Assembly: GCF_964212655.1 (NCBI RefSeq)
Contig: NZ_OZ156465.1
Span: 682,001 to 746,000 of the forward strand
Length of the DNA stretch: 64,000 bases
Direction of reading: 5' to 3'
DNA from: Candidatus Thiodiazotropha sp. LNASS1
GTDB taxonomy: Bacteria; Pseudomonadota; Gammaproteobacteria; Chromatiales; Chromatiaceae
This document shows positions 1 to 64,000 of this stretch, one piece after another. The stretch's first letter is position 1; every line of letters begins with the position of its first letter. The notes below the pieces were generated by a model. That model was not told the DNA's origin. It worked only from the letters and a program-made list of their open reading frames with translations, and searched no databases. Both the position numbers and the translations under genes were made by a program.

Positions 1-2
1 AT

Positions 3-1133
3 AATTTCCCGGAGGTGCGTGGCCGGGTCAAGGCGATGTGGATGGGACCTTCCGAAACCGGCCTGTATGAAGTGCGGATATCCGGAACTGACGCAGAGTC
101 TTTGATGGATCTGGCAGAGCTTGTCCAGGCGGGCTTAAGCGCGATTCCGGGAACCATCGATGTATTCCAGAACTGGGAAAATCCCCAGATTAAGTTCCAT
201 GTCAAGGTCGACCAGTCCCGCGCCCGCCGCGTGGGCGTAACCTCCACAGATATTGCCGTGGCTTTGAATAACTTCATGGATGGTGTCGTACTGACCGAAT
301 ACCGGGAGGGGGACACGATTATTCCCATTGTTGCCCGAGGCAAGGATGAAGAGCGCGCGTTGGTCAGCAATATCTGGGAACTCGCTGTTTTCTCCTCATC
401 CACCGGCAACAGTGTGGCACTGGGACAGGTGGCGGAATTGGAGGGGCTGGGAGAGTACAGCCGGATAAAGCGCCGTAACCAGGTGCGCACGATTACTGTG
501 CAGGCCAAACACCCACATTTAAAAGCGGATCAGATCCATAAGCGTATGTTACCGGTTCTCGAATCCCTGCAGTCTTCAATGCCTCCAGGGTACTTCATTG
601 AGTTGGGTGGCGAGCTGGAGGGCTCATCTGAGGCGCAGGGACATCTGGCGACTTGGATGCCGTTGGCGTTTGCCCTTATTTTTGCCTTGATCGTATGGCA
701 GTTCAACTCAATCAGGCGGGCCGCGGTCATTATGCTCACGATTCCTCTCATCATTGTGGGTGCCACCATCGGTCTGCTCACCATGCAGGCCGTGTTTGGA
801 TTTATGACCATTCTCGGTCTGTTGGCACTGGCAGGAATCATTATCAACAATGGCATCGTCATGATCGACAGGATTGAGGAAGAGCGGCTGATTGGGACAC
901 CCCCCTATGAGGCTGTCGTACGTTCAGCCCTGTCCCGACTTCGCCCCATCCTGTTATCGGTCTTCACGACAGTGCTTGGCTTGCTACCTTTGATCGTATA
1001 TCGGGATATTCTCTTCTACGGCATGGCCTCAATGATGGTTTTTGCGCTAATGGTGGGCACGGTTCTCACACTCGGTGTGGTGCCTCTCCTGTACACCCTA
1101 TTTATGAAGGTGAAGATCCCACATGCGGTCTGA
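3..1133 (+). CDS. RND-family efflux permease, C-terminal part (5' end outside window)
   Basis: The reading frame is open to the left edge, so the true start lies upstream; the GTG at 15 is only an internal codon. What remains is the last ~375 residues of a ~1000-residue inner-membrane RND transporter, a proton-driven pump working with a periplasmic adaptor and an outer-membrane channel. Visible are a periplasmic porter subdomain (about residues 15-190), then five to six hydrophobic helices beginning at the LATWMPLAFALIFALIVW stretch. The NNGIVMIDRIEE stretch is the family's conserved helix with charged residues, and the LRPILLSVFTTVLGLLPL stretch is also typical. Whether it exports drugs or metals cannot be told from this half. 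It converges on the peroxidase gene with ~60 bp between them. Confidence 0.88.
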   Translation, partial: NFPEVRGRVKAMWMGPSETGLYEVRISGTDAESLMDLAELVQAGLSAIPGTIDVFQNWENPQIKFHVKVDQSRARRVGVTSTDIAVALNNFMDGVVLTEYREGDTIIPIVARGKDEERALVSNIWELAVFSSSTGNSVALGQVAELEGLGEYSRIKRRNQVRTITVQAKHPHLKADQIHKRMLPVLESLQSSMPPGYFIELGGELEGSSEAQGHLATWMPLAFALIFALIVWQFNSIRRAAVIMLTIPLIIVGATIGLLTMQAVFGFMTILGLLALAGIIINNGIVMIDRIEEERLIGTPPYEAVVRSALSRLRPILLSVFTTVLGLLPLIVYRDILFYGMASMMVFALMVGTVLTLGVVPLLYTLFMKVKIPHAV

Positions 1134-1194
1134 TCGAGCGGGTTTTTCGGATTTATGAGACATAACCGATGAGCTTGTGCCCGATCGCTTCGGT

Positions 1195-2193
1195 CTAGTT
1201 CTCAGACTGCCCGTTTTTGAATTCCTTTCCTGTCAGGGTGGCAAGAAAGGCTGCGATATCGGCAATCTCATCCTCTTTGAGCTCGATATCCAACTGGATG
1301 CTTCCCATGGTACGGATGACATCCTCCAGGATTTTACCGGAACCGTCATGAAACCAGGGACCGGTGATCGCCACATTGCGCAGTGATGCAACCTTGAACA
1401 TCATCTCATCCGCTTCGTCTCCGGTCACACGGTGCCGTCCCTTATCCTCTGTATTGTGGAAGTCTTTGTAGACACCCAGTTTCTCGATCAGTGTGCCACC
1501 CAGCATGGGACCATCGTGGCATCGAATGCAGTTATGTCGGATGAATCTGGTAAGCCCCGACTGTTCCTGCGTCGTCAGTGCCGATTTATCTCCGCGCATG
1601 AAATCGTCGAAGCGGGATTCACTGCGCAGGGTGCGTTCGAAAGCGGCGATGGCCTCTGCCAGATTGGCATAGGAGAGGGGAGGGGTGTCGTCCGGATATG
1701 CCTTGGCGAAGGCTTCGACATACTCTGGTATCGCGCCGAGTTTCTTCACCACGCTCTCTTCATCGGGCATGCCCATCTCGATCGGATTCAGTATCGGCTG
1801 GCGTGCCTGATCGGCCAGGTCCGCCGCGCGGCCATCCCAGAACTGTGAACTTTGCCACCCGGCGTTCAATACGGTGGGGGTGTTGCGGTTTCCGAGTTCC
1901 CCGCGGGCTCCCGGCGAAGTGGGGAGGTTGTCCATGCCGCCCCTGCCGTCCCCAAGCGGATGACAGCTCGCACAGGACTGGGTGTCATTGATGGAGAGGC
2001 GGGTGTCGAAATAGAGCTGCTTTCCCAGTTCGATGCGTGCCGGCGTGTCGTTTTCGCTACCGGGCATGGTCTGGGGCAATGCTTCGAAGTAGCGGTTGGC
2101 CTTCCTGATGAGGCGATCGGTTTTATCCGCCTGCACGCCGGTGCCGAACAGGAACAGAAACGATACAACAATTAGACTGACCTTTTGATTCAT
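1195..2193 (-). CDS. Diheme cytochrome c peroxidase (CCP/MauG family)
   Basis: Periplasmic diheme enzyme predicted to reduce H2O2 with electrons from small c-type cytochromes. A Sec signal peptide (KVSLIVVSFLFLFGTGVQA) is followed by two heme c motifs, CASCH in the N-terminal third and CIRCH about 150 residues later, and by the family stretches FWDGRA, NPIEMGM and AFERTL. At 332 residues it has normal length. I chose the ATG of MNQKVSL at 2193 because the upstream in-frame ATG at 2208 overlaps the preceding gene and only adds residues before the signal peptide. It is last in a minus-strand series running nirS, NirT-like fusion, cupredoxin, triheme cytochrome, peroxidase, which suggests it protects against peroxide at oxic-anoxic transitions or accepts electrons from the same carriers. 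Confidence 0.88.
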   Translation of the reverse strand: MNQKVSLIVVSFLFLFGTGVQADKTDRLIRKANRYFEALPQTMPGSENDTPARIELGKQLYFDTRLSINDTQSCASCHPLGDGRGGMDNLPTSPGARGELGNRNTPTVLNAGWQSSQFWDGRAADLADQARQPILNPIEMGMPDEESVVKKLGAIPEYVEAFAKAYPDDTPPLSYANLAEAIAAFERTLRSESRFDDFMRGDKSALTTQEQSGLTRFIRHNCIRCHDGPMLGGTLIEKLGVYKDFHNTEDKGRHRVTGDEADEMMFKVASLRNVAITGPWFHDGSGKILEDVIRTMGSIQLDIELKEDEIADIAAFLATLTGKEFKNGQSEN

Positions 2194-2204
2194 TTCGATT
2201 CCCA

Positions 2205-3050
2205 TCAATCAAATAGAAAGGATCGGGTATCGCCTAATGTACGGTGTACCCCATGGCATCTTGCGCAGATGATCACGGCAGCCTCGCCCAGCTTTTTACC
2301 TGTCGATTTCGGCTGTTGCCGGGTCAGCGCCTCATCCAGTTCATCGAGCGTACGGGAGCTGGCGTCGCCAAGTATCCGCAGGCGGGGTAGTTCATCTTTG
2401 TGACAGGACCCGCAGCTCTCACCCAATCGATACAGTTGCCCCCTGAGCTGTTGGGAGGCCTTCGCCGCACGCGCCCATTGTTTGTCTTCACTGGCGATCT
2501 TGATGCGGTTGACCGTCCGGGACAAGGCATCCATGTGAGTGCCGTAGTCCTTCAAGATGCCCTGTTCGTCAGCAATCTGGATGTGGCTGAAATCCGGCGA
2601 GCGGTATCGCAGCGCGGCAAGGGCACGATACTCCCGGTGACAGTTTCGGCAGTTGCGCTGAAGCCGTGAAACAGCACTGGTGACGGTTTTGAAATCTCCC
2701 AACCGGGCAGCCGTTTCCAACCGTGTAGCCTCGTCGAGTTCCACCTCATCCCGCCACTCCGGCACCATATCGGGCAGCTTGCGAAAATGCTCGACGAACT
2801 TGCCGCTCCACTTCTTGGTCAGCATCAGATCCTGCTCGGCGGCATACTCGTCTATAGCCTGCAATTCACGTCTCAGGGCGAACATGGTATGAAGCCAGAC
2901 CTGTCGCTTGTTTTCAGGTTTGTACCACTGTGATAGGGAGTCGGGCAGCAGTGTGACGTTGCGTTCCTCTTGCGCGACGGATGGACTGTTCTGACTCGTC
3001 AGCAGGAGGGTGAAAATGCCGACGAGCCAGAACTGATCTCGATATCTCAT
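2205..3050 (-). CDS. Periplasmic triheme cytochrome c
   Basis: Secreted c-type cytochrome with three heme motifs: CRNCH and CGSCH, each at the end of a helical stretch of about 100 residues, and CARCH near the C-terminus. The placement of CXXCH after a helical bundle resembles cytochrome c'/c556-type domains, so this may be two such domains plus a third heme; this is inference. The likely start is the ATG at 3050 (MRYRDQFW), directly before a signal peptide; the frame stays open 30 codons upstream but those codons look non-coding. It ends 12 bp before the start of the peroxidase gene, so the two are probably co-transcribed. The electron partner is unknown; context suggests NirS or the peroxidase. 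Confidence 0.75.
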   Translation of the reverse strand: MRYRDQFWLVGIFTLLLTSQNSPSVAQEERNVTLLPDSLSQWYKPENKRQVWLHTMFALRRELQAIDEYAAEQDLMLTKKWSGKFVEHFRKLPDMVPEWRDEVELDEATRLETAARLGDFKTVTSAVSRLQRNCRNCHREYRALAALRYRSPDFSHIQIADEQGILKDYGTHMDALSRTVNRIKIASEDKQWARAAKASQQLRGQLYRLGESCGSCHKDELPRLRILGDASSRTLDELDEALTRQQPKSTGKKLGEAAVIICARCHGVHRTLGDTRSFLFD

Positions 3051-3150
3051 TTTATCTTTGGTTTTCCAACTGGACGAAGCGGTTGATCGTGTAAAGTATT
3101 TGGGGCTGGCGTGAAATGGTGCTCTCTGGCAGACAAACACGGATATCTGA

Positions 3151-3483
3151 CTATTCTACAACGTGTACGACACCCTTCATCTGGTGACTTTCATGGTGAG
3201 GTTCACAGATATAGTGGTAGCTACCCGGTTTATCGAAAGTGCGTTCCCTGATATCGCCGGGGAAGAAGTAATCGCCGGGCTCCTCACCAAGCACCTCAAA
3301 CCAGGCACTGTGATACTGGCGTTTCTCGTGGTTTTCCCAGCGCACGGTGGTACCGACCTTGACGGTGATCTCCTCCGGCTGGAATTTATAGTCTTTCGCA
3401 ATGACCGTGACCGTCTCTCCGGCCAAGGTGTATGGCGCAACAAACAGCCCCAACAGCAACAGGATTATGTTAGCTCGAAACAT
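3151..3483 (-). CDS. Small periplasmic cupredoxin (plastocyanin/pseudoazurin-like)
   Basis: A 110-residue secreted blue-copper protein. Residues 1-21 form a signal peptide ending in TLAG. Copper ligands are visible as His58 (QYHSAWF) and the C-terminal loop YICEPHHESHQMKG, giving Cys, His and Met in the usual type 1 arrangement. Such proteins shuttle single electrons in the periplasm; placed between the NirT-like fusion and the triheme cytochrome in the nirS operon, it is a good candidate donor for cytochrome cd1 or NosZ, as pseudoazurin is elsewhere. The partner is inferred, not shown. Confidence 0.85.
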   Translation of the reverse strand: MFRANIILLLLGLFVAPYTLAGETVTVIAKDYKFQPEEITVKVGTTVRWENHEKRQYHSAWFEVLGEEPGDYFFPGDIRERTFDKPGSYHYICEPHHESHQMKGVVHVVE

Positions 3484-3543
3484 AATGGTTACCTCTGTTC
3501 GTCATCTGCCGTTCCCGTTCCTTTGGTGCGGAGAACTCTGCGG

Positions 3544-6330
3544 TTACTGCGCCACGGCGTTGATCTCCGCATCCGGGTTATCCAGCCCCAGTTTATAGCC
3601 GAGTGAGACATGATGGAAGCGGCTGTCGGTATAGTCATCGTGGATCGCAAATCCGAAATTGTAGACTGTCCCCTTTTCGATGTTAACATCGTCGGATAGT
3701 TCAGATTTCAGCTTGCGCTTGAAAGTGGCGGTCCAATATCCCGCCTCCTCCGTGATACTCCCCTGTAACGCTTGACCTCCCGTCATGATGCGCTGTTCCA
3801 GGACATAGCCGTTCTCCACACTGCCGTTGCCGCTGCTTATCCGTATCAGATCCATGGTTTTATGGGCATCGAGTTCCGCCTGAAGGGCGGCATTGTCTTT
3901 CAACTTGTCCCAGCCGCCCAGTTTCTTACCGCGCCGGCCTTTCTCCTCGACCTTGGTGCGCGACTCCTTGATGTATTTGGTCACCCCCTGGCTGAAGTCG
4001 AGTGACAGACCTGAGGCTGCCGGATCCTCTGGATGTCCCGGCATGGTGCGCAGGTCTTCGTGGCAGGTGCCCCAACAACCGGCCTGGGAGGCGTATTCCA
4101 CCTCATCGGTTGCCAGCATGAACGCCAGTTTCACCTGATTGTCGGGGTCCATCTTGCCGCCATCCACGAAAGGGACGGGAACATGCTCGGTGCCTTCCCA
4201 CTGGAAACGCAGATAGAGATTCTCACCGTCGTGGGTGGCCTGGACCGTCACCGGGATTGCCGCGCGCTTGCCTTCTGGCGGTGTCGGTTCGGCCTTCTGA
4301 CCGGTAACCATCTTCTCGCCCATATCGGCAGTCTCTTTGTCGTGACAGACTGTGCAGCGATCACCGGCGCGGAAAGGTCTGGCGCCACCGTGGTACTTAC
4401 CTACCAGGGTCCACTCCATCGAGGTCTGACCGGGATAGAAGAGGGTAATCTGGCGCTCTCCCGTTTTTGACCAGTCCACACCGCTGTCCACTTCATCCCC
4501 GGCGGAAGCCGTTGCCTTTTGCGGTGTCGCTGCGGCGACAGCTGCGGTGACCTTGGCTTTTACCGCATTGAGTTCGGCCTGGTCGTTGTCCAGCGCCAGC
4601 TTGTAACCGAGTGAAACGTGGTGAAAACGTGCGTCGGTATAGTCGTCATGGATGGCGAAGCCAAAGTTGTAAACAGTACCGGGCTCAAGGGAGATATTGC
4701 CCGTACCCGTGGATTTAAGGGGGCGTTTGACTTCAACGGTCCAGAGACCCGCTTCCAGCCAGCCTTGGGCATCGATTTTGCTGCCGTCGTCCATGATGCG
4801 TTGCTCAAGCACGTAGCCGTTTTCTGTTTTACCGTTGCTGTTCCAGCGCACCAGGTCCATGTACTTGTGCGCATCCCGCTCCGCCTGGATGGCGGCATCG
4901 TCCTTCAGCTTATCCCAACCGCCGAGTTTCTTACCCCGGCGCCCTTTTTCCTCGACCTTGGTGCGTGACTCCTTGATATATTTCGTCACACCGTTGGAGA
5001 GATCCAGGTTGAGACCGGCGGCAGCGGCATCTTCGGGGTGTCCGGGCATGGTTCTCAGGTCTTCGTGGCAGGTACCCCAGCAACCGGCCTGGGAGGCGTA
5101 TTCCACCTCATCGGTCGCCAGCATCAGGGCCAGTTTGACCTGGTTGTCCGGATCCATCTTGCCACCGTCCACGAAGGGGACCGGGACATGTTCCGTGTCT
5201 TCCCACTGGAAACGCAAATAGAGATTCTCATCATCATGGGCGGCCTGGACGGTTACGGGGATCGACCCTCGCTTGCCAACGGGTGGTGTGGGTTCCGCTT
5301 TCTGCCCGGTAACCATCTTCTCGCCCATGTCGGCAGCCTCTTTATCGTGACAGACTGTGCAGCGATCACCGGCGCGGAAAGGTCTGGCGCCACCGTGATA
5401 CTTACCCACCAGGGTCCACTCCATGGAGGTCTGACCGGGATAGAAGAGGGTGATCAGACGTTCCGGAGAACCGCTCCAATCGACACCGAAACCGCGAGTG
5501 GCAACGGCAGGTACTGTAGTGTCATCTGTCTGATTCGATTTGACCGCGGCAATTGCCCGGGCAACAGCGGCATCGATCTTTTTCTGTGCAGCCAATGCCT
5601 GCGCCTTACGGCGTTCACGCTCTTTCTGGGCCTCCTCCTGGCGGGCTTTTTCCGCCTCGGCCTCAGCCGCTTCGGCACTTGCGAGACCTGCTTTGAACGA
5701 TTCCGGTATCTCGAATTTATAGGCTTCGACAGGTTTTGCCCACTCCTCCAACTCCTCTTCGCTGATCTCTTTATGGACTGGCTTGTGGGCGATACCTTTA
5801 TGGCAATCGATACAGGTGTTGCCTTTCTCCATGGCGAAGACGTGTTGGTTGCGGGCACGCGGTTTCTGCTTTTCGGGATTCATCGTGTCCCAATCGTGGC
5901 AGTTGCGGCACTCTCTCGAATCCGTCTCCTTCATCGCCTGCCAGACCCGCCGTGCCATGGTCAGCCGATGAGCTTCAAACTTTTCAGGGGTATCCACAGT
6001 CCCCATGATTTTGTGCCAGATTTCATTACTGGCCTTTATCTTTCTAACGATTTTGTGCACCCAGGGACGGGGGACATGGCAATCCGGACAGCTCGCGCCC
6101 ACGCCACTGCGGTTACCGTCGTGTGCCGTTCCCTTGAACTCGGCATAGACATTCTCCTCCATCTCATGGCAGGAGATACAAAATTCCATGGTATTGGTGG
6201 CTTCCATCACGGTATTGAAACCGCCCCAGAGCACCACACCGATGATCATGAACAGGACAGCACCACCCAGGGTCGCGCCAAAGGCGACTTTACGTGAAAG
6301 CAGGCTTTTGAATAAAGAGTGCTGATGCAT
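3544..6330 (-). CDS. NapC/NirT-type tetraheme cytochrome fused to two ethylbenzene-dehydrogenase-like heme domains
   Basis: A 928-residue membrane-anchored multiheme protein. Residues 1-200 are a NapC/NirT module: one membrane helix (about 17-37) and heme motifs CISCH (51), CPDCH (81), CRNCH (141) and CIDCH (173); this family oxidises quinol and passes electrons to periplasmic reductases. Residues 215-265 are an Ala/Glu/Lys-rich coiled coil. Two tandem copies of a ~335-residue domain follow (from about 282 and 617), each opening with GVDWS, carrying CTVCH (324, 659) and then CWGTCH (417, 752), a CX3CH spacing. The domain resembles the cytochrome c-552/DMSO reductase-like heme-binding (EB_dh) family. 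Lying just downstream of nirS, it probably feeds that enzyme from the quinone pool. Normal NirT is about 200 residues, so this is a large fusion. Confidence 0.85.
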   Translation of the reverse strand: MHQHSLFKSLLSRKVAFGATLGGAVLFMIIGVVLWGGFNTVMEATNTMEFCISCHEMEENVYAEFKGTAHDGNRSGVGASCPDCHVPRPWVHKIVRKIKASNEIWHKIMGTVDTPEKFEAHRLTMARRVWQAMKETDSRECRNCHDWDTMNPEKQKPRARNQHVFAMEKGNTCIDCHKGIAHKPVHKEISEEELEEWAKPVEAYKFEIPESFKAGLASAEAAEAEAEKARQEEAQKERERRKAQALAAQKKIDAAVARAIAAVKSNQTDDTTVPAVATRGFGVDWSGSPERLITLFYPGQTSMEWTLVGKYHGGARPFRAGDRCTVCHDKEAADMGEKMVTGQKAEPTPPVGKRGSIPVTVQAAHDDENLYLRFQWEDTEHVPVPFVDGGKMDPDNQVKLALMLATDEVEYASQAGCWGTCHEDLRTMPGHPEDAAAAGLNLDLSNGVTKYIKESRTKVEEKGRRGKKLGGWDKLKDDAAIQAERDAHKYMDLVRWNSNGKTENGYVLEQRIMDDGSKIDAQGWLEAGLWTVEVKRPLKSTGTGNISLEPGTVYNFGFAIHDDYTDARFHHVSLGYKLALDNDQAELNAVKAKVTAAVAAATPQKATASAGDEVDSGVDWSKTGERQITLFYPGQTSMEWTLVGKYHGGARPFRAGDRCTVCHDKETADMGEKMVTGQKAEPTPPEGKRAAIPVTVQATHDGENLYLRFQWEGTEHVPVPFVDGGKMDPDNQVKLAFMLATDEVEYASQAGCWGTCHEDLRTMPGHPEDPAASGLSLDFSQGVTKYIKESRTKVEEKGRRGKKLGGWDKLKDNAALQAELDAHKTMDLIRISSGNGSVENGYVLEQRIMTGGQALQGSITEEAGYWTATFKRKLKSELSDDVNIEKGTVYNFGFAIHDDYTDSRFHHVSLGYKLGLDNPDAEINAVAQ
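3547..5487 (-). repeat. Tandem duplication inside the NirT fusion gene (period 1005 bp)
   Basis: Two direct copies of a heme-domain segment, offset by exactly 1005 bp (335 codons): the string ccggt aaccatcttctc occurs at 4301 and again at 5306. The stretches around both heme motifs are nearly identical at nucleotide level, with differences mostly at third positions. The duplication is in frame and both copies keep all cysteines and histidines, so both are probably functional. Confidence 0.9.
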
Positions 6331-6413
6331 CGCTTTCCCCGTTCAGGTCACAATGGTCAGGTGACACACCACTATTGGAGATTGTGTGGTGCAGGTGTTG
6401 GTGTATGCCAGGC

Positions 6414-6438
6414 GGACACGAGGCTAAGCCTCGTGTCC
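6414..6438. other. Perfect 11-bp hairpin between nirS and the NirT fusion gene
   Basis: GGACACGAGGC, a 3-base loop, and its exact complement GCCTCGTGTCC. No T-run follows on either strand, so it is not a standard intrinsic terminator. In the ~146-bp nirS/NirT gap it could be an mRNA-stabilising or processing stem that sets different levels of nirS and the downstream genes. Confidence 0.6.
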
Positions 6439-6476
6439 ACCCAGTCTTCAGTTACGTGCGTGTAACCTTGCGGTCA

Positions 6477-8126
6477 TCAAGTGACGTGATTGACCCGGTT
6501 GTGCACGTTGAACTTACCGGTCGGTGCGAACAGACCTTTAACACGGGCCTTCTCTTCGAGTGTCTTGGCATCGAAGATGATGATCTCACCATTCGGTTCC
6601 TTGCTGTCCTTACGATTCCAGACAGAGGTCCAGACCTCAGAACCATCGTTGTTGAACTCGATATGGACAGCGGCATAGCCGGCCTTTTCGGTCAGGCGGA
6701 TAGTTTTGACGATCTCGCGGGTCTCCTTGGAGATGACCTGTATGGACTGCTGGACTTCGGGCTCGGGATGCTTGGTCTGATCCGCCCAGACATAGTCACT
6801 CTTCGGATGGGTGCGGATAAAGACGCCTGGACCGTCGGTTTCAGTCTCATAGCAGACCTTCCATGCCTGATCGGCATGACCTTTCGGATCGTTACCCCAG
6901 GCAGTGACCTTGCCGACACCAAGATGCACGGTGCCACCGACAGGACCACACTTCGGATCGACCCAGTTGGCGCCCGGACCGGGATGCGGCAGCTTGTCAA
7001 CGTCAATCAGCTTGGTGAGCTTCTGGGTTTCGGTGTCTACAACAACCATCTTGTTGGAAGCGTTTGCCGCGATCTGGAAGTAACGGCCTGTTGGATCGTA
7101 GAAACCGTCATGCAGGAACTTGGCGGTATCCATCTTGGTGATCTTCAGGTTGTCGATGTCGCTGTAGTCGACCTGCCACATCTGACCCAGCTCCTTCATG
7201 GAGACCAGCCAGCTGGGGTGGTTGGGCGTATCGTAGATAGCCGCCACACGGGACTCGTTGACATACTCGCCGTCCACATTCACACCGCGGGCGGAGACCA
7301 CTTTCAATGGTTCCATGGTCATGGCGTCAGCAATGACGAAGTGGGGTGGCCAGTAGCCCCCGCCAACCACATACTTGCCATCGCCGGATACCGCCACGTC
7401 ACGAGCGTCATAAGCGATCTGAACTTCGGCAACCTTCATCTTGTCAGGTGTCTGCCACAGATCGATCTTGGTCAGCTTGCCGTCACGGCCCTGGGTGTAC
7501 CAGAAGCGGCCGGGATTTTTGGCATGCAGGGTGTTGTGATGCTCGGCGGCTTTCAGTACATGTACCGCATAGCCGGTGGGTACGTGAGCGACCACCTCTT
7601 TTTTGTCACCGTCGATAACCGCTACCTTACCCACATCGCGTTCGATGACGAGGAAGAAGTTTTCCCAGTTACGTCCATGCATAGGCTTGGTGGGATAATC
7701 CTTGGGTTCAACAAAAACCTTGTGACGCTCTTTCATCAATGCCAGGGACATCTCAGGTGGAATGGGTGCTTCCATCTGAATGTAGGTGGCCATCTTCTTG
7801 ATCTCATCTTTTGTCATGATATCGTCGAAGTTGTTCATGCCGCCTTCAGTACCGAAACTGATGATTTTTTCGAGACGCTCTTGTCCCAGCTTCTGGGTCT
7901 CCTTCGGCTCCAGATTCTTACCGGTCGCGCCTTTACGCAGGGTGCCATGGCAACCTGCGCAACGCTGGAAGTAGGTAGTCTTGGATGCTTCGAAGTCTGC
8001 TTCGCTGAGAGTTGGCGTGGCTGCTTGGGCGGATAACCCTAAGCCACTGATGGATATGCCGATTGCCATTGATAGTGCACTTGCGTTTAAAATAGAGTGT
8101 GCGCCTGGCCGGGAACTTTTGATCAT
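6477..8126 (-). CDS. nirS: Cytochrome cd1 nitrite reductase (NO-forming)
   Basis: Periplasmic enzyme that reduces nitrite to nitric oxide, the defining step of denitrification. After a Sec signal peptide ending near AQA, the heme c domain carries CAGCH (residues 56-60). The remainder is the eight-bladed propeller that holds heme d1, with the family stretches HGRNWENFFLVIERD, VHVLKAAEHHNTLHA, HDGFYDPTGRYF and the C-terminal FNVHNRVNH. The start at 8126 (MIKSSRPG) has a GGAGG sequence nine bases upstream; an in-frame ATG 11 codons earlier lacks one. Total 549 residues, normal for the family. A palindromic FNR/DNR-type site lies 67-80 bp upstream of the start. No heme d1 biosynthesis genes (nirF, nirJ, nirE and relatives) are in the window. 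Confidence 0.98.
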   Translation of the reverse strand: MIKSSRPGAHSILNASALSMAIGISISGLGLSAQAATPTLSEADFEASKTTYFQRCAGCHGTLRKGATGKNLEPKETQKLGQERLEKIISFGTEGGMNNFDDIMTKDEIKKMATYIQMEAPIPPEMSLALMKERHKVFVEPKDYPTKPMHGRNWENFFLVIERDVGKVAVIDGDKKEVVAHVPTGYAVHVLKAAEHHNTLHAKNPGRFWYTQGRDGKLTKIDLWQTPDKMKVAEVQIAYDARDVAVSGDGKYVVGGGYWPPHFVIADAMTMEPLKVVSARGVNVDGEYVNESRVAAIYDTPNHPSWLVSMKELGQMWQVDYSDIDNLKITKMDTAKFLHDGFYDPTGRYFQIAANASNKMVVVDTETQKLTKLIDVDKLPHPGPGANWVDPKCGPVGGTVHLGVGKVTAWGNDPKGHADQAWKVCYETETDGPGVFIRTHPKSDYVWADQTKHPEPEVQQSIQVISKETREIVKTIRLTEKAGYAAVHIEFNNDGSEVWTSVWNRKDSKEPNGEIIIFDAKTLEEKARVKGLFAPTGKFNVHNRVNHVT

Positions 8127-8192
8127 TGGAGAAATCCTCCCTTCTTGTCGATTACGCAAGACAGATTAAGCGCCCGGTCGGGCGTACTCACC

Positions 8193-8206
8193 TTGACAAA
8201 TGTCAA
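8193..8206. promoter_or_regulatory. FNR/DNR-type operator upstream of nirS
   Basis: TTGACAAATGTCAA, a symmetric TTGAC-N4-GTCAA site in the nirS leader. CRP/FNR-family regulators of denitrification (DNR, NNR) recognise TTGA[C/T]-N4-[A/G]TCAA. One of eleven such sites in the window. Confidence 0.85.
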
Positions 8207-8266
8207 ATCAAAAAATGTCCATTTCTCCGATAGTCTGATTCACGGTTCTGGAAGTGTGAACTCGAA

Positions 8267-8280
8267 TTGATACGGATCAA
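8267..8280. promoter_or_regulatory. FNR/DNR-type operator upstream of the bacteriohemerythrin gene
   Basis: TTGATACGGATCAA, a perfect TTGAT-N4-ATCAA palindrome about 100 bp upstream of the ATG at 8378 and in the nirS-divergent intergenic region. Because it falls inside the longest open frame of the next gene, it supports the later start for that gene. Confidence 0.85.
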
Positions 8281-8377
8281 GGCTAAAAGGAACCTGAGTG
8301 AGATGATCCCGACAGGCGGGGTGTGCCTGCTCAAGAACACCGCTTTTCCGTTAGACAATCCTTTGGGGATATCCATT

Positions 8378-8944
8378 ATGCGTAAGAGCTTAAAGACCTT
8401 TGGCCTCTCCCTCTTCATTGTGCTGGCCTTTCTGGTTATCGGTATCGGCTTTCTGTTCGGTATCGACAATCCGGTCCCCTGGATCATGATCGCCGTACTC
8501 TTGGCTTTACCGGTTATCCACAAAAAAATGACATCCCGCGATTTCGTCTCCTGGGACGACAACTTGAGCGTAGGGATTCAGGCGATAGATGACGATCATC
8601 AAAAGCTCTTGACACTCATCAACAATCTGCAGACGGCGGTGCTCTATCCCACTGGTGAGTCCTTTGAACGCCAGGCGTTGAGTGACCTGGTCGACTACAC
8701 TAAATACCACTTTGCGCGTGAAGAGAAACTGATGAGTGAAAACGGATATCCGGAATACGAGGACCACAAGAAGCAGCATGAAGAGATGATTGCCAAGGTG
8801 TCCCGCTTTTTGGACTCCTATGAAAAGGACCGCGAATCCACTATCGATGAACTGAACAGCTTCCTCAAGAGCTGGTTGATCGACCATATTGCAGGAACCG
8901 ACCAGAAATACAGTGAGTTTCTTAGAGAGAAGGGTATTCGATAA
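8378..8944 (+). CDS. Membrane-anchored bacteriohemerythrin
   Basis: A 188-residue protein with two N-terminal membrane helices (FGLSLFIVLAFLVIGIGFLF and WIMIAVLLALPVI) followed by a hemerythrin domain that binds O2 or NO at a di-iron site. The usual ligand pattern is visible: His in DDDHQKL, His/Glu in KYHFAREEKLM, two His in DHKKQHEEM, and His/Asp in LIDHIAGTD. The domain begins with the typical WDDNLSVGIQAIDDDHQ. The ATG at 8378 has GGGGAT upstream; the frame is open further 5' but that region holds the operator. Divergent from nirS, with an operator for each. Likely NO or O2 buffering or sensing at the membrane during denitrification; the role is inferred. Confidence 0.9.
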   Translation: MRKSLKTFGLSLFIVLAFLVIGIGFLFGIDNPVPWIMIAVLLALPVIHKKMTSRDFVSWDDNLSVGIQAIDDDHQKLLTLINNLQTAVLYPTGESFERQALSDLVDYTKYHFAREEKLMSENGYPEYEDHKKQHEEMIAKVSRFLDSYEKDRESTIDELNSFLKSWLIDHIAGTDQKYSEFLREKGIR

Positions 8945-8999
8945 TCAGGTTGAACTTGTGCCCGGTATACTCAATACATATACGGCCGGTTTTTAATCT

Positions 9000-9185
9000 A
9001 TGCGGGTCAATTGCCTCTATTGCGGCGAGTCAATCGCAGATGACATCGATCATTGTCCACACTGCGGTGCTCCCTCGCACTATCAAAAAAGAGGTTTTCG
9101 CATCGGTGGCAGGGAGAAGTTTCTTATATTCTTTGTGGTGCTGTCCGCTGCGACCTTGATTATTGCCTTGTTGTTGCCGAGGTAG
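9000..9185 (+). CDS. Small zinc-ribbon protein with C-terminal membrane helix
   Basis: 61 residues: CLYCGES and CPHCGAP form a four-cysteine zinc ribbon at residues 5-24, then a basic linker and one membrane helix at 41-58 (LIFFVVLSAATLIIALLLP). Function unknown. It lies between the hemerythrin gene and the DUF2189 gene on the same strand. A second protein of the same design sits at 18498-18755. Confidence 0.6.
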   Translation: MRVNCLYCGESIADDIDHCPHCGAPSHYQKRGFRIGGREKFLIFFVVLSAATLIIALLLPR

Positions 9186-9227
9186 CGGAGACATCAAGCC
9201 AACCAAAAAGATAGGGTGGAGGCCCGG

Positions 9228-9983
9228 TTGAACAAAACAGGATTAGATCCCGCTAAAGTCACACCCTCCGATCTCACCGCAGCCATTAAGTCAGGTTGGG
9301 GCATATTTCGCGCTGCGCCATTGCCAAGCGCGGCCTATGCGTCGGTCGCGGCGCTGATAGGTCTATTACTTCTCTATGCTGTCGGTGAACTCGGTATCTC
9401 CCCCATGTCGCTGCCGTTTGCCGGTGGTTTCATGTTGATAGCGCCGGCGATGCTGGGTGGTTTTTTTCAACTGGCCTCGAGGATACAGGCACATCAGGAA
9501 GTGTCGCTAGCCACGCCTTTTTCAGCATTTCTGCATACACCCTTGCAAACCTGGATGGTTGCACTTTTCTGCGCCTTCATCTTTTTGATCTGGATAACTG
9601 ATGCGGGCGTACTCTACAGCTTTATCATCGGCGGTACCGATCTCCCCTATCAACTGCCATGGTTTCTGCAAGTGGATGAATCAATCACCAGTTTCTGGTT
9701 CTGGGGTGCATTGATGGGGTCTGTACTCGCATTCATCATCTTCTGTATCTCTGCATTCTCCGTTCCCTTGCTTTTCGAAGGCAGGGTGGGGTTGGTGCAG
9801 GCGGTTCACGCCAGTGTGCGCGCCGTCTTCAGAAACTTCGTCACCACTATGCTGTGGGCGGTATTACTCAGTCTCTCGATCCTGATTGCCATCATGCTGC
9901 TGCCCTTGTTGCTGTTGGTTCTGCCGGTTATGGCGTACGCCAGCTTCGCCCTCTATCGTCTTGTTTTTCCTCAAACAAGTTGA
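9228..9983 (+). CDS. DUF2189-type integral membrane protein
   Basis: About 251 residues with six hydrophobic helices (for example AAYASVAALIGLLLLYAV, MVALFCAFIFLIWITDAG and the C-terminal LLSLSILIAIMLLPLLLLVL). The arrangement, beginning with TPSDLTAAIKSGWGIFRAAP, matches the DUF2189 family, often found beside cytochrome oxidase or nitric oxide reductase genes. I favour the TTG at 9228, which has GGTGGAGG five bases upstream, over the GTG at 9216 that overlaps this site. Its position just before norC suggests a role in membrane respiratory complex assembly, but no biochemical function is known to me. Confidence 0.75.
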   Translation: MNKTGLDPAKVTPSDLTAAIKSGWGIFRAAPLPSAAYASVAALIGLLLLYAVGELGISPMSLPFAGGFMLIAPAMLGGFFQLASRIQAHQEVSLATPFSAFLHTPLQTWMVALFCAFIFLIWITDAGVLYSFIIGGTDLPYQLPWFLQVDESITSFWFWGALMGSVLAFIIFCISAFSVPLLFEGRVGLVQAVHASVRAVFRNFVTTMLWAVLLSLSILIAIMLLPLLLLVLPVMAYASFALYRLVFPQTS

Positions 9984-10035
9984 GTTAACGATCAACCCAT
10001 TATTTACTGCATGCGGCTTTGTTCAGGCGCCCCAT

Positions 10036-10049
10036 TTGACACATGTCAA
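10036..10049. promoter_or_regulatory. FNR/DNR-type operator upstream of norC
   Basis: TTGACACATGTCAA, symmetric TTGAC-N4-GTCAA, about 65-80 bp upstream of the norC start. Nearly the same sequence as the nirS operator. Confidence 0.88.
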
Positions 10050-10114
10050 GGTAGGGAAGGGTGTCTGTTTTCTAATAGCGGGGACTCAATCAAGACAGGC
10101 CTGGGAGGAGAGTG

Positions 10115-10567
10115 ATGGCACAAGCGTTCACGAAGGAGATGTCACGGAACATCTTTTACGGGGGTACGGCGTTTTTCTTTCTGTTGTTTTTGGCGTTGAC
10201 CTTTGACACCCATCTGGCGCTGCCGGACCGGGACAATCGCGAGGCATTGGACCCGACCACGGAGCGGGGGCAGATGATTGCCCTGGGGAAGAAGGTATGG
10301 GAGGAGAACGACTGCATCGGCTGTCACACGCTGCTGGGCGAGGGGGCCTATTTTGCGCCGGAGCTGGGCAATGTTTACCAGCGTTACGGTAACAGCAAGG
10401 AGGCGATCATGGCGTTCATCAAGGGACGTCCGGTGGAGGGGATACCGGGTCGTCGCAGCATGCCGCAGTTCAACCTGAGCGATGAGGAACTGAAGGCGGT
10501 GGCGGAGTTTCTGCAGTACAGCTCTGAGATCGACACGGCGGACTGGCCGCCGAACATTCAGGGTTAG
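10115..10567 (+). CDS. norC: Nitric oxide reductase, cytochrome c subunit
   Basis: Membrane-anchored monoheme cytochrome that passes electrons to NorB. One N-terminal helix (NIFYGGTAFFFLLFLALTF), then a periplasmic domain with the heme motif CIGCH in the NorC-typical context WEENDCIGCHTLLGEGAYFAPEL, and a Met ligand in RRSMPQF. The ATG at 10115 has GGAGGAG four bases upstream; a GTG one codon earlier is also open. 150 residues, the family norm. It is followed after 38 bp by norB, forming the standard norCB unit. Confidence 0.97.
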   Translation: MAQAFTKEMSRNIFYGGTAFFFLLFLALTFDTHLALPDRDNREALDPTTERGQMIALGKKVWEENDCIGCHTLLGEGAYFAPELGNVYQRYGNSKEAIMAFIKGRPVEGIPGRRSMPQFNLSDEELKAVAEFLQYSSEIDTADWPPNIQG

Positions 10568-10584
10568 TGGTGCTGACAGAGTAG

Positions 10585-12045
<1,461 letters not shown>

Positions 12046-12076
12046 ATAAACACGACTAACCGATAGCAACCCCCTG

Positions 12077-12116
12077 GCCGGACGGTGAGATGGCATCAAC
12101 CCGTTCGGCTTTTTTT
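12077..12116 (+). terminator. Intrinsic terminator after norB
   Basis: GCCGGACGG pairs with CCGTTCGGC (one G-T pair) across a 15-base loop and is followed by TTTTTTT. It lies 31 bp after the norB stop and closes the norCB transcript. Confidence 0.88.
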
Positions 12117-12150
12117 ATGGGCAGGCTTTGAAGAAAAGAGAAGAAAAGGA

Positions 12151-12266
12151 AAGGCCGCTAATGGACGCCAGTCACCGCGAATGCACGCAAATAGTTTCAT
12201 TGCGATCACTTGCTCATGGAAATAATGTTTGCGTTTATTAGCGGTGATTCGATTCCATTGGCGGCC
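12151..12266. repeat. Palindromic dispersed intergenic element (two long arms)
   Basis: The left arm (12153-12192, ggccgctaatggacgcc...cacgcaaat) and the right arm (12230-12266, gcgtttattagcggtgatt...ggcggcc) are imperfect inverted repeats around a ~35-bp centre. A copy of the right arm occurs at 19294-19335. It resembles the non-coding palindromic elements scattered between genes in many gammaproteobacteria. Confidence 0.7.
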
Positions 12267-12415
12267 CTATCTTCTAGCGGCAATAGGAACAGCTAATCAT
12301 CCCACGATCCGAGATCGTGGCGCGAGAAGGAACCAGACTGAGGGCAGACCAGAGTTTATGCAAGACAACCGTGGTTTGTCCCTCTTTATTTCCCGGATGG
12401 GAAAATTTGCGGGTT

Positions 12416-12550
12416 TCAGGCTTGGGTTTTCTTTTGAAAGAAAAGTCGTGCCTGACCTATGGCCACACCGAGGATGGTGGCGATGCTCAAAGCCGTGACA
12501 GCAAAAATAAATACCGCTGATGCCATGATCAAGATGGGTGCTACATTCAT
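12416..12550 (-). CDS. 44-residue single-helix membrane protein
   Basis: The frame begins ATG at 12550 with GGAGATC as ribosome site six bases upstream and encodes MNVAPILIMAS, a hydrophobic helix through ATILGVAIGQA, and a basic tail RLFFQKKTQA. The composition is that of a small inner-membrane protein and the start context is good, which distinguishes it from chance frames here. An FNR/DNR palindrome at 12656-12669 lies about 110 bp upstream and could serve it as well as the divergent multiheme gene. Small single-helix subunits often accompany oxidase and NO reductase complexes; association with NorCB is only a suggestion. Confidence 0.6.
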   Translation of the reverse strand: MNVAPILIMASAVFIFAVTALSIATILGVAIGQARLFFQKKTQA

Positions 12551-12655
12551 GATGATCTCCAACTAGCAATCTGAAATTGAAAACATCTACAATCTCAAGG
12601 TGAATATTAGCATCTTATGGAATAATTGAAAACCGTATTAGTAATTAATTGTTAA

Positions 12656-12669
12656 TTGATCAAGATCAA
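12656..12669. promoter_or_regulatory. FNR/DNR-type operator between the small membrane gene and the multiheme cytochrome gene
   Basis: TTGATCAAGATCAA, a perfect TTGAT-N4-ATCAA palindrome. It sits 106 bp from the minus-strand ATG at 12550 and about 200 bp from the plus-strand ATG at 12871, so it may act in either direction. Confidence 0.8.
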
Positions 12670-12870
12670 CACAAGCCTGCCTTAATTCTCTTGACTTGGT
12701 GAATGTCGCAGAATCGATGTTGACCTGTATGAATACTGGACGAGATACTCCAAGGTGCTCGGATAGTAGGTCCGTTTGGCACTGTAGTCCCGCTTTTTGG
12801 CTCCGTTTGATCTTTTCAACCTATAAGCCTCGTTCTAGCGGTTGTGCTCTTGACGCACGAGGAAATAATA

Positions 12871-14853
12871 ATGTTGAACATGGCATTCCGATCGCCAGTC
12901 TGGATTTTCGTTTTTCTTTTAACCCTCTGTTTCTTCACTCCCGTTCAGAGTGCCGAGGGTAATCTGACCATCTTGGGTGAAACGCCACCACCGGGTTTCG
13001 ACCCAGTCTCGGGGAAGCGCATCATCCCCAACGAACGCTGCCTGAAGTGTCATGGCGACGCGCATGAGAAGACCGATATCCGGGAAGACGGCACCATCGT
13101 CGATATCTACGCGGACCCGCAAAAGATCGAGAATAGCGTGCACGGTGAACAGTCCTGTACCAACTGTCACGCCACCATCGAGCGAGTACCGCATCGCGAG
13201 TCACCGGAGGTGGTCGTCGGCTGTGTGGAGTGCCACCGGGAGACCTGGAACAAGCATAGGAACGATCCCGACGAGAAGTACGAGCGCCTCGGCGTAGTGG
13301 TAGAAACCATCGATGCCTTCTACGACTCGGTACATGCCCTGCCCAACAAGCACGACCAGTCGGAGACCAACGCCACCTGCTACGACTGCCACGATGCCCA
13401 TAACATCGGAACCCTGGGCAGCCACCAGCGCGCCGAGCACCGCCTGAAGAACCCGGAGGTGTGTGGTGAGTGTCACAAAAAGGAACTCAACGACTACCGG
13501 GAGTCCGACCACGGCAAGGCGGTGCTGGAAGAGGGCGACAGCGAATCCGCCGTCTGCTCAGACTGCCACACTACCCATACCATCAGCTCACCCGACACCG
13601 ATCAGGCCAAGCTGGCGATCACCAAGAATTGCGGAGACTGCCACAAGGAGGCGCAGCGTACCTACTTCGACTCTTATCACGGCCAGGTGCATCGACTTGG
13701 TTATACCAATACCGCCAAGTGTCACGACTGTCACGGCAGCCACAAGATCAAGGGCGAAAATGATCCGACATCGGAGATCCACGCCAACAATCGTCTGGAA
13801 AACTGCAGGGTCTGCCACGAAGATGCCAATGAAAACTTCCTGACCTTCTGGCCGCACGGTGATGCGGACGACAGAGAGAGATATCCGGGTCTGTGGTTCT
13901 TCAAGATCTTCATGCAGACGCTGATCTTCTCGGTCATGGCCTTTTTCTGGGTCCATGTGGTGCTGTGGCTCTACCGCGAGGTGATGGACCGTATCCAGGG
14001 TAAGGGTTTCAACGAGGATCTGGATAATCCCGATGTGATCTATTTCCGCCGTTTCCCGACCGTTTGGCTCTGGATCCACGCGCTGTTCGCCATCTCCACC
14101 ATGACCCTGATTCTGACCGGAACCACCCTGCTGTTTTCACATACCGGTTGGGCCAAGGCGGTGGTGGTTTTCCTCGGCGGAACGGAGATGGAGGGCATTA
14201 TCCATCGTACCGCGGCCGTAATCTGGCTGGGTATTTTCCTGGCCCACCTGACCATAGCCGTCAGCAACATCTGGAGCAAGCGCGATAGCTTCAAGTGGTT
14301 CGGCAGCACCTCTATGCTGCCCAACTGGAAGGATTGGGATGACCTGAAAGGCATGTTCAAGTGGTTCATCGGCCAGGGTCCGCGTCCCGAGTTCACTCAC
14401 TGGACCTATTGGCAGAAGTTCGACTACTGGGCACCTTTCTGGGGTGCGGCGATAATCGGTTCATCCGGTATCATGCTGTTCGCGCCGGAGACGACCGCCA
14501 TCATCCTGCCGGGCTGGATGTTCAATATCGCCACCCTGGTACATGCCGAGGAAGCGCTGCTGGCGGCCATCTTCCTCAACTCCGTGCACTTCTTCAACGT
14601 GCACTTCAGGCCTGAGCGTTTCCCGATGAGCACGACCATCTTCACCGGTAAGATCCCCATCGAGGAGTTCAAGCACGATCACCGTCTCGAATACGAGCGG
14701 TTGCTTGAGAGCGGGGAACTGGACAGGCATCTGGTCAGACGTCCCTCGCGCCGTTCAGATCTGGCGGCCTCCTTCATCACCACTGTGCTGATCATGACCG
14801 GTCTGGCCCTGCTGACCCTGGTGCTGATCGGCCTGATGACCAAACCAAGCTGA
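12871..14853 (+). CDS. Nine-heme cytochrome c fused to a membrane cytochrome b module
   Basis: A 660-residue protein. A signal peptide (to about residue 27) precedes a periplasmic domain with nine CXXCH motifs in order: CLKCH, CTNCH, CVECH, CYDCH, CGECH, CSDCH, CGDCH, CHDCH, CRVCH. The C-terminal half has about five to six membrane helices with His residues suited to heme b (WIHALF, IIHRTAAVIW, LAHLTIAV, LVHAEEALLAAIFLNSVHFFNVHF), like formate dehydrogenase or hydrogenase b-type subunits. It could exchange electrons between the quinone pool and periplasmic partners. The ATG at 12871 follows GAGGAAATAATA; the frame is open 9 codons further up. The fccA-like gene follows immediately, suggesting a sulfide- or thiosulfate-linked electron route. 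Confidence 0.85.
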   Translation: MLNMAFRSPVWIFVFLLTLCFFTPVQSAEGNLTILGETPPPGFDPVSGKRIIPNERCLKCHGDAHEKTDIREDGTIVDIYADPQKIENSVHGEQSCTNCHATIERVPHRESPEVVVGCVECHRETWNKHRNDPDEKYERLGVVVETIDAFYDSVHALPNKHDQSETNATCYDCHDAHNIGTLGSHQRAEHRLKNPEVCGECHKKELNDYRESDHGKAVLEEGDSESAVCSDCHTTHTISSPDTDQAKLAITKNCGDCHKEAQRTYFDSYHGQVHRLGYTNTAKCHDCHGSHKIKGENDPTSEIHANNRLENCRVCHEDANENFLTFWPHGDADDRERYPGLWFFKIFMQTLIFSVMAFFWVHVVLWLYREVMDRIQGKGFNEDLDNPDVIYFRRFPTVWLWIHALFAISTMTLILTGTTLLFSHTGWAKAVVVFLGGTEMEGIIHRTAAVIWLGIFLAHLTIAVSNIWSKRDSFKWFGSTSMLPNWKDWDDLKGMFKWFIGQGPRPEFTHWTYWQKFDYWAPFWGAAIIGSSGIMLFAPETTAIILPGWMFNIATLVHAEEALLAAIFLNSVHFFNVHFRPERFPMSTTIFTGKIPIEEFKHDHRLEYERLLESGELDRHLVRRPSRRSDLAASFITTVLIMTGLALLTLVLIGLMTKPS

Positions 14854-14867
14854 TGGGGGCGGATAAC

Positions 14868-15464
14868 ATGTTGAGAAACGATACGATGAGCAAGAAAGTT
14901 CGCAATCTACTCCTGGTTTTACTGGTGTTGCTTCCGACGGTTGCCCTGTCGGGGCCATCGGGCCAGGCGCTGGCCTTCACCTGCGCCGGCTGCCATGGTA
15001 CCGATGGATCCAGCGTCGGCCCCTCCAGTCCCTCCATCGCAGCGATGGATCCGGATGTTTTCATCGATGCCATGCAGGCCTACAAGCGTGACCAGCGCAA
15101 TTCCACCATCATGAACCGGATTGCCAAGGGCTACAGCGACGAGCAGATCAAGGCCATGGCCTGGTTCTTCGCCAAGCAGGAACTGCGTCTTTACACCCAG
15201 AAGACAGATCAGCAACTGGTAAGTCTCGGTGAAAAGCTGCACACCAGCCATTGCGAGAAGTGCCATGAAGAGGGTGGTCGTCCGGGCGACTCCGGTACCC
15301 TTGCCGGTCAGTGGATGCCCTATCTCGACTACAGCATGCAGGATTTCATCGACGGCAGGCGCCCCTACCCGAGAAAGATGAAACGAAAGGTGGATGCCGC
15401 TATTGAGGAGCAGGGCGAACAGGCCATGCCCGCACTGATCCACTACTACGGCAGTCAGCACTGA
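14868..15464 (+). CDS. fccA: Diheme cytochrome c subunit, flavocytochrome c sulfide dehydrogenase type
   Basis: Periplasmic cytochrome of ~198 residues with a signal peptide (NLLLVLLVLLPTVALS) and two heme motifs, CAGCH (in AFTCAGCHGTDG) and CEKCH (in HTSHCEKCHEEGG), one in each half as in cytochrome c4-like FccA. It accepts electrons from the flavoprotein FccB encoded 22 bp downstream. Start choice: ATGs exist at 14853 (overlapping the previous stop), 14868 and 14886; 14868 has a G-rich ribosome site, but translational coupling from 14853 is possible. FccA assignment rests on pairing with FccB and the diheme layout. Confidence 0.85.
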   Translation: MLRNDTMSKKVRNLLLVLLVLLPTVALSGPSGQALAFTCAGCHGTDGSSVGPSSPSIAAMDPDVFIDAMQAYKRDQRNSTIMNRIAKGYSDEQIKAMAWFFAKQELRLYTQKTDQQLVSLGEKLHTSHCEKCHEEGGRPGDSGTLAGQWMPYLDYSMQDFIDGRRPYPRKMKRKVDAAIEEQGEQAMPALIHYYGSQH

Positions 15465-15486
15465 TCGCGGAGAAGGAACAATAACC

Positions 15487-16782
15487 ATGAATAAAATCAA
15501 TCGCAGAGATTTCATCCGCTTGGGTGGAGGCCTGACCCTGGCGGGTACCTCGCTTATGCTTCCAACCCTTGCCCTGGGAGCCGCTCCCAGGGTGGTGGTA
15601 GTGGGTGGTGGCGTAGGGGGCTGCACTGCCGCCAAGTACCTGCGCAAGCTGAATCCAAACCTGAAGGTCACCCTGATCGAAGCCAAAAAGCAGTACACAT
15701 CCTGTTTCATGAGCAACGAGGTATTGAGCGGCGACCGCACCCTGGATTCCATCACCTTCGACTACGAAGGACTCAAACGGCATGGTGTGGAGATCGTCAT
15801 CGACAGGGTCACGGCCATCGAACCGGCAAATAAGCAGGTCGCCACCGTCGACAGCGGTACATTCGAATATGATGCATGCGTGGTCTCCCCCGGCGTGGAT
15901 TTCAAGTGGGACGCCATCGAGGGCTACGATGCAGCGGTCTCCGAGACCATTCCCCACGCCTGGTATGCCGGTCCTCAGACACTCACCCTGAGGCGGCAGA
16001 TCGAGTCTATGCCGGAAGGGGGCAGGGTGATCATCGTTGCGCCGCCGAATCCCTACAAGTGCCCGCCCGGGCCCTATGAGCGGGCCGCGCAGATAGCCAT
16101 GTACTGCAAGCACCATAAACCGAGGGCGAAGATTCTCATCCTCGATCCCAAAGACGCCTTCTCCAAGCAGGGGCTGTTCAGGCAGGGCTGGTCGAAGCTC
16201 TATGGCTTCGGTACCGATAACGCCATGATCGAATGGGTCGGCGCAGCGGGCGGCGGCACAGTGGAGGAGCTCGATCCTTCAACCCGCACCCTGCAGGCTG
16301 AGGTCGAGGAGTTCACCGCCGACGTGATCAACATCATTCCACCCCAGAAGGCAGGTAAGGTGGCCTACGCCTCAGACCTGGTGGAAGGTGACTGGTGCCC
16401 GGTCAACAAGCGGACCTTCGAATCGAAGCGTCACCCCGATGTCTATGTGCTGGGCGACGCGTCGAGTGCCGCCAAGATGCCGAAATCGGCCTATGCCGCC
16501 AACTCCCAGGCCAAAGTCGCCGCCGCCGCCATCGTCACCAAGTTCAATGGCGCGGATCCCGGCGATCCGACCTTCGTCAACACCTGCTACAGCATTCTGG
16601 GTGAGGAGCACGGAATATCGGTGGCCGCGGTCTACACCCTCGACGAAGCATCCAACACCATTCTGCCTATCAAAGGCTCGGGCGGTCTTTCACCCATGGA
16701 TGCATCGACCGAGCAACGAAAACGAGAGGTCAAGTACGCTCACAGCTGGTTCAAGAACGTCATCAACGACATGATGGAATAG
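15487..16782 (+). CDS. fccB: Flavocytochrome c sulfide dehydrogenase flavoprotein subunit
   Basis: Periplasmic FAD enzyme oxidising sulfide to sulfur or polysulfide. The N-terminus is a Tat signal (NRRDFIRLGGG). The FAD-binding GGGVGG follows at 40-45. Cys73 in YTSCFMSNEV matches the cysteine that covalently binds FAD, and Cys192 (YKCPPGPYE) and Cys366 (NTCYSILGEEHGIS) match the redox-active pair of the Allochromatium enzyme. The C-terminal TFVNTCYS to YTLDE region is the FCSD flavin-binding domain. 431 residues, normal length. It closes the three-gene unit with the nine-heme cytochrome b and fccA, inside the denitrification island. Confidence 0.92.
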   Translation: MNKINRRDFIRLGGGLTLAGTSLMLPTLALGAAPRVVVVGGGVGGCTAAKYLRKLNPNLKVTLIEAKKQYTSCFMSNEVLSGDRTLDSITFDYEGLKRHGVEIVIDRVTAIEPANKQVATVDSGTFEYDACVVSPGVDFKWDAIEGYDAAVSETIPHAWYAGPQTLTLRRQIESMPEGGRVIIVAPPNPYKCPPGPYERAAQIAMYCKHHKPRAKILILDPKDAFSKQGLFRQGWSKLYGFGTDNAMIEWVGAAGGGTVEELDPSTRTLQAEVEEFTADVINIIPPQKAGKVAYASDLVEGDWCPVNKRTFESKRHPDVYVLGDASSAAKMPKSAYAANSQAKVAAAAIVTKFNGADPGDPTFVNTCYSILGEEHGISVAAVYTLDEASNTILPIKGSGGLSPMDASTEQRKREVKYAHSWFKNVINDMME

Positions 16783-17353
16783 GTCACGGCACACGTGCTG
16801 CCAGGGATGGCATCGGGTCACTGGAATCAGAGATATTAACTGTTTCTGCAGGTGATGAATCTTGAAGCAATCCTGATCGGGCCTGTCACCGTCATCGTCT
16901 ATATCGATACAGAAAGGCCTCTTGATATTGCACATTGAATTCCACTACGTGATTGACAAGGTCTTCTGCAGCCGAATCGTGATACATATGATCTCCTCAT
17001 AAAGACAGGGAAGTCTGCTTTTTCCAGTTAGACATCTAAATGGGGTCGTGGCAGCTACCGAAGTTTGACCCCTGAATAAGCGCTGATGTATTCTTTGACG
17101 TGTTTACGATTCTATCGCCTTGCATTGACAGGGACGGAGTTTTCTCAAGGATAGACAAATGGTTACGCTAAAACCGCTCAACCTCTCGCTGATATCCATC
17201 AGCACTATTTCCAGTCATGGTCAGTCCTCTGTGGGCTATCTCAATGCTACGAACATCCGTACCCATAACATTATAAATATCCACCGAGATAGGACAGACT
17301 CTTCCTATCTTCATTAACAAAGTGTCTGTCTACTTAGCTATTAACTGTAAAAA
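16783..17353. other. 571-bp gap with no recognisable gene
   Basis: No open frame here has a convincing start, composition or motif. Base composition shifts from GC-rich near fccB to AT-rich toward 17.3 kb, marking the left edge of the accessory block. No operator of the TTGA[C/T]-N4-[A/G]TCAA type was found in it. Confidence 0.5.
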
Positions 17354-17686
17354 ATGAAGAAGTACGTTTTTAGAGTAGGTGTTCAAGTCGAGCCAATGGA
17401 GGGAACCCAGTTGCCGGAAGACTGTGCTGGTGCCTATGTGAATGTTTATTTGGGTGCGGATGAAATAAGGGAAGCGATCGAACGAGTCGAGATAGAACTG
17501 CTCAATGATTGTTATATGCCTGTACTTACTTACGAAGCATATCAGCTGGATCTAGAAGAAAGAGATTATGATACAGATGAAGAAGGATATCCTGGAAATG
17601 CAGATCTAATTCACCTTCAGGAGAATGGTGGTATTTGGTATGGCCCTTTTAATCTATATCCGCCAGAAGATATTCAGCTCCAGTGA
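17354..17686 (+). CDS. Small acidic protein of unknown function
   Basis: 110 residues, cytoplasmic (no signal or helix), rich in Asp and Glu (LDLEERDYDTDEEGYPGN). I do not recognise a family. The strong acidity and position in an AT-rich accessory block with other unfamiliar small genes would suit an immunity-type protein, but no toxin gene is adjacent. The start has only a weak A-rich ribosome site (taaaaaatg). Confidence 0.5.
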   Translation: MKKYVFRVGVQVEPMEGTQLPEDCAGAYVNVYLGADEIREAIERVEIELLNDCYMPVLTYEAYQLDLEERDYDTDEEGYPGNADLIHLQENGGIWYGPFNLYPPEDIQLQ

Positions 17687-17702
17687 GTATTTCTGTTAAA
17701 AG

Positions 17703-17734
17703 TTTATAAGGAGACGTGGGGGTCTCGTTATAAA
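17703..17734. repeat. Near-perfect 13-bp inverted repeat
   Basis: TTTATAAGGAGAC, a 6-base loop gtgggg, and GTCTCGTTATAAA (one mismatch). It follows the acidic-protein gene by 16 bp. No T-run follows, so it may be a bidirectional terminator stem or a palindromic-element remnant. Confidence 0.5.
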
Positions 17735-17807
17735 ACTGTTAGAAGCAATAATGAAGATTGCAGGATTTCAATGGAAGAAAAATTCAGTCAATAGGAGTGA
17801 CTAAAAT

Positions 17808-18461
17808 ATGAGGATTTTATTTACGTTTTTATTGTTTATTTCTTATCAGGTAAATGCAGGGAAAGACCAAGCTATTGCTCTTATGAATGCAGGCAAATAC
17901 AAAGAAGCAGTCATAGAGTTAGAATCACTCGCCTCGGGTGGAGATGATGTCGCAATGGTAACGATAGGCAATTTGTACTATGAAGGCAAGACTGGAAGAG
18001 TAAAATACAAAGAAGCTTACGAATGGTGGTTTAAAGCATATCAAGCCGGCAATGTTGATGCGTTATCAAATATTGGAGTTCTCTATCGTGACGGTAAAGG
18101 TGTAAAAGAAAATCTGGAGATTGCATACGACATATTTGTTATTATTCATATGAAAGGTCTGGGCAATCAGAGTACGCAAATTCGCAATGGTGGCAACCTG
18201 GATAAAACCATTGCTAAATTGAGTCAAGATAGAATTAAAGACGCACTATGCTATTCAGAAGAATATGTTTCACGTTATATTGAAACAAAAGGTAGTCAAA
18301 CTAAGCCAACAAAACAAGAAGAAGTAAAATTGAAAGATAAGAACTGGTGGCTTCCTGGAGAACTCCCCATATATGAGTGCACATCAGGAAGTTCCTATAA
18401 TAAAATCAAGCCGAAAACCAACCTGCACCAGCTGTCGACTATGCGTGCTGTTTACCGCTGA
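17808..18461 (+). CDS. Secreted Sel1/TPR-like repeat protein
   Basis: 217 residues with a signal peptide (ILFTFLLFISYQVNAG) and helical repeats of the Sel1 kind: KYKEAVIELESLASGGDDVAM, then GNLYYEGKTGRVKYKEAYEWWFKAYQAGNVDAL, then IGVLYRDGKGVKENLEIAYDIF. Each carries the LY.G.G.....A..W...A pattern. The C-terminal third is not repeat-like and has two cysteines. Sel1 proteins act as periplasmic scaffolds; the partner here is unknown. Codon use is AT-rich compared with the nor and nos genes. Confidence 0.72.
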   Translation: MRILFTFLLFISYQVNAGKDQAIALMNAGKYKEAVIELESLASGGDDVAMVTIGNLYYEGKTGRVKYKEAYEWWFKAYQAGNVDALSNIGVLYRDGKGVKENLEIAYDIFVIIHMKGLGNQSTQIRNGGNLDKTIAKLSQDRIKDALCYSEEYVSRYIETKGSQTKPTKQEEVKLKDKNWWLPGELPIYECTSGSSYNKIKPKTNLHQLSTMRAVYR

Positions 18462-18497
18462 TAGATCACTAGATGGCAAAAGGAGTCAAAAGGAGAA

Positions 18498-18755
18498 ATG
18501 AAAGGGATTGGAATGGGTGCATTCGGTGCGTTTAGGCGCCGGCAGAAACCCACAAAAAAATGTAACCGATGTGGATTGCGATACACCATAGACAATGAAG
18601 AGTGTCCACACTGCAGTGGCTTATCGGATGGTGAAGTTAAAAATCTGAAACAGCGTTTTATATTAGAGCAAATAGCTAACAGTCGTCTTGGTACAAAAAT
18701 GCTTTTGGCTGCGATTGTGTTACTCATGTTCCTTATCTTATTTATGGCAATATAA
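18498..18755 (+). CDS. Small zinc-ribbon protein with C-terminal membrane helix
   Basis: 85 residues: a basic N-terminus (RRRQKPTKK), CNRCGLRYTIDNEECPHCSG as a four-cysteine ribbon at about 22-42, and a membrane helix at the C-terminus (LLAAIVLLMFLILFMAI). A ribosome site AAAAGGAG lies 7 bp before the ATG. Same layout as the 61-residue protein at 9000-9185, with little sequence identity beyond the ribbon. Function unknown. Confidence 0.6.
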   Translation: MKGIGMGAFGAFRRRQKPTKKCNRCGLRYTIDNEECPHCSGLSDGEVKNLKQRFILEQIANSRLGTKMLLAAIVLLMFLILFMAI

Positions 18756-18866
18756 AAAACGGGTTCACGAACATAGTTGGACATAACAGCCAAAGGTTCA
18801 TAACCATTTTTAAGGACAATAAAACAATAATCGGGTACCCTGAAATCATACTAGCAGTGTTTAATA

Positions 18867-19235
18867 ATGAAAAAGGCGATTGTAAAAAGGAAACAAGCTT
18901 ACCAAATCGAGATGAAGTGGCTCGAATTGTTCGCGTCGACAGTTAAGAAAAGCACGGGAAAGTATACCGTTGGCCACTTCAAGTGGGAAAACTTTTTGAC
19001 CGGTTTACAAACAGCCGTGATCGGAAATAAGGCCTACGAGTATTATCATGCGCAAGATAGAGAAGATTATTACTTATTCAATGAATCAGTTTCAGAGATA
19101 TGGGATTGTACTGACGAAACATTCCCGGATACTGCACCTGATTCAGGGGATTGGTATATATTTCCAAAAAGCGGCCGCTGGACTATGGTTTTCTCGCACG
19201 AAGATGTGGTGTTGTTTGCAAGGAATGAAGCATAA
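18867..19235 (+). CDS. Hypothetical cytoplasmic protein
   Basis: 122 residues with no signal or membrane helix. The C-terminal stretch DSGDWYIFPKSGRWTMVFSHEDVVLFARNEA has the look of a small alpha/beta immunity-type or DUF4275-like protein, but I cannot assign it. It is the last gene of the AT-rich block that interrupts the denitrification genes and is followed by a dispersed repeat. Confidence 0.5.
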   Translation: MKKAIVKRKQAYQIEMKWLELFASTVKKSTGKYTVGHFKWENFLTGLQTAVIGNKAYEYYHAQDREDYYLFNESVSEIWDCTDETFPDTAPDSGDWYIFPKSGRWTMVFSHEDVVLFARNEA

Positions 19236-19293
19236 CCTAATCACAAATTCGTCAGTCTCGATTTCGTTTTTTATTGAGTAATCTAATGTCCTT

Positions 19294-19335
19294 TTGCGTA
19301 CATTAGCGGTGATTCGCGTCAATTTGCGGCCTTTC
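19294..19335. repeat. Dispersed intergenic repeat, single arm
   Basis: ttgcgtacattagcggtgatt followed by cgcgtcaatttgcggcc matches the right arm of the palindromic element at 12151-12266 at roughly four of five positions. It sits between the accessory block and the norF-like gene. Confidence 0.65.
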
Positions 19336-19350
19336 TTCACAAAAAACCCT

Positions 19351-19638
19351 CTATTGCAACATAGTAAGCCGAGCAATGAGATCCGGAAAGAGATAGACAA
19401 GCACGATCATGGCGGGGATGACGTAGAAATAGATACGCATGCTGTTGCGCAGCAGCCGGTTGGCGTCTTTGAGCTCCATGAAGTGATCGACGATCATACG
19501 GCCCTTGTAGGCAACGGTTAGGGTGATCACCAGGATCATGATCAAACCCTGATCGGGCGATTCGGCAATGGCTGCGCTGAGCAGGGTCAAACCCATCAGG
19601 ATCAGCCAAATCATATCAACGGATTTTGTCTTGAACAC
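19351..19638 (-). CDS. norF: NorF-like small membrane subunit (cytochrome c oxidase subunit IV type)
   Basis: 95 residues with three hydrophobic helices (MIWLILMGLTLLSAAIA, LIMILVITLTVAYKGRMIVDHFMEL, IYFYVIPAMIVLVYLF). The central KGRMIVDHFMEL matches the COX4/NorF pattern KG..V.D.FM.L seen also in the second copy at 21069. It follows the norE-like gene by 12 bp on the same strand. NorF is thought to help NorCB assemble or function. Two norEF pairs occur here back to back, so the symbol is by family only. Confidence 0.78.
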   Translation of the reverse strand: MFKTKSVDMIWLILMGLTLLSAAIAESPDQGLIMILVITLTVAYKGRMIVDHFMELKDANRLLRNSMRIYFYVIPAMIVLVYLFPDLIARLTMLQ

Positions 19639-19650
19639 CTGTTACTCCTA

Positions 19651-20250
19651 TCAACGCAAAACATATAACAAGGGAAATATGACGATCCACGCCAGATCGA
19701 TCATATGCCAGTAGACGGCGACCGCCTCCAGACCGCTGTGGTTATGCTGGGTTATTCCGCCCATCCTGATTCCCATAATAGCCCATAATATGGCACCGCT
19801 TCCCCAACCGACGTGCAGCAGGTGGTTGAAAGTGGTGTAGTAATAGACGGTAAAGAAGATATCCGTGTCGGTTGCCAGCCCGTGTTCACTGTTCCAGTGA
19901 TACTCATAGAATTTGATGATCAGGTAGAGCGCACCCATTGCGACCGCCGACCAAAGCCAGCGTTGACACTGGTCGATCCGGCCGATCCTGATCGATTTAA
20001 TCGCTTTGATGACGAAATAGCTGCTGGAGAGCAGGACCAGGGTATTCAATACGCCGGCGGTGGTATTCAGACGCAGCGGTCCGTCGGCGAAAAACTCCGG
20101 ATTATGTACCTTGGCGATGAAATAGACGATGAACATCAGGGCGAACTCGGTCATTTCCGAGAGAATCCCGACCCAGATGGCCATGTTGCCGGGCACATGG
20201 TTCTTGACGGGTACTACTGCCTGTACTGGTGGGGCTATGGAATTAGACAT
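19651..20250 (-). CDS. norE: NorE-like protein (cytochrome c oxidase subunit III family), first copy
   Basis: 199 residues, about five membrane helices, with the subunit-III signature VYWHMIDLAWIVIFPLLYVL at the C-terminus and the N-terminal GNMAIWVGILSEMTEFALMF. NorE proteins accompany nitric oxide reductase and raise its activity. It is divergent from a second, only moderately similar norE at 20481 with two FNR/DNR operators between them. Its longer N-terminal tail (SNSIAPPVQAVVPVKNHV) is not shared with the second copy. Confidence 0.85.
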   Translation of the reverse strand: MSNSIAPPVQAVVPVKNHVPGNMAIWVGILSEMTEFALMFIVYFIAKVHNPEFFADGPLRLNTTAGVLNTLVLLSSSYFVIKAIKSIRIGRIDQCQRWLWSAVAMGALYLIIKFYEYHWNSEHGLATDTDIFFTVYYYTTFNHLLHVGWGSGAILWAIMGIRMGGITQHNHSGLEAVAVYWHMIDLAWIVIFPLLYVLR

Positions 20251-20334
20251 GTAATGATTAAGGTCGGAGGCGGAATGCGCGCAGGCCTATCGATGTTGGG
20301 AGATGCCATTGTCTGTACACCTGCTGATAGTGCT

Positions 20335-20348
20335 TTGACAAGGATCAA
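20335..20348. promoter_or_regulatory. FNR/DNR-type operator, proximal to the minus-strand norE
   Basis: TTGACAAGGATCAA, TTGAC-N4-ATCAA, 85 bp from the start of the minus-strand norE. One of two sites in this divergent gap. Confidence 0.82.
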
Positions 20349-20401
20349 TTTATCGCAATTGCGCTGTAGGTAAATCCATGATTTTATTCAGGGTATTCAG
20401 C

Positions 20402-20415
20402 TTGATATTCATCAA
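20402..20415. promoter_or_regulatory. FNR/DNR-type operator, proximal to the plus-strand norE
   Basis: TTGATATTCATCAA, perfect TTGAT-N4-ATCAA, 66 bp upstream of the GTG start at 20481. Separate sites suggest the two arms are controlled independently by the same regulator. Confidence 0.85.
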
Positions 20416-20480
20416 GGTGAAGAATGGGGTCTGCTTTAGCATTGGGTTTGTGAATTTTCCTACAGGAGCAGTAATCCCCC

Positions 20481-21062
20481 GTGCAGGCCGAAGCAACGAT
20501 TGAATCCAACCGCTTTCCCCCGGGTGATTTGGCGATATGGGTCTTCATACTGGCGGAGCTTGCTGCATTTGCCGCGTTTTTCGGCGCCTATGCCTTTACC
20601 CGCATGAAAAATGTGGATCTGTTCAACCACTATCAGAGCACCCTTGACAGCGATGCGGCGCTGATCAACACGTTTGCCCTGATCACCAGCAGCTATTTCG
20701 TGGTCAGGGCTGTGGCATCGATTCGCGAAGATGACAGTCGTGGCTGCGTGCATTGGTTGTTGGCGGCGCTGGCGATGGGGCTACTCTTCCTGATTGTGAA
20801 GGGACATGAGTATGTCCACCATATCGAAGCTGGCATCAGGCTGAGCACGAACACATTCTATATGTTCTATCTGTCGCTGACCTTTTTTCATTTCATGCAT
20901 GTCATCATGGGTATGGTGATTCTTGCGGCAGTCGCGGTGAAGGCCAAAAGGGGTGGCTACAGTAACCGGGAGCATACGGGGGTTGAAACGGGTGCATCCT
21001 ACTGGCATATGGTCGATCTGGTCTGGCTGATTCTGTTTCCCCTTGTCTATATCATGAGATGA
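20481..21062 (+). CDS. norE: NorE-like protein (cytochrome c oxidase subunit III family), second copy
   Basis: 193 residues with the subunit-III layout: FPPGDLAIWVFILAELAAFAAFFGAY at the start, the FHFMHVIMGMVILAAVAV helix, and SYWHMVDLVWLILFPLVYIMR at the end. It starts with GTG, with CAGGAG upstream. It heads a plus-strand run norE-norF-norQ-membrane protein-norD with very short gaps (7 bp to norF), the classical accessory set for NorCB activation. Confidence 0.9.
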   Translation: MQAEATIESNRFPPGDLAIWVFILAELAAFAAFFGAYAFTRMKNVDLFNHYQSTLDSDAALINTFALITSSYFVVRAVASIREDDSRGCVHWLLAALAMGLLFLIVKGHEYVHHIEAGIRLSTNTFYMFYLSLTFFHFMHVIMGMVILAAVAVKAKRGGYSNREHTGVETGASYWHMVDLVWLILFPLVYIMR

Positions 21063-21068
21063 TCCACA

Positions 21069-21344
21069 ATGACTAGACGAACCGCTTTTGGCATCCGTGC
21101 CTGTACCTGGGTCTGGCTGTTCATGATGGGATTGACGCTGACAACCTATCTGATCGGTCAATTCAGCCTGGGCGGCCTGGGAGTTTCGCTGACAGTTTTG
21201 GCTTTTGCCCTGATCAAAGGGCAGATGGTGGGTGACTACTTTATGGGTTTGAAACGGATCCAGGGTTTCTGGCGCTGGCCGGTCAGCCTCTGGCTGTTTC
21301 TTCCCGGTGGCTTGATCGGTGTTGCCTTTACCCTGGTCGGATGA
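21069..21344 (+). CDS. norF: NorF-like small membrane subunit, second copy
   Basis: 91 residues with three hydrophobic helices and the KGQMVGDYFMGLKRI segment that aligns with KGRMIVDHFMELKDA of the copy at 19351. The gap to norQ is 10 bp, so it belongs to the norEFQD transcript. Confidence 0.8.
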   Translation: MTRRTAFGIRACTWVWLFMMGLTLTTYLIGQFSLGGLGVSLTVLAFALIKGQMVGDYFMGLKRIQGFWRWPVSLWLFLPGGLIGVAFTLVG

Positions 21345-21354
21345 GGAGATAGCG

Positions 21355-22173
21355 ATGGAAAAACCTGTAATATTAAATACGCGTGAAAGCGACGAATCGC
21401 TTCCCTTCTATAAATCCCAGGCACGGGAAATCGAACTCTTCGAATATGGCTACAGACATCAGCTCCCCTTGCTGATCAAGGGTCCCACCGGATGCGGCAA
21501 AACCCGCTTTATCAACTACATGGCGGCCAAGCTCGACAGGCCTGTCTACACGGTTGCCTGTCATGACGACCTGAGCGCCGCCGACCTGGTGGGGCGGCAC
21601 CTGATCGGCGAGAGTGGCACCTATTGGTCGGACGGGCCATTGACCCGTGCGGTCAGGGAGGGCGCCATCTGCTATCTGGATGAAGTGGTGGAGGCGAGAA
21701 AGGATACCACCGTGGTGCTCCATCCCCTGACCGATGACAGGCGCATTCTTCCCCTCGAACGCACCGGAGAGATTCTCAAGGCACCCCCGGAGTTCATGTT
21801 GGTTGTGTCATACAATCCCGGCTATCAAAATCTTCTAAAAGGCATGAAACCGAGTACCCGGCAGCGTTTCGTCGCACTCCGATTCGAGTTTCCCGCCCCG
21901 GAGCTGGAGCATGAGATTCTGATTGGAGAGACCGGCATCGATGGCGATATGGCCCGCCAACTGGTGCGTCTGGCCAATGCCATGCGGGCACTCAAGGATC
22001 ACGATCTGGAGGAGGCGGCCTCTACACGACTGCTGGTCTATGCGGCCACCTTGATTCTGGGCGGCTATGAGCCGGTCGAGGCCTGCCGTTCCGCACTGGT
22101 CGAGCCACTCACAGACGATATGGAAACAGCGGCAGCCTTGATGGAGGTCGTCTATGCCACAATCGGGCGGTGA
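21355..22173 (+). CDS. norQ: MoxR-type AAA+ ATPase for NO reductase activation
   Basis: 272-residue NorQ/NirQ protein that, with NorD, inserts the non-heme iron of NorB in a ATP-dependent way. Walker A is GPTGCGKTRF, Walker B is ICYLDEVVEA, and sensor 1 is the LVVSYNPGYQ segment. The typical NorQ stretches PVYTVACHDDLSAADLVGRHLI and KGMKPSTRQRFVAL are present. The ATG at 21355 has GAGGAGATAGC in front; an upstream in-frame codon overlaps norF and is unlikely. It overlaps or abuts the next membrane gene. Confidence 0.95.
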   Translation: MEKPVILNTRESDESLPFYKSQAREIELFEYGYRHQLPLLIKGPTGCGKTRFINYMAAKLDRPVYTVACHDDLSAADLVGRHLIGESGTYWSDGPLTRAVREGAICYLDEVVEARKDTTVVLHPLTDDRRILPLERTGEILKAPPEFMLVVSYNPGYQNLLKGMKPSTRQRFVALRFEFPAPELEHEILIGETGIDGDMARQLVRLANAMRALKDHDLEEAASTRLLVYAATLILGGYEPVEACRSALVEPLTDDMETAAALMEVVYATIGR

Positions 22174-22207
22174 CAATTATCCACAGGGAGACCCGCCGGG
22201 GTCGGCC

Positions 22208-22582
22208 ATGGCTGTCACCGCAGAGTCTCTCTATTTGGCGAATCTGCTGTTGATACCCGGTATTGCATTTGCCATTCTGTTGGTGATCTATTTTAAGCAG
22301 GGCAAATCCTTACCGCCGCTTGCGCGATCCCATCTTGAACAGACCTTCTCGGCCTCTCTCTGGGCAGGCGTACTGCTGGTGATTGTCAACATCGTTATCC
22401 TTTTGCTTGGAGGTTATGACGGCGCCTATACCTGGATGGTGGTCATCATCTACTTTACGGTGTGCCACTCCACCTTGATTCTCATCGGTATGCTGGGTCT
22501 CGCCAAGGCGATGGCGGGAAAATGTTACCGCTATCCCCTTATCGGCAGGGCATTGCCCGAAGCGTGCCTGAGGATGTCCTGA
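22208..22582 (+). CDS. Small polytopic membrane protein between norQ and norD
   Basis: About 124 residues with three to four hydrophobic helices: LYLANLLLIPGIAFAILLVIYF, ASLWAGVLLVIVNIVILLLG and WMVVIIYFTVCHSTLILIGML. The motif LPPLARSHLEQTFSASLW resembles DUF4870/COG3671 proteins. An alternative ATG at 22154 would overlap norQ by 20 bp and add a polar tail; GGGG before 22208 favours the later start. Its location suggests a helper for NorCB maturation, but nothing in it reveals a mechanism. Confidence 0.72.
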   Translation: MAVTAESLYLANLLLIPGIAFAILLVIYFKQGKSLPPLARSHLEQTFSASLWAGVLLVIVNIVILLLGGYDGAYTWMVVIIYFTVCHSTLILIGMLGLAKAMAGKCYRYPLIGRALPEACLRMS

Positions 22583-22616
22583 TGGGCGCCAAACCGCTTG
22601 GGCCAAGGGGAGACTG

Positions 22617-24446
22617 ATGGAAGAGAAGATCGGTGAACTCTGGCACCGGCTGATCACCCGCCTGGCACAGGACCGCTATCCCGAGGCCGCGGTGCACCTG
22701 ACCGATCTGAACCACACCCTGGGCATTCTGTTTCGCGCCTTCGGCGGCGATGGCGGACTGCGGGTCGAAACCGCCGGTGCAACTGAACACAATGCCAGGC
22801 GAGGCATGCTGCAGCGCATAGCCGGCAGTGCCACCAAGATTGAACTGGCCTGGCGCGATGAACATGCATTGCGCCTGCCCGAAGTCATCGATCTGTTTCC
22901 CCAGGGATCGCTTAACCGCGATCTCTATTTCTGGCTCGCGGCGCTGGCCGCATGTGATCGGGGCGAAAGCGAGCCATGGCTGGTAAAGAATCAGCAGCTG
23001 AGCAAACTGGCGCTGGAGAGATATCCGGGCATGCAAGCCCGTTACCGGCGTTTGCGGAATGCGCACCTGGCACAACGACCCGATCCGGAAACCCTGAAAC
23101 AGGATGAGGCGCAACAGGAGCAGGCCATCAGACGTGCCCTTATCGATCCGGGTACTGTTGCACGATTACCGGTTGCCGGCCATGCGCCTTGGCCGGTACC
23201 GCTCTGGCTCCACCCGTCTCCTCCAGGGCTGGTTCATGGGAGTAATACCCAAGATCAGGAGAATGAATCCGGGGGTGAGTCGAAGGCTGTAAATGATGGC
23301 CGCAGCCGCCGGGGAGAGCGTACTGAGATGGCCGATGGCGATGGGGGATTGATCACCATCCGCATGGAGAACATTCTGAGCTGGGGTGAGTTCGCCAAGG
23401 TCGACCGGGGTGCCGAGGAGAATGAGGATCTGGATCAGGCCATGGAGGCGGCGGAACAGATGGAGCAGTTCAGCGTGACCCGTGACGGCAAATCCGTCGC
23501 ATCGAAATTGAAGTTCGATCTTGACCTGCCGTCCGAGGCGTGTGACGACGAGATCGTGCAGGAGGGCATGTTGTTGCCGGAGTGGGACTGGAAGTACCAG
23601 GTTATGCAGGAGGCCCATTGCCGCATCATGACGCTGCAGACGGGGGATGCCCCGGCAATCGAACTGCCCGTTCATCTTACAAAGACTGCCAAGCAGCTGC
23701 GCGCCCAGTTTCAACAATTGATGCCGGCGCGCGTTTGGCTGCATGGCCAGGCGGACGGCAGTGAGATCGACATGGAGGCCTACCTGCGTTTCTCGGCAGA
23801 ACGGAAAAGCGGTCATCTCGCCACTGCCGATAACCTCTACCGGGATCTGCGAACAGGCGCCAGGGATCTGAGCTGTCTGCTGATGGCCGACCTGTCACTC
23901 TCCACCGACAGCTGGATAGACAACCACCACCGTGTAATCGATGTGATTCGCGACAGCCTCTACCTGTTTGCCGAATCGCTTTCGGCAACAGGCGACAGGT
24001 TTGGATTGTACGGGTTTTCATCGAGAAAAAGGGATCCTGTCCGTGTGCATCAAATCAAGGCCTTTGACGAATCCTACTCAGCCAAATCACGTGGAAAAAT
24101 TCAAGCGATCAAACCCGGTTATTACACCCGCATGGGTGCGGCAATCCGTTATGCACACCAATTGCTTAACAAGCAGCCGGCACAACGGCGATTGCTGCTG
24201 CTGTTGAGCGACGGAAAACCCAACGATCTGGATAAGTATGAAGGGCGTTATGGTGTGGAGGATACCCGGCAGGCCGTCAGAGAAGCCCGCAACTCGGGTA
24301 TCCAGCCCTTTTGCGTCACCATCGATGAAAAAGGTAACGACTATCTGCCCTATCTCTTTGGCAGCGGTGGTTATGTAGTGATTCACAAGCCGCAGGAGTT
24401 GCCCCGCAAGCTGCCATTACTCTACGCCCGTCTGACACGGGAGTGA
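22617..24446 (+). CDS. norD: NorD, von Willebrand factor A protein for NO reductase activation
   Basis: 609-residue cytoplasmic partner of NorQ. The C-terminal ~200 residues form a VWA domain with the metal-ion site DLSLSTDSW (DxSxS) near residue 423, a Thr in YTRMGAAIRYA, and LLLLSDGKPNDLDKYEGRYG with the second acidic ligand. The N-terminal part is helical and contains an acidic linker (residues 205-240). This matches NorD/CbbO-type proteins, which recruit the AAA+ ring to the target. It is the last gene of the norEFQD run; the start has GGGGAG upstream. Confidence 0.95.
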   Translation: MEEKIGELWHRLITRLAQDRYPEAAVHLTDLNHTLGILFRAFGGDGGLRVETAGATEHNARRGMLQRIAGSATKIELAWRDEHALRLPEVIDLFPQGSLNRDLYFWLAALAACDRGESEPWLVKNQQLSKLALERYPGMQARYRRLRNAHLAQRPDPETLKQDEAQQEQAIRRALIDPGTVARLPVAGHAPWPVPLWLHPSPPGLVHGSNTQDQENESGGESKAVNDGRSRRGERTEMADGDGGLITIRMENILSWGEFAKVDRGAEENEDLDQAMEAAEQMEQFSVTRDGKSVASKLKFDLDLPSEACDDEIVQEGMLLPEWDWKYQVMQEAHCRIMTLQTGDAPAIELPVHLTKTAKQLRAQFQQLMPARVWLHGQADGSEIDMEAYLRFSAERKSGHLATADNLYRDLRTGARDLSCLLMADLSLSTDSWIDNHHRVIDVIRDSLYLFAESLSATGDRFGLYGFSSRKRDPVRVHQIKAFDESYSAKSRGKIQAIKPGYYTRMGAAIRYAHQLLNKQPAQRRLLLLLSDGKPNDLDKYEGRYGVEDTRQAVREARNSGIQPFCVTIDEKGNDYLPYLFGSGGYVVIHKPQELPRKLPLLYARLTRE

Positions 24447-24500
24447 TCCGTTGCGGTCATAATCAGTGTTAACAGCCCCTAATATTCTTATTTTGCTGTA

Positions 24501-24514
24501 TTGATGAATGTCAA
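24501..24514. promoter_or_regulatory. FNR/DNR-type operator upstream of the hemerythrin-DUF2249 operon
   Basis: TTGATGAATGTCAA, TTGAT-N4-GTCAA, 54-67 bp before the ATG at 24568. Confidence 0.82.
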
Positions 24515-24567
24515 GGAGGGTGGCTGTTACACGCAGAGAATAGTGACGGTAGCGAGGTAACGACACT

Positions 24568-25005
24568 ATGAAAACGATCAACGATTCGATGACACAGGAT
24601 CACCGTCGCTGTGATGAAATCTTCGTGGAGATGGAACAGGCCATTATGCAACGCAAGTGGCCGGAGGCGGATCGTCTCTGTCAGGCGTTTATCAATTCGA
24701 TGGAGCACCATTTCAAAATAGAAGAGGAACTGCTTTTCCCGGCACTCATAAAAGCAACAACCCAGGCAAATGGTCCCGTCAACGTGATGTTGATGGAGCA
24801 TGAGCAAATGCGACATCTGATGTCGCAGTTGGTGTCGTCGTTGGACAATATGACCAGATCACTCTCTGCAGGTTATGTAGAGACATTACTCGTCACCATG
24901 CAGCAACATAATATGAAAGAGGAGAGTATTCTCTATCCGATGGCGGACAATGCGGTTCCAGACGTCAGCGACGTAATTGATAAGGCGTATTCGGAGTCTG
25001 CCTAG
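24568..25005 (+). CDS. Hemerythrin-domain (HHE) protein
   Basis: 145 residues forming a single four-helix di-iron domain: MTQDHRRCDEIFVEME, MEHHFKIEEELLFPAL, LMEHEQMRHLM and MQQHNMKEESILYPMADN give the expected His and Glu ligands. The E-E-LFPAL and KEESILYPMAD signatures are those of the HHE cation-binding family, which includes iron-sulfur-centre repair and NO-linked proteins such as DnrN. It overlaps the DUF2249 gene by one base (TAGTG). With an FNR/DNR operator ahead, a role in NO damage response or NO sensing is likely; direct activity is not shown. Confidence 0.88.
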   Translation: MKTINDSMTQDHRRCDEIFVEMEQAIMQRKWPEADRLCQAFINSMEHHFKIEEELLFPALIKATTQANGPVNVMLMEHEQMRHLMSQLVSSLDNMTRSLSAGYVETLLVTMQQHNMKEESILYPMADNAVPDVSDVIDKAYSESA

Positions 25006-25253
25006 TGGAGCTGCGGCTTGATGTACGGGAGTTGGAGCCGCCTGTTCCGCTGGAGCGCATACTGGAAACCCTGGAGGAGTTGCCATCGGATGACTGGCTT
25101 AAGGTGCGACACAGCCGTGAACCCTACCCACTCTACAGTCTTTTGCGCGAAATGGGTTTTGACTGGAGTACCAAGTGGCAGAATAGTGAGTGCATTATCC
25201 TGATCTGGCATACGGGGAGTCCACCGCCCGATGATAGTGGAAGGAGGTTGTGA
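25005..25253 (+). CDS. DUF2249-domain protein
   Basis: 82 residues beginning at GTG, the stop of the hemerythrin gene overlapping its start. The sequence LDVRELEPPVPLERILETLEELPSDDWLKVRHSREPYPLYSLLREMGFDW is the small TusA-like fold typical of DUF2249, with the conserved EPYPLY and a Cys in NSECIILIW. The family often occurs with hemerythrins and denitrification genes and is suspected of taking part in NO or iron handling. Four-base overlap (GTGA) with the next gene implies translational coupling. Confidence 0.85.
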   Translation: MELRLDVRELEPPVPLERILETLEELPSDDWLKVRHSREPYPLYSLLREMGFDWSTKWQNSECIILIWHTGSPPPDDSGRRL

Positions 25254-26521
25254 AAACCACCGGGCTCTCTCTCGATCAGGCCCCACCGATTATCATACCT
25301 TTCAAGTTCTTTCTCACAGCTTCACTGTTCAGCGTCATCGTGGGAATCGTCTTGATGATAGATGCCGAGGCGGTCTTCCTGTCCCGTTGGAGTCCTCTGG
25401 CGTTGGGCATCACCCATTTAATGACCGTTGGATTTCTCGCTCAGGTGATGACGGGCGCCATGATCCAACTATTACCTGTGTTGGCTGGTTCTCCCATTCC
25501 GGCAGTCACCACAGTAAGCAGAATCATCCATCTGTCACTTTTCGCCGGCGCCTTGCTGATGGGGTTGGGTTTTATCCGCTCCCATCAATCTGTTCTCGTT
25601 ACAGGCGCCGGTCTCGTATTGTTTGCGATTACCCTGTTTCTACTTGCCATGGCAGTTTCCCTGATCAGCTCCAAAAGTCGGCATGACAACGCAATTCCAA
25701 TCGGCCTCGGTTGGATGGCTGTCATTCCCACGGTGGCTATCGGCGTCTACATGGTCCTGGGACTATCCGGTATGTTGACGATAAACGATATGCCTGAGCT
25801 CATCGCTGTTCATCTCTCATGGGGGCTTTTAGGATGGGTCGGTATTGTACTATTTGCGACAATTTTCCAAATATTACCGATCTTCTATGTAACCAGGGAG
25901 ATGCCGGTCAATTTCAGGGATATCTCCTTCATTATCGTTTTCGCATTGCTGGCGTTGTTCAGCTTGTCGCAATATATCAACAGCGAACTGCTTGCCAATA
26001 GTCTGCCGATGGTTGTTGCGCTGTTTCTTCTGTTGAGTCTCGCACTGTTTCAAATGATATGGGAACGCAGGCGAAAGATAGTCGACATGACATTGGTTTT
26101 CCTCTGGACCGGCCTGATCTGTTTGGCGCTTGCAGCTATTGTCTGGATGCTTGGTGACAATGAGCTTCTGGTCGGGGTGCTTTTGCTTGGCGGTGTCTGT
26201 ATAACCATCCCGATCGGGATTATCTACAAAGTCATCCCGTTTCTATGCTGGTTTCACCTGCAGAGTCTATTAGTGAAGCAGGGGAAGCTGTCGTCCAGGC
26301 TGCCATCGATGAAACACTACATCAATGAAGTGGATGCAAAGCGCCACTATCTGCTGCATCTGGCGGCAATTGCACTGATCGCTGCCGCTACCCTGATGCC
26401 GGCAACGCTTGCGAGAACTTCTGGCATTGCTTTAAGCCTGTCCTCACTCTATTTTTTAAAGAACCTGCTGTCTGCGTTGTTGAGATTCAACAAGCAACAA
26501 CGGGCACTCTTGGATAGATGA
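25250..26521 (+). CDS. Twelve-helix membrane protein of denitrification clusters
   Basis: 423 residues, starting at GTG inside the DUF2249 stop. About twelve hydrophobic helices. Two related motifs recur, GITHLMTVGFLAQVMTGAMIQLLPVL and AVHLSWGLLGWVGIVLFATIFQILPIFY, each with a His followed by a Q-LP turn; this recalls heme-copper-oxidase-like or NnrS-like membrane proteins in which such His bind heme, but the similarity is at motif level only. Third gene of the hemerythrin-DUF2249 operon, so probably linked to NO metabolism. Confidence 0.75.
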   Translation: MKTTGLSLDQAPPIIIPFKFFLTASLFSVIVGIVLMIDAEAVFLSRWSPLALGITHLMTVGFLAQVMTGAMIQLLPVLAGSPIPAVTTVSRIIHLSLFAGALLMGLGFIRSHQSVLVTGAGLVLFAITLFLLAMAVSLISSKSRHDNAIPIGLGWMAVIPTVAIGVYMVLGLSGMLTINDMPELIAVHLSWGLLGWVGIVLFATIFQILPIFYVTREMPVNFRDISFIIVFALLALFSLSQYINSELLANSLPMVVALFLLLSLALFQMIWERRRKIVDMTLVFLWTGLICLALAAIVWMLGDNELLVGVLLLGGVCITIPIGIIYKVIPFLCWFHLQSLLVKQGKLSSRLPSMKHYINEVDAKRHYLLHLAAIALIAAATLMPATLARTSGIALSLSSLYFLKNLLSALLRFNKQQRALLDR

Positions 26522-26555
26522 TGATATATCGCTTACGAAGCAACCGGATGGTGGA

Positions 26556-27296
26556 ATGTACACTCAACTGTTGATGCTCATCGCTCTCTTTCCTGTCCTG
26601 GTCTATGGCCAGGACAGGAAACCATTATCGAAGGGCGACTGCTTGCAACCGGAACCCTTCCGTGATTATCGCCATTGTGATTTCAATGGCAGGGATCTTT
26701 CCACAGTCAATCTTGAAGGCAGTCTGTTGAGCGGCGTCAATTTACAGAATGCCAGGATGCCGGATTGTAATCTGGAGGGAGCGACGCTTAACGATGCCGA
26801 CCTTAAATGGGCTATGCTGTCCGGCTGCAGGGCATCCTCGGCGGATTTCACCAATGCCGACCTGTTTCACACCAATCTGGACGACAGCAGCATCGACAAT
26901 GCCAATTTCACCAAGGCCAATCTGTTCGGCGCCAGTCTGAATGGGGTAGCTGCCGACAGGGCCGATTTCTCCCATGCAAACCTTAAGGACATATCCATGG
27001 AGGAGAGCCGGCTGACGAACTGCAATTTTGATCAGGCGTTCATGATGCGGGCTGTGCTTATCGAAAGCGACTTGAGCGGCTCAAGTTTCCATCAAGTGGT
27101 ATTGACAGGCGCCGCTTTGGAGTTTGCGGACTTTACCCGAGCCGATCTAACCGGCGCGCTGCTGAACGGGACAACATTGACAGAGACACGGTTCCGGGGC
27201 GCCAGACTCACAGGGAGCCGATTTGTCAATGCGCGTATGCAGTCGCCCGATTTCACCGATGTCATCGATCCGCCTAAGGATCTTGTAAAAGACTGA
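26556..27296 (+). CDS. Secreted pentapeptide-repeat protein
   Basis: 246 residues: a signal peptide (LLMLIALFPVLVYG) then about 35 consecutive A(D/N)LXX-type pentapeptides (NLEGSLLSGVNLQNARMPDC, ADLFHTNLDDSSIDNANF, ADLTGALLNG and so on) forming a right-handed beta helix. Being exported, it is unlikely to be a gyrase-protecting Qnr type; the role is unknown. It starts 35 bp after the previous gene without its own FNR/DNR operator, so it may be read through from the hemerythrin operon. Confidence 0.85.
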   Translation: MYTQLLMLIALFPVLVYGQDRKPLSKGDCLQPEPFRDYRHCDFNGRDLSTVNLEGSLLSGVNLQNARMPDCNLEGATLNDADLKWAMLSGCRASSADFTNADLFHTNLDDSSIDNANFTKANLFGASLNGVAADRADFSHANLKDISMEESRLTNCNFDQAFMMRAVLIESDLSGSSFHQVVLTGAALEFADFTRADLTGALLNGTTLTETRFRGARLTGSRFVNARMQSPDFTDVIDPPKDLVKD

Positions 27297-27339
27297 ATGC
27301 ATGTAAGATTGACGATCGCCGACATCCACCGGGCATGGC

Positions 27340-27353
27340 TTGATCTTCATCAA
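27340..27353. promoter_or_regulatory. FNR/DNR-type operator upstream of the secreted protein-ZnuA/SCO pair
   Basis: TTGATCTTCATCAA, perfect TTGAT-N4-ATCAA, about 150 bp upstream of the ATG at 27501. Confidence 0.82.
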
Positions 27354-27500
27354 TCTGCGATAGCTCGAGATAGGCTTTAATACTCACACATTAGCAGTCA
27401 TCCAAAAGATGTCGGTCTATGGCTGACAATCTCTGTTTGCCGGGCTATGATCCATCTCTATTCATTCATATAGATAGAGTTAGGAAAGTTGCCTAATTAT

Positions 27501-27860
27501 ATGTTATTTAGATTAAATAAATTAACTTTAATATTTGCTGCAAGCCTTGCCCTGACGACTGTTCAGCCAAGAGAGGCGTCAGCGCAGAGCAGCGAGCAGC
27601 TTGCGGCCATCACTGCGCTCGGTTCACTCAACGGCATCGCACTGCACTGTAAGGCTCTAAGTGAAACACAACGAATCAAAAGGACATTGGTGGCGACACT
27701 CCCGAAGCGGCGTCAGCTGGGTGAACTGTTCGATTATGAAACCAATCGGTCATTCATGGCGTTTATCGAGAAAAATAACACCTGCCCAACTCCTCAATCA
27801 TTGGAACAACGGATCGATGAGGCCCTCGATAGGCTGAAATCACTCTATCCCGCAAAATGA
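27501..27860 (+). CDS. Secreted protein of unknown function
   Basis: About 119 residues with a signal peptide (LTLIFAASLALTTVQPREASA). The mature part is helical with two cysteines (ALHCKAL and NNTCPTP) that could form a disulfide, and no other motif. The ATG at 27501 is about 12 bp after AGGAAAG; a TTG at 27489 is also open. The stop overlaps the ATG of the ZnuA/SCO gene by four bases, so the two are made together, which points to a role in periplasmic copper delivery to NosZ. Confidence 0.6.
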   Translation: MLFRLNKLTLIFAASLALTTVQPREASAQSSEQLAAITALGSLNGIALHCKALSETQRIKRTLVATLPKRRQLGELFDYETNRSFMAFIEKNNTCPTPQSLEQRIDEALDRLKSLYPAK

Positions 27861-29302
27861 GTTGTCATAAATCAAGGCTACCGCTAGTTTTCCCCCTTTT
27901 GATACTTGGGCTGTTCATTGCCCCTGTATCCGAGGGCGCAGACTCCCTGCGCGTCATGGCCAGCATAAAACCGATTCACTCGATCATTGCCGGACTGATG
28001 GAGGACGCGGAAACACCTGAATTGCTGATCGATGATCAGATTCCTTATGCCTATAGCCCCACCGAGGAGCAGCTGGCGTCGATGCGCAGTGCGGACATAC
28101 TGTTTTGGGTAGGCGCCGAACTTGAGCCGCGACTCGCTGAGATCATCGAAACCCTGCCCCCGCAGGTGAAAGTGATTGAACTGCTATCACACCAGGGCAT
28201 GAAGATACTTCCCGCGAGGACGGATCCTGATCAACGCGATCCCTTTTTCTGGCTGGACAATCGAAACCTGCTCATCATCATCGACGACATTGCCCGGCTT
28301 CTACGGGATGCCGATCCTCTGCGCACCCATCTCTATGAACGAAACAGACGCAATATTCTTTCACGCCTGTCGCGAATAGACAGAGAGTATGAATATGGCT
28401 ACCGTGGCATGAAGGCCGGCTTAGGCATTCAGTACTTCGATACACTGCAATATTTCGAACAGGCATATGCGTTAAAGATCATCGACCATGTGGCCAGTAC
28501 ACCAGGCAAGGGAATAGATACAGCTGAATTGCTCAAGGTCCGGGAGAAAATTGTTAACGGAGAAGTGACTTGCCTGTTGTCGGAAAGCGGCTTTCCAGCC
28601 AGGCACAGCGAACTTCTGATGAATAAGGGCAGCAGTGTCAATCATGGAGAATTGAACAGCCTGGGTTTCGGTATTACGGCTGGGCCCCATCTCTATTTCG
28701 AGATCATGGAGCACAACACCAATGTGATCAAACGCTGTCTGAAAGCCGAGTCACAGACCGCCGAAACTGCAACAAAAACGATCATACCGGAGCACGCCGT
28801 GTCGATTGAAGGCATCGGCGGTGGTCAGTATATCCTGACAGATCATATGGGGAGGCTGGTCACCAAGGAGAGCATGAAGGGAAAATATCAGATAGTCTAT
28901 TTCGGCTATACTTTCTGCCCCGACATCTGTCCCACCTCACTGCAGATTCTATTCCAGGCACTGGATATTCTCGGCGAGGGGTCTGAGCTGTTTCAGCCCT
29001 ATTTCATTACGATCGACCCAGGCCGGGATACCATCGCAGTGATGAGAAACTATGTGCAGTATTACGATGAGCGCCTGATTGGTGTCACCGGTTCCGTTGA
29101 GATGATTGAAAGAGTGGCCAGTCAGTTCAAGGCGAGATACGAAAAGGTCGTAGAAGAGGATACAACTGATCCATCGATGTATCTGATGGACCATACCGCC
29201 AGTCTCTATCTCCTCGACCCGGAGGGAAGATTCCTCACGAAATTTGCCCATGGCATTGCACCTGAAGACCTTGCACAGCAGCTTCGTATGCTGCTGCCAT
29301 GA
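27857..29302 (+). CDS. Fusion of a ZnuA-like metal-binding domain and a SCO1/SenC copper chaperone
   Basis: 481 residues. A signal peptide (to about 27) is followed by a TroA/ZnuA-like domain (about 30-300), recognised by VMASIKPIHSIIAGLM and the paired-domain layout, and a SCO domain (325-481) with CPDIC at 354-358 and His446 in LMDHTAS, the standard copper ligands. In the ZnuA part the first His is present, but the DPHxW motif reads DPFFWLD and the third region reads IQYFDTLQYFEQAYAL, so at least two canonical metal His are lost. SCO proteins deliver copper to CuA sites, and NosZ carries one, encoded next. I know of no common fusion like this. It overlaps the previous gene by ATGA. Confidence 0.88.
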   Translation: MSCHKSRLPLVFPLLILGLFIAPVSEGADSLRVMASIKPIHSIIAGLMEDAETPELLIDDQIPYAYSPTEEQLASMRSADILFWVGAELEPRLAEIIETLPPQVKVIELLSHQGMKILPARTDPDQRDPFFWLDNRNLLIIIDDIARLLRDADPLRTHLYERNRRNILSRLSRIDREYEYGYRGMKAGLGIQYFDTLQYFEQAYALKIIDHVASTPGKGIDTAELLKVREKIVNGEVTCLLSESGFPARHSELLMNKGSSVNHGELNSLGFGITAGPHLYFEIMEHNTNVIKRCLKAESQTAETATKTIIPEHAVSIEGIGGGQYILTDHMGRLVTKESMKGKYQIVYFGYTFCPDICPTSLQILFQALDILGEGSELFQPYFITIDPGRDTIAVMRNYVQYYDERLIGVTGSVEMIERVASQFKARYEKVVEEDTTDPSMYLMDHTASLYLLDPEGRFLTKFAHGIAPEDLAQQLRMLLP

Positions 29303-29457
29303 GAATACTTATGTGGTGCAAAAATATAGACAAACAAAATCCTCTAATTTCAATGTAATTGATCTGACTTTTATCCTTGTTTCTCTAATAGGCTAGCTAT
29401 AAAACGGTAGAATTTTGCAGTCTGTTTAAACTCGTTTCCACTACCTAACTATGGCAT

Positions 29458-29471
29458 TTGACCTACATCAA
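29458..29471. promoter_or_regulatory. FNR/DNR-type operator upstream of nosZ
   Basis: TTGACCTACATCAA, TTGAC-N4-ATCAA, 87-100 bp upstream of the nosZ ATG. Confidence 0.85.
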
Positions 29472-29557
29472 TGTGTCATATGACGCACTTTTGCGACCAT
29501 TCCTGAATGATGCCATCTGGTATCTCGCATCTCTTCCAACCATGGGGACGGGAAATA

Positions 29558-31855
29558 ATGAACAAGAGCTTGAAAAGCATATCTGCACTGGTAATGGGTT
29601 TGGGGATCGGTATGGGCGCCGCTTCCAATGCCTCAGCCCAGTCATCCTTAGAAGAGGTCATGAAGGAGCGTGGCCTGACGCAAAAGGACCTCTTGGCAGC
29701 CGCCAAAACCTATACACCGACCGGCGGGCGGGATGAGTATCTGGCCTTCAGTTCGGGGGGGCAGAGCGGCCAGGTTATCGTATACGGCGTGCCATCCATG
29801 AGGATCCTGAAGTACATTGCGGTGTTTACTCCGGAGCCTTGGCAGGGTTATGGCTTCGATGATGAATCCAAGGCCGTATTGGCACAGGGCAGAATCAACG
29901 GTGAAGATATCACCTATGGTGATACCCATCACCCCGCATTTTCTGAAACCGAGGGTGAATACAACGGCCGCTATCTGTTCATCAACGATAAGGCCAACCC
30001 GCGCATGGCAGTCATCGATCTGCACGATTTCGAGACCAAGCAGATCGTCGTCAACCCTTTCATGAAATCGGAGCATGGTGGCGCCTTCGTCACGCCTAAC
30101 ACCGAATACGTCATGGAAGCGTCTCAATATGCAGCGCCTTTCAGCGACGACTTCGTACCGCTCGAAGAGTTCAATGAGAAGTACCGGGGTGCGGTGACCT
30201 ACTGGAAGTTCGATGACAAGAAGGGTCGGCTCGATCCCGAGCAGTCATTCACCTTCGAACTGCCTCCCTACAGCCAGGACCTCTCCGACGCCGGTAAAGG
30301 ACCTTCCATGGGTTGGGGTTTCACCAACTCCTTCTGTTCCGAGCGTTATGTGGGCGGTATCGAACGTGGACGTCCTCCCTTCGAGGCCGGCTGTTCTCAG
30401 AAAGATACCGACTTCCTGCATGTCACCAACTGGAAGAAGGCCGCCGAGCTGGTTGCCGCCGGCAAGGTCAAGAAGTCCAAGGGCGCCTACATGATCCCCA
30501 TGGATCAGGCGGTCAAAGAGGGTCTGCTCTATCTGATCCCCGAACCCAAGAGCCCGCATGGCGTCGATGTAAGCCCGGACGGCACCCACATCATCGTTTC
30601 CGGTAAGCTGGACAGCCACGCCTGGGTATACAGCTGGGAGAAGATCCAAAAAGCCATCAAGGACAAGAATTTCGAAGGCAAAGACCCCTATGGTATCCCG
30701 ATCATCGCCATGAAGGATGCCCTGCATACACAAGTACAGGTGGGCCTGGGTCCATTGCATACTCAGTATGATGCCAAGAAGTGCGTGGTCTATACCTCGA
30801 TCTACGTCGACTCGATGGTTACCAAGTGGGACTACTGCGAAGGCAAGGTGCTGGATCAACTGCATATCCACTACAATATCGGCCATCTGGTAGCGATGGA
30901 GGGCGACTCCGTTTCACCTGACGGCAAATATCTGGTCTCCCTGAACAAGCTGGCCATCGACCGCTTCAATCCTGTCGGTCCTCTGCATCCGCAGAACCAT
31001 CAGCTGATCGATATCAGCGGCGATAAGATGCAGCTGCTCTACGATATGCCGCTGCCGCTGGGCGAACCCCACTATGTGGTGGCGATCAAGGCCGACAAGC
31101 TGAAACCGGCAGTACGCTACAAATCGGGCTGGAACAGCCGTACCGATTCCAAGTCTCCCTACAAGACCCGTGCGGGACGTGAGAAGGTCGTGAAGGATGA
31201 GAATGGTGTGGTTCATGTCTACGGTACGGTTATCCGTTCCCACATCACGCCTGAGATCATCGAGGTGGAAGAGGGCGACACTGTCTCCATCCATCTGACC
31301 AACCTGGAGCGAGCTGAGGATGAGACCCACGGTTTCGCGCTCTATAACGAGAACGTGAATCTCTCCATCGAACCGGGCAAAACCGTATCGGCCACCTTCA
31401 AAGCCGACAAGGCTGGCGTCTTTCCCTACTATTGCACCGAGTTCTGTTCGGCGCTCCATCTCGAGATGCAGGGCTATCTGCTGGTCAAACCGAAAGGTTA
31501 TGTGGCCAAGACCACTCAGATGGTAGAGGGAACGAAGTACACCGAGGCTGACTACAAGAAACAGGTCAAGACCAATCTGGACACCCAGGCGGTCATCGAC
31601 TCTGTGGTCGGCTTCATTACCAGCCACAACTACAAAGACTTCCCGGAAGTTGTAGCACTTGTGGAAGATGCCACCGATCAGCTCGGTTTCGCGGAAGAGG
31701 CGAAGAAGAAGTCCGAGACGTTCGCGGCCAAGGGTGACTTTCAGAACGCCACTCTATGGGCGGGCCAATGGTGGCAGTATCAGGTCAAGACGGCTGATCT
31801 GGGACTGCGCGCCAAGACCTTTCTCGAGGAGCATGGCGCTAAGAAAGTCAAATAG
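29558..31855 (+). CDS. nosZ: Nitrous-oxide reductase, Sec-exported (clade II-like)
   Basis: 765-residue periplasmic enzyme reducing N2O to N2. The signal peptide (KSISALVMGLGIGMGAASNASA) lacks the twin arginine of clade I. All seven CuZ histidines are visible: THHP (two), SEHGG, SPHGVD, GPLHTQ, IGHLVA and GEPHYV. The CuA domain has the YYCTEFCSALHLEMQG loop with both Cys, His and Met. After CuA comes a ~115-residue C-terminal extension, mostly helical, without a heme motif. The ATG at 29558 follows GGGACGGGAAATA; upstream codons have no ribosome site. The gene order that follows, with nosB and two cytochromes, is clade II-like. Confidence 0.97.
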   Translation: MNKSLKSISALVMGLGIGMGAASNASAQSSLEEVMKERGLTQKDLLAAAKTYTPTGGRDEYLAFSSGGQSGQVIVYGVPSMRILKYIAVFTPEPWQGYGFDDESKAVLAQGRINGEDITYGDTHHPAFSETEGEYNGRYLFINDKANPRMAVIDLHDFETKQIVVNPFMKSEHGGAFVTPNTEYVMEASQYAAPFSDDFVPLEEFNEKYRGAVTYWKFDDKKGRLDPEQSFTFELPPYSQDLSDAGKGPSMGWGFTNSFCSERYVGGIERGRPPFEAGCSQKDTDFLHVTNWKKAAELVAAGKVKKSKGAYMIPMDQAVKEGLLYLIPEPKSPHGVDVSPDGTHIIVSGKLDSHAWVYSWEKIQKAIKDKNFEGKDPYGIPIIAMKDALHTQVQVGLGPLHTQYDAKKCVVYTSIYVDSMVTKWDYCEGKVLDQLHIHYNIGHLVAMEGDSVSPDGKYLVSLNKLAIDRFNPVGPLHPQNHQLIDISGDKMQLLYDMPLPLGEPHYVVAIKADKLKPAVRYKSGWNSRTDSKSPYKTRAGREKVVKDENGVVHVYGTVIRSHITPEIIEVEEGDTVSIHLTNLERAEDETHGFALYNENVNLSIEPGKTVSATFKADKAGVFPYYCTEFCSALHLEMQGYLLVKPKGYVAKTTQMVEGTKYTEADYKKQVKTNLDTQAVIDSVVGFITSHNYKDFPEVVALVEDATDQLGFAEEAKKKSETFAAKGDFQNATLWAGQWWQYQVKTADLGLRAKTFLEEHGAKKVK

Positions 31856-31881
31856 TCCTTTAGGTCTTTGACTGAGAGTGG

Positions 31882-31903
31882 AAAGGGGCCGTTTGGCCCC
31901 TTT
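31882..31903 (+). terminator. Hairpin downstream of nosZ
   Basis: AAAGGGGCC, loop GTTT, GGCCCCTTT, a perfect 9-bp stem 27 bp after the nosZ stop. Only a short T-run ends the stem, so it may reduce rather than end transcription into the following cytochromes, giving more nosZ message. Confidence 0.65.
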
Positions 31904-32046
31904 CTACGTTGAGGACAAAATTCACATAAAACTTCAGAGGTTTTTAGGAATCTGATTTAACATAGCTCAATTCGTCTTACTACAGATTGCAATAGAGTTA
32001 TGCCATCGGTAAAGACTATTGCCCTATTTTGCTAGAGGAAATCGAT

Positions 32047-32370
32047 ATGATGAAAATTGTTAAAATCGCATTGTCATCTGCTGCACTGCTGTTTGCTGTT
32101 GGGATTACCGCTCAGGCGCAGGCTGCCGACGGAGCCGAACTCTACATGACCAAGACCTGCTGGTCCTGTCACGGTAAAGATGCCAATACACCGATAATGC
32201 CTATCTATCCAAAGCTTGCCGGGCAGAATGCCGACTATGCCTTCAATCAGATGAAGGACATCAAATCCGGTGCCCGCAGTAATGGCCAGACCGCAGCCAT
32301 GAAGGGTGTCATGGGGCTTGTTTCCGAAGAGGAGATGCGTGCGATAGCTGACTGGTTAAGCACGCTATAA
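32047..32370 (+). CDS. Small monoheme cytochrome c
   Basis: 107 residues with a signal peptide (IALSSAALLFAVGITAQAQA) and one heme motif CWSCH; a Met ligand is likely in the C-terminal part (GVMGLVS region). It resembles the small periplasmic cytochromes (NosC type) found in clade II nos clusters, which carry electrons to NosZ. The ATG at 32047 follows GAGGAAATCGAT; a codon at 32029 is also open but lacks a site. Confidence 0.85.
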   Translation: MMKIVKIALSSAALLFAVGITAQAQAADGAELYMTKTCWSCHGKDANTPIMPIYPKLAGQNADYAFNQMKDIKSGARSNGQTAAMKGVMGLVSEEEMRAIADWLSTL

Positions 32371-32422
32371 GCTCAGTGTGAATCTGCTGCTGATAGCATC
32401 AGAAGATGCCGAATTAGGGCAG

Positions 32423-32436
32423 TTGATGTATATCAA
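32423..32436. promoter_or_regulatory. FNR/DNR-type operator upstream of the second nos cytochrome
   Basis: TTGATGTATATCAA, perfect TTGAT-N4-ATCAA, about 145 bp before the ATG at 32581. It gives the downstream nosBDGHFLY genes a possible promoter of their own. Confidence 0.82.
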
Positions 32437-32580
32437 AGTGCTCTAATATAGCTTATGACACACTGCAGCATCTCTTTTCAGGGGCAGAATTGGCTTCACA
32501 TGAGAACCTGATTTATAGCACCTGAAAAGGTGGCAAATCCGAACTATCCCCAGTGACAGATCATGGGGCTGGAGAATCGA

Positions 32581-33333
32581 ATGATGAATGTAAAACCGAT
32601 GTTGAAGAGCCTGACCGCCGCTTTGGGTACGATCTTATGCAGCAGTGCCCTGGCCGGTTGGAACGAAGCCGGCGGCGAGAAGGATGAAGCGATGCTGCTG
32701 ACCCCCGACCGTGAGCGTGGTATTGCAGTTTATGAAGTCTGCTCGGCCTGCCATCTTTTGGAGGGTTGGGGTCTGTCGGACGGTACGTTCCCACAATTGG
32801 CGGGACAGCATCGTAACGTACTGATCAAGCAGTTGGCTGATATTCGTGCCCAGAACCGCGACAATCCGACAATGTATCCGTTTGCCTTGGACGAGCAGAT
32901 CATGGCCGCTTCCGGCTATCATAAGGGTGACATCAAACCCGCGCAGCTGGTTGCCGATGTCACCGCCTATATCGCTAAGCTGCCGATGAACCCGGAAAAC
33001 GGTAAAGGCCCCTGGAATAAACTGTTCCCGGAATTCGAACAAGGCAAAAAGCTGTACGATGACAACTGCATACAGTGTCACGGTGAGATCGGTGAGGGGG
33101 ATGACGAAAAGTTCTATCCCAAGATTCACGGACAGCATTATGCCTACATGCTGCGTCAGTTCGAGTGGATTCGTGACGGTAAACGCCGCAATGCCAACCC
33201 CGATATGGTGGAGCAGATCAAAAACTTCTCCGACAAGGATATGCAGATGGTCATCAACTACGTATCCAGACTGCCGGTGCCAAAGGATATGGTTGCTCCC
33301 TCCAAGGATTGGCAAAATCCGGACTACGATTGA
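32581..33333 (+). CDS. Periplasmic diheme cytochrome c
   Basis: About 250 residues: signal peptide (MLKSLTAALGTILCSSALA), then two cytochrome c domains with CSACH (YEVCSACHLLEGWG) and CIQCH (DDNCIQCHGEIGEG), each followed by a Met-containing C-terminal helix, the layout of cytochrome c4. Located between nosZ and nosB, it probably supplies NosZ with electrons. The ATG at 32581 has GGAG six bases upstream; the ATG at 32563 has none. Confidence 0.88.
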   Translation: MMNVKPMLKSLTAALGTILCSSALAGWNEAGGEKDEAMLLTPDRERGIAVYEVCSACHLLEGWGLSDGTFPQLAGQHRNVLIKQLADIRAQNRDNPTMYPFALDEQIMAASGYHKGDIKPAQLVADVTAYIAKLPMNPENGKGPWNKLFPEFEQGKKLYDDNCIQCHGEIGEGDDEKFYPKIHGQHYAYMLRQFEWIRDGKRRNANPDMVEQIKNFSDKDMQMVINYVSRLPVPKDMVAPSKDWQNPDYD

Positions 33334-33367
33334 TCCAGCCTGACAGACATGGCCTGTTGAACCGGCA

Positions 33368-33386
33368 ACCCGTCATCATGACGGGT
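33368..33386 (+). terminator. Weak hairpin after the diheme cytochrome gene
   Basis: ACCCGTC, loop ATCAT, GACGGGT, 35 bp after the stop. No T-run follows (gcctctctc), so termination is doubtful. Confidence 0.35.
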
Positions 33387-33560
33387 GCCTCTCTCTGCAG
33401 GGCTTGTCTGACTCAGGTTCAGGTCAGGCTGAGGTGTGATGCCCAACAGGCGGTTCAAACACCTGACGTACATTGGACTTTACTTCTCAGCCCAATCTGA
33501 AAGTCACTATCTCAATCATTCCAACCACTGGAAATTGAATCCCTTTCATAGAGATACGCC

Positions 33561-34739
33561 ATGCAGTCTAAGCAAACCCTTCAAGTTGCAGTACTCACCC
33601 TGATCGGATTGGGACTGCTTGCTGTGATTTTTTATACGCCTATCTGGTGGGTGTCGTTGACGGCGCCCAATTACCCCGAGGAATCCTTCCCGGACGGAGT
33701 ACGCATCCATTTCCATATGAATGGGGTATTCAACGGCTGTGAAAAACAGGAAAAGGCAGAGATAGTCGAAGACGAGGCACTGGATTGTGTACATGAGATG
33801 GATACCATCAACCACTATGTGGGCATGTATCCCATCGCGGCCGGCGGCCCTGTGGAGCGTGGATTCGGTCAGTTTTTGATGACCTTCCTTGGCGTAATGC
33901 TGATCGGCTTTATCTTCACCAGGCCGAAGCAGCGCATGATCGTGTTGACTGTCGGATTTACCGGCATTGCCGCCTGGATGACAATGACGCTCTATGGCGA
34001 GAACGGTTTCAACCTGCAGAACAAGGGTTATGTCAGCGCTATGGTGACATCGCTGGACCAGGAGGCCTCGGGGGAAACCGGTGAACCTGAAATTGTGATT
34101 GGTGGTGTCACCGGTGTTCTGAAGGATTCCCTGGAAGCATCCGGAGTCGAGGTCATCCTGCCTTCAGAGTTGGAAGCGGCCAGCAAGGCCGGTACGAAAT
34201 CGGCAGGTGCGGAAAAGGCACACCTGATTGAGCAGCTAAAGCTGACCTATGATATCGATCAGGTGAAATCAGACAGTTTATCGCCCTGGGACGGCAGCTC
34301 CTTTCAGGTGATGACGTGGCACTATGCCAAGAGTCTGGGACGCTATTTCAACAATCCGCAAGAGATCTTGCCGATGGTGAAGAATCTGGAGCTGGCGATT
34401 CACCTGGTCTTTTACGCTCTTCTGGGCGCCATGGCCCTGGTGGTTTTCGGTTCCCGCAGGAACGGTGGCATTCTCTACTGGTTGTTGATACTGGTGCCCA
34501 TCGCCCTGCCGGTCTTTTTCATTATCGATTACTCCGCATGGTTATGGTGGTACGGACATACCTTGAACGATATGGGCGCCTTTTCCGTCAAGCCCTTCAT
34601 GCCGACGGTCTTCGGTGATGGCAAGGTGGCACAGTTTACCACCCACTCCTATCCCTATATCGGGTTTGGCCTGATGCTGCTCACATCGTTGATTTTGGCT
34701 GTTGCCGCGCTGCTCAGGTTCAAGCAACTGAAACAGTAA
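33561..34739 (+). CDS. nosB: NosB-like membrane protein
   Basis: 392 residues. Membrane helices near residues 9-29 (VAVLTLIGLGLLAVIFYTPIWW), then FGQFLMTFLGVMLIGFIF, VLTVGFTGIAAWMTM, LAIHLVFYALLGAMALVVF, ILYWLLILVPIALPVFFII and a C-terminal helix; between them are periplasmic loops, one with GDGKVAQFTTHSYPYIG. The layout and the position after nosZ match NosB, a membrane protein required for N2O reduction in organisms with clade II NosZ. Function in detail is unknown. Confidence 0.85.
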   Translation: MQSKQTLQVAVLTLIGLGLLAVIFYTPIWWVSLTAPNYPEESFPDGVRIHFHMNGVFNGCEKQEKAEIVEDEALDCVHEMDTINHYVGMYPIAAGGPVERGFGQFLMTFLGVMLIGFIFTRPKQRMIVLTVGFTGIAAWMTMTLYGENGFNLQNKGYVSAMVTSLDQEASGETGEPEIVIGGVTGVLKDSLEASGVEVILPSELEAASKAGTKSAGAEKAHLIEQLKLTYDIDQVKSDSLSPWDGSSFQVMTWHYAKSLGRYFNNPQEILPMVKNLELAIHLVFYALLGAMALVVFGSRRNGGILYWLLILVPIALPVFFIIDYSAWLWWYGHTLNDMGAFSVKPFMPTVFGDGKVAQFTTHSYPYIGFGLMLLTSLILAVAALLRFKQLKQ

Positions 34740-34741
34740 AT

Positions 34742-34862
34742 TTTGAATATTGAATTATGAATGTTGAATTGTTGTGTTCACTGCGTTCACATCTTTTTAA
34801 TGGATTGTGCGCGCATGCACACCCGTCAATTCATAATTCAAAATTCATCATCCATAATTTTA
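34742..34862. repeat. AT-rich inverted repeat at the nosD 5' end
   Basis: Left arm tttgaatattgaattatg (from 34742) and right arm caattcataattcaaaattc (from 34827) are inverted copies of the same word, as in the TTGAATTATGAATT-type small repeats found between bacterial genes. The apparent nosD ATG at 34757 lies inside the left arm and the right arm is translated. Confidence 0.7.
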
Positions 34863-36211
34863 TTGTGTTGTTGCTATCACTGCAGAGTTTTCAGGCATTT
34901 GCGGAATCGACAGCCTATCCATCCTTCCAGACCTTAGTCGATCAGACGGAGGCCGGCGGCACCCTTGTCCCATCACCGGGGACCTATGCGGGACCGGTCA
35001 CGATCAGCAAGCCTTTGACGATAGACGGACAGGGGAAAGTCACCATCGATGCGGGGGGTAAGGGATCGGTTATCGTCCTGGAAACGGATGGCGCGACCCT
35101 GAAGAATCTCCATTTGACAAACTCCGGTGAGTCTCACAACACTATCGATTCCGGGGTACAGGTGCGTGGCGATTTCAATGTCATCAAAGACAATGTCATC
35201 GATAACACCCTCTTTGGTATCGACCTGCAACAGTCAAAAAACAATATCGTGCGCGGCAATCGCATCTCCTCAAAGCCGCTTGAACTCGGAGTGCGCGGGG
35301 ATGCCATCCGACTCTGGTACAGCTTTGACAATAAGATTACGGACAATATTATCCGCAACTCGAGGGATACCGTGGTCTGGTACTCCCGGGACAACCTGAT
35401 CGCACGCAACGACGCGCGTGGCGGTCGTTACTCACTCCACTTTATGTATTCCCAGTACAACGAGGTTGCAGACAACCATTACGAAAACAATTCTGTCGGT
35501 ATATTTGTCATGTACAGCGACGGCGTGCATTTGAAAAACAACTACATCGCCCATGCCACCGGCGCCACAGGGATGGGTATAGGTTTCAAGGAGACCTCCG
35601 ATGTGGTGGTCACCGGCAACCAGGTGCTCTATTGCGCCACCGGTCTCTATCTCGATGTTTCGCCGTTTCAGCCGGACTCCATCAACCGTATTGAAAACAA
35701 CTTGATTGCCTACAGCGGTATCGGGGTGCTGTTTCTCAACGACTGGACCGGCAATCATCTGATCGGCAACAGTTTCAAAGGCAATATCACTCAAGTAGCG
35801 GTGTCGGGCGGCGGTAAGACGGCCAATCGCAATCTGTGGCAGGCCAACTACTGGGATGACTACGAGGGTTTCGATATCGACCGTGACCAGGTGGGTGACA
35901 AACCTTACGAGCTGTTCAGCTATGCCGACCGGATTTGGATGGATGTGCCCTCGGCACGTTTCTTCAAGGGATCCCCTGTGCTCGAAGTGATGGATTTTCT
36001 GGAACGCCTCGCGCCCTTCACGCAACCCAACATGCTGGTGCGGGACAAGCAACCCCGGATGAGCACAGCGGCTGCCACACTGACAACGGAGTCGTTCATC
36101 CCCGGGTCGGCGGGCGATGCCGATACGACTGGGCAATCCGAATCACCGTCGGAACAGACTGAGCAAGCCTTCGACGCCTACAAGGCATTGCGCGAGTCAC
36201 TGGGACGTTGA
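34757..36211 (+). CDS. nosD: Periplasmic NosD copper-site maturation protein
   Basis: 484 residues as opened; right-handed beta-helix protein that, with the NosFY transporter, supports CuZ assembly. Parallel beta-helix strands run from about residue 60 to 360 (GVQVRGDFNVIKDNVIDNTLFGIDLQ..., repeated NxI.xN patterns), followed by a low-complexity C-terminal tail of about 100 residues. Start uncertain: the first ~36 residues are encoded by the AT-rich inverted repeat; an in-frame GTG at 34865 would begin just before LLLSLQSFQAFA, a short signal peptide. No clear ribosome site precedes the ATG at 34757. Confidence 0.9.
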   Translation: MNVELLCSLRSHLFNGLCAHAHPSIHNSKFIIHNFIVLLLSLQSFQAFAESTAYPSFQTLVDQTEAGGTLVPSPGTYAGPVTISKPLTIDGQGKVTIDAGGKGSVIVLETDGATLKNLHLTNSGESHNTIDSGVQVRGDFNVIKDNVIDNTLFGIDLQQSKNNIVRGNRISSKPLELGVRGDAIRLWYSFDNKITDNIIRNSRDTVVWYSRDNLIARNDARGGRYSLHFMYSQYNEVADNHYENNSVGIFVMYSDGVHLKNNYIAHATGATGMGIGFKETSDVVVTGNQVLYCATGLYLDVSPFQPDSINRIENNLIAYSGIGVLFLNDWTGNHLIGNSFKGNITQVAVSGGGKTANRNLWQANYWDDYEGFDIDRDQVGDKPYELFSYADRIWMDVPSARFFKGSPVLEVMDFLERLAPFTQPNMLVRDKQPRMSTAAATLTTESFIPGSAGDADTTGQSESPSEQTEQAFDAYKALRESLGR

Positions 36212-36226
36212 GAGGTCATCATTGAG

Positions 36227-37117
36227 ATGAGCGAGAGAAAAACGGCGAAAAAGAGAAACAAACGGCCTCTGACGCCCAAGCGTAGGGAACAGAGCCGTCG
36301 TGAGTTTTTGCGCGCCACCGTCTTGACCGCCGGCGTGGTCGGTATCTCGTTGTTGGGATTCGTGCCGGTCATCCAGGGAAAGGCGATGCGGCTGCGTCCG
36401 CCCGGCGCCTTGAAGACCCCGCAAGACGAGCAGGAGTTCTTCGCCTCATGTATCAAATGTGGCCAATGTGTTCAGGTCTGTCCGGTGGAGGCGATCAAAC
36501 TGGCGGACCTGCCCGACGGATTCGGAATCGGACTCCCCTATATCGATGCCAGGGCACAGGCCTGCGACTTCTCCTGTGACGGCCTGCAGTGCGTTCTGGC
36601 CTGTCCCACCGGCGCCTTGACCCATGACCTGGACTATCCGGCTGATACCCGCATGGGCTTTGCCAGGCTCTCTCGTCCCAAGGCCTGTCTCGCCATGCAG
36701 GGAAAAGGCTTTAAAGGGCTGGCGAGGGGACCGGACTATCCGGGACTGCTGCGCTATGAGGAGGTCGATCGCTGGAATCCCATACCGGTTGCCGACTATC
36801 CCTATGATCTGGAGATCTGCGACCTCTGTGTGCGCCAGTGTCCCATCGAGATCCGTATTACCCAGTGCGAAGAGAATGCATCAGACAGTGATCAACAGCA
36901 GCTCGCCCGGGTGGCGCAGCAGGTGGGAAATGAATGCCCCCCTAAACACGCCATCACACTTGAGCCTGTCGACTTGGGGGATGGTGTTAAAAGAATGAAA
37001 CCGGTGGTTCAGGAAGGCTGTGTGGGTTGTGGTGTTTGTGAGATGATCTGCCCGGTCGAGAGCGCCGCCATCGTTATCGATCTGGACAAAAACGCCGATA
37101 CGGTGATAGAGGGCTGA
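36227..37117 (+). CDS. nosG: NosG-like ferredoxin (NapG type)
   Basis: 296 residues. The N-terminus has a twin-arginine-like RREFLRATVLTAGVVGISLLG signal, then iron-sulfur motifs CIKCGQCVQVCP, CDFSCDGLQCVLACP, CDLCVRQCP and CVGCGVCEMICP, enough for four [4Fe-4S] clusters. It is the periplasm-facing partner of the membrane protein NosH, carrying electrons from quinol toward NosZ maturation or turnover. It is followed after one base by nosH. Confidence 0.92.
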   Translation: MSERKTAKKRNKRPLTPKRREQSRREFLRATVLTAGVVGISLLGFVPVIQGKAMRLRPPGALKTPQDEQEFFASCIKCGQCVQVCPVEAIKLADLPDGFGIGLPYIDARAQACDFSCDGLQCVLACPTGALTHDLDYPADTRMGFARLSRPKACLAMQGKGFKGLARGPDYPGLLRYEEVDRWNPIPVADYPYDLEICDLCVRQCPIEIRITQCEENASDSDQQQLARVAQQVGNECPPKHAITLEPVDLGDGVKRMKPVVQEGCVGCGVCEMICPVESAAIVIDLDKNADTVIEG

Positions 37118-37118
37118 G

Positions 37119-38096
37119 ATGCGGTATATCAAAGACTCTCTATTACAGGTTTTCGGCTACAAGATCCCCAGGCCCAGCAAGGACCAGCAGAGCCCTGAGG
37201 TCAGGGCGATCTATGAAGGGAAGATGGGCAAGCTCTCCAAAGCGGATCTGGAAGCGCTTCACATCGAGCACAAAGGCAGCACCTTCCTCAAAACGTGGCA
37301 GAAACGCCGTTGGGCGACCCTGATTATCGTGAACCTGCTTTTTGTGGCTTCATTCTATTTCGATGTTCAACTGGTGGAGGGTTCGCTCACCGGTGCGCGT
37401 GTCGTTGGTTTTCATTTCGCCGATCTCAATGCGGCCTTGCAGGTCGCACTGGCCTACAAGCATATTGTGCTCAATCTGGTGATCGGCATGGTGACGGTCT
37501 TTATTATGTGGATGCTGCTGGGAGGACGGACCTTCTGCTCCTGGGTCTGCCCCTACCATCTGTTGTCGGAATGGGCTGAGTATCTGCATCTATGGCTGGT
37601 CAAAAAGAAGATCATCAAGAACCAAACCTTCAGCCGCAAGGTGCGCAGTGTCTTCTATGTCATTTTTGCACTGTTAGCGCTGGTCACCGGCTATACCGTT
37701 TTCGAAACCATCTCGCCCACCGGTATACTCAGCCGGGCGCTGATATACGGACCGGGCATCGCGCTGGTCTGGGTCGTGTTTCTGCTGTTGTTCGAGGTTT
37801 TCTACTCGCGACGGGCCTGGTGCCGATATGTCTGTCCTATCGGTGTGACCTATGGCATGGTAGGCGTGTTCTCACCGGTGCGGGTCAAGTACAATGCCGA
37901 AGCCTGTCACCACGAAGGTGATTGTCGAAAGGTCTGTCTTGTACCGCATGTGCTGGACCTGACCATCCGAAACGGCGCGGCGGAAGTGAACCAGGATGTG
38001 ACATCCGATTGCACCCGCTGCGGCATGTGCGTGGATATCTGTCCCACCAGCTCTCTGACCTTCGAGGTCAAAGGGCTGAGTAAGATGCTCAAATAG
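37119..38096 (+). CDS. nosH: NosH-like membrane iron-sulfur protein (NapH type)
   Basis: 325 residues with four to five membrane helices and CXXXCP motifs: CSWVCPYHLLSEW and CRYVCPIGVTYG in the loops typical of NapH/NosR, and CHHEGDCRKVCLVP plus CTRCGMCVDICPTSS near the C-terminus as [4Fe-4S] clusters. NosGH is thought to form a quinol dehydrogenase in clusters without full-length NosR. No nosR is in this window, consistent with the clade II layout. Confidence 0.92.
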   Translation: MRYIKDSLLQVFGYKIPRPSKDQQSPEVRAIYEGKMGKLSKADLEALHIEHKGSTFLKTWQKRRWATLIIVNLLFVASFYFDVQLVEGSLTGARVVGFHFADLNAALQVALAYKHIVLNLVIGMVTVFIMWMLLGGRTFCSWVCPYHLLSEWAEYLHLWLVKKKIIKNQTFSRKVRSVFYVIFALLALVTGYTVFETISPTGILSRALIYGPGIALVWVVFLLLFEVFYSRRAWCRYVCPIGVTYGMVGVFSPVRVKYNAEACHHEGDCRKVCLVPHVLDLTIRNGAAEVNQDVTSDCTRCGMCVDICPTSSLTFEVKGLSKMLK

Positions 38097-38121
38097 TGCT
38101 GACAGGAACCGGATACACGCT

Positions 38122-39021
38122 ATGATCCAATTTGAAAACATCGTCAAGCGATTCCGCCGGCATCGGGTACTCAAGGGCATCGATCTCACCATCGAACGGG
38201 GTCACCGGGTTGCCCTGGTCGGTTCCAACGGGGCGGGGAAAACCACCCTGATCCGCTGCCTGCTCGGTGAATACATCTGCGAGGGCAGGGTGTTGGTGGA
38301 TGGAATGGATCCACGCCAGAATCGCCGTGAGGTGTTGTCAAAGGTGGGTTTTGTGCCCCAACTTCCGCCACCCCTGCACATGCCGGTGGGACAACTGATC
38401 CGTTTCTCCGCCACCCTGTGCGACAGCGATCCGGCACGCATGATTGGCGTGGCGGAGCAACTCGGCTTCGATGCCGGGCGTTTTCACAATCACGCCTTTG
38501 TAAAACTCTCCGGCGGCCAGAAGCAGAAACTGTTGATCGCCATCGCACTGGGCAGAGAGAGTGAGTTGCTGGTGATGGATGAGCCAGCCGCCAATCTGGA
38601 TCCGGAAGCAAGGCATATCTTCTTCAAACTCCTGGCGGAGAAGAAGGAGCGGGCGGCAATGCTGATATCAAGCCATCGACTGGATGAGGTGGCCACCCTG
38701 GTGAATCGGGTGATCGAGATGGACCAGGGAGAGATCGTCCTGGATGACCGTGTGGCCGATCTGGTGGAACTCTCATCACAACTCAACTGCACTATCCGGC
38801 TGCTGCAACCCGAGGCCGCGTTTGCCAAGGCCATCGCCGAGTGGGGATTCAGAGATGTGGAAGCGGGGCTGGTGTGGCGAGGCACCATTGCCGGACCGGA
38901 TCGCCTGCGTTTTCTCAGTCTGCTCTCCCGCTATGCCGCACTGCTTTCGAACTTAGAGATCTCCGAGACCGAAGGGCAGGGGATGTTGCTGAACCAGGGG
39001 AGCAGCATCAATGTGGTTTAG
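38122..39021 (+). CDS. nosF: NosF ABC-transporter ATPase
   Basis: 299 residues. Walker A GSNGAGKTTL, signature LSGGQKQKLLIAI, Walker B LLVMDEPAANLDPEA and a switch His in ISSHRLDE. With NosY and NosD it forms the ABC complex that supports CuZ biogenesis. The C-terminal ~80 residues extend past the ATPase core, as in other NosF proteins. It overlaps nosL by 11 bp. Confidence 0.95.
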   Translation: MIQFENIVKRFRRHRVLKGIDLTIERGHRVALVGSNGAGKTTLIRCLLGEYICEGRVLVDGMDPRQNRREVLSKVGFVPQLPPPLHMPVGQLIRFSATLCDSDPARMIGVAEQLGFDAGRFHNHAFVKLSGGQKQKLLIAIALGRESELLVMDEPAANLDPEARHIFFKLLAEKKERAAMLISSHRLDEVATLVNRVIEMDQGEIVLDDRVADLVELSSQLNCTIRLLQPEAAFAKAIAEWGFRDVEAGLVWRGTIAGPDRLRFLSLLSRYAALLSNLEISETEGQGMLLNQGSSINVV

Positions 39022-39556
39022 ATCTCTGCTTCTCGCGGTGATGTTGGCAGTGGTGTTCCTGCTGATCGGCTGTTCGGGGGACAGTGGTAGTGGTCCCCTG
39101 GCGATTAAATGGGACAGGGATGCTTGCGAACGCTGTCGCATGGTATTGAGTGATCGCCATCACTCGGCCCAGATCCGCTATTTTCCACCGCACAAACAGA
39201 GATCGGCAGTAGCCCGCTTCGATGATATCGGCTGCGCTGTCTTGTGGTTATCTGAAAAACCCTGGCAACAGGACCCCAGAACCGAGATTTGGGTCACCGA
39301 TCATCGAAGTGGGGAATGGATCGATGCCACCCGGGCAATCTATGTGAAAGGCCATCACACACCCATGGAGTATGGCTTGGGCGCACAAACGGAGGCGGCA
39401 CCCGACGGACTCAGCTTCGCCCAGGCGAAGGAGCATATCCGCAGTGTGGAGCAGCAGAACCAGATACATACGGCCCATCTGCTGGAACGCCTCAAGGAAC
39501 AGGAAGCGCGCAGAGCGCGTGACAAAGCAGAGGATACGGATAGAGGCGGGGAGTGA
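39011..39556 (+). CDS. nosL: NosL copper-binding lipoprotein
   Basis: 181 residues with a lipoprotein signal (LLAVMLAVVFLLIGC) and the NosL metal motif DACERCRMVLSDRHHSAQ, giving Cys, Met and His ligands for Cu(I). The family supplies copper to NosZ via NosDFY. The C-terminal ~40 residues are charged and probably helical. It overlaps nosF by 11 bp, so the two are coupled. Confidence 0.93.
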   Translation: MWFRSLLLAVMLAVVFLLIGCSGDSGSGPLAIKWDRDACERCRMVLSDRHHSAQIRYFPPHKQRSAVARFDDIGCAVLWLSEKPWQQDPRTEIWVTDHRSGEWIDATRAIYVKGHHTPMEYGLGAQTEAAPDGLSFAQAKEHIRSVEQQNQIHTAHLLERLKEQEARRARDKAEDTDRGGE

Positions 39557-39603
39557 ATGATGGCGATAATAACTTTCTCTCATCGAACGGGAGTCGAAAA
39601 TCC

Positions 39604-40431
39604 ATGAAATATCTCTGGCTCGCGGCCTACACCGATATCATTGAGTCCCTGCGGGCGCGCTGGTTCATGGTCTACGCCACGGTATTCGGTGGATTGGTGG
39701 TCATCCTGTTCGCCTTCGGTCTGGCCGAGTCGCGCATCATGGGTTTTACCGGCCTTTCACGGCTGTTGATCACCTACATCCAACTCTCCATGGCGATGCT
39801 GCCGATCTTTGTCCTGATCACTACCGTGAGGTCGGTGGCCGGTGACCGGGAGGCGGGTGTCTTCGAATATCTGCTGTCACTGCCGATCACACTCAGCGCC
39901 TGGTTCTGGGGACGTGTTTTCGGCCGTTTCTTCGTCGTTTTCCTGCCGGTCTTTCTCGCCATGCTCGGCGCCACAGCCTGGGGAACGGTCAAAGGAGTCG
40001 AGGTGCCCTGGCATCTGCTGCTCTATTACAGCGGTCTGCTGATGGCCCTGGCCTGGTGCTTTCTGGGGATCGGCATGTTGATCTCCACCCTGACACGCAG
40101 TACCGATGTGGCCCAGGGCGCCGCCTTTGTGGTCTGGTTGACCCTGTTACTGTTTCTCGACCTGATCCTGTTGGGGATTTTGATCCAGGAACATCTGCCG
40201 CCGGAGACGGCGGTGGCGATCGCACTCACCAATCCGATGCAGGTATTCCGCACCGCTACCATGATGCTGTTCGATCCCCAACTGGTGCTGTTGGGACCCA
40301 CCGCCTATGTGATATTGGATAACTTCGGCCAGAGTGGCTACATCACCTACGCAATGCTCTATCCCATCGCATTGGGTACGGCCTGTGCCGGTCTGGGGTT
40401 TGTTATGTTCAAGCGAAGTGATTTGCCCTAG
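39604..40431 (+). CDS. nosY: NosY ABC-transporter permease
   Basis: About 275 residues, six membrane helices (for example WFMVYATVFGGLVVILFAFGLA and LLITYIQLSMAMLPIFVLITTV) with the family stretch VAGDREAGVFEYLLSLPI between them. Membrane partner of NosF. The ATG at 39604 (MKYLWLAAYTD) is preferred; an in-frame GTG at 39553 overlapping the nosL stop adds 17 polar residues. It ends the nos run; the next gene is on the other strand. Confidence 0.94.
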   Translation: MKYLWLAAYTDIIESLRARWFMVYATVFGGLVVILFAFGLAESRIMGFTGLSRLLITYIQLSMAMLPIFVLITTVRSVAGDREAGVFEYLLSLPITLSAWFWGRVFGRFFVVFLPVFLAMLGATAWGTVKGVEVPWHLLLYYSGLLMALAWCFLGIGMLISTLTRSTDVAQGAAFVVWLTLLLFLDLILLGILIQEHLPPETAVAIALTNPMQVFRTATMMLFDPQLVLLGPTAYVILDNFGQSGYITYAMLYPIALGTACAGLGFVMFKRSDLP

Positions 40432-40524
40432 GGCCACAGTTCATGCAGTCTGCGCAAAATCCAACGGTACGGCAGGGCGCACCGCTGCTGGGTGCAGGCG
40501 CTTAACCGAATACACGATTCCCGC

Positions 40525-41187
40525 TCAGTCGTCGAGGATGGAGAGATAGGCGAATATATCGGTCAGTTCGTCATCACTGAAATCCGACAACAGCTCGTCG
40601 TCCGGTGCATCCTCGTCGTGAATACGGATCTTCTCCCGGTACTTTTTCACCTGCCGCCAAAGATAGTTTGTATATTGGCCGGCGAGCATTGGCACTGCCT
40701 CTTCCTTGTCTCCCATCCCATCGCGGCCATGACATGAGGCGCACTCCTTCCGGTAGATTTTCTGGCCCTTATCCAGATCACCGGGGGCGCGTGGAATCTG
40801 CATCAGGCGTTTGGATTCCAACAGACGCTGATAGGCGTTGAAACCCGGCGCGGTCTCATCCACCGGCGGCAGTTTTGTCTTCAATTTTATCTGCTCGAGA
40901 AATTTCGAAATGTCTTCAATATCCTGATCGGGCATCTGTCGATCATCCACATACTCCACCATCGCCAGATTGGGACGAATACGCTCACGAAAGAGGTGGA
41001 GCTGCTTGGCCAGGAAGGCGCTCGGCATCCCCGCCAGCCGGGGATACTCTCCCTCCTTGCCGCCCTGACCGTATTCACCATGACAACCGGCGCATACTTC
41101 GTTGATCTCTTCACCGTTTTCAAAATCGAAAGCGGGACTCAACGTCGGCAGAATGGAGAGGCAGATTAAGATAATAGGCCTTGGCAT
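40525..41187 (-). CDS. Periplasmic diheme cytochrome c (c4-like)
   Basis: 220 residues with a short signal peptide (ILICLSILPTLSPA) and two heme motifs, CAGCH (NEVCAGCHGEYGQGG) and CASCH (KECASCHGRDGMGD), one per half, each followed by the LAG.....L...Q pattern of class I cytochromes. It is convergent with nosY and has its own FNR/DNR operator 88 bp upstream of its ATG, so it is expected to be made together with the denitrification enzymes, probably as an electron carrier. Confidence 0.88.
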   Translation of the reverse strand: MPRPIILICLSILPTLSPAFDFENGEEINEVCAGCHGEYGQGGKEGEYPRLAGMPSAFLAKQLHLFRERIRPNLAMVEYVDDRQMPDQDIEDISKFLEQIKLKTKLPPVDETAPGFNAYQRLLESKRLMQIPRAPGDLDKGQKIYRKECASCHGRDGMGDKEEAVPMLAGQYTNYLWRQVKKYREKIRIHDEDAPDDELLSDFSDDELTDIFAYLSILDD

Positions 41188-41274
41188 CGGATTGGAATCA
41201 GGTCGTCATACAGGTGAGTCTGCTGAAATCTATGTGTAATCACGGCGATTTGACCACAGTTAGAAATGAACCGT

Positions 41275-41288
41275 TTGACGTTAATCAA
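41275..41288. promoter_or_regulatory. FNR/DNR-type operator upstream of the diheme cytochrome
   Basis: TTGACGTTAATCAA, TTGAC-N4-ATCAA, 88-101 bp upstream of the ATG at 41187. It marks the right boundary of the set of eleven sites. Confidence 0.8.
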
Positions 41289-41415
41289 AATAGTTGATTC
41301 AGTAAATGTACTAAAAATGGGGATATTAAAGGGCAGGGATGTTGTAAGGAATGATCGCTTATCTTGTTTGTAATAGATATTCAGCAGAGGCGGGTTGATC
41401 GCCGGGACAGACAAT

Positions 41416-41898
41416 TTAATCATGGCCATCTTTGGGGATTGAAGCGTAATCATCGGTCTCGGTCTCGCCGATCGATGCGGGGTGGCAAACACAGCCCTCG
41501 TCATGTGCAGCGGCAACCAGTTCCTGCAATATACCGCACTCACCGGCGGTTTTCTGATCATGGCATTGATCACGCAGTACCAGTAACTGACTCTCCAGGG
41601 TGCGCAGGCTTGCGATACGTGCCTGTACCTGAATGAGCTGGCCATCGATAAGCCGATCTATAGCATCGCATTTCACATCGGGGTGGGTGACGAACTCCAA
41701 CAGGCGGGAAATATCCGCCAGCGACATATCCAAGGCCCTGCAATGACGGATGAAGGCGAGACGCTCGAGATGGAGTGTGCCGTAGTCCCGGTATCCGTTA
41801 TTACGTCGCGGTGGTGGCGGTAACAAGCCGGCCTTTTCGTAGTAACGCACCGTATCGGTCTTCATTTCGGCACGCTTCGCCAGCTCTCCAATACGCAT
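41416..41898 (-). CDS. MerR-family heavy-metal regulator (CadR/PbrR type)
   Basis: 160 residues: MerR winged-helix DNA-binding domain (MRIGELAKRAEMKTDTVRYYEKAGLLPP), a coiled-coil dimer helix, and cysteines at 77 (VKCDAI), 112 and 121 (QCHDQKTAGECG), with two more at 136 and 138 and a His tail. The 77/112/~120 set is that of Cd(II)/Pb(II)-sensing CadR and PbrR. Divergent from a cation transporter with a MerR-type operator between them, so it probably activates that transporter on metal stress. Confidence 0.9.
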   Translation of the reverse strand: MRIGELAKRAEMKTDTVRYYEKAGLLPPPPRRNNGYRDYGTLHLERLAFIRHCRALDMSLADISRLLEFVTHPDVKCDAIDRLIDGQLIQVQARIASLRTLESQLLVLRDQCHDQKTAGECGILQELVAAAHDEGCVCHPASIGETETDDYASIPKDGHD

Positions 41899-41949
41899 AG
41901 CCGATCCCCTTGGTTCTCACTTACAGGAAATTTCAGACAGATTACACTA

Positions 41950-41980
41950 TTGACCTTGGAGTGGCTCCATGGTTTCAAAT
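41950..41980 (+). promoter_or_regulatory. MerR-type promoter with operator for the cation transporter gene
   Basis: A TTGACC -35 element (41950-41955) is followed by the dyad ACCTTGGAG-TGG-CTCCATGGT (41953-41973, one mismatch) and an AT-rich -10 region starting CAAATAAT. The long -35/-10 spacing of about 20 bp with the dyad in the spacer is the hallmark of MerR-activated promoters. Confidence 0.78.
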
Positions 41981-42011
41981 AATCTTATAGAATCAGTCGG
42001 AGGGAAATGCC

Positions 42012-42695
42012 ATGCCTGCGTGCTGTTCTTCAGATCATTGCTCATCTGACCACGCATCTGTCGATCCTCGATTCCGCAAGGCGTTGTGGGTGGCCCTGAT
42101 CGTCAACACCATCATGTTCGCGGTGGAGATCGCGGGTGGTTTGCATGCCGGATCGGTGTCCCTGCTGGCGGATGCGGTCGACTTCGCCGGTGATGCTGCG
42201 AACTATGCATTGTCTTTGACCGTGCTGTCATTGGGATTGATGTGGCGGGCCCGGGCGGCTCTGGTAAAGGGTTTAACGATGGGGGGGTACGGCCTGTTCG
42301 TGCTGGGCAAAAGCGCTTGGGCGGCCCTGTATGGTGTCGCACCCGAACCCTATACCATGGGCATCATCGGTTTGCTGGCGTTGAGCGCCAACCTGAGTGT
42401 TGCATTGATGCTTTACACCTTCCGTGATGGGGATGCAAACATGCGCTCTGTATGGCTGTGCAGCCGTAATGACGCGATCGTCAATTTGACCATCATCATT
42501 GCCGCTTTGGGGGTCTTGGGCTCCGGGACGCGCTGGCCGGATCTGATTGTCGCTGTAATGATATCCAGTCTTGCGTTGACCTCCGCGTTTACAGTGGTTC
42601 GCCAAGCACGCAAGGAGATCGCCATGGCGATGACGTTACCAGTCGCAATGAGTGCGCCGGAGTACGGCAACAAGCAATCACAGGCGGACATCTGA
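42012..42695 (+). CDS. Cation transporter of the CDF family
   Basis: 227 residues with six membrane helices, an N-terminal Cys/His/Ser tail (CCSSDHCSSDH) that could bind metal, and the acidic motif LLADAVDFAGDAANYA in helix 2 together with SRNDAIVNL in helix 5, the positions of the metal site in cation-diffusion-facilitator exporters. Preceded by a MerR-type promoter and the CadR-like gene, so cadmium or zinc efflux is the likely role. It lacks the long cytoplasmic C-terminal domain of typical CDFs. Confidence 0.85.
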   Translation: MPACCSSDHCSSDHASVDPRFRKALWVALIVNTIMFAVEIAGGLHAGSVSLLADAVDFAGDAANYALSLTVLSLGLMWRARAALVKGLTMGGYGLFVLGKSAWAALYGVAPEPYTMGIIGLLALSANLSVALMLYTFRDGDANMRSVWLCSRNDAIVNLTIIIAALGVLGSGTRWPDLIVAVMISSLALTSAFTVVRQARKEIAMAMTLPVAMSAPEYGNKQSQADI

Positions 42696-42891
42696 AACTG
42701 GAGCGTGTCGATTCAATGTATGCGCACATAGGCGGTGACTCTGTACACGCAATCAATGAAGCGTTGACCATCAGAACTCGCATTCCAAGAGGAAATGCTG
42801 AGATTTATTGGATCTTAGGGCCGGGATCTCTGCTGTCCAGTCACAACTGAGATGCGTGAAAACATGGTTAATAACGAGTGAAAGACCGACG

Positions 42892-43686
42892 TTATTCTTT
42901 GAAATCTACTGTTTTCAAATGTGTTGTCAGAGACTCGAGTAAGCCATAGAGGAAGCCGATATATTTTTTGTCATCAGTGACGTCAAAGAGATCAGCACTT
43001 AGTTGTTTGATTTTTTGATTGGCGATCATCGGACTGCTGGTACAGATCTCATCGATCAATTTAGCTGCATTCGTCAACACCTGTTTGTGTCCTTTTTGAT
43101 GCTCAACAAAATCAGGATAAAAGTGTTGTGACATGTACTGCTCTTCAAATGCAAAGTGGTCCTCAATTTCTGCAAGGATAGTTCCGAGTCTATTTTTGAA
43201 GTTAATGGTATCCCCTTGATTCAGCATATTAGTGATATTCTTTATCTGCGTACCGAGCTGAATGTGCTGCCGGTTAATCTCTTTGATATGGGCATCCAAT
43301 CGTTTCCTGATGCAATTAAAAACCTCTTGAATAAATCTGCGAGGATCATAAGGCTTCAATATGGCGGCACAGACATTTTTCTTTGTGGTTTGCTGGAAAA
43401 TGCTGGAGCTACTATCTGAGGTGAGTACAAGTTTGGGTATTTTTCGCCAGCCGGACCGTCTCGACATGAGCTCCATCAGCTGACTTGCGCCGATGCGGAC
43501 ATTTCCATTCAGGGGAAGATCCGTATCGACAATCACCAGGTCCGGAGGATCGCTCTCGATGATCAGATTCCAGGCCTTCGGACCGCATTCAGCTTTATTG
43601 ACCAGAAATTTTTCTGGTGCAAGCATCAGATTGATCAGTTGGGAATCAATGCCAGGTGGCTCAATCAGCAGAGTAGTGAAATGCAT
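42892..43686 (-). CDS. Receiver-like domain fused to a hemerythrin domain
   Basis: 264 residues. Residues 1-125 resemble a response-regulator receiver: LLIEP start, Asp54 in LVIVDTDLPLN, Ser/Thr in LVLTSDSS, and Lys111 in AILKPYDP. Residues 135-260 are a hemerythrin domain with His in INRQHIQL, EDHFAFEEQYM, EHQKGHKQV and LTTHLKTVD. It may couple a phosphorylation signal to O2 or NO sensing. No histidine kinase is adjacent. The acidic cluster at the receiver start (usually DD) is weak (EPPG), so phosphorylation is uncertain. Confidence 0.85.
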   Translation of the reverse strand: MHFTTLLIEPPGIDSQLINLMLAPEKFLVNKAECGPKAWNLIIESDPPDLVIVDTDLPLNGNVRIGASQLMELMSRRSGWRKIPKLVLTSDSSSSIFQQTTKKNVCAAILKPYDPRRFIQEVFNCIRKRLDAHIKEINRQHIQLGTQIKNITNMLNQGDTINFKNRLGTILAEIEDHFAFEEQYMSQHFYPDFVEHQKGHKQVLTNAAKLIDEICTSSPMIANQKIKQLSADLFDVTDDKKYIGFLYGLLESLTTHLKTVDFKE

Positions 43687-44027
43687 GGTCGAAGTCAGTC
43701 GTTTTACTTAATAATTTCATTATGATAGCGACATCATAAAATCGAATGTCCACATTATCTAAAAAAATGTGGACATTTGTTATGAGTACTTCTCAATATA
43801 ACGGCAGTATTTTTTGAACATTAAATCATTCTGACAGCTACCAACTGAAACAGAGACATCACTGTAATGGCGTTAAACAGGGACAACTCCCTGATTGATT
43901 AAACCATAATTTTGGTATGGATATTCTGAGTTGAAAAAACCTATCAAGGATCAGATTGGATTCGAAGCAGTGCCAGGGAAGTAACTGCAGTTTTTCATAG
44001 AGAGTCAAATTGCTGCGAAACGGATCC
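43687..44027. other. 341-bp gap containing a hairpin
   Basis: Between two minus-strand genes. It holds AATGTCCACATT (43745-43756) and AATGTGGACAT (43766-43776), an inverted repeat with a ~9-base A-rich loop, sitting about 60 bp upstream of the receiver-hemerythrin gene. The arms resemble an operator or a terminator stem, but no T-run follows. Nothing else recognisable. Confidence 0.5.
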
Positions 44028-45131
44028 TCACGCAAGCACCAGTCTCTTGTAGCTGTGATGGGAGGGCATTACCTCCAGCTGATAACCATAATCACCTGGT
44101 GGATATTCCTCTTCCAATTTATCCAGCGAACCCGTTCGATTGGTCGCTACAATCTTGATTTGGCGCGACTGTTCCCGCGCCGCTTCCACAATCCAGATCA
44201 GCGTCGAAAGATCCGGATTATCCGGATGACCGTTGGCAGAGATCACATAGGTATCCGCTGTCACCTTGCGATGAAATGTTCGCGTTGCATTTCGGTTGCT
44301 TCCATGGTGGGCCACCTTCAACACGTCAACGTGCAGTCTTTCGTTCGAGTCCAGAAGATTTGCTGCGTGAAGGCCGTCCATCAGATGGTCACTTCGCCCA
44401 TCGCCGGTAAACAGAATAGTCTTGCCTTCCGCCTCCGCCAGAAACACTACGCTGCTCAGGTTCGGAATGCTCCGGTCCGCATTGGCCATGATTTGCGGAT
44501 CACCACCGGCGACCCCTGTTTCATTGGCGTCAAGCCATTCCACCCACTCATCCTTCAATGCATCCAGGTTCGCTCTCGTAGGCCCGACTATAGTCAGTGT
44601 CAAGTTTTCAAATACGATGTTGTCCGGTGCGTCGTCAGTGCATATCAAGCGGTTTGGGAAAACATCGTTGATGCTGATGCCCAGCTGCGTCGCAAATATA
44701 CGCAGGCGCCGTCCTTCAGCTACTCCATTGATAGCCATACCGGCCTGTTGCATGATATTCGCACCTGCTGCGGAAAGTGAGGCGGCGAGCCGGGTTTGAA
44801 TCGTCCCATCCGGGTCGATGGAGTCAGAAAAAGCGTTGTGCCAAAGACCGCCTACCGTGACCAACTCGGGATCACCGTTGGTCCGCTGGTTGAGTAGATT
44901 GGCGAACAGGTCCAAAATCCCCACAATGTGATCCTTGTCAACATGGCTTACCACCACCAGATCGAGTATACCGCCGTTGGCGGATACATATTCAATCTCG
45001 GACCTGAGGTCATCGGTGTAAACATTCACCGGACCGCCGTCAATCAGCATATGGCGTTTGTCGGCGTCACTACCGTATTCAAGGATAAAACAGTCACCGT
45101 AGTTTGCCTGCACAATACGCAGATTCAGCAT
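44028..45131 (-). CDS. Metallo-beta-lactamase-fold hydrolase (ComEC-like domain)
   Basis: 367 residues, cytoplasmic. Metal-binding motifs of the MBL fold are present: HVDKDH (63-68, as HxDxDH), the LFTGDG segment with the Asp bridge, and VLKVAHHGSNRNATRTF with the distal His pair. ComEC-type stand-alone MBL proteins act on nucleic acids or similar phosphodiesters. The ATG at 45131 follows AAGGAG; an ATG at 45176 is open but overlaps the peptidase. It lies 41 bp downstream of a subtilase gene, so the two form one transcript. Confidence 0.88.
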   Translation of the reverse strand: MLNLRIVQANYGDCFILEYGSDADKRHMLIDGGPVNVYTDDLRSEIEYVSANGGILDLVVVSHVDKDHIVGILDLFANLLNQRTNGDPELVTVGGLWHNAFSDSIDPDGTIQTRLAASLSAAGANIMQQAGMAINGVAEGRRLRIFATQLGISINDVFPNRLICTDDAPDNIVFENLTLTIVGPTRANLDALKDEWVEWLDANETGVAGGDPQIMANADRSIPNLSSVVFLAEAEGKTILFTGDGRSDHLMDGLHAANLLDSNERLHVDVLKVAHHGSNRNATRTFHRKVTADTYVISANGHPDNPDLSTLIWIVEAAREQSRQIKIVATNRTGSLDKLEEEYPPGDYGYQLEVMPSHHSYKRLVLA

Positions 45132-45172
45132 AGTATTTCTCCTTGCAGCGGACCGGTCAAAAGCTGTCGTGT

Positions 45173-47407
45173 TCAATAAGGATTGATCGAGCTGGTGAGT
45201 TCTCCCGTTACCACCAAGGCGAAATCCTGACCTGATGTACTCAACAGATTTGACGCGGAAATCTGGATCAGAAAATCTCCGGCTGTAGGCGTATCTATAC
45301 GAACAATCTCAACATTATTGTCAGGGTCCGGCATGTTGAAACCCATCGGCAGATCGGTGTTGCCGACCCATTTCTGATTGGTTGTCAGCGATTGGACCTG
45401 GAGATTCAGATTATTCTGTAATGCCCGGGCAGGCAGATCCGTCCAGCTGAGGCAGATACGCAGCGCCAAACCGGAATTCGCGGATACGATAAATCGGTAC
45501 CGCTGGCCTGTGTAGGTAAACAGGTTATTCCCGGTTGCCCAATCATCCAGAAATTCGAGGTGCAGGTCAGGTTGGCCGGCGTTGGGAATAGTGTGCGCCA
45601 TATCAATGGCGCCGAATCCTTGATTAAAATTCGGCAGACTCGCGAAATCCGCCTGCGCGTCCTGGCCAGTGAGCCAGCGGCACCCGTTGATCAGTGTCGC
45701 CTTGAGAAGCGCGGCTGACGGCTGATGCCCGCTGTCAACGAAATACTGCCGTATTAAGGCCGCACAACCAGTAACGACCGGTGCCGACATACTGGTCCCG
45801 CCGTTGTAGGCATATTTCCCCTGGTGCCCGGGAACAGGCCCCCAAAAATTGCGCAACGGTGCGATGGATGATTTTGATGAGGCGATATTCGTACCCGGCG
45901 CCACGAGGTCAGGTTTAATGCGGCGGTCATCACATGGACCGCGGCTGCTGAAAGCGGCAAGTGACTCCTCATCACCCGAAATCAGCTCGTCCGCGATCGG
46001 CGGGTCGGGAAACTCGTTCGGCCACGCTTGTGACCAGGTCATCGCGGCGTATCCGCCGGTGGTGCGGTCACTGCGACTAGCCCCAATCGTGAGCGCATTT
46101 TTCGCTGAGGCCGGTGAGCCAATGGACAGCCAGTCGACAAATCCCTGCTGCGCATGGCCAGGACTGCTCGGTGTGCCGGACCCCACTCCTTCGTTACCCG
46201 CCGAAATTACGATCAGCATATCACGATGATTGGCTACGAATTCATCGACCTCGATCGAGTTGAAGGTATAACGGGAGTTAGTGTCTGCTCCCCAACTGTT
46301 GTTGTGTATCCGCGCACCCTGCTGATATGCCTCTTCGAACAGGTCGTTCAGATCGAGTGGGAGCCCGCCCAGTTTACCCCAGGCATCCATAATTGACTGA
46401 AAGTAGAGCTGCGCTTCCGGTGCCAGGCCTTTATATTGGCCACCTGATGCTGCACCGTCGCCTAAGACAGTACCGGCAACGTGGGTGCCGTGACCGTTGG
46501 GGTCACTTGAATCACCTGGACGTCCGAGCGCGGAGAGACCGACTATGCGACCCTGAAAATCGGGATGTAAATCGTCCAGTCCCGTATCTGCGACAGCAAC
46601 AATCTGGCTCAGGCCGGTCTGGGTTAGACCCGCACCGGGATTGGCCGTTTCGACACCGGTCAACACGCGGGCTCGGTCATTCGTCAGCGAGGGTGGTACG
46701 AACTCGTCAACACTCTGCACCTCGGGCAGTGCCCCCAGTGCAGTGATGTTCGCCGAATCCTCAAGCATATACAGACGAATCTTGCGCCGACTGTATCCGG
46801 CGATGTCGACTCCGTTACTGTTCAACCAGCTTAGAACAGTGTCCATGTCAGCCTCGCGGTGTAGCCGGACATCGAGCGTAAGCATGCGCCGCTGACCGGT
46901 GCCGGAAGGCGGAGCTGCTCGAGCCCGCTCATCAACTACCGGTCGTGCATCTTGTGCCTCCGGGATTCTTACGCTACGGACGAATGGTTGATCTCGAAGG
47001 GTTGCTGCCTGTTGGGCGTCAAGGTGTACCAAATAGGTGTTCGGCGCTGTTGCTTCGTGGACCTCCACACCTAAAGCAAGCAATCTGTTACGCCAACTCT
47101 CCAGAAGCGGTCCTCGTAGCTGTACAATGTAATAGTTTGGCACCAAACTGTCGAAGCCCGGCTCAGGAGCTGGCGCCGCAGATAAAAATCTGCCTGTCTT
47201 GGCTTCGATCAACTGTCCGATGCGGGGTGATTCCGGTAAATCCAGCTCCTGTACGACCAAGCCCTGCTGACGGAGTTCATCAATTTGACTCTCCTCGATG
47301 GACCCTACCAGGAACGAGTCGGTCGTTTCCGCATCCTGCAGCATATCAATCGCGGCCGCCAGCTCAGACTCATGCATAAAATATGCAATTACTTGTTTAG
47401 TAGCCAT
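45173..47407 (-). CDS. Cytoplasmic S8 serine peptidase (subtilase)
   Basis: 744 residues with no signal peptide. Catalytic triad: Asp274 (AVADTGLDD), His306 (NGHGTHVAG) and Ser539 (GGTSMSAP), with the oxyanion Asn in HNNSWGAD. The region before residue 250 contains three stretches that look like inhibitor-I9/propeptide-type modules (starting near residues 5, 92 and 175), and the C-terminal ~150 residues form a beta-sandwich like proprotein convertase P-domains. The start has GGAGATC upstream. Genes of this form lie next to MBL-fold proteins in predicted conflict modules; here the MBL gene follows directly. Confidence 0.88.
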   Translation of the reverse strand: MATKQVIAYFMHESELAAAIDMLQDAETTDSFLVGSIEESQIDELRQQGLVVQELDLPESPRIGQLIEAKTGRFLSAAPAPEPGFDSLVPNYYIVQLRGPLLESWRNRLLALGVEVHEATAPNTYLVHLDAQQAATLRDQPFVRSVRIPEAQDARPVVDERARAAPPSGTGQRRMLTLDVRLHREADMDTVLSWLNSNGVDIAGYSRRKIRLYMLEDSANITALGALPEVQSVDEFVPPSLTNDRARVLTGVETANPGAGLTQTGLSQIVAVADTGLDDLHPDFQGRIVGLSALGRPGDSSDPNGHGTHVAGTVLGDGAASGGQYKGLAPEAQLYFQSIMDAWGKLGGLPLDLNDLFEEAYQQGARIHNNSWGADTNSRYTFNSIEVDEFVANHRDMLIVISAGNEGVGSGTPSSPGHAQQGFVDWLSIGSPASAKNALTIGASRSDRTTGGYAAMTWSQAWPNEFPDPPIADELISGDEESLAAFSSRGPCDDRRIKPDLVAPGTNIASSKSSIAPLRNFWGPVPGHQGKYAYNGGTSMSAPVVTGCAALIRQYFVDSGHQPSAALLKATLINGCRWLTGQDAQADFASLPNFNQGFGAIDMAHTIPNAGQPDLHLEFLDDWATGNNLFTYTGQRYRFIVSANSGLALRICLSWTDLPARALQNNLNLQVQSLTTNQKWVGNTDLPMGFNMPDPDNNVEIVRIDTPTAGDFLIQISASNLLSTSGQDFALVVTGELTSSINPY

Positions 47408-47816
47408 AATGATCTCCTATGATCATCCTTTACATCCAATGATTTACATAAATTTTATCCAGGTTTCGTGCGCTGACTCTTTGTGTTGCGGATATGTGGA
47501 TTTCCCATACAATCGTAATGTTTCGACAACACCTGAATCGGCGTCGTCAATAGATATCGAACTCAATAATTAAATACTTAATTTCATGCTGCAAAGACAC
47601 TTGTGCAGCAGGCTGGCTGAAGCGGCAAACAGGGTAGTATAATTGAAAGGAGACATAGGCATCCCTTCCTCTGTTGTCTTTTGGTCAAAGAATAGAAAAC
47701 AATATTCAATTCTTCAAATAGCATTTATATGTAATGTCAGTTCTGGCTACGAATTTATTGTAATGTTACGAAGCGTGGACACCATGAGCTATCGTGAATG
47801 GTTTATCGCGAGTTAA
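47408..47816. other. 409-bp AT-rich gap
   Basis: No coding frame with a ribosome site or recognisable product. A short hairpin TGCTGC...GCAGCA lies at about 47588-47611. Presumably holds the peptidase promoter (minus strand). Confidence 0.4.
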
Positions 47817-48752
47817 CTATTGTTTAAGCTCCCAAGGTGAATTTACGTTCTTTCGACATGCATCGAAGACTCTCTCTATAATCATTTCCTCACCTGACCA
47901 GACTTGATGCTGCATCGTAACGCACTCAAGGTTATTTTCCCGGTAATTCGAAAGTAAGGTGAATTTTCCGCGTTTACCGCTGTTCGGATTTTTCCATGAT
48001 TTAGTTGAGCCTTTTATTGATTTGGTTAAAACAACAGCTGTGTCAGTAGCAATTTTCAAATCCTCGCCTTCAAGATATATTCCATCTCCTCCGGCAGCAC
48101 CTTTAGCAGCTTCCCCGAGACTGATCAGTGCACGGAAAGGCGCTGTGATTACGCCGGTAAATACACCGGTAATTGCACCTTCAGAGGCCTTCTGACCGGT
48201 AGTCGACGCTTGTGCCAGTAGGTTATCCACGCGGTCCAACGTCGTGGGAATCGACTTGCGGGTGGCTCCGATTTCCTTACGAACCGCCTTGACCTCCTTG
48301 AGTACTTCTGGAAAAAGCAGTCGTGTCTTGGCTATCTCTTTATTAGTTTGTTTGACTGTTGACGAAACTGAGTTCAGGGTCTTTAAAATGTCCGGAACTG
48401 TCTCTATGGTGTTTGAAACCTCTGCAAGTATGGGCGGGACGAGTTTCCGTGTTTCTTCCACCTCATTGAGAATGAGGGGAATATTCTGACGAATCGCCTC
48501 GATTTCAGTGAGTATGGGAGGAATTTGTGACCGGGTCGCGTCGACTTCATGCAGAATTGGCGGTATGAGTTTTCTTATTTCCTTTATTTCACTGAGTATC
48601 GGATCAACTTTCTCGCTCGTATTCTCGACCTGAGCGAGAATGGCGGGAAGGTCCTGGCGTATATTCGACAACTCAATGGTGAAATAAACTATCGCCCCCG
48701 CAATCGCGAATAATCCTGCAGATAATGTGTAGGTGGCAATAGTGCTTTTCAT
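47817..48752 (-). CDS. Membrane-anchored coiled-coil protein with six 14-residue repeats and a surface-antigen-like domain
   Basis: 311 residues: an N-terminal membrane helix (SAGLFAIAGAIVYFTIEL), then about six consecutive 14-residue units of the form PPIL-E-----R--I (from residue 36 to 120), a further helical region to about 195, a Gly/Ala-rich segment, and a C-terminal domain (about 250-311) with W-NP-SG-RG pattern and two Cys (LECVTMQH, VFDACRKN), similar to RT0821-like surface antigen domains. The protein product of 49612-49974 has the same end domain. Function unknown; a periplasmic spacer or anchoring rod is a guess. Confidence 0.75.
   Translation of the reverse strand: MKSTIATYTLSAGLFAIAGAIVYFTIELSNIRQDLPAILAQVENTSEKVDPILSEIKEIRKLIPPILHEVDATRSQIPPILTEIEAIRQNIPLILNEVEETRKLVPPILAEVSNTIETVPDILKTLNSVSSTVKQTNKEIAKTRLLFPEVLKEVKAVRKEIGATRKSIPTTLDRVDNLLAQASTTGQKASEGAITGVFTGVITAPFRALISLGEAAKGAAGGDGIYLEGEDLKIATDTAVVLTKSIKGSTKSWKNPNSGKRGKFTLLSNYRENNLECVTMQHQVWSGEEMIIERVFDACRKNVNSPWELKQ
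48396..48647 (-). repeat. 42-bp (14-residue) tandem coding repeat, six copies
   Basis: Units in order (residues): LPAILAQVENTSEK, DPILSEIKEIRKLI, PPILHEVDATRSQI, PPILTEIEAIRQNI, PLILNEVEETRKLV, PPILAEVSNTIETV. The periodicity is consistent with a non-heptad coiled coil. Units are diverged, so this is an old duplication. Confidence 0.85.
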
Positions 48753-49023
48753 AATAATTTTTCCCCTGAATTGCCTGGGTTGATAGCTGCATCGCTCTGA
48801 AAGAAATCACCATTAAGCAGGAGTTTCCCAGTGCATCTCCACTGTACCATGCACTGATATGGCCACTTAATGCAGACCGTATGGAGGGCCGATCACAAAC
48901 AAATCATGCCCGATTTTGACGTTGCCCCTTTGCCTATCGTTATCCTGCAAGTTATTTTGCTCATTCCGCAGAGCCTTGTCCGTTATTTCATGGTGAAGAT
49001 GGATGGCGTGAACGACTAGTTGC

Positions 49024-49284
49024 TTAACCAGGTATATTCAGGCTCGCGTGCCTAATAATCCCATCGGGTAGCTTGTCGGGTAACGGAGAAAACTCGAAGC
49101 GTTTTACAGCATTCAGGGGAATGACATGCAAGCTGCTGTCTGCTTCGATAACCAGGCGATCAGTCGTCATTGCATCATGCAACTTACTCATCTGATCGTA
49201 TTGATCCTTGGCCTGCTTGGGAAAGGTGAACGTCTCACTGGAACCGTCCAGATAATGGACAGTCAAAAACCTACTGGCCTCCAT
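49024..49284 (-). CDS. Hypothetical protein
   Basis: 86 residues, no signal or membrane helix, starting MEASRFLTVHYLDG with GAGGTATC as ribosome site. The pattern of short beta strands (LTVHYLDGSSETFTFP and LHVIPLNAVKRFEFSPLP) suggests a small beta-rich domain. No family recognised. The frame is open 17 codons upstream but without a site. Confidence 0.55.
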   Translation of the reverse strand: MEASRFLTVHYLDGSSETFTFPKQAKDQYDQMSKLHDAMTTDRLVIEADSSLHVIPLNAVKRFEFSPLPDKLPDGIIRHASLNIPG

Positions 49285-49611
49285 GATGATACCTCTTGTG
49301 TGGTGTAAACCTGGATAATCAACAGCCGGGAGCATCCTTGTTGATCTATTTATGTAATTATTCAGGATGTGATTAAGTTATTTATAATATTTTTATAATT
49401 TCAAAAGATTTCTGTTGTATGATTGATGATTATAGGCATACAACTATCGAAAAAAACGCCTCTAATAATATGAGTATATTCATAATAGGTTAGTTTGTAT
49501 GATCTGCATTAAGAATACCTGAGGGACATATTCAACCATAGTCAATTCATGGAATAATTTACTCACTTGTCCATATAGATTCAGAATTCATACTAGAAAG
49601 CGGAGTAAAAT
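49285..49611. other. 327-bp AT-rich gap
   Basis: No gene seen. The divergent promoter region for the genes at 49284 (minus) and 49612 (plus). AT content rises sharply (for example ttataatatttttataatttcaaaag). Confidence 0.4.
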
Positions 49612-49974
49612 GTGAAAATAATTATCCTCCTCGGTTGTGCAGTCGCACTGATTACTGCAGTGTTATCAGCACATGGATTCGACCTGCATTTTCTGAAAAA
49701 TTCACCGGCAAGATATTTTACGAAACAGGATTGGGACATTGCCAAAACGGCCGCCAGAGACATACTGAAAAACCGTGAATTGGGAGATAGTGTTATGTGG
49801 GACAATCCTGACTCCGGGAATTCAGGCAAATTAACGATTCTGAAAGCAGGCAAAAGCAGCGGGAAGCTTTGCAAAAAGCTAAAAATCACCAATCGCGCGA
49901 AAGGGCAGGAGCACACATCAAACTCTATATTTTGCAAGCAACCTGATGGAAAATGGAAAGCTGTAATAAAATAA
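49612..49974 (+). CDS. Secreted protein with RT0821-like surface-antigen domain
   Basis: 120 residues with a signal-peptide-like start (IIILLGCAVALITAVLSA). The C-terminal part reads VMWDNPDSGNSGKLTILKAG...LCKKLKITNRAK...SNSIFCKQPDGKWKAV, which shares the W-NP-SG pattern, two Cys and a Gly-Lys-Trp end with the C-terminal domain of the coiled-coil protein at 47817-48752. Starts at GTG with GGAG seven bases upstream. Confidence 0.65.
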   Translation: MKIIILLGCAVALITAVLSAHGFDLHFLKNSPARYFTKQDWDIAKTAARDILKNRELGDSVMWDNPDSGNSGKLTILKAGKSSGKLCKKLKITNRAKGQEHTSNSIFCKQPDGKWKAVIK

Positions 49975-50119
49975 TAGAATGTCTGCAAATCTATGTGGAA
50001 GTCGCTGGATTCTTTCTTTATTAAAAAAACACAAACGCATTTAGACACAAATAATCTATTGTTGTAGATCATCTTTAATCCGCCTGATAGTAATCGACTA
50101 CCGCTATGTGAGGTTAATA

Positions 50120-50464
50120 ATGTTGGCTGTAATTTTTGAGGTTTACCCCACTGATACAGGTAAGGATGAATATCTGAGCATTGCCGCTGATCTCCGGAAA
50201 TTTCTCGAGGACAGAGACGGATTCATCTCAATCGAGCGATTTAAAAGCCTGGTGGATGAGAAAAAGATTCTGAGTCTTTCCTTTTGGCGTGATGAGACCG
50301 CGGTTGAAACATGGCGCAATCTCATGGAACACAGAGCGGCTCAGCGCAAAGGCAAAGAGCGCCTTTTCAATTCCTATCGGATACGTGTCGCGGAAGTAGT
50401 CCGGGACTACAGTGATACGGATCGAGAACAAGCCCCGTCTGACTCAATAAACAAGTTAGATTAA
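50120..50464 (+). CDS. Antibiotic biosynthesis monooxygenase (ABM) domain protein
   Basis: About 114 residues of the ABM/ferredoxin-like dimeric fold: LAVIFEVYPTDTGKDEYLSIAADLRKFLEDRDGFISIERFKSL, SLSFWRDETAVETWRNLMEH and a C-terminal YRIRVAEVVRDY. Family members include small monooxygenases and heme-degrading enzymes; the residues here do not distinguish. ATG at 50120 with GAGG upstream; GTG at 50108 is also open. Confidence 0.8.
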   Translation: MLAVIFEVYPTDTGKDEYLSIAADLRKFLEDRDGFISIERFKSLVDEKKILSLSFWRDETAVETWRNLMEHRAAQRKGKERLFNSYRIRVAEVVRDYSDTDREQAPSDSINKLD

Positions 50465-50525
50465 CTTTATATTATAATCTGAGCTGAAAACTACCGCTGA
50501 CCATAAATATGGAGGCAGGGAATCC

Positions 50526-51212
50526 ATGGCAATCACTCTGGCTTTCGATGTTTACGGTACTTTGATCGATACCCATGGAGTCGTGTCAGAGCTGGACAGC
50601 CTGGTTCAGGACAAAGCTGAAGCCTTCTCACATAAATGGCGGGAAAAACAGTTGGAATACTCGTTTCGCCGCGGGCTCATGCAAAACTACGTAACCTTCG
50701 ATGTGTGTACCAAGCATGCGCTCGATTACGTGTGTGAGTTCTTTAATACACCGCTGACCGCCGGTCAAAAGCAACACATGCTTGATTCCTACAAAACCTT
50801 GCCGGCATTCATGGACGCTAAGGAGAGTCTCTCTGCATTCAGCCAAAGAGGTTACAGGTTATTTGCATTCTCAAACGGTACATCACGTGCAGTTGAAGGT
50901 TTGCTGGAATCAGCCGGCATCAAAGCGTATTTCACCGATATCATCAGTGTAGACGACATAAAATCATTCAAACCCAATCCTGCTGTATACAGTCACTTTT
51001 TGAGAAAATCCAAAGCTCATGGCGGTCAGACCTGGCTTGTTTCCAGTAATCCGTTCGATGTCATCGGCGCCATTTCATCAGGAATGAATGCAGCATGGGT
51101 AAAGCGTTCAGGTAGGATCATATTTGATCCTTGGGGGGTCGAGCCAAATCTTACTGTCAAGGATCTGAGAGATTTAACAGAGCAGTTACCTAAACACGTC
51201 ATCACAAGATAG
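50526..51212 (+). CDS. Haloacid dehalogenase-like hydrolase (type II)
   Basis: 228 residues: catalytic Asp8 in AFDVYGTLID, motif II SNGTSRAV, Lys in SVDDIKSFKPNPAVY, and SSNPFDVIGAISSGM as motif III. The layout matches (S)-2-haloacid dehalogenases; substrate is not certain because the active-site residues of the halo-acid family cannot all be checked here. A ribosome site GGAGG lies 9 bp before the ATG. Confidence 0.85.
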   Translation: MAITLAFDVYGTLIDTHGVVSELDSLVQDKAEAFSHKWREKQLEYSFRRGLMQNYVTFDVCTKHALDYVCEFFNTPLTAGQKQHMLDSYKTLPAFMDAKESLSAFSQRGYRLFAFSNGTSRAVEGLLESAGIKAYFTDIISVDDIKSFKPNPAVYSHFLRKSKAHGGQTWLVSSNPFDVIGAISSGMNAAWVKRSGRIIFDPWGVEPNLTVKDLRDLTEQLPKHVITR

Positions 51213-51485
51213 CTCAACAACAATAATATGGATTCACATGATTCAACCTGACTGCCAGTAATATGGGTTGATAGTCGCCCCAAGATTCCTGTCCGTTTGT
51301 ATCCAAAGAAGGTCTAAAATCCTCTGATAAATATTGCTCTGTAAATACGATAATCCGCTGATGAAAAACACAGAATCAACACTGAAAGCACGCCACTTCA
51401 GTCCAACACTTGATTTACGGGAGATGCGTGTTAATATATGATAACGTTTGTTAACAATACCTTTAGTACTTTGTGGATTTGCCAA

Positions 51486-52001
51486 ATGGCGATTAAAATG
51501 GTTCAAATTGGAGTCCGCATTCCGCAAGAGGATGCAACCTTTATCTCGCAACTAAAAGTCGAGGGAGCAAATACACCTAGCGACAAGCTTCGTACCATAA
51601 TCGCTCAGGCTCGTAAGCGGGAACAGGGTTCGCGTGATTACAAGGAGTGTCTTTCCACGATTGATGAATTACTTATGCCTATTCGAAACCAGGTGCGTGA
51701 ATTAGAATTGCACCAAGAAATACATTCTGAATTTGTGATGCGAACGCTGGACTGGCTGAGCGAGGTGTTAGCGTTTTGCATGGCAAGTCGTGATGACCTG
51801 GAATCATCACAAAACAAAGAATCACTCGAATATTTTGAAAAACAGCTATCTTCACGGATTTTTAGGATCATGGAATCGGTTCTGCAAATGGGGGTTACGC
51901 CTCGTGGCCCCTGTTATCAACCCAATCTGATTTCCGCGAACGTGCAACATGTCCTAGATATTGCGAATGTTATAACCCAAAACCGATCCACGAATGTTTA
52001 G
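51486..52001 (+). CDS. Hypothetical helical protein preceding the PspA-YqiJ-flotillin operon
   Basis: About 171 residues starting MAIKMVQIGVRIPQEDATFISQLKVEG; the frame is open 16 codons upstream but without a ribosome site. Predicted mostly alpha-helical with charged amphipathic stretches (LMPIRNQVRELELHQEIHSEFVMRTLDWLSEVLAF, ASRDDLESSQNKESLEYFEKQLSSRIFRIMESVLQ). No family recognised. Its stop is 13 bp before the pspA start, so it belongs to the same transcript and likely acts with that system. Confidence 0.65.
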   Translation: MAIKMVQIGVRIPQEDATFISQLKVEGANTPSDKLRTIIAQARKREQGSRDYKECLSTIDELLMPIRNQVRELELHQEIHSEFVMRTLDWLSEVLAFCMASRDDLESSQNKESLEYFEKQLSSRIFRIMESVLQMGVTPRGPCYQPNLISANVQHVLDIANVITQNRSTNV

Positions 52002-52014
52002 AGAGGAAGATGTT

Positions 52015-52698
52015 ATGAAGGAATCGATAACCAATCGAGTAGGGCGCATTATCAGCGGAAGCGTGAATGCACTCCTTGATGCTGTTGAAAACGCAGCGCC
52101 AGACCTTGTAATGGAAGAAGCTATCCGTGAAGTCGATGAGGCTATCGATGAGGTACGCGCTGAATTGGGTCGTGTAATAGCTGGTAAACATCTGGCAAAT
52201 CAGCGCCTCATGGATGAAAGCCGCAAGCATGAGGAGCTCGCTGAAAAAATAGAATTGGCGGTGAAAGAGGGACGAGATGATCTTGCTGAAGCCGCTATTG
52301 CCAGGCAACTCGACATTGAAGCTCAGGTTCCAGTGCTGGAAAGCACCATCGCCGAGGCGAGTAACCAGGAAAATGAGCTGGAGGGTTATGTGATTGCTCT
52401 TCAGGCAAAAAGACGTGAGATGAGGGAAGAGCTTGCTCAGTTTCGTAAAGCTCAAGAAGAGAGCAAAGTGGTAGCTGTTGCAGCAGGTTCAGGACAGACT
52501 AATGCCGATAGTAGCGTTGAGGCTTCCGTTCGAAAAGCCGAGACCGCATTTGATCGCGTAATGGAACGGGCGACAGGTGTAGGCAGTCATTCAATGCCAG
52601 ATCGCGGAGATGCCAGCAAACTTGCGGAGTTGGATGAGCTGTCCCGTAATAACCGTATACAAGAGCGCTTGGCCGCCATAAAAAACCGTTCTAACTAA
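52015..52698 (+). CDS. PspA/IM30-family membrane-stress protein
   Basis: 227 residues forming a long coiled coil, with the family-typical MKESITNRVGRIISGSVNALLDAVENAAPDLVMEEAIREVDEAIDEVRAEL N-terminus and ERATG near the end. PspA-type proteins bind damaged inner membrane. It is followed within 12 bp by YqiJ-like and then YqiK-like genes, the usual PspA-OB-flotillin arrangement. ATG at 52015 has GAGAGGAAG upstream. Confidence 0.92.
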   Translation: MKESITNRVGRIISGSVNALLDAVENAAPDLVMEEAIREVDEAIDEVRAELGRVIAGKHLANQRLMDESRKHEELAEKIELAVKEGRDDLAEAAIARQLDIEAQVPVLESTIAEASNQENELEGYVIALQAKRREMREELAQFRKAQEESKVVAVAAGSGQTNADSSVEASVRKAETAFDRVMERATGVGSHSMPDRGDASKLAELDELSRNNRIQERLAAIKNRSN

Positions 52699-52709
52699 AC
52701 GGGACTGCC

Positions 52710-53411
52710 ATGTTTTCCTTTATGCTGGCACCCGAAAACCTGCCATTCGCGGTGGCGTTGGCAGTTATGTTGGGCATCGCGCTCCTGGAGGGAATAAGCA
52801 CTTTATTAGGTGTGGCATTGTCCGGCTTAATCGATGCGTTGCTTCCTGAAATGCCTGACTTGCAAGGTCCTGAAATTGACTTGGATATGGATCTTCCGGA
52901 TGCCGATGCTCCATATGCTCTTTCACGCTTTTTCAGCTGGCTGCGCATCGGACAGGTACCTGTGTTGATGCTGATCGTGATCTTTCTTACAGTGTTTGGT
53001 CTTATTGGGCTTGGCATACAATCATTAGCGTCCAGTACCTTCAATCAACTTATTCCTGCTTCATTGGCTAGTATTCCGGCCGTCCTGCTGAGTCTTCCAA
53101 TGGTCAGATTGTTTGGAGGCGTGCTCATGCGCATTATGCCAAGTGACGAAACGGAAGCAGTCACCGAGTCCAGTCTTGTAGGACGCATTGCCACAATAAC
53201 GATAGGGACGGCATCATCCGACAGGCCAGCAGAAGCGCGTGTACGAGATAAATATGGCACGACACACCTTTTGATGGTTGAACCAGACCGGCAACGGGAT
53301 ATTTTTAATGCTGGAGACGAGGTCTTGCTGGTAAAAAAAGAGAGCACTGTCTTCAAAGCTATCTCAAATCCGAACTCCATACTCACCGACAAAGAATCCA
53401 AGGAGCAATAA
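52710..53411 (+). CDS. yqiJ: YqiJ-like OB-fold membrane protein
   Basis: 233 residues with two or three membrane helices (PFAVALAVMLGIALLEGISTLLGV; QVPVLMLIVIFLTVFGLIGLGI; LASIPAVLLSLPMV) and a C-terminal OB-fold-like domain (LVGRIATITIGTASSDRPAEARVRDKYGTTHLLMVE...GDEVLLVKKE). The family usually pairs with flotillin YqiK and may act as its membrane partner. 3 bp gap to yqiK. Confidence 0.88.
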   Translation: MFSFMLAPENLPFAVALAVMLGIALLEGISTLLGVALSGLIDALLPEMPDLQGPEIDLDMDLPDADAPYALSRFFSWLRIGQVPVLMLIVIFLTVFGLIGLGIQSLASSTFNQLIPASLASIPAVLLSLPMVRLFGGVLMRIMPSDETEAVTESSLVGRIATITIGTASSDRPAEARVRDKYGTTHLLMVEPDRQRDIFNAGDEVLLVKKESTVFKAISNPNSILTDKESKEQ

Positions 53412-53414
53412 GGC

Positions 53415-55202
53415 ATGGATATGAACAATCTTATCGATATTCTGGTAATCGCTGGCGTTATCCTGATCGCCTTTATCGTTCTTGGAATGATATTTGCCCG
53501 ACTCTATAAACGAGCTTCTAAAGAGGTTTCTTTTGTGCGAACCGGTTTTGGTGGCCAAAAGGTGGTAATGAACGGAGGTGCATTGGTATTTCCGATACTC
53601 CACGAGGTCATTCCGGTCAATATGAATACTCTTCGTTTGTCTGTACGTCGCGCCAATGAGCAAGCACTGATCACACGGGATCGAATGCGGGTTGACGCTG
53701 AGGCAGAATTCTTCGTTCGTGCAAAACCGTCCGAAGATTCTATTGCCGCAGCAGCCCAAACTCTCGGCATGCGCACCATGAATCCCGAGCAGCTGAAGGA
53801 GCTGATCGAAGGTAAGTTCGTAGACTCACTTCGTGCTGTAGCGGCAGAAATGAAGATGGAAGATATGCACGAGCAGCGTTCACAATTCGTGCAAAGTGTC
53901 CAGACAACCGTTGCTGAGGATCTGCTGAAAAACGGCCTGGAATTGGAGAGTGTGTCCCTTACTGGTCTGGATCAGACCAGCAGGGAGTACTTTAATCCTA
54001 ATAATGCCTTTGATGCGGAAGGTCTGACCAGGCTGACCGAAGAGATCGAAGCACGTAGAAAACTGCGCAACGACATCGAGCAGGACACTGAAATAGAGAT
54101 CAAGAACAAGAACCTGGAAGCTGAGAGAAAGAGACTCGAAATTGAGCGTGACGAAGAGTATGCAAGGCTTCAGCAACAACGTGAGGTTGAGATCAGGCGT
54201 GCATCACAGGTAGCAGAAATCGCTCAAGAGCAAGCATTGAAGGAACGCGAAGCCGAGGAAGCCAAAATTATTGAGAAGCAGAAAACCGACACCGCACGTA
54301 TCATTGCAGAGCGTGCGGTGGAGGAAGAACAAATCCGCAAGGAACAGACAATAACAGAGGCAGATATTTCTCGGACGAAAGCAATCGAAATCGCAGAAAT
54401 TGAACAACGCAAAGCGTCAGAATTGACAGGTCAGGATAAGCAGATCGCAATAGCAGAAAAGAGCAGGGAGCAGTCAGAAGCACAGGCAGCTGCAGATATT
54501 GCGCGCCAGAAGGCTGTTAAGGAATCGGAACTGGTCCAAACCGTTCGAGAAACAGCGATTGCTGAACGAAGCAAGGAAGTTGAAATCGTCAAGGCAAAAG
54601 AGTCTGCCGAAAAGCAGGCAATCAGTGTCACCGTCGCTGCTGAGGCGGAAAAACAAGCTGCAGAAGACAAGGCCGAATCGGTACGGATCATGGCAACTGC
54701 CGAAGCGCAAAAGCTGGAGATAGCAGCTAAAGGTGATGCGGAAGCCATAAAGCTCCGTGCTGATGCGGATGAGCGCCGCTATGTGGTTGAATCAGAGGGT
54801 AAAAAGTCCATCAATGAGGCAGCAAATGTGCTCAGTGCTGAACAGATTGCGATGCAGGTAAAAATGGAACTGATGCGCAAGTTACCGGATATTATTCGGG
54901 AATCCGTAAAACCGATGGAGCAGATAGACGGCATCAAGATATTCCAATTAGAAGGGCTCAACGGTGGCGTTTCAAACGGTGCTGCACATGGAGACGGTGC
55001 ATCGGGTAACGGAAATGGTAATTTGGCTGACCAGGTAATCAACAGCGCTTTGCGCTACCGTAGCCAAGCACCACTCATCGACTCGCTACTCGATGAAGTT
55101 GGCCTTAATGGTGGAGATATCAACAAACTGACAGCAGGATTGCATGCAGTCAGTGATATCAAAACCGAACAGAACAAATCTGATGATGAAAGTACTGCCT
55201 AG
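53415..55202 (+). CDS. yqiK: Flotillin-like protein YqiK
   Basis: 595 residues: an N-terminal membrane helix (LVIAGVILIAFIVLGMIF), an SPFH/band-7 domain (about 40-210, FGGQKVVMNGGALVFPILHEV...), and a very long charged coiled coil (about 215-470, rich in Ala/Glu/Lys/Arg) with an Asn/Gly-rich tail. Flotillins organise membrane microdomains. Final gene of the pspA-yqiJ-yqiK operon; an intrinsic terminator follows. Confidence 0.93.
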   Translation: MDMNNLIDILVIAGVILIAFIVLGMIFARLYKRASKEVSFVRTGFGGQKVVMNGGALVFPILHEVIPVNMNTLRLSVRRANEQALITRDRMRVDAEAEFFVRAKPSEDSIAAAAQTLGMRTMNPEQLKELIEGKFVDSLRAVAAEMKMEDMHEQRSQFVQSVQTTVAEDLLKNGLELESVSLTGLDQTSREYFNPNNAFDAEGLTRLTEEIEARRKLRNDIEQDTEIEIKNKNLEAERKRLEIERDEEYARLQQQREVEIRRASQVAEIAQEQALKEREAEEAKIIEKQKTDTARIIAERAVEEEQIRKEQTITEADISRTKAIEIAEIEQRKASELTGQDKQIAIAEKSREQSEAQAAADIARQKAVKESELVQTVRETAIAERSKEVEIVKAKESAEKQAISVTVAAEAEKQAAEDKAESVRIMATAEAQKLEIAAKGDAEAIKLRADADERRYVVESEGKKSINEAANVLSAEQIAMQVKMELMRKLPDIIRESVKPMEQIDGIKIFQLEGLNGGVSNGAAHGDGASGNGNGNLADQVINSALRYRSQAPLIDSLLDEVGLNGGDINKLTAGLHAVSDIKTEQNKSDDESTA

Positions 55203-55232
55203 CTATTGTAGATAATGCTGCGGGCAAAATGG

Positions 55233-55263
55233 GGCTTACAGAGAATTCTGTAAGCCTTTTTTT
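55233..55263 (+). terminator. Intrinsic terminator after yqiK
   Basis: GGCTTACAGA, loop GAAT, TCTGTAAGCC (perfect 10-bp stem) followed by TTTTTTT. 30 bp after the stop. Confidence 0.92.
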
Positions 55264-55506
55264 GACTATATCTCTGATGGTCATCCTTTCCTGCTAAGAC
55301 CAGTTTATTGGTGGAGCTTGAGCTACTGATTTTGACTGAGGCGACTCGTGAAATCGATTCCATGGACGATTATGGCACTGAATAGGCTATGAAGCTTCGT
55401 GAGCCGTATCCATTGTTTTGACTATCTTCGATATCAAGCAATTGATAATAGAATAAGCCTGAGTTAGGAATTGCATAAGAAAACAATCCGAGCGAGATTA
55501 ATGTTG

Positions 55507-56409
55507 CTACTTGAAATATTCAACTGCATTTTTGTAAAGCACCTTTTGCGCAACTTCGGTTGGTAGCTGCTTTAACCACTCACGATGAAAGCCGAGAAAA
55601 CGTGACAACTGCTGCCAGCCTGTATCAGGCTCGTCCCAGGGATTGAGCTGCTCTACCGGCCAAACCGGATCGGAGCCGATCATGAACCGGTTCGCGTAAG
55701 TGATCACGAGATCTCTCCATTCGGCTTTTAAAACTCCCATCCCATCGATAATAGGCCTGCCCACATGCCGCCAAGGATCACGGGCTGACAGCTCTACACT
55801 GAGATTTGCGCAGTCTCTCAATGCACGCGCAACCTCATCTGGCGGTAGAACCGAACCGGCATGCGCCCACAGAAAGCGGGTTTTCGGATGCGCGCTGCAG
55901 AAGCCAATCAGGTAATCTGACCTGGAAAATTCGGTATGAACAAGTACGGGCACATCAAACACCGCTGCAAGTTCAAAAAGACCGGAGATATTCGGGTTCT
56001 TCCAGTCACTGATAAAGCCGCTGATCATGTGAAGCTCACCAATGCCCCTGTAGTTACCCGATTCCAATGCCCGTCGCACACGCCCAACTAATTCTTTATC
56101 GTGATACCAGTTAGACCAGTCGATACGATCCTGATAGATTCCATAAATAGGAATCACGATATCGGGTGCCAACTGTTGTAGCTCAAGCGCCAGTTCAGGG
56201 GGAGTACCGGTCACAACCGCTAGCCTGACATTGTTTTCACGCAAGATGTTGACGGCCTGTTGCGGTTTCGTAACCTCTTTCTGATTCCACTTCCAGTGCA
56301 GATGAACATCCGCCAGCTTTGCCGGCAGTTCGTCACTGACGCAGGGTAAAGACGCTGTGAACAGTGGCAGCAGGGCAGTAAACGTTGCAGTTACGATGAA
56401 TCTGTTCAT
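55507..56409 (-). CDS. Secreted amidohydrolase (TIM-barrel metal-dependent hydrolase)
   Basis: 300 residues with a signal peptide (FTALLPLFTASLPCVS). Metal-site motifs of the amidohydrolase-2 type: ADVHLHW (HxH), VLVHTEFSRSDYL, LWAHAGSVL and MIGSDPVWP, in the order expected. Substrate unknown. Stands alone, flanked by the yqiK terminator and a gap with decayed sequence. Confidence 0.82.
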   Translation of the reverse strand: MNRFIVTATFTALLPLFTASLPCVSDELPAKLADVHLHWKWNQKEVTKPQQAVNILRENNVRLAVVTGTPPELALELQQLAPDIVIPIYGIYQDRIDWSNWYHDKELVGRVRRALESGNYRGIGELHMISGFISDWKNPNISGLFELAAVFDVPVLVHTEFSRSDYLIGFCSAHPKTRFLWAHAGSVLPPDEVARALRDCANLSVELSARDPWRHVGRPIIDGMGVLKAEWRDLVITYANRFMIGSDPVWPVEQLNPWDEPDTGWQQLSRFLGFHREWLKQLPTEVAQKVLYKNAVEYFK

Positions 56410-56482
56410 GAATACACTGACGCCCTATATCGATGGCGCCTCATCTGAATGTAGCGAACGAGGGCCCAATGCTATACCTGAA

Positions 56483-56527
56483 TGTACATAATACTTAAGT
56501 GGACATCCAAGTATTTATGTAAATGTA
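56483..56527. repeat. Palindromic repeat centred on GGACATCC
   Basis: TACATAATACTTAAGTGGA on the left and TCCAAGTATTTATGTAAATG on the right are imperfect inverted arms. A similar element with GGACGTCC occurs at 60943-60983 and half-copies at 61020-61037. Confidence 0.6.
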
Positions 56528-56639
56528 AGCATACCAAAGCTAGAACTTCCAATGCGGATGTCGTAGGGATGGCGCAAAGATTGAAGCCAAGGTTCACGGC
56601 AGTCGAACGATCTTTGATAGCAGGCCAGCAATCTTTGGC

Positions 56640-56864
56640 ATGCTGCTGGATGTGACTGAGAACAGGCGAATGCAGGAGGAAATACTTGAGCACAAGCGGG
56701 AACCGGAGACACAGGTAACAGAGCGTTCTAAGGAGCTCGACTGCACATCGAAGGAGCTAAAGGTCTCGGAAGAGCGCTATCGTATCTTGTTGAGTGATTC
56801 GAAAGTGCCCATACTATTTACCAGTTTAAATGAGGTATATAGTCGTAACCTTTCATGGCAATAA
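56640..56864 (+). pseudogene. Fragment of a PAS-type sensor protein
   Basis: A 74-codon frame reads DVTENRRMQEEILEHKREPETQVTERSKELDCTSKELKVSEERYRILLSDSKVPILF, which is the end of one PAS domain, a coiled coil and the start of another, as in sensor kinases and diguanylate cyclases. No ribosome site, and the frame ends without a catalytic domain, so this is a remnant. Confidence 0.6.
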
Positions 56865-57152
56865 TTCTGGTCGACTCCTGGATGAGGAGAAGTCAGTTGA
56901 GTCGCTGCGGTATGAGTCACTGATTTGATCTTGAGTACAATGGCATCGACCTCTGTCGTTAAAACGTCGCTGATTGAGCTGCAAGCATTCCGAGCGGTTT
57001 CCGACAGCGGGGATTACTAGGGGCTGTTTGGTGAACTTCATGTAGTCATCCGGTGCATGGAGGTGGCATGAGAGCTCCTTCGCCTGAGTCAGGCTGCAAA
57101 CAAACAGACTGAAGAAGATTGCACCTGAAAACAGGTGACGGTTGGGCCTCAT
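56853..57152 (-). CDS. Small secreted protein, last gene of the zinc-related operon
   Basis: 99 residues as opened: signal peptide (LFSGAIFFSLFVCSLTQA), then KELSCHLHAPDDYMKF and GNRSECLQLNQRRFNDRGRCHCT, a Cys/His-rich end. The ATG overlaps the stop of the DUF3299 gene (ATGA), so it belongs to that operon. The last ~20 residues look different in composition and the true end may be altered by a frameshift. Possibly a ZrgD/E-like zinc-operon protein; not proven. Confidence 0.5.
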   Translation of the reverse strand: MRPNRHLFSGAIFFSLFVCSLTQAKELSCHLHAPDDYMKFTKQPLVIPAVGNRSECLQLNQRRFNDRGRCHCTQDQISDSYRSDSTDFSSSRSRPELLP

Positions 57153-57673
57153 TCGTAGGGGGTTACCGCTTCAGCCTCTATCTGATATCCGGCATTGGCG
57201 AGATCGCTGTTGAAAGGCTTGGCACTCAGGGTGCCGGTTACCCAGACGGTATCGAAGGCCTCACGTATCTTTGCATCCGCCTCGGGAACCTTTACATAGA
57301 CAGTCTGGTTGGCCGGAGGGGGAGGAACATGGATGCAGGCACCATAGTAGGGTACCAGGAGAAACTCGCTCAGCTTCTCTCCGTCGCCTTCAATGGGCAC
57401 TACAAAACCGGGTAGCTTGACCCTTTTGCCATCCAGACTCTCTACGACTGGCGCCACCCTCCAGGCCGCCTCGAGTTGTTCCAAAATTATCTGCGCCTTG
57501 GGATCATTGTCGTCAAGCGCATTGATATCGCCAAACTGGTTTAAAATTTTATCTGGACGATAGTCTTCTGGAACCATGGCGTCCCACTCCAGCTCTTTTA
57601 CCGGTTCAGCATGTACGCCACCCAGGAAGAGCAGAGATGTCAATAAAAGAACTACAGCGAAGCTAATTTTCAT
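57149..57673 (-). CDS. DUF3299 periplasmic protein
   Basis: 174 residues with a signal peptide (AVVLLLTSLLFLGGVHA). The core ELEWDAMVPEDYRP, KLPGFVVPIEGDGEKLSEFLLVPYYGACIHVPPPPANQTVYV is characteristic of DUF3299, a family frequently encoded beside MacB-like ABC exporters and zinc-binding proteins. The YYGACIHVPPPP stretch contains a Cys and His suited to metal binding. Ten bp downstream of the permease gene. Confidence 0.87.
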   Translation of the reverse strand: MKISFAVVLLLTSLLFLGGVHAEPVKELEWDAMVPEDYRPDKILNQFGDINALDDNDPKAQIILEQLEAAWRVAPVVESLDGKRVKLPGFVVPIEGDGEKLSEFLLVPYYGACIHVPPPPANQTVYVKVPEADAKIREAFDTVWVTGTLSAKPFNSDLANAGYQIEAEAVTPYE

Positions 57674-57683
57674 GTGTGGATTC

Positions 57684-58943
57684 CTAGATACGTATACTCA
57701 TCCCATCAGAAAGAGAGTAGCGATAGGCGCGGTAACCGGGTATTAGGCCGATGATCAGGCTGGAAGTTCCGACCAGACCCAGGATTAACCACTCCCGAAG
57801 AGAGGGAAGGCCGATCGGCAGATGGAGCCCATAGCGGCTCTCGATATAGGGTTGGCCGAGAATCAGGCTTGTGTAGAGCAGCAACAGGCCGAGTGCGATT
57901 CCCAGCAGGCTAAGCAGTAGACTCTCTCCGGTGACCAGCAGCAGTATGTGTCCTGGGCGGGCGCCCACCGAACGCAGTATCGCCATTTCCCGCCGACGTT
58001 CATTGAGACCGGCAAGCATAACAGTGAGCATACCGATCAGGCCCACGGCTACCACCAGGGCGGTGACAACCAACAGGGCATTCTCGGCGATACCCATCAT
58101 GTCCCAGAGCTGTTGCAGCGCCACCCCGGGGAGGATGGCGAGCAGGGGTTCCTTGCGGTAGTCATTGATCTCCCGTTGAACCCGGAAGGTGGCGATTTTA
58201 CTCTTCAGGCCTAGCATAAAGGCGGTGATCGCTTTCGGTGACAGGTTCTTTTCGAGGGCCTCTTCGGCGCTGATCTTTAATCCCGCCACCTGTCTGCCGC
58301 CTATCCAATCTTTGTGGATCGCCTCAATGCCTTCCAGGGGGACGTGGACAGTACGATCGACTGGTGTGCCAGTGGACTTAAGTATGCCCACCACCTCGAA
58401 CGGTTTATCATCGTGCAGCGTAAAGCTTGTCTTGCCGGCCCCATGGGCGATGATGATTTTCTCGCCGATCTGATAGCCGAGTTTGCGTGCTACCTCATCG
58501 CCCAATACCGCTTGATAGACCTGTTCGAAAGACTGGCCCTGATTAAACGAGAGTGCTCGTTTGTTGGCATACTTGTAGTGACGGAAGTAGTCCTGGTTGG
58601 TTCCCAATACACGATAACCCTTGTGCGAGTCTCCTAGCGAGAGAGGGATAGTCCATTCTACCAGGGAGTGTTCGGCAAACTTTGTGTAGCTCTTCCAGGA
58701 GATATTGTTGGTCGCATCACCGATCCGGAATACTGAATAGAGCAGCAGGTTGATGGCGCCGCTGCGGGCGCCCACCACGAGGTCTGTGCCAGAGATGGTG
58801 TTGGCAAAACTGTTGCGTGATTCCACACGCAAGCGCTCGACGCCGAGCAGGAGCGAAACACTCAGTGCGATACTGATGAGAATCAGGCTTGCCGTAAAAC
58901 GGCGGTTGAAGAGGCTCTTAAAGGCGAGAGAGAGGATGGCCAT
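57684..58943 (-). CDS. ABC-transporter permease (FtsX/MacB type)
   Basis: 419 residues: an N-terminal helix (FTASLILISIALSVSLLLG), a large periplasmic domain, then three helices near the C-terminus (NALLVVTALVVAVGLIGMLTVML, ILLLVTGESLLLSLLGIALGLLLL, WLILGLVGTSSLIIGLIPGY) with the NERRREMAILRSVGARP coupling motif. It shares the ATG/stop overlap with the ATPase gene. Together with DUF2796 and DUF3299 proteins this resembles the Vibrio ZrgABCDE zinc system; lipoprotein transport is the alternative. Confidence 0.88.
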   Translation of the reverse strand: MAILSLAFKSLFNRRFTASLILISIALSVSLLLGVERLRVESRNSFANTISGTDLVVGARSGAINLLLYSVFRIGDATNNISWKSYTKFAEHSLVEWTIPLSLGDSHKGYRVLGTNQDYFRHYKYANKRALSFNQGQSFEQVYQAVLGDEVARKLGYQIGEKIIIAHGAGKTSFTLHDDKPFEVVGILKSTGTPVDRTVHVPLEGIEAIHKDWIGGRQVAGLKISAEEALEKNLSPKAITAFMLGLKSKIATFRVQREINDYRKEPLLAILPGVALQQLWDMMGIAENALLVVTALVVAVGLIGMLTVMLAGLNERRREMAILRSVGARPGHILLLVTGESLLLSLLGIALGLLLLYTSLILGQPYIESRYGLHLPIGLPSLREWLILGLVGTSSLIIGLIPGYRAYRYSLSDGMSIRI

Positions 58944-59656
58944 TACTGCTCACCCTGCCGTGCATGGTTTATATCATCCAGGGTGATGTGTCGTTCGAAT
59001 AGCGATTCAAGTTGACGGTCGTGGCTGACAAAGAGCAGTGTCGTACCGGTCTCTTCACACTCTTGAAACAACAGCCTGAGAAAGGCCTGTCGCATGTCGC
59101 TGTCGAGAGCAGAGGTGGGCTCATCTGCGATGATGATCTCGGGGGCGCCGATCAATGCCCTGGCGGTTGCCACCCGCTGCTGCTGTCCGACGCTCAACTC
59201 TGTGACCGGACGATGGATGAGATGCTCATGGGCCATATCCAGATGCCCAAGCAGTCGCATGGCTTCGTCATCAAGATGTTTGCCCGACCCGGTCGCTTTC
59301 TGTTTCCGCAAATGCGAAAAGCGGCAGGGTAGGGCGACATTCTCCAGCACAGAGAGATAGGGGATCAAATTAAACAGCTGAAAGACAAAACCGATGTGAT
59401 CGGATCGGAAATGGTCCCGCCTGGCACCGCTTAGACGGTTGATCGACTCACCAAGTATCGACACCTCACCGCTTGTCGGCAGGTTTACACCGGCGAGCAG
59501 TGACAATAGCGTGCTCTTACCGCTGCCACTGGCACCACGAATAAAAATGCGTTCACCGCTGAATATCTCGAGCTCAGGAATGTGCAAAACCTCCGGAAGG
59601 TCTTTACGCCATCCAAATCGAAGATCTGTTATCTGTATTGCAGCGGTTTGTGGCAT
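58943..59656 (-). CDS. ABC-transporter ATPase (LolD/MacB type)
   Basis: 237 residues. Walker A RGASGSGKSTLLSLLAG, signature ELSVGQQQRVATARALIG, Walker B IIIADEPTSALDSD, H-loop FVSHDRQL. Partner of the FtsX-like permease whose start overlaps its stop. In this context a zinc-linked transporter is likely. Confidence 0.93.
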   Translation of the reverse strand: MPQTAAIQITDLRFGWRKDLPEVLHIPELEIFSGERIFIRGASGSGKSTLLSLLAGVNLPTSGEVSILGESINRLSGARRDHFRSDHIGFVFQLFNLIPYLSVLENVALPCRFSHLRKQKATGSGKHLDDEAMRLLGHLDMAHEHLIHRPVTELSVGQQQRVATARALIGAPEIIIADEPTSALDSDMRQAFLRLLFQECEETGTTLLFVSHDRQLESLFERHITLDDINHARQGEQ

Positions 59657-59695
59657 GAACCAGTGGGGCCTGTAGCCTGGCTTCTGGACCGTGTC

Positions 59696-60268
59696 CTAGA
59701 GCTCAAGGGTGGTGTGTCCTGGGGTCAAGTCTATCTTCTGCTGGCCCTTAGGTGAAATGCTCTGGACTTCGAGGTGCTCGGTACCGGGAAATCGTTTCAT
59801 GAGTTCGATTTCGATGCTCTCCAGCTGTGTGATCTCGTCACATCGATAATGGTAGTGTGCGGTGAAGTCACTATGGGTCTCATCTGCATCTGAGCGCTCA
59901 TGGTCGCGCTCGTGTTCATGTTCATCGTCATGAGCGTGATCGTAGAGGGGGGATTCCACCTCAGTTGTCATGGAATGGCACTTGGCAGCCGAAGGAAGAC
60001 GGAAGAGCAGGTCAGGTTGTTTCAAAGCGTCAATTGCTGCCTCGATGGCTTCACGTTGACTCGTGGTTTTCGGTTGATGTTCAAAACCGACGATGTTCAT
60101 CGCGGGAGAGTGAAATTCAATCTCAAGGATGTCGCCCTCCTGAACAATCAACAACTGGGCTTCTCCATGGACATGGGCCTCATGCTGTTCGTGCTCATGC
60201 TCAGCAGCAAAGAGTTGTGCGTGAACAGCGAGCAGCGAAAAAATGATTCCTTGCTTGATTAAATACAT
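59696..60268 (-). CDS. DUF2796 zinc-binding periplasmic protein (ZrgA-like)
   Basis: 190 residues with a signal peptide (IIFSLLAVHAQLFA) and His/Asp/Glu-rich stretches (EHEHEQHEAHVHGEAQL near the N-terminus and YDHAHDDEHEHERDHERSDADETH mid-protein). The HVHGEAQLLIV segment and later AHYHYRCDE are typical of DUF2796, to which Vibrio ZrgA belongs. It heads a minus-strand run: ZrgA-like, ABC ATPase, permease, DUF3299, small Cys protein. A Zur-like palindrome is upstream. Confidence 0.88.
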   Translation of the reverse strand: MYLIKQGIIFSLLAVHAQLFAAEHEHEQHEAHVHGEAQLLIVQEGDILEIEFHSPAMNIVGFEHQPKTTSQREAIEAAIDALKQPDLLFRLPSAAKCHSMTTEVESPLYDHAHDDEHEHERDHERSDADETHSDFTAHYHYRCDEITQLESIEIELMKRFPGTEHLEVQSISPKGQQKIDLTPGHTTLEL

Positions 60269-60296
60269 CGTTTGCTCTCCTGATTGAAGTAATCAT

Positions 60297-60315
60297 AATG
60301 ATATAACATAACATT
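60297..60315. promoter_or_regulatory. Zur-like operator upstream of the ZrgA-like gene
   Basis: AATGATAT-AAC-ATAACATT, a 19-bp imperfect palindrome (one arm mismatch) similar to the gammaproteobacterial Zur consensus TGTTATANNATAACA, 29-47 bp upstream of the ATG at 60268. Zinc repression of the operon is therefore likely. Confidence 0.6.
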
Positions 60316-60470
60316 TAGAGGTCGGTTGAGTCTTGTGATGTATTCAAGTCACTTTATGTAACTGACATCGATAGGCTTCAGAAAAGTTTCAGTGTGAATA
60401 TTAAAGAATACTTTTTTTACTAATAATAACAATACGTTAGAAACTTGTGCCGCAGGATTATCAATATAAT

Positions 60471-60980
60471 ATAGTTGGACGTCCACAAACTGAATCTCGA
60501 AAGGGTGTTTTTTGTCCACAACTCGTGGTTAGTGTCATTCTTCGTATTGTTGTCCAAATTGCACCATTAGCGTGTATTCCGGTCGCTGAGCTGTGCCGCA
60601 AGCACGGTATGAGTGATGCCACTTTTTACAATTGGCGCGCCAAGTATGGTGGCATGGACGTATCGATGATGAATCGGATGAAGGAACTGGAGGCGGAGAA
60701 CCAGCGCCTGAAGAAGATGTATGCAGAAGAACGGCTCAAGGCCGAGATCCGCAAGGAGGCCCTTGAGGGCAAGCACGCCTTGTCGAAGCACGGGCTGAGT
60801 ATCCGCCTGACCTGCGAGATTTTTAGTATCAGCGAGACCTGCTACCGTTACCAGCCGAAGCTATCGGGTGACAATGCCCATATCGCGGACTGGCTACTTC
60901 GCCTCACAACAGCCAATCGCACCTGGGGCTTTTTACAACTTTATTTACAAAGATATTTGGACGTCCAAGTAAGAATGTAA
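60471..60980 (+). pseudogene. IS3-family transposase remnant
   Basis: The open frame contains the C-terminal part of an IS3 OrfA (VAELCRKHGMSDATFYNWRAKYGGMDVSMMNRMKELEAENQRLKKMYAEERL) fused in frame to the start of OrfB (HALSKHGLSIRLTCEIFSISETCYRYQPKLSGDNAHIADWLLRLTTANRTWGF), then stops; no DDE catalytic domain. Flanked by GGACGTCC at 60477 and 60959. So an inactive, truncated element. Confidence 0.82.
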
Positions 60981-60983
60981 ATG
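60943..60983. repeat. Palindromic repeat centred on GGACGTCC
   Basis: TTTACAAAGATATTTGGA and TCCAAGTAAGAATGTAAA form an imperfect palindrome at the right end of the IS3 remnant. Related to the element at 56483-56527 and a half-copy at 61020-61037. Confidence 0.55.
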
Positions 60984-61092
60984 AAGCAAGTCATAACTTA
61001 TTGATTTAAAGATATATGCTCCAAGTATCTTTGTAAAAAAAAGCACATTCTAAACTAACGAAAGCGTGGTCGTGGTTTTCCAATCATTTTTG

Positions 61093-61365
61093 TCAACAAT
61101 ATAACCAGTGATTGGATGAGCATTTCTCACAGAATTTAATGTGAATCGATATGGGATATACAGCATGGTTACGGACAAAAGCAGACTTTATCGATTCAGT
61201 TTGAGAAGAGGGCTGGGATAAGTGGCGGCTCAAATTCGCAAACTGTTGTTGATGAACTCTGTAGCTCTCCTCTGATTCGTAGTCCGTTAAAGCGGAGTCG
61301 TGAAACACCTCTAAAATATCATCAGGATACACAAGCATATCCGCGATAAAGAAATCTATATTCAA
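61093..61365 (-). CDS. Doubtful small open frame
   Basis: 90 residues, no signal or recognised motif; lies among decayed genes and lacks a good ribosome site. It may be non-coding. Confidence 0.2.
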   Translation of the reverse strand: MNIDFFIADMLVYPDDILEVFHDSALTDYESEESYRVHQQQFANLSRHLSQPSSQTESIKSAFVRNHAVYPISIHIKFCEKCSSNHWLYC

Positions 61366-61406
61366 TGAAAGAAGTTCTAGCTAAATAAGAATTTGGTGTC
61401 GTAATA

Positions 61407-61879
61407 CTTGATTTATTCGAGAAAGCAATCGCAGTTTTTTATGAACCAATATTTTGGTTGCAGTTTGCTATTATTGTATTGGTTTTTGTTGTTGCTCGCT
61501 GGGCGATTTATCCCCTCCTAAAAATAATTCTCGAAAAATTAAACTTATTCGCCTAGCTTCTATGTCGGTTTCGAACTCTGTGTTTTCGAGGCTAATTGCA
61601 ATTAATGCATGGACAATTACTGCACTCAATATTATTGGACTACTGGGGCCGGCAATAAAGGTGTTAGACAGCTGGGTAGTTTCTATTGGCCAAGTGCGTG
61701 TATCACTGCTGACTTTAATAAAGGTGGGACTTTCGCTATGGCTAGCCCTTTGGCTTGCTAATGGTCTTGCCACGTTAGTTGAAAAGAAGCTTGAAAAAAT
61801 AGATTTTTCAGGTCCGGCGACACGTGTTCTTGGTGCAAAACTCATAAGATTACTTCTCATTACATTCGCTAAAAAATAA
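61407..61879 (+). pseudogene. Frameshifted N-terminal fragment of an MscS-type mechanosensitive channel
   Basis: Frame 3 reads LFEKAIAVFYEPIFWLQFAIIVLVFVVARWAIYPLLKIILEKL up to a stop at 61554; the protein continues in frame 2 from about 61540 with SVFSRLIAINAWTITALNIIGLLG...LLTLIKVGLSLWLALWLANGLATLVEKKLEKI and then ends at 61879. The membrane-helix pattern is that of MscS-family proteins with extra N-terminal helices; the MscS pore domain is missing. Confidence 0.65.
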
Positions 61880-62023
61880 TGAGGCGTATCATCAACTATC
61901 ATATGAAAGCATATTATTCACTCAAGCAACACATGGAAAGTGATCCTCAATGACAGGATGAATTTGACGATATATATAGTCTGATAGAGAGGTTCCAGAG
62001 ATCTTTCAGACCTCATCCAGAAT

Positions 62024-62251
62024 ATGATGAGCGACTTGATAGATGGATACATTAGCCTGAACGGCCATCATCTGAATAGGATAATGAAGGTACTGACAAT
62101 TGTTACTGTGATATTTGTGCCTCTTGGCTTGTTGGTCGGGATATATGGAATGAATTTCGAAAACATTCCGGAACTGGAATCTTCCTATGGCTACTACATC
62201 TTATTGATGTGTAATGGAGATGATTGCTGGAATTTCACTGTGTTTATTTAA
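62024..62251 (+). pseudogene. C-terminal fragment of a CorA-type magnesium transporter
   Basis: Reads MMSDLIDGYISLNGHHLNRIMKVLTIVTVIFVPLGLLVGIYGMNFENIPEL, with the CorA signature GMN at the end of helix 1 and the MKVLTIV...IFVPL run that precedes it. The sequence then shifts (CNGDDCWNFTVFI) and stops; the N-terminal domain is absent. A remnant. Confidence 0.75.
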
Positions 62252-62414
62252 ACGTATGCAATGGCTATAATAGTTTTATCTGCATGATCAAAATGAATAC
62301 TTCTTCTCCATTTTACAAGAAACACCTTACAAATCCCTATATACTAGAGGCTTCTACTATCGTAGTATCTCAGCGTTTCTACGTACGAATCACCAAATAT
62401 TAGGAAAATCATCA

Positions 62415-63233
62415 ATGCCCGAATTGACCCCGACTCAAAATATGGCAATATTTTGCGATTTCGAAAATGTTGCATTGGGTGTTCGTGATGCTAATTATGC
62501 AGCCTTTAATATTCAGAAGGTGCTGGAGCGTCTGCTGCTCAAGGGCAATATCGTGGTGAAGAAGGCCTACTGTAATTGGGATCGGTATAAAGAGTTCAAG
62601 GGCACCATGCATGAAGCAGCATTCGAATTGATAGAGATTCCCCATGTGCGTCAATCAGGCAAAAACTCGGCAGATATCCGCATGGTGGTTGATGCCCTGG
62701 ATCTTTGTTACACCAAGCTTCATCTGGATACTTTCGTCATTATCAGCGGAGATTCTGACTTCTCTCCACTCGTCAGCAAATTGCGTGAGAACAATAAGCT
62801 CGTCATTGGTGTCGGCGTTAAGAACTCCACATCAGACCTCCTAACCGCCAATTGTGATGAGTTCATCTTCTATGATGACCTGGTGAGAGAAAGTAATAAG
62901 TCCACCCAAAAAAGACGTAAAAGCTCGGGCAAAAAGGTCCCCAAAAAGAAGGCCTCAAAGAAACTGCAAAGTGAAGACGAGAAGAGAAAACAGGAGGCGT
63001 TGGATCTTGTCGCAGCCACGGCAGAAGACCTGATACAGGAGCGGGGCGTTACGGAAAAAATATGGGGCTCTATGGTCAAGCAGACCCTGAAACGTCGGAA
63101 ACCGGGGTTCAGTGAGCGCTATCACGGATTCAGAACTTTCAACATGCTACTTGAAGAGGCACAGGAACGAAACTTACTGATCCTGGAAGCGGATGAGAAG
63201 TCGGGTGGCTACATGATCAAGAGCGTCACCTGA
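62415..63233 (+). CDS. NYN-domain protein with OST-HTH/LOTUS domain
   Basis: 272 residues. Residues 8-155 are an NYN (PIN-like) nuclease domain with acidic residues FCDFENVAL, SADIRMVVDALDL and ISGDSDFSPLV. A Lys/Ser-rich linker (about 160-195) follows, then a C-terminal OST-HTH/LOTUS winged-helix (about 200-270, LIQERGVTEKIWGSMVKQTLKRRKPGFSERYHGFRTFNMLLEEAQ). This LabA/DUF88-type combination suggests an RNA-binding ribonuclease. Confidence 0.9.
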   Translation: MPELTPTQNMAIFCDFENVALGVRDANYAAFNIQKVLERLLLKGNIVVKKAYCNWDRYKEFKGTMHEAAFELIEIPHVRQSGKNSADIRMVVDALDLCYTKLHLDTFVIISGDSDFSPLVSKLRENNKLVIGVGVKNSTSDLLTANCDEFIFYDDLVRESNKSTQKRRKSSGKKVPKKKASKKLQSEDEKRKQEALDLVAATAEDLIQERGVTEKIWGSMVKQTLKRRKPGFSERYHGFRTFNMLLEEAQERNLLILEADEKSGGYMIKSVT

Positions 63234-63571
63234 TCAATACATTGAGCAATCAGAATCTGGCCCGCTGAAGTAGAGCGTTGCTACGGATATATAGCTGAAA
63301 TGTCTGCTTTGGCCGCAAAAAACTGAGCGCAACCGGCCGCTGGTGGAAATCAGTTATGCGAAATAATGACAAACTACAGTAGCTTACAATCTACTGATAC
63401 CAAATAATGATCCTTCATCTCTGAAAATTGGCTGGGCATAGTTGGTCAATCCGAACGCTTCCTTCTCTTTTTTGACGATAGTCTCTGAAACACATAGGAT
63501 GAATCTAATGGGTTTCACCAAAATAATATGAGGGTATAGCCAATACCCACAGACAAAATGAAGGGGACTGA
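63234..63571. other. 338-bp intergenic region
   Basis: No gene or repeat recognised. Contains the promoter and the ribosome site AAGGGGA for the gene starting at 63572. Confidence 0.4.
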
Positions 63572-64000
63572 ATGTTAGGACGATCCTTGCCCAATGGGGT
63601 TATGTTCAATGCCTACCCCGACAGCATTGGTACCAAGTTAAGCGATAGCATCGCGCTGATGCAGCGGCCTGAATTGCACGATGTCTTCTCTCTGTTCTAT
63701 ATTCTGCCCACCTTCTTCCAAAGCGATCTGGATCGTGGTTTTTCCATAAACCGCTATGAGCTCAATGAGGATTTGGTATCAGAGGCGGATCTGCAAGCCC
63801 TAAAGGAGCTGAATATCGTTCTCAAGTTCGATCTGGTACTGAATCACCTCTCGGTACGCTCCCCTCAATTTCTGGATATGCTGACAAAAGGCGATCACTC
63901 CCGCTATCGAGACTTTTTTATCGATTGGAACAAGTTTTGGGAAGGTGAAGGTGAGTTGAATGATGAGGGCTATATCATTCCAAATGAGGCCCATCTCAAG
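63572..64000 (+). CDS. GH13 enzyme (sucrose phosphorylase-like), N-terminal part, cut by the window edge
   Basis: 143 codons, open to the right edge. The ATG at 63572 follows AAGGGGACTGA. The sequence NGVMFNAYPDSIGTKLSD and the later VFSLFYILPTFFQSDLDRGFSINRYELNEDLVSEADLQALKELNIVLKFDLVLNHLS are GH13 strand-1 to strand-3 signatures in the subfamily 18 style (sucrose or glucosylglycerate phosphorylases): the FDLVLNHLS stretch is the conserved region I. Substrate cannot be settled without the rest. Confidence 0.85.
   Translation, partial: MLGRSLPNGVMFNAYPDSIGTKLSDSIALMQRPELHDVFSLFYILPTFFQSDLDRGFSINRYELNEDLVSEADLQALKELNIVLKFDLVLNHLSVRSPQFLDMLTKGDHSRYRDFFIDWNKFWEGEGELNDEGYIIPNEAHLK

Follow-up and report, generated by a model that had tools for sequence, protein, structure and literature searches.

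Denitrification regulons governed by FNR/DNR-type boxes are an already known kind. As far as the accessible parts of the sources go, the DNR regulon of Pseudomonas and beta-proteobacteria carries the box CTTGATnnnnATCAAG before nirS, norB and nosZ, the nnrS gene of P. stutzeri is DNR-regulated, COG4309 is co-transcribed with nor genes, and the NnrR site of alpha-proteobacteria reads TTGcg-N4-cgCAA (Rodionov et al. 2005, PMC1274295). At nirS of Dinoroseobacter shibae one box serves both FnrL and DnrD, and boxes of this bacterium are placed 39.5 and 41.5 bp before the starts (PMC5398030). In Pseudomonas aeruginosa, Anr (FNR-type) stands above Dnr, which controls norCB and other denitrification genes (PMC12403760). 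No paper on denitrification regulators in Thiodiazotropha was found among the matches listed in the mostly open literature searched.

The window, meaning the whole 64-kb stretch analysed here (genome positions 682001-746000), resembles the Pseudomonas/beta-proteobacterial regulon, as the accessible text describes it, in having boxes before nir, nor and nos genes and a link to a DUF2249 gene (Table 1). DUF2249 presumably corresponds to COG4309. The symbiont differs from the same description in bearing further boxes before the ZnuA-SCO/119-aa, multiheme/flavocytochrome c and two hemerythrin units, and in having norCB duplicated. The alpha-proteobacterial NnrR site is ruled out: no CG stands next to TTG, and all 12 window sites carry TTGA(C/T).

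Table 1. Boxes and transcription units of the window (window positions; fractions give exact boxes in orthologue upstream regions unless stated)
Feature	Position	Strand	Evidence
nirS, cytochrome cd1 nitrite reductase	6477-8126	-	Pfam Cytochrom_D1, 8.6e-117
FNR/DNR box of nirS	8193-8206	-	exact match; centre 73 bp before nirS start (8126); 72/77
FNR/DNR box before hemerythrin gene	8267-8280	+	exact match; also 147 bp before nirS; 28/37
Membrane-anchored bacteriohemerythrin	8378-8944	+	Pfam and NCBIfam hemerythrin; holds in-gene match 8609-8622
norCB transcription unit	10031-12130	+	near-identical second copy at genome 662180-664276
FNR/DNR box of norCB	10036-10049	+	exact match; 31/37, 6 with one mismatch
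Small membrane-protein ORF, ~46 aa	12410-12550	-	divergent from multiheme gene
FNR/DNR box between small ORF and multiheme gene	12656-12669	.	exact match
Multiheme cytochrome with b-type membrane part, diheme cytochrome, flavocytochrome c sulfide dehydrogenase flavoprotein	12844-16782	+	Pfam, NCBIfam
FNR/DNR box of leftward norE-like gene (19651-20250)	20335-20348	-	exact match; 8/8
FNR/DNR box of norE-COX4-norQ-142aa-norD unit (20481-24446)	20402-20415	+	exact match; 13/13
FNR/DNR box of hemerythrin-DUF2249-membrane protein unit	24501-24514	+	exact match; 18/19, 1 with one mismatch
Hemerythrin, DUF2249 protein, 423-aa membrane protein	24568-26521	+	
FNR/DNR box of 119-aa protein and ZnuA-SCO	27340-27353	+	exact match; box within 250 bp in 11/19
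119-aa exported protein (no assigned family), ZnuA-SCO fusion	27501-29302	+	
FNR/DNR box of nosZ	29458-29471	+	exact match; 21/21
nosZ, Sec-dependent (clade II) nitrous oxide reductase	29558-31855	+	NCBIfam TIGR04246, 881.6 bits
FNR/DNR box of diheme cytochrome at 32563	32423-32436	+	exact match; 18/27
FNR/DNR box of diheme cytochrome (40525-41187)	41275-41288	-	exact match; 20/22, 2 with one mismatch

A sequence-only reading had listed eleven FNR/DNR-type palindromes. All eleven are exact matches to TTGAY-N4-RTCAA; its list omits a twelfth, 8609, which lies in coding sequence. The excess over chance is large. Dinucleotide shuffles of the window hold a mean of 0.47 exact matches and none of 100 reaches 12; with up to one mismatch tolerated, there are 25 matches against 9.2 expected. 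The whole genome (4,746,093 bp, one contig) has 64 exact sites, 52 of them outside the window, a density of 0.71 sites per 64 kb (Poisson P for at least 12, 1.8e-11). Across 59 permuted palindromes of identical letters, the mean is 0.41 matches per window and the maximum 8; the two highest (8 and 6 matches) overlap the true pattern, and 5/8 and 5/6 of their matches are true sites. In 8127-41415, where 4764 of 33289 bases (14%) are non-coding by our own gene list, 11 of the 12 sites fall in non-coding DNA (binomial P 5e-9). The boxes thus stand in promoters, above chance.

Exact boxes recur at ten promoters across relatives that include Candidatus Thiodiazotropha and Sedimenticola, and the half-sites are 90-100% conserved. 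These counts exclude hits below 45% identity or starting after query residue 40 and loci with less than 150 bp upstream or more than 5 N; they take in the source genome's own loci for norC (2), norB (2), DUF2189 (1) and the last diheme cytochrome (1), and some genomes entered twice under two handles. As controls, six operon-internal or neighbouring genes have a box in 0/111 upstream regions of relatives, and permuted palindromes occur in 0-3% of orthologous promoters. At six other Thiodiazotropha nirS loci the nearest listed box is also at 73-75 bp; the nirS start ATG was picked by its signal peptide. Among 209 distinct promoters, 90 have their best -10-like hexamer 34-37 bases from the start of the box, against 20 expected. 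Seven of the ten promoters show a peak of this hexamer at the spacing typical of class II FNR sites; promoters 8267, nosZ and 32423 (3/10 analysed) have no -10-like hexamer at that spacing.

The site at 8609 was rejected as an extra operator: it lies within the hemerythrin gene, an in-gene box recurs in 2/7 relatives examined, one of them the same species, and it is therefore treated as chance. Some of the earlier gene assignments need correction: box 32423 precedes the cytochrome at 32563 rather than that at 32029, perhaps also serving the nos genes that follow, and the supposed ZnuA-SCO pair is a single fused 481-aa protein. Five other loci of the ZnuA-SCO unit contain an inserted UbiA-family gene, and in four of these the counterpart of box 27340 stands upstream of the insert. 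The 12656 box, assigned to the multiheme/flavocytochrome c unit, actually lies between two divergent units.

Of 30 multiheme loci, 11 (L277-L287, source genome included) also have the small ORF opposite the multiheme gene, with 78-100% identity. The box is exact in nine of these and has one mismatch in two; among the other loci (L288-L306) it is exact in 10/19. The first footprint set gave 0/2 for this box, in the two most distant loci, and a verdict of non-conservation based on it was overturned by the wider search of multiheme loci. Among the 11 closest genomes examined, the unit, small ORF included, adjoins nor genes in only three, and its box is within one mismatch in all 11, also where the unit lies away from nor genes. 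Shared control therefore points to a predicted role in low-oxygen electron transfer, not denitrification specifically.

The 423-aa membrane protein (25250-26521) has a modelled fold nearest to heme-copper oxidase subunit I. It resembles NnrS in being a many-helix membrane protein within an NO-related unit, but NnrS identity was rejected: PF05940 is unmatched, with no Pfam family up to E 5. By sequence, it has no PDB match up to E 5 and no significant alignment to the source genome's true NnrS. By analogy, it may work in an NnrS-like way. This protein, with its hemerythrin and DUF2249 neighbours, the 119-aa protein and ZnuA-SCO upstream of nosZ, and the 46-aa protein are candidate factors that may help to mature clade II NosZ, deal with NO or transfer electrons at low oxygen.

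As the sequence-only reading proposed, no CRP/FNR gene lies in the window (no hit of either Pfam model), and the regulator is encoded outside it. A DNR-type gene (genome 661117-661857) sits 20 kb ahead of the window. It stands back to back with the second norCB and has nirE-nirH in its neighbourhood. Its product matches P. aeruginosa DNR over its full length (3dkw, E 6.5e-37), has the recognition helix PETFSR, of E-x-x-S-R type, and has no C-x2-C-x5-C Fe-S cysteine motif near the N end; no NCBIfam model scores over its cut-off. The order dnr, norCB, nirE recurs in three relatives (G123, G134, G135), and a second DNR is encoded elsewhere in the source genome. One FNR exceeds the NCBIfam cut-off: the FNR/ANR-type protein at 3928.9 kb (Fnr model 286 bits against 228), carrying C-x2-C-x5-C and V-E-x-x-S-R. 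Another FNR-like protein, at 3984.7 kb, has C-x2-C-x5-C and FNR as best PDB match; its candidacy as a reader is weakened by an Arg before the recognition Glu and by its Fnr score (141 bits against 228).

The claim of one denitrification regulon over 33 kb stands in that operator-like boxes cover nir, nor, nos and NO-related genes; its extent does not. The regulon starts earlier than 8193, since three boxes accompany the DNR gene, the second norCB and nirE-nirH, all located 17-21 kb ahead of the window start, and its targets are wider. About 14 further genes outside the island are preceded by the same box, among them ccoN, nnrS and a cytochrome c peroxidase, so the switch does not serve denitrification alone.

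Regulators of the CRP/FNR family very probably use the boxes as operators. The model preferred here, at a probability of about 0.75, takes the eleven intergenic boxes as operators of CRP/FNR activators, with DNR as main reader and FNR/ANR as oxygen input. Low oxygen and NO, the presumed signals, would bring an activator dimer onto the box, some 41 bp upstream of where transcription begins. Acting as an activator rather than a repressor, it would recruit RNA polymerase both to the nir, nor and nos promoters and to those of the accessory hemerythrins, heme-copper-like membrane protein, ZnuA-SCO fusion and cytochromes. The DNR-type protein of the same island is the likeliest main reader; the boxes are probably also read by the FNR/ANR-type protein (3928.9 kb), which may activate dnr by way of the box upstream of that gene. 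Such dual reading would be the counterpart of that measured for FnrL and DnrD at one box in D. shibae (PMC5398030); a cascade like that of Anr and Dnr in P. aeruginosa (PMC12403760) is suggested in the symbiont by the box before dnr. For sulfur-oxidising symbionts of lucinid clams this gives denitrification and N2O reduction a conserved regulon that can be tested.

Which protein reads which box is where the rival explanations divide. Assignment to DNR or FNR from box sequence was attempted, and the two were not separable, as had been anticipated: seven of the nine CRP-family regulators over the Pfam cut-off share the E-x-x-S-R helix, five of the seven without Arg before Glu. It is doubtful, though conceivable, that two regulons overlap, DNR driving nir, nor and nos and FNR the multiheme/flavocytochrome c, ZnuA-SCO and cytochrome units through boxes too alike to tell apart; the multiheme unit stands apart from nor genes in most close relatives, and ccoN and other units outside the island bear the box, but no usable sequence difference separates the box sets. 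Chance matches in a moderately A+T-rich stretch have a negligible probability: 29 of the 52 matches outside the window lie inside genes by a crude gene call and resemble background, as 8609 does, and a single box could still be chance, but excess, intergenic placement, conservation and controls reject such an origin for the set.

Reading by FNR/ANR alone, on oxygen only, with DNR having few or other targets, is unlikely. The relative G140 speaks for it: no DNR-like match there is better than E 1.7e-8, four of its CRP-family proteins pass the cut-off, two of them FNR-like and two CRP-like, and nine exact boxes are retained, so FNR may read the boxes too. Beyond nirE, its assembled stretch is without dnr or norCB; a dnr copy could still be hidden at the contig end beside norC, in an assembly gap. 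Against FNR alone also stand the location of dnr inside the island with boxes, in the source genome and several relatives, and the Arg before Glu and sub-threshold Fnr score of one of the source genome's two FNR-like proteins. Counting against the preferred DNR-FNR model are the G140 boxes, the three promoters lacking a class II -10, the boxes before non-denitrification genes and the 0/2 of the multiheme box in the first footprint set.

The two norCB copies of the source genome are identical at 2090 of 2097 aligned bases. From box to terminator, the copy pairs are 99.6-100% identical within each of three genomes, and identity between lineages is 84%. No paper on concerted evolution or gene conversion of duplicated norCB was found among the matches listed in the mostly open literature searched. 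Tentatively, box, promoter, norCB and terminator might form a self-contained cassette in which gene conversion keeps two fixed island copies identical, matching NO reductase dosage and the NO/oxygen switch, while the same switch drives the place-variable flavocytochrome c/multiheme unit, through which electrons from sulfide could reach the reductases of nitrite, NO and N2O inside the clam. The homogenised pair would offer a natural case on which to test whether NO reductase dosage is under selection. The near-identity of the two copies within a genome was itself unexpected.

The twelve matches to the FNR/DNR-type palindrome TTGAY-N4-RTCAA in the window comprise the eleven proposed by the sequence-only reading, each of which is present, and one that it did not list, at 8609. 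Shuffled versions of the window hold a mean of 0.47 matches (12 reached in 0 of 100 shuffles), with any other spacer length from 0 to 11 the count is only 0 to 2, and 11 of the 12 sites are intergenic in a stretch only 14% non-coding. The whole genome (one contig, 4.746 Mb) carries 64 sites, 52 of them outside the window; at that outside density 0.71 would be expected where 12 are found (P 1.8e-11).

Conservation was assessed by seeking an exact box within 250 bp upstream of orthologues, in relatives that are not independent and include some genomes counted twice.

Exact boxes upstream of orthologues of window genes
Gene	Box start	Exact box / orthologues
nirS	8193	72/77
Hemerythrin	8267	28/37
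norC	10036	31/37
Multiheme gene (footprint set)	12656	0/2
norE1	20335	8/8
norE2	20402	13/13
Second hemerythrin	24501	18/19
119-aa gene	27340	11/19
nosZ	29458	21/21
nos cytochrome	32423	18/27
Last diheme	41275	20/22

Six operon-internal or adjoining genes (norD, norB, nosD, the 33561 gene, DUF2189 and pentapeptide) show an exact box in 0 of 111 cases and a one-mismatch box in 5, and permuted palindromes occur in 0-3% of the footprint regions. The half-sites are 90-100% conserved and the flanks mostly less; this contrast is weak at norE2 and the nos cytochrome because their spacers are conserved too (0.94 and 0.91). At six further loci of the 119-aa gene, five have an inserted UbiA-family gene (Pfam for one), which a box precedes in four, the fifth (genome G140) having none; the sixth has a box and no insert. 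The UbiA-family gene (L112:3252-4214, likewise in loci L105, L113, L115 and L116) separates the 119-aa gene from the pentapeptide (or membrane protein) gene in some relatives; the window has no such insert.

In the window promoters the mean -10-like score is highest 35 bases from the box start, and among 209 distinct promoters, a few of them from the LNASS1 genome, the best -10-like hexamer falls at 34-37 in 90 against 20 expected. The peak lies at 35 or 36 in 7 of 10 promoter groups. The hemerythrin (8267), nosZ (29458) and 32423 groups have conserved boxes and no -10-like hexamer at class II spacing; the best hexamers of the 29458, 32423 and 8267 promoters lie 19, 21 and 26 bases from the box start.

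Outside the window, sites were placed with a crude codon-based gene finder: 29 of the 52 fall inside genes (3 at the very start), and 17 lie at most 235 bp before a start, including 3 in the dnr-nir region. Targets were scanned for 12 of the other 14 and include ccoN, NnrS, cytochrome c peroxidase, an ODP-family protein, a hemerythrin, a DsrC-like protein, two multiheme cytochromes, APS kinase and a DUF2244 protein. The 62-kb denitrification island holds 14 of the 28 promoter-placed boxes of the genome.

Nine CRP-family proteins exceed the Pfam cut-off in the genome. One of them is a DNR-like protein whose gene (genome 661117-661857) stands back to back with a second norCB. After these come nirE (uroporphyrinogen methyltransferase), nirF (a cytochrome d1-domain protein) and the genes of three siroheme-decarboxylase-type proteins (nirD/L, G, H); boxes lie at 662021, 662185 and 664410. 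Another DNR-like protein (2298343) shares 49% identity with the one next to norCB, and the 4.5 kb read around its gene holds no exact box. Two FNR-like proteins carry C-x2-C-x5-C. The one at 3928.9 kb scores above the Fnr cut-off and has its own upstream box (3929629). The other, at 3984.7 kb, scores below it and its gene is followed by ccoN with box 3985158; it would be the less likely reader of the boxes, since an Arg precedes its recognition Glu, a feature that correlates with G in the site (Rodionov et al., PMC1274295).

G140 keeps nine exact boxes (nirS 2, norC 1, norE 2, hemerythrin, nosZ, nos cytochrome, nirE 1), and its best DNR-like match is no better than 1.7e-8. Two FNR-like and two CRP-like proteins exceed the CRP-family cut-off there; the sequence flanking its nirE, which is assembled, contains other genes. 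Either FNR suffices in this genome or dnr sits in an assembly gap. The two norCB copies of LNASS1 (window 10031-12130; beside dnr, genome 662180-664276, locus L033) match at 2090 of 2097 aligned bases; the alignment starts shortly ahead of the box and runs a little past a terminator-like hairpin. Two relatives, G134 and G135, have copies identical at 1931 of 1931 bases, and gene order puts these at the same two sites. Between LNASS1 and G134, norCB shares 1618 of 1930 bases, the adjoining nirS being 88.5% identical, and the tree groups each genome's two copies with each other. In all three genomes copy identity stops at the box, 84-86 bp before norC. In each of the drafts G126, G125 and G139 there are two contigs that break off in the first part of norC, and in G127 and G140 there is one, as a repeat would cause. 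We read the pair as probable concerted evolution by gene conversion; repeated duplication into the same places seems less likely.

It has long been known that DNR boxes stand in front of nir, nor, nos and nnrS (Rodionov et al. 2005, PMC1274295), and the boxes upstream of nir, nor and nos very probably belong to this known kind. In D. shibae one box serves both FNR and DNR proteins (PMC5398030). Passages from two papers on the symbionts mention denitrification and name no regulator. What merits follow-up is the duplicated norCB, together with the accessory genes.

Domain searches mainly agree with the earlier gene names: nirS, hemerythrin, norC, norB, multiheme with a b561-type part, diheme, flavocytochrome c flavoprotein, two COX3-like (norE) genes, NorQ-type AAA, a VWA protein (norD, assigned by position), second hemerythrin, DUF2249, clade II nosZ, nosD and others, with gene starts picked from signal peptide and spacing. 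The nirS protein shares 100% identity with its counterpart from a Ctena orbiculata symbiont and 99.8% with that of Candidatus Thiodiazotropha endolucinida, in keeping with a Candidatus Thiodiazotropha genome. The ZnuA-like and SCO domains form a single fused protein (27857-29302) ahead of nosZ. Most genomes in the genus have a full-length match to it, as do several others in the order. The membrane protein at 25250-26521 has no Pfam match. Its structure, predicted from 12 sequences (pLDDT 87.7), gives 11 PDB matches at E <0.001, all heme-copper oxidases or supercomplexes (best 2.4e-5, cbb3), then NO reductase 4xyd (1.3e-3), with query TM 0.57-0.69 and rmsd 5.4-10.5. The predicted fold thus resembles heme-copper oxidase subunit I; a full oxidase site is unlikely because invariant histidines are limited to H56 and H188, and an NO-related heme role might be suggested.

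With the cut-off applied, relatives of the multiheme gene turn up in 87 of 210 genomes from the order, and 30 loci were read. The eleven from the genus, LNASS1 included (L277-L287), have 9 exact and 2 one-mismatch boxes within 400 bp, the exact box lying at a different spacing in L284, L285 and L287 (172-174 vs about 205); L288-L306 have an exact box in 10 of 19, one mismatch in 4 and two in 5. The unit adjoins norB or norE in LNASS1, G126 and G123, lies 0.2 Mb from the nor genes in the complete genome G129, and is on a different contig from them in G134 and G135. The small ORF (12416-12550), proposed as a candidate denitrification factor, is a conserved gene found only in L277-L287 among the 30 loci; its tie to denitrification is weak. 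A 39-bp direct repeat (12228-12266 and 19293-19331, 85% alike) brackets the region where the multiheme unit lies together with three small genes, possibly marking the edges of an insertion.
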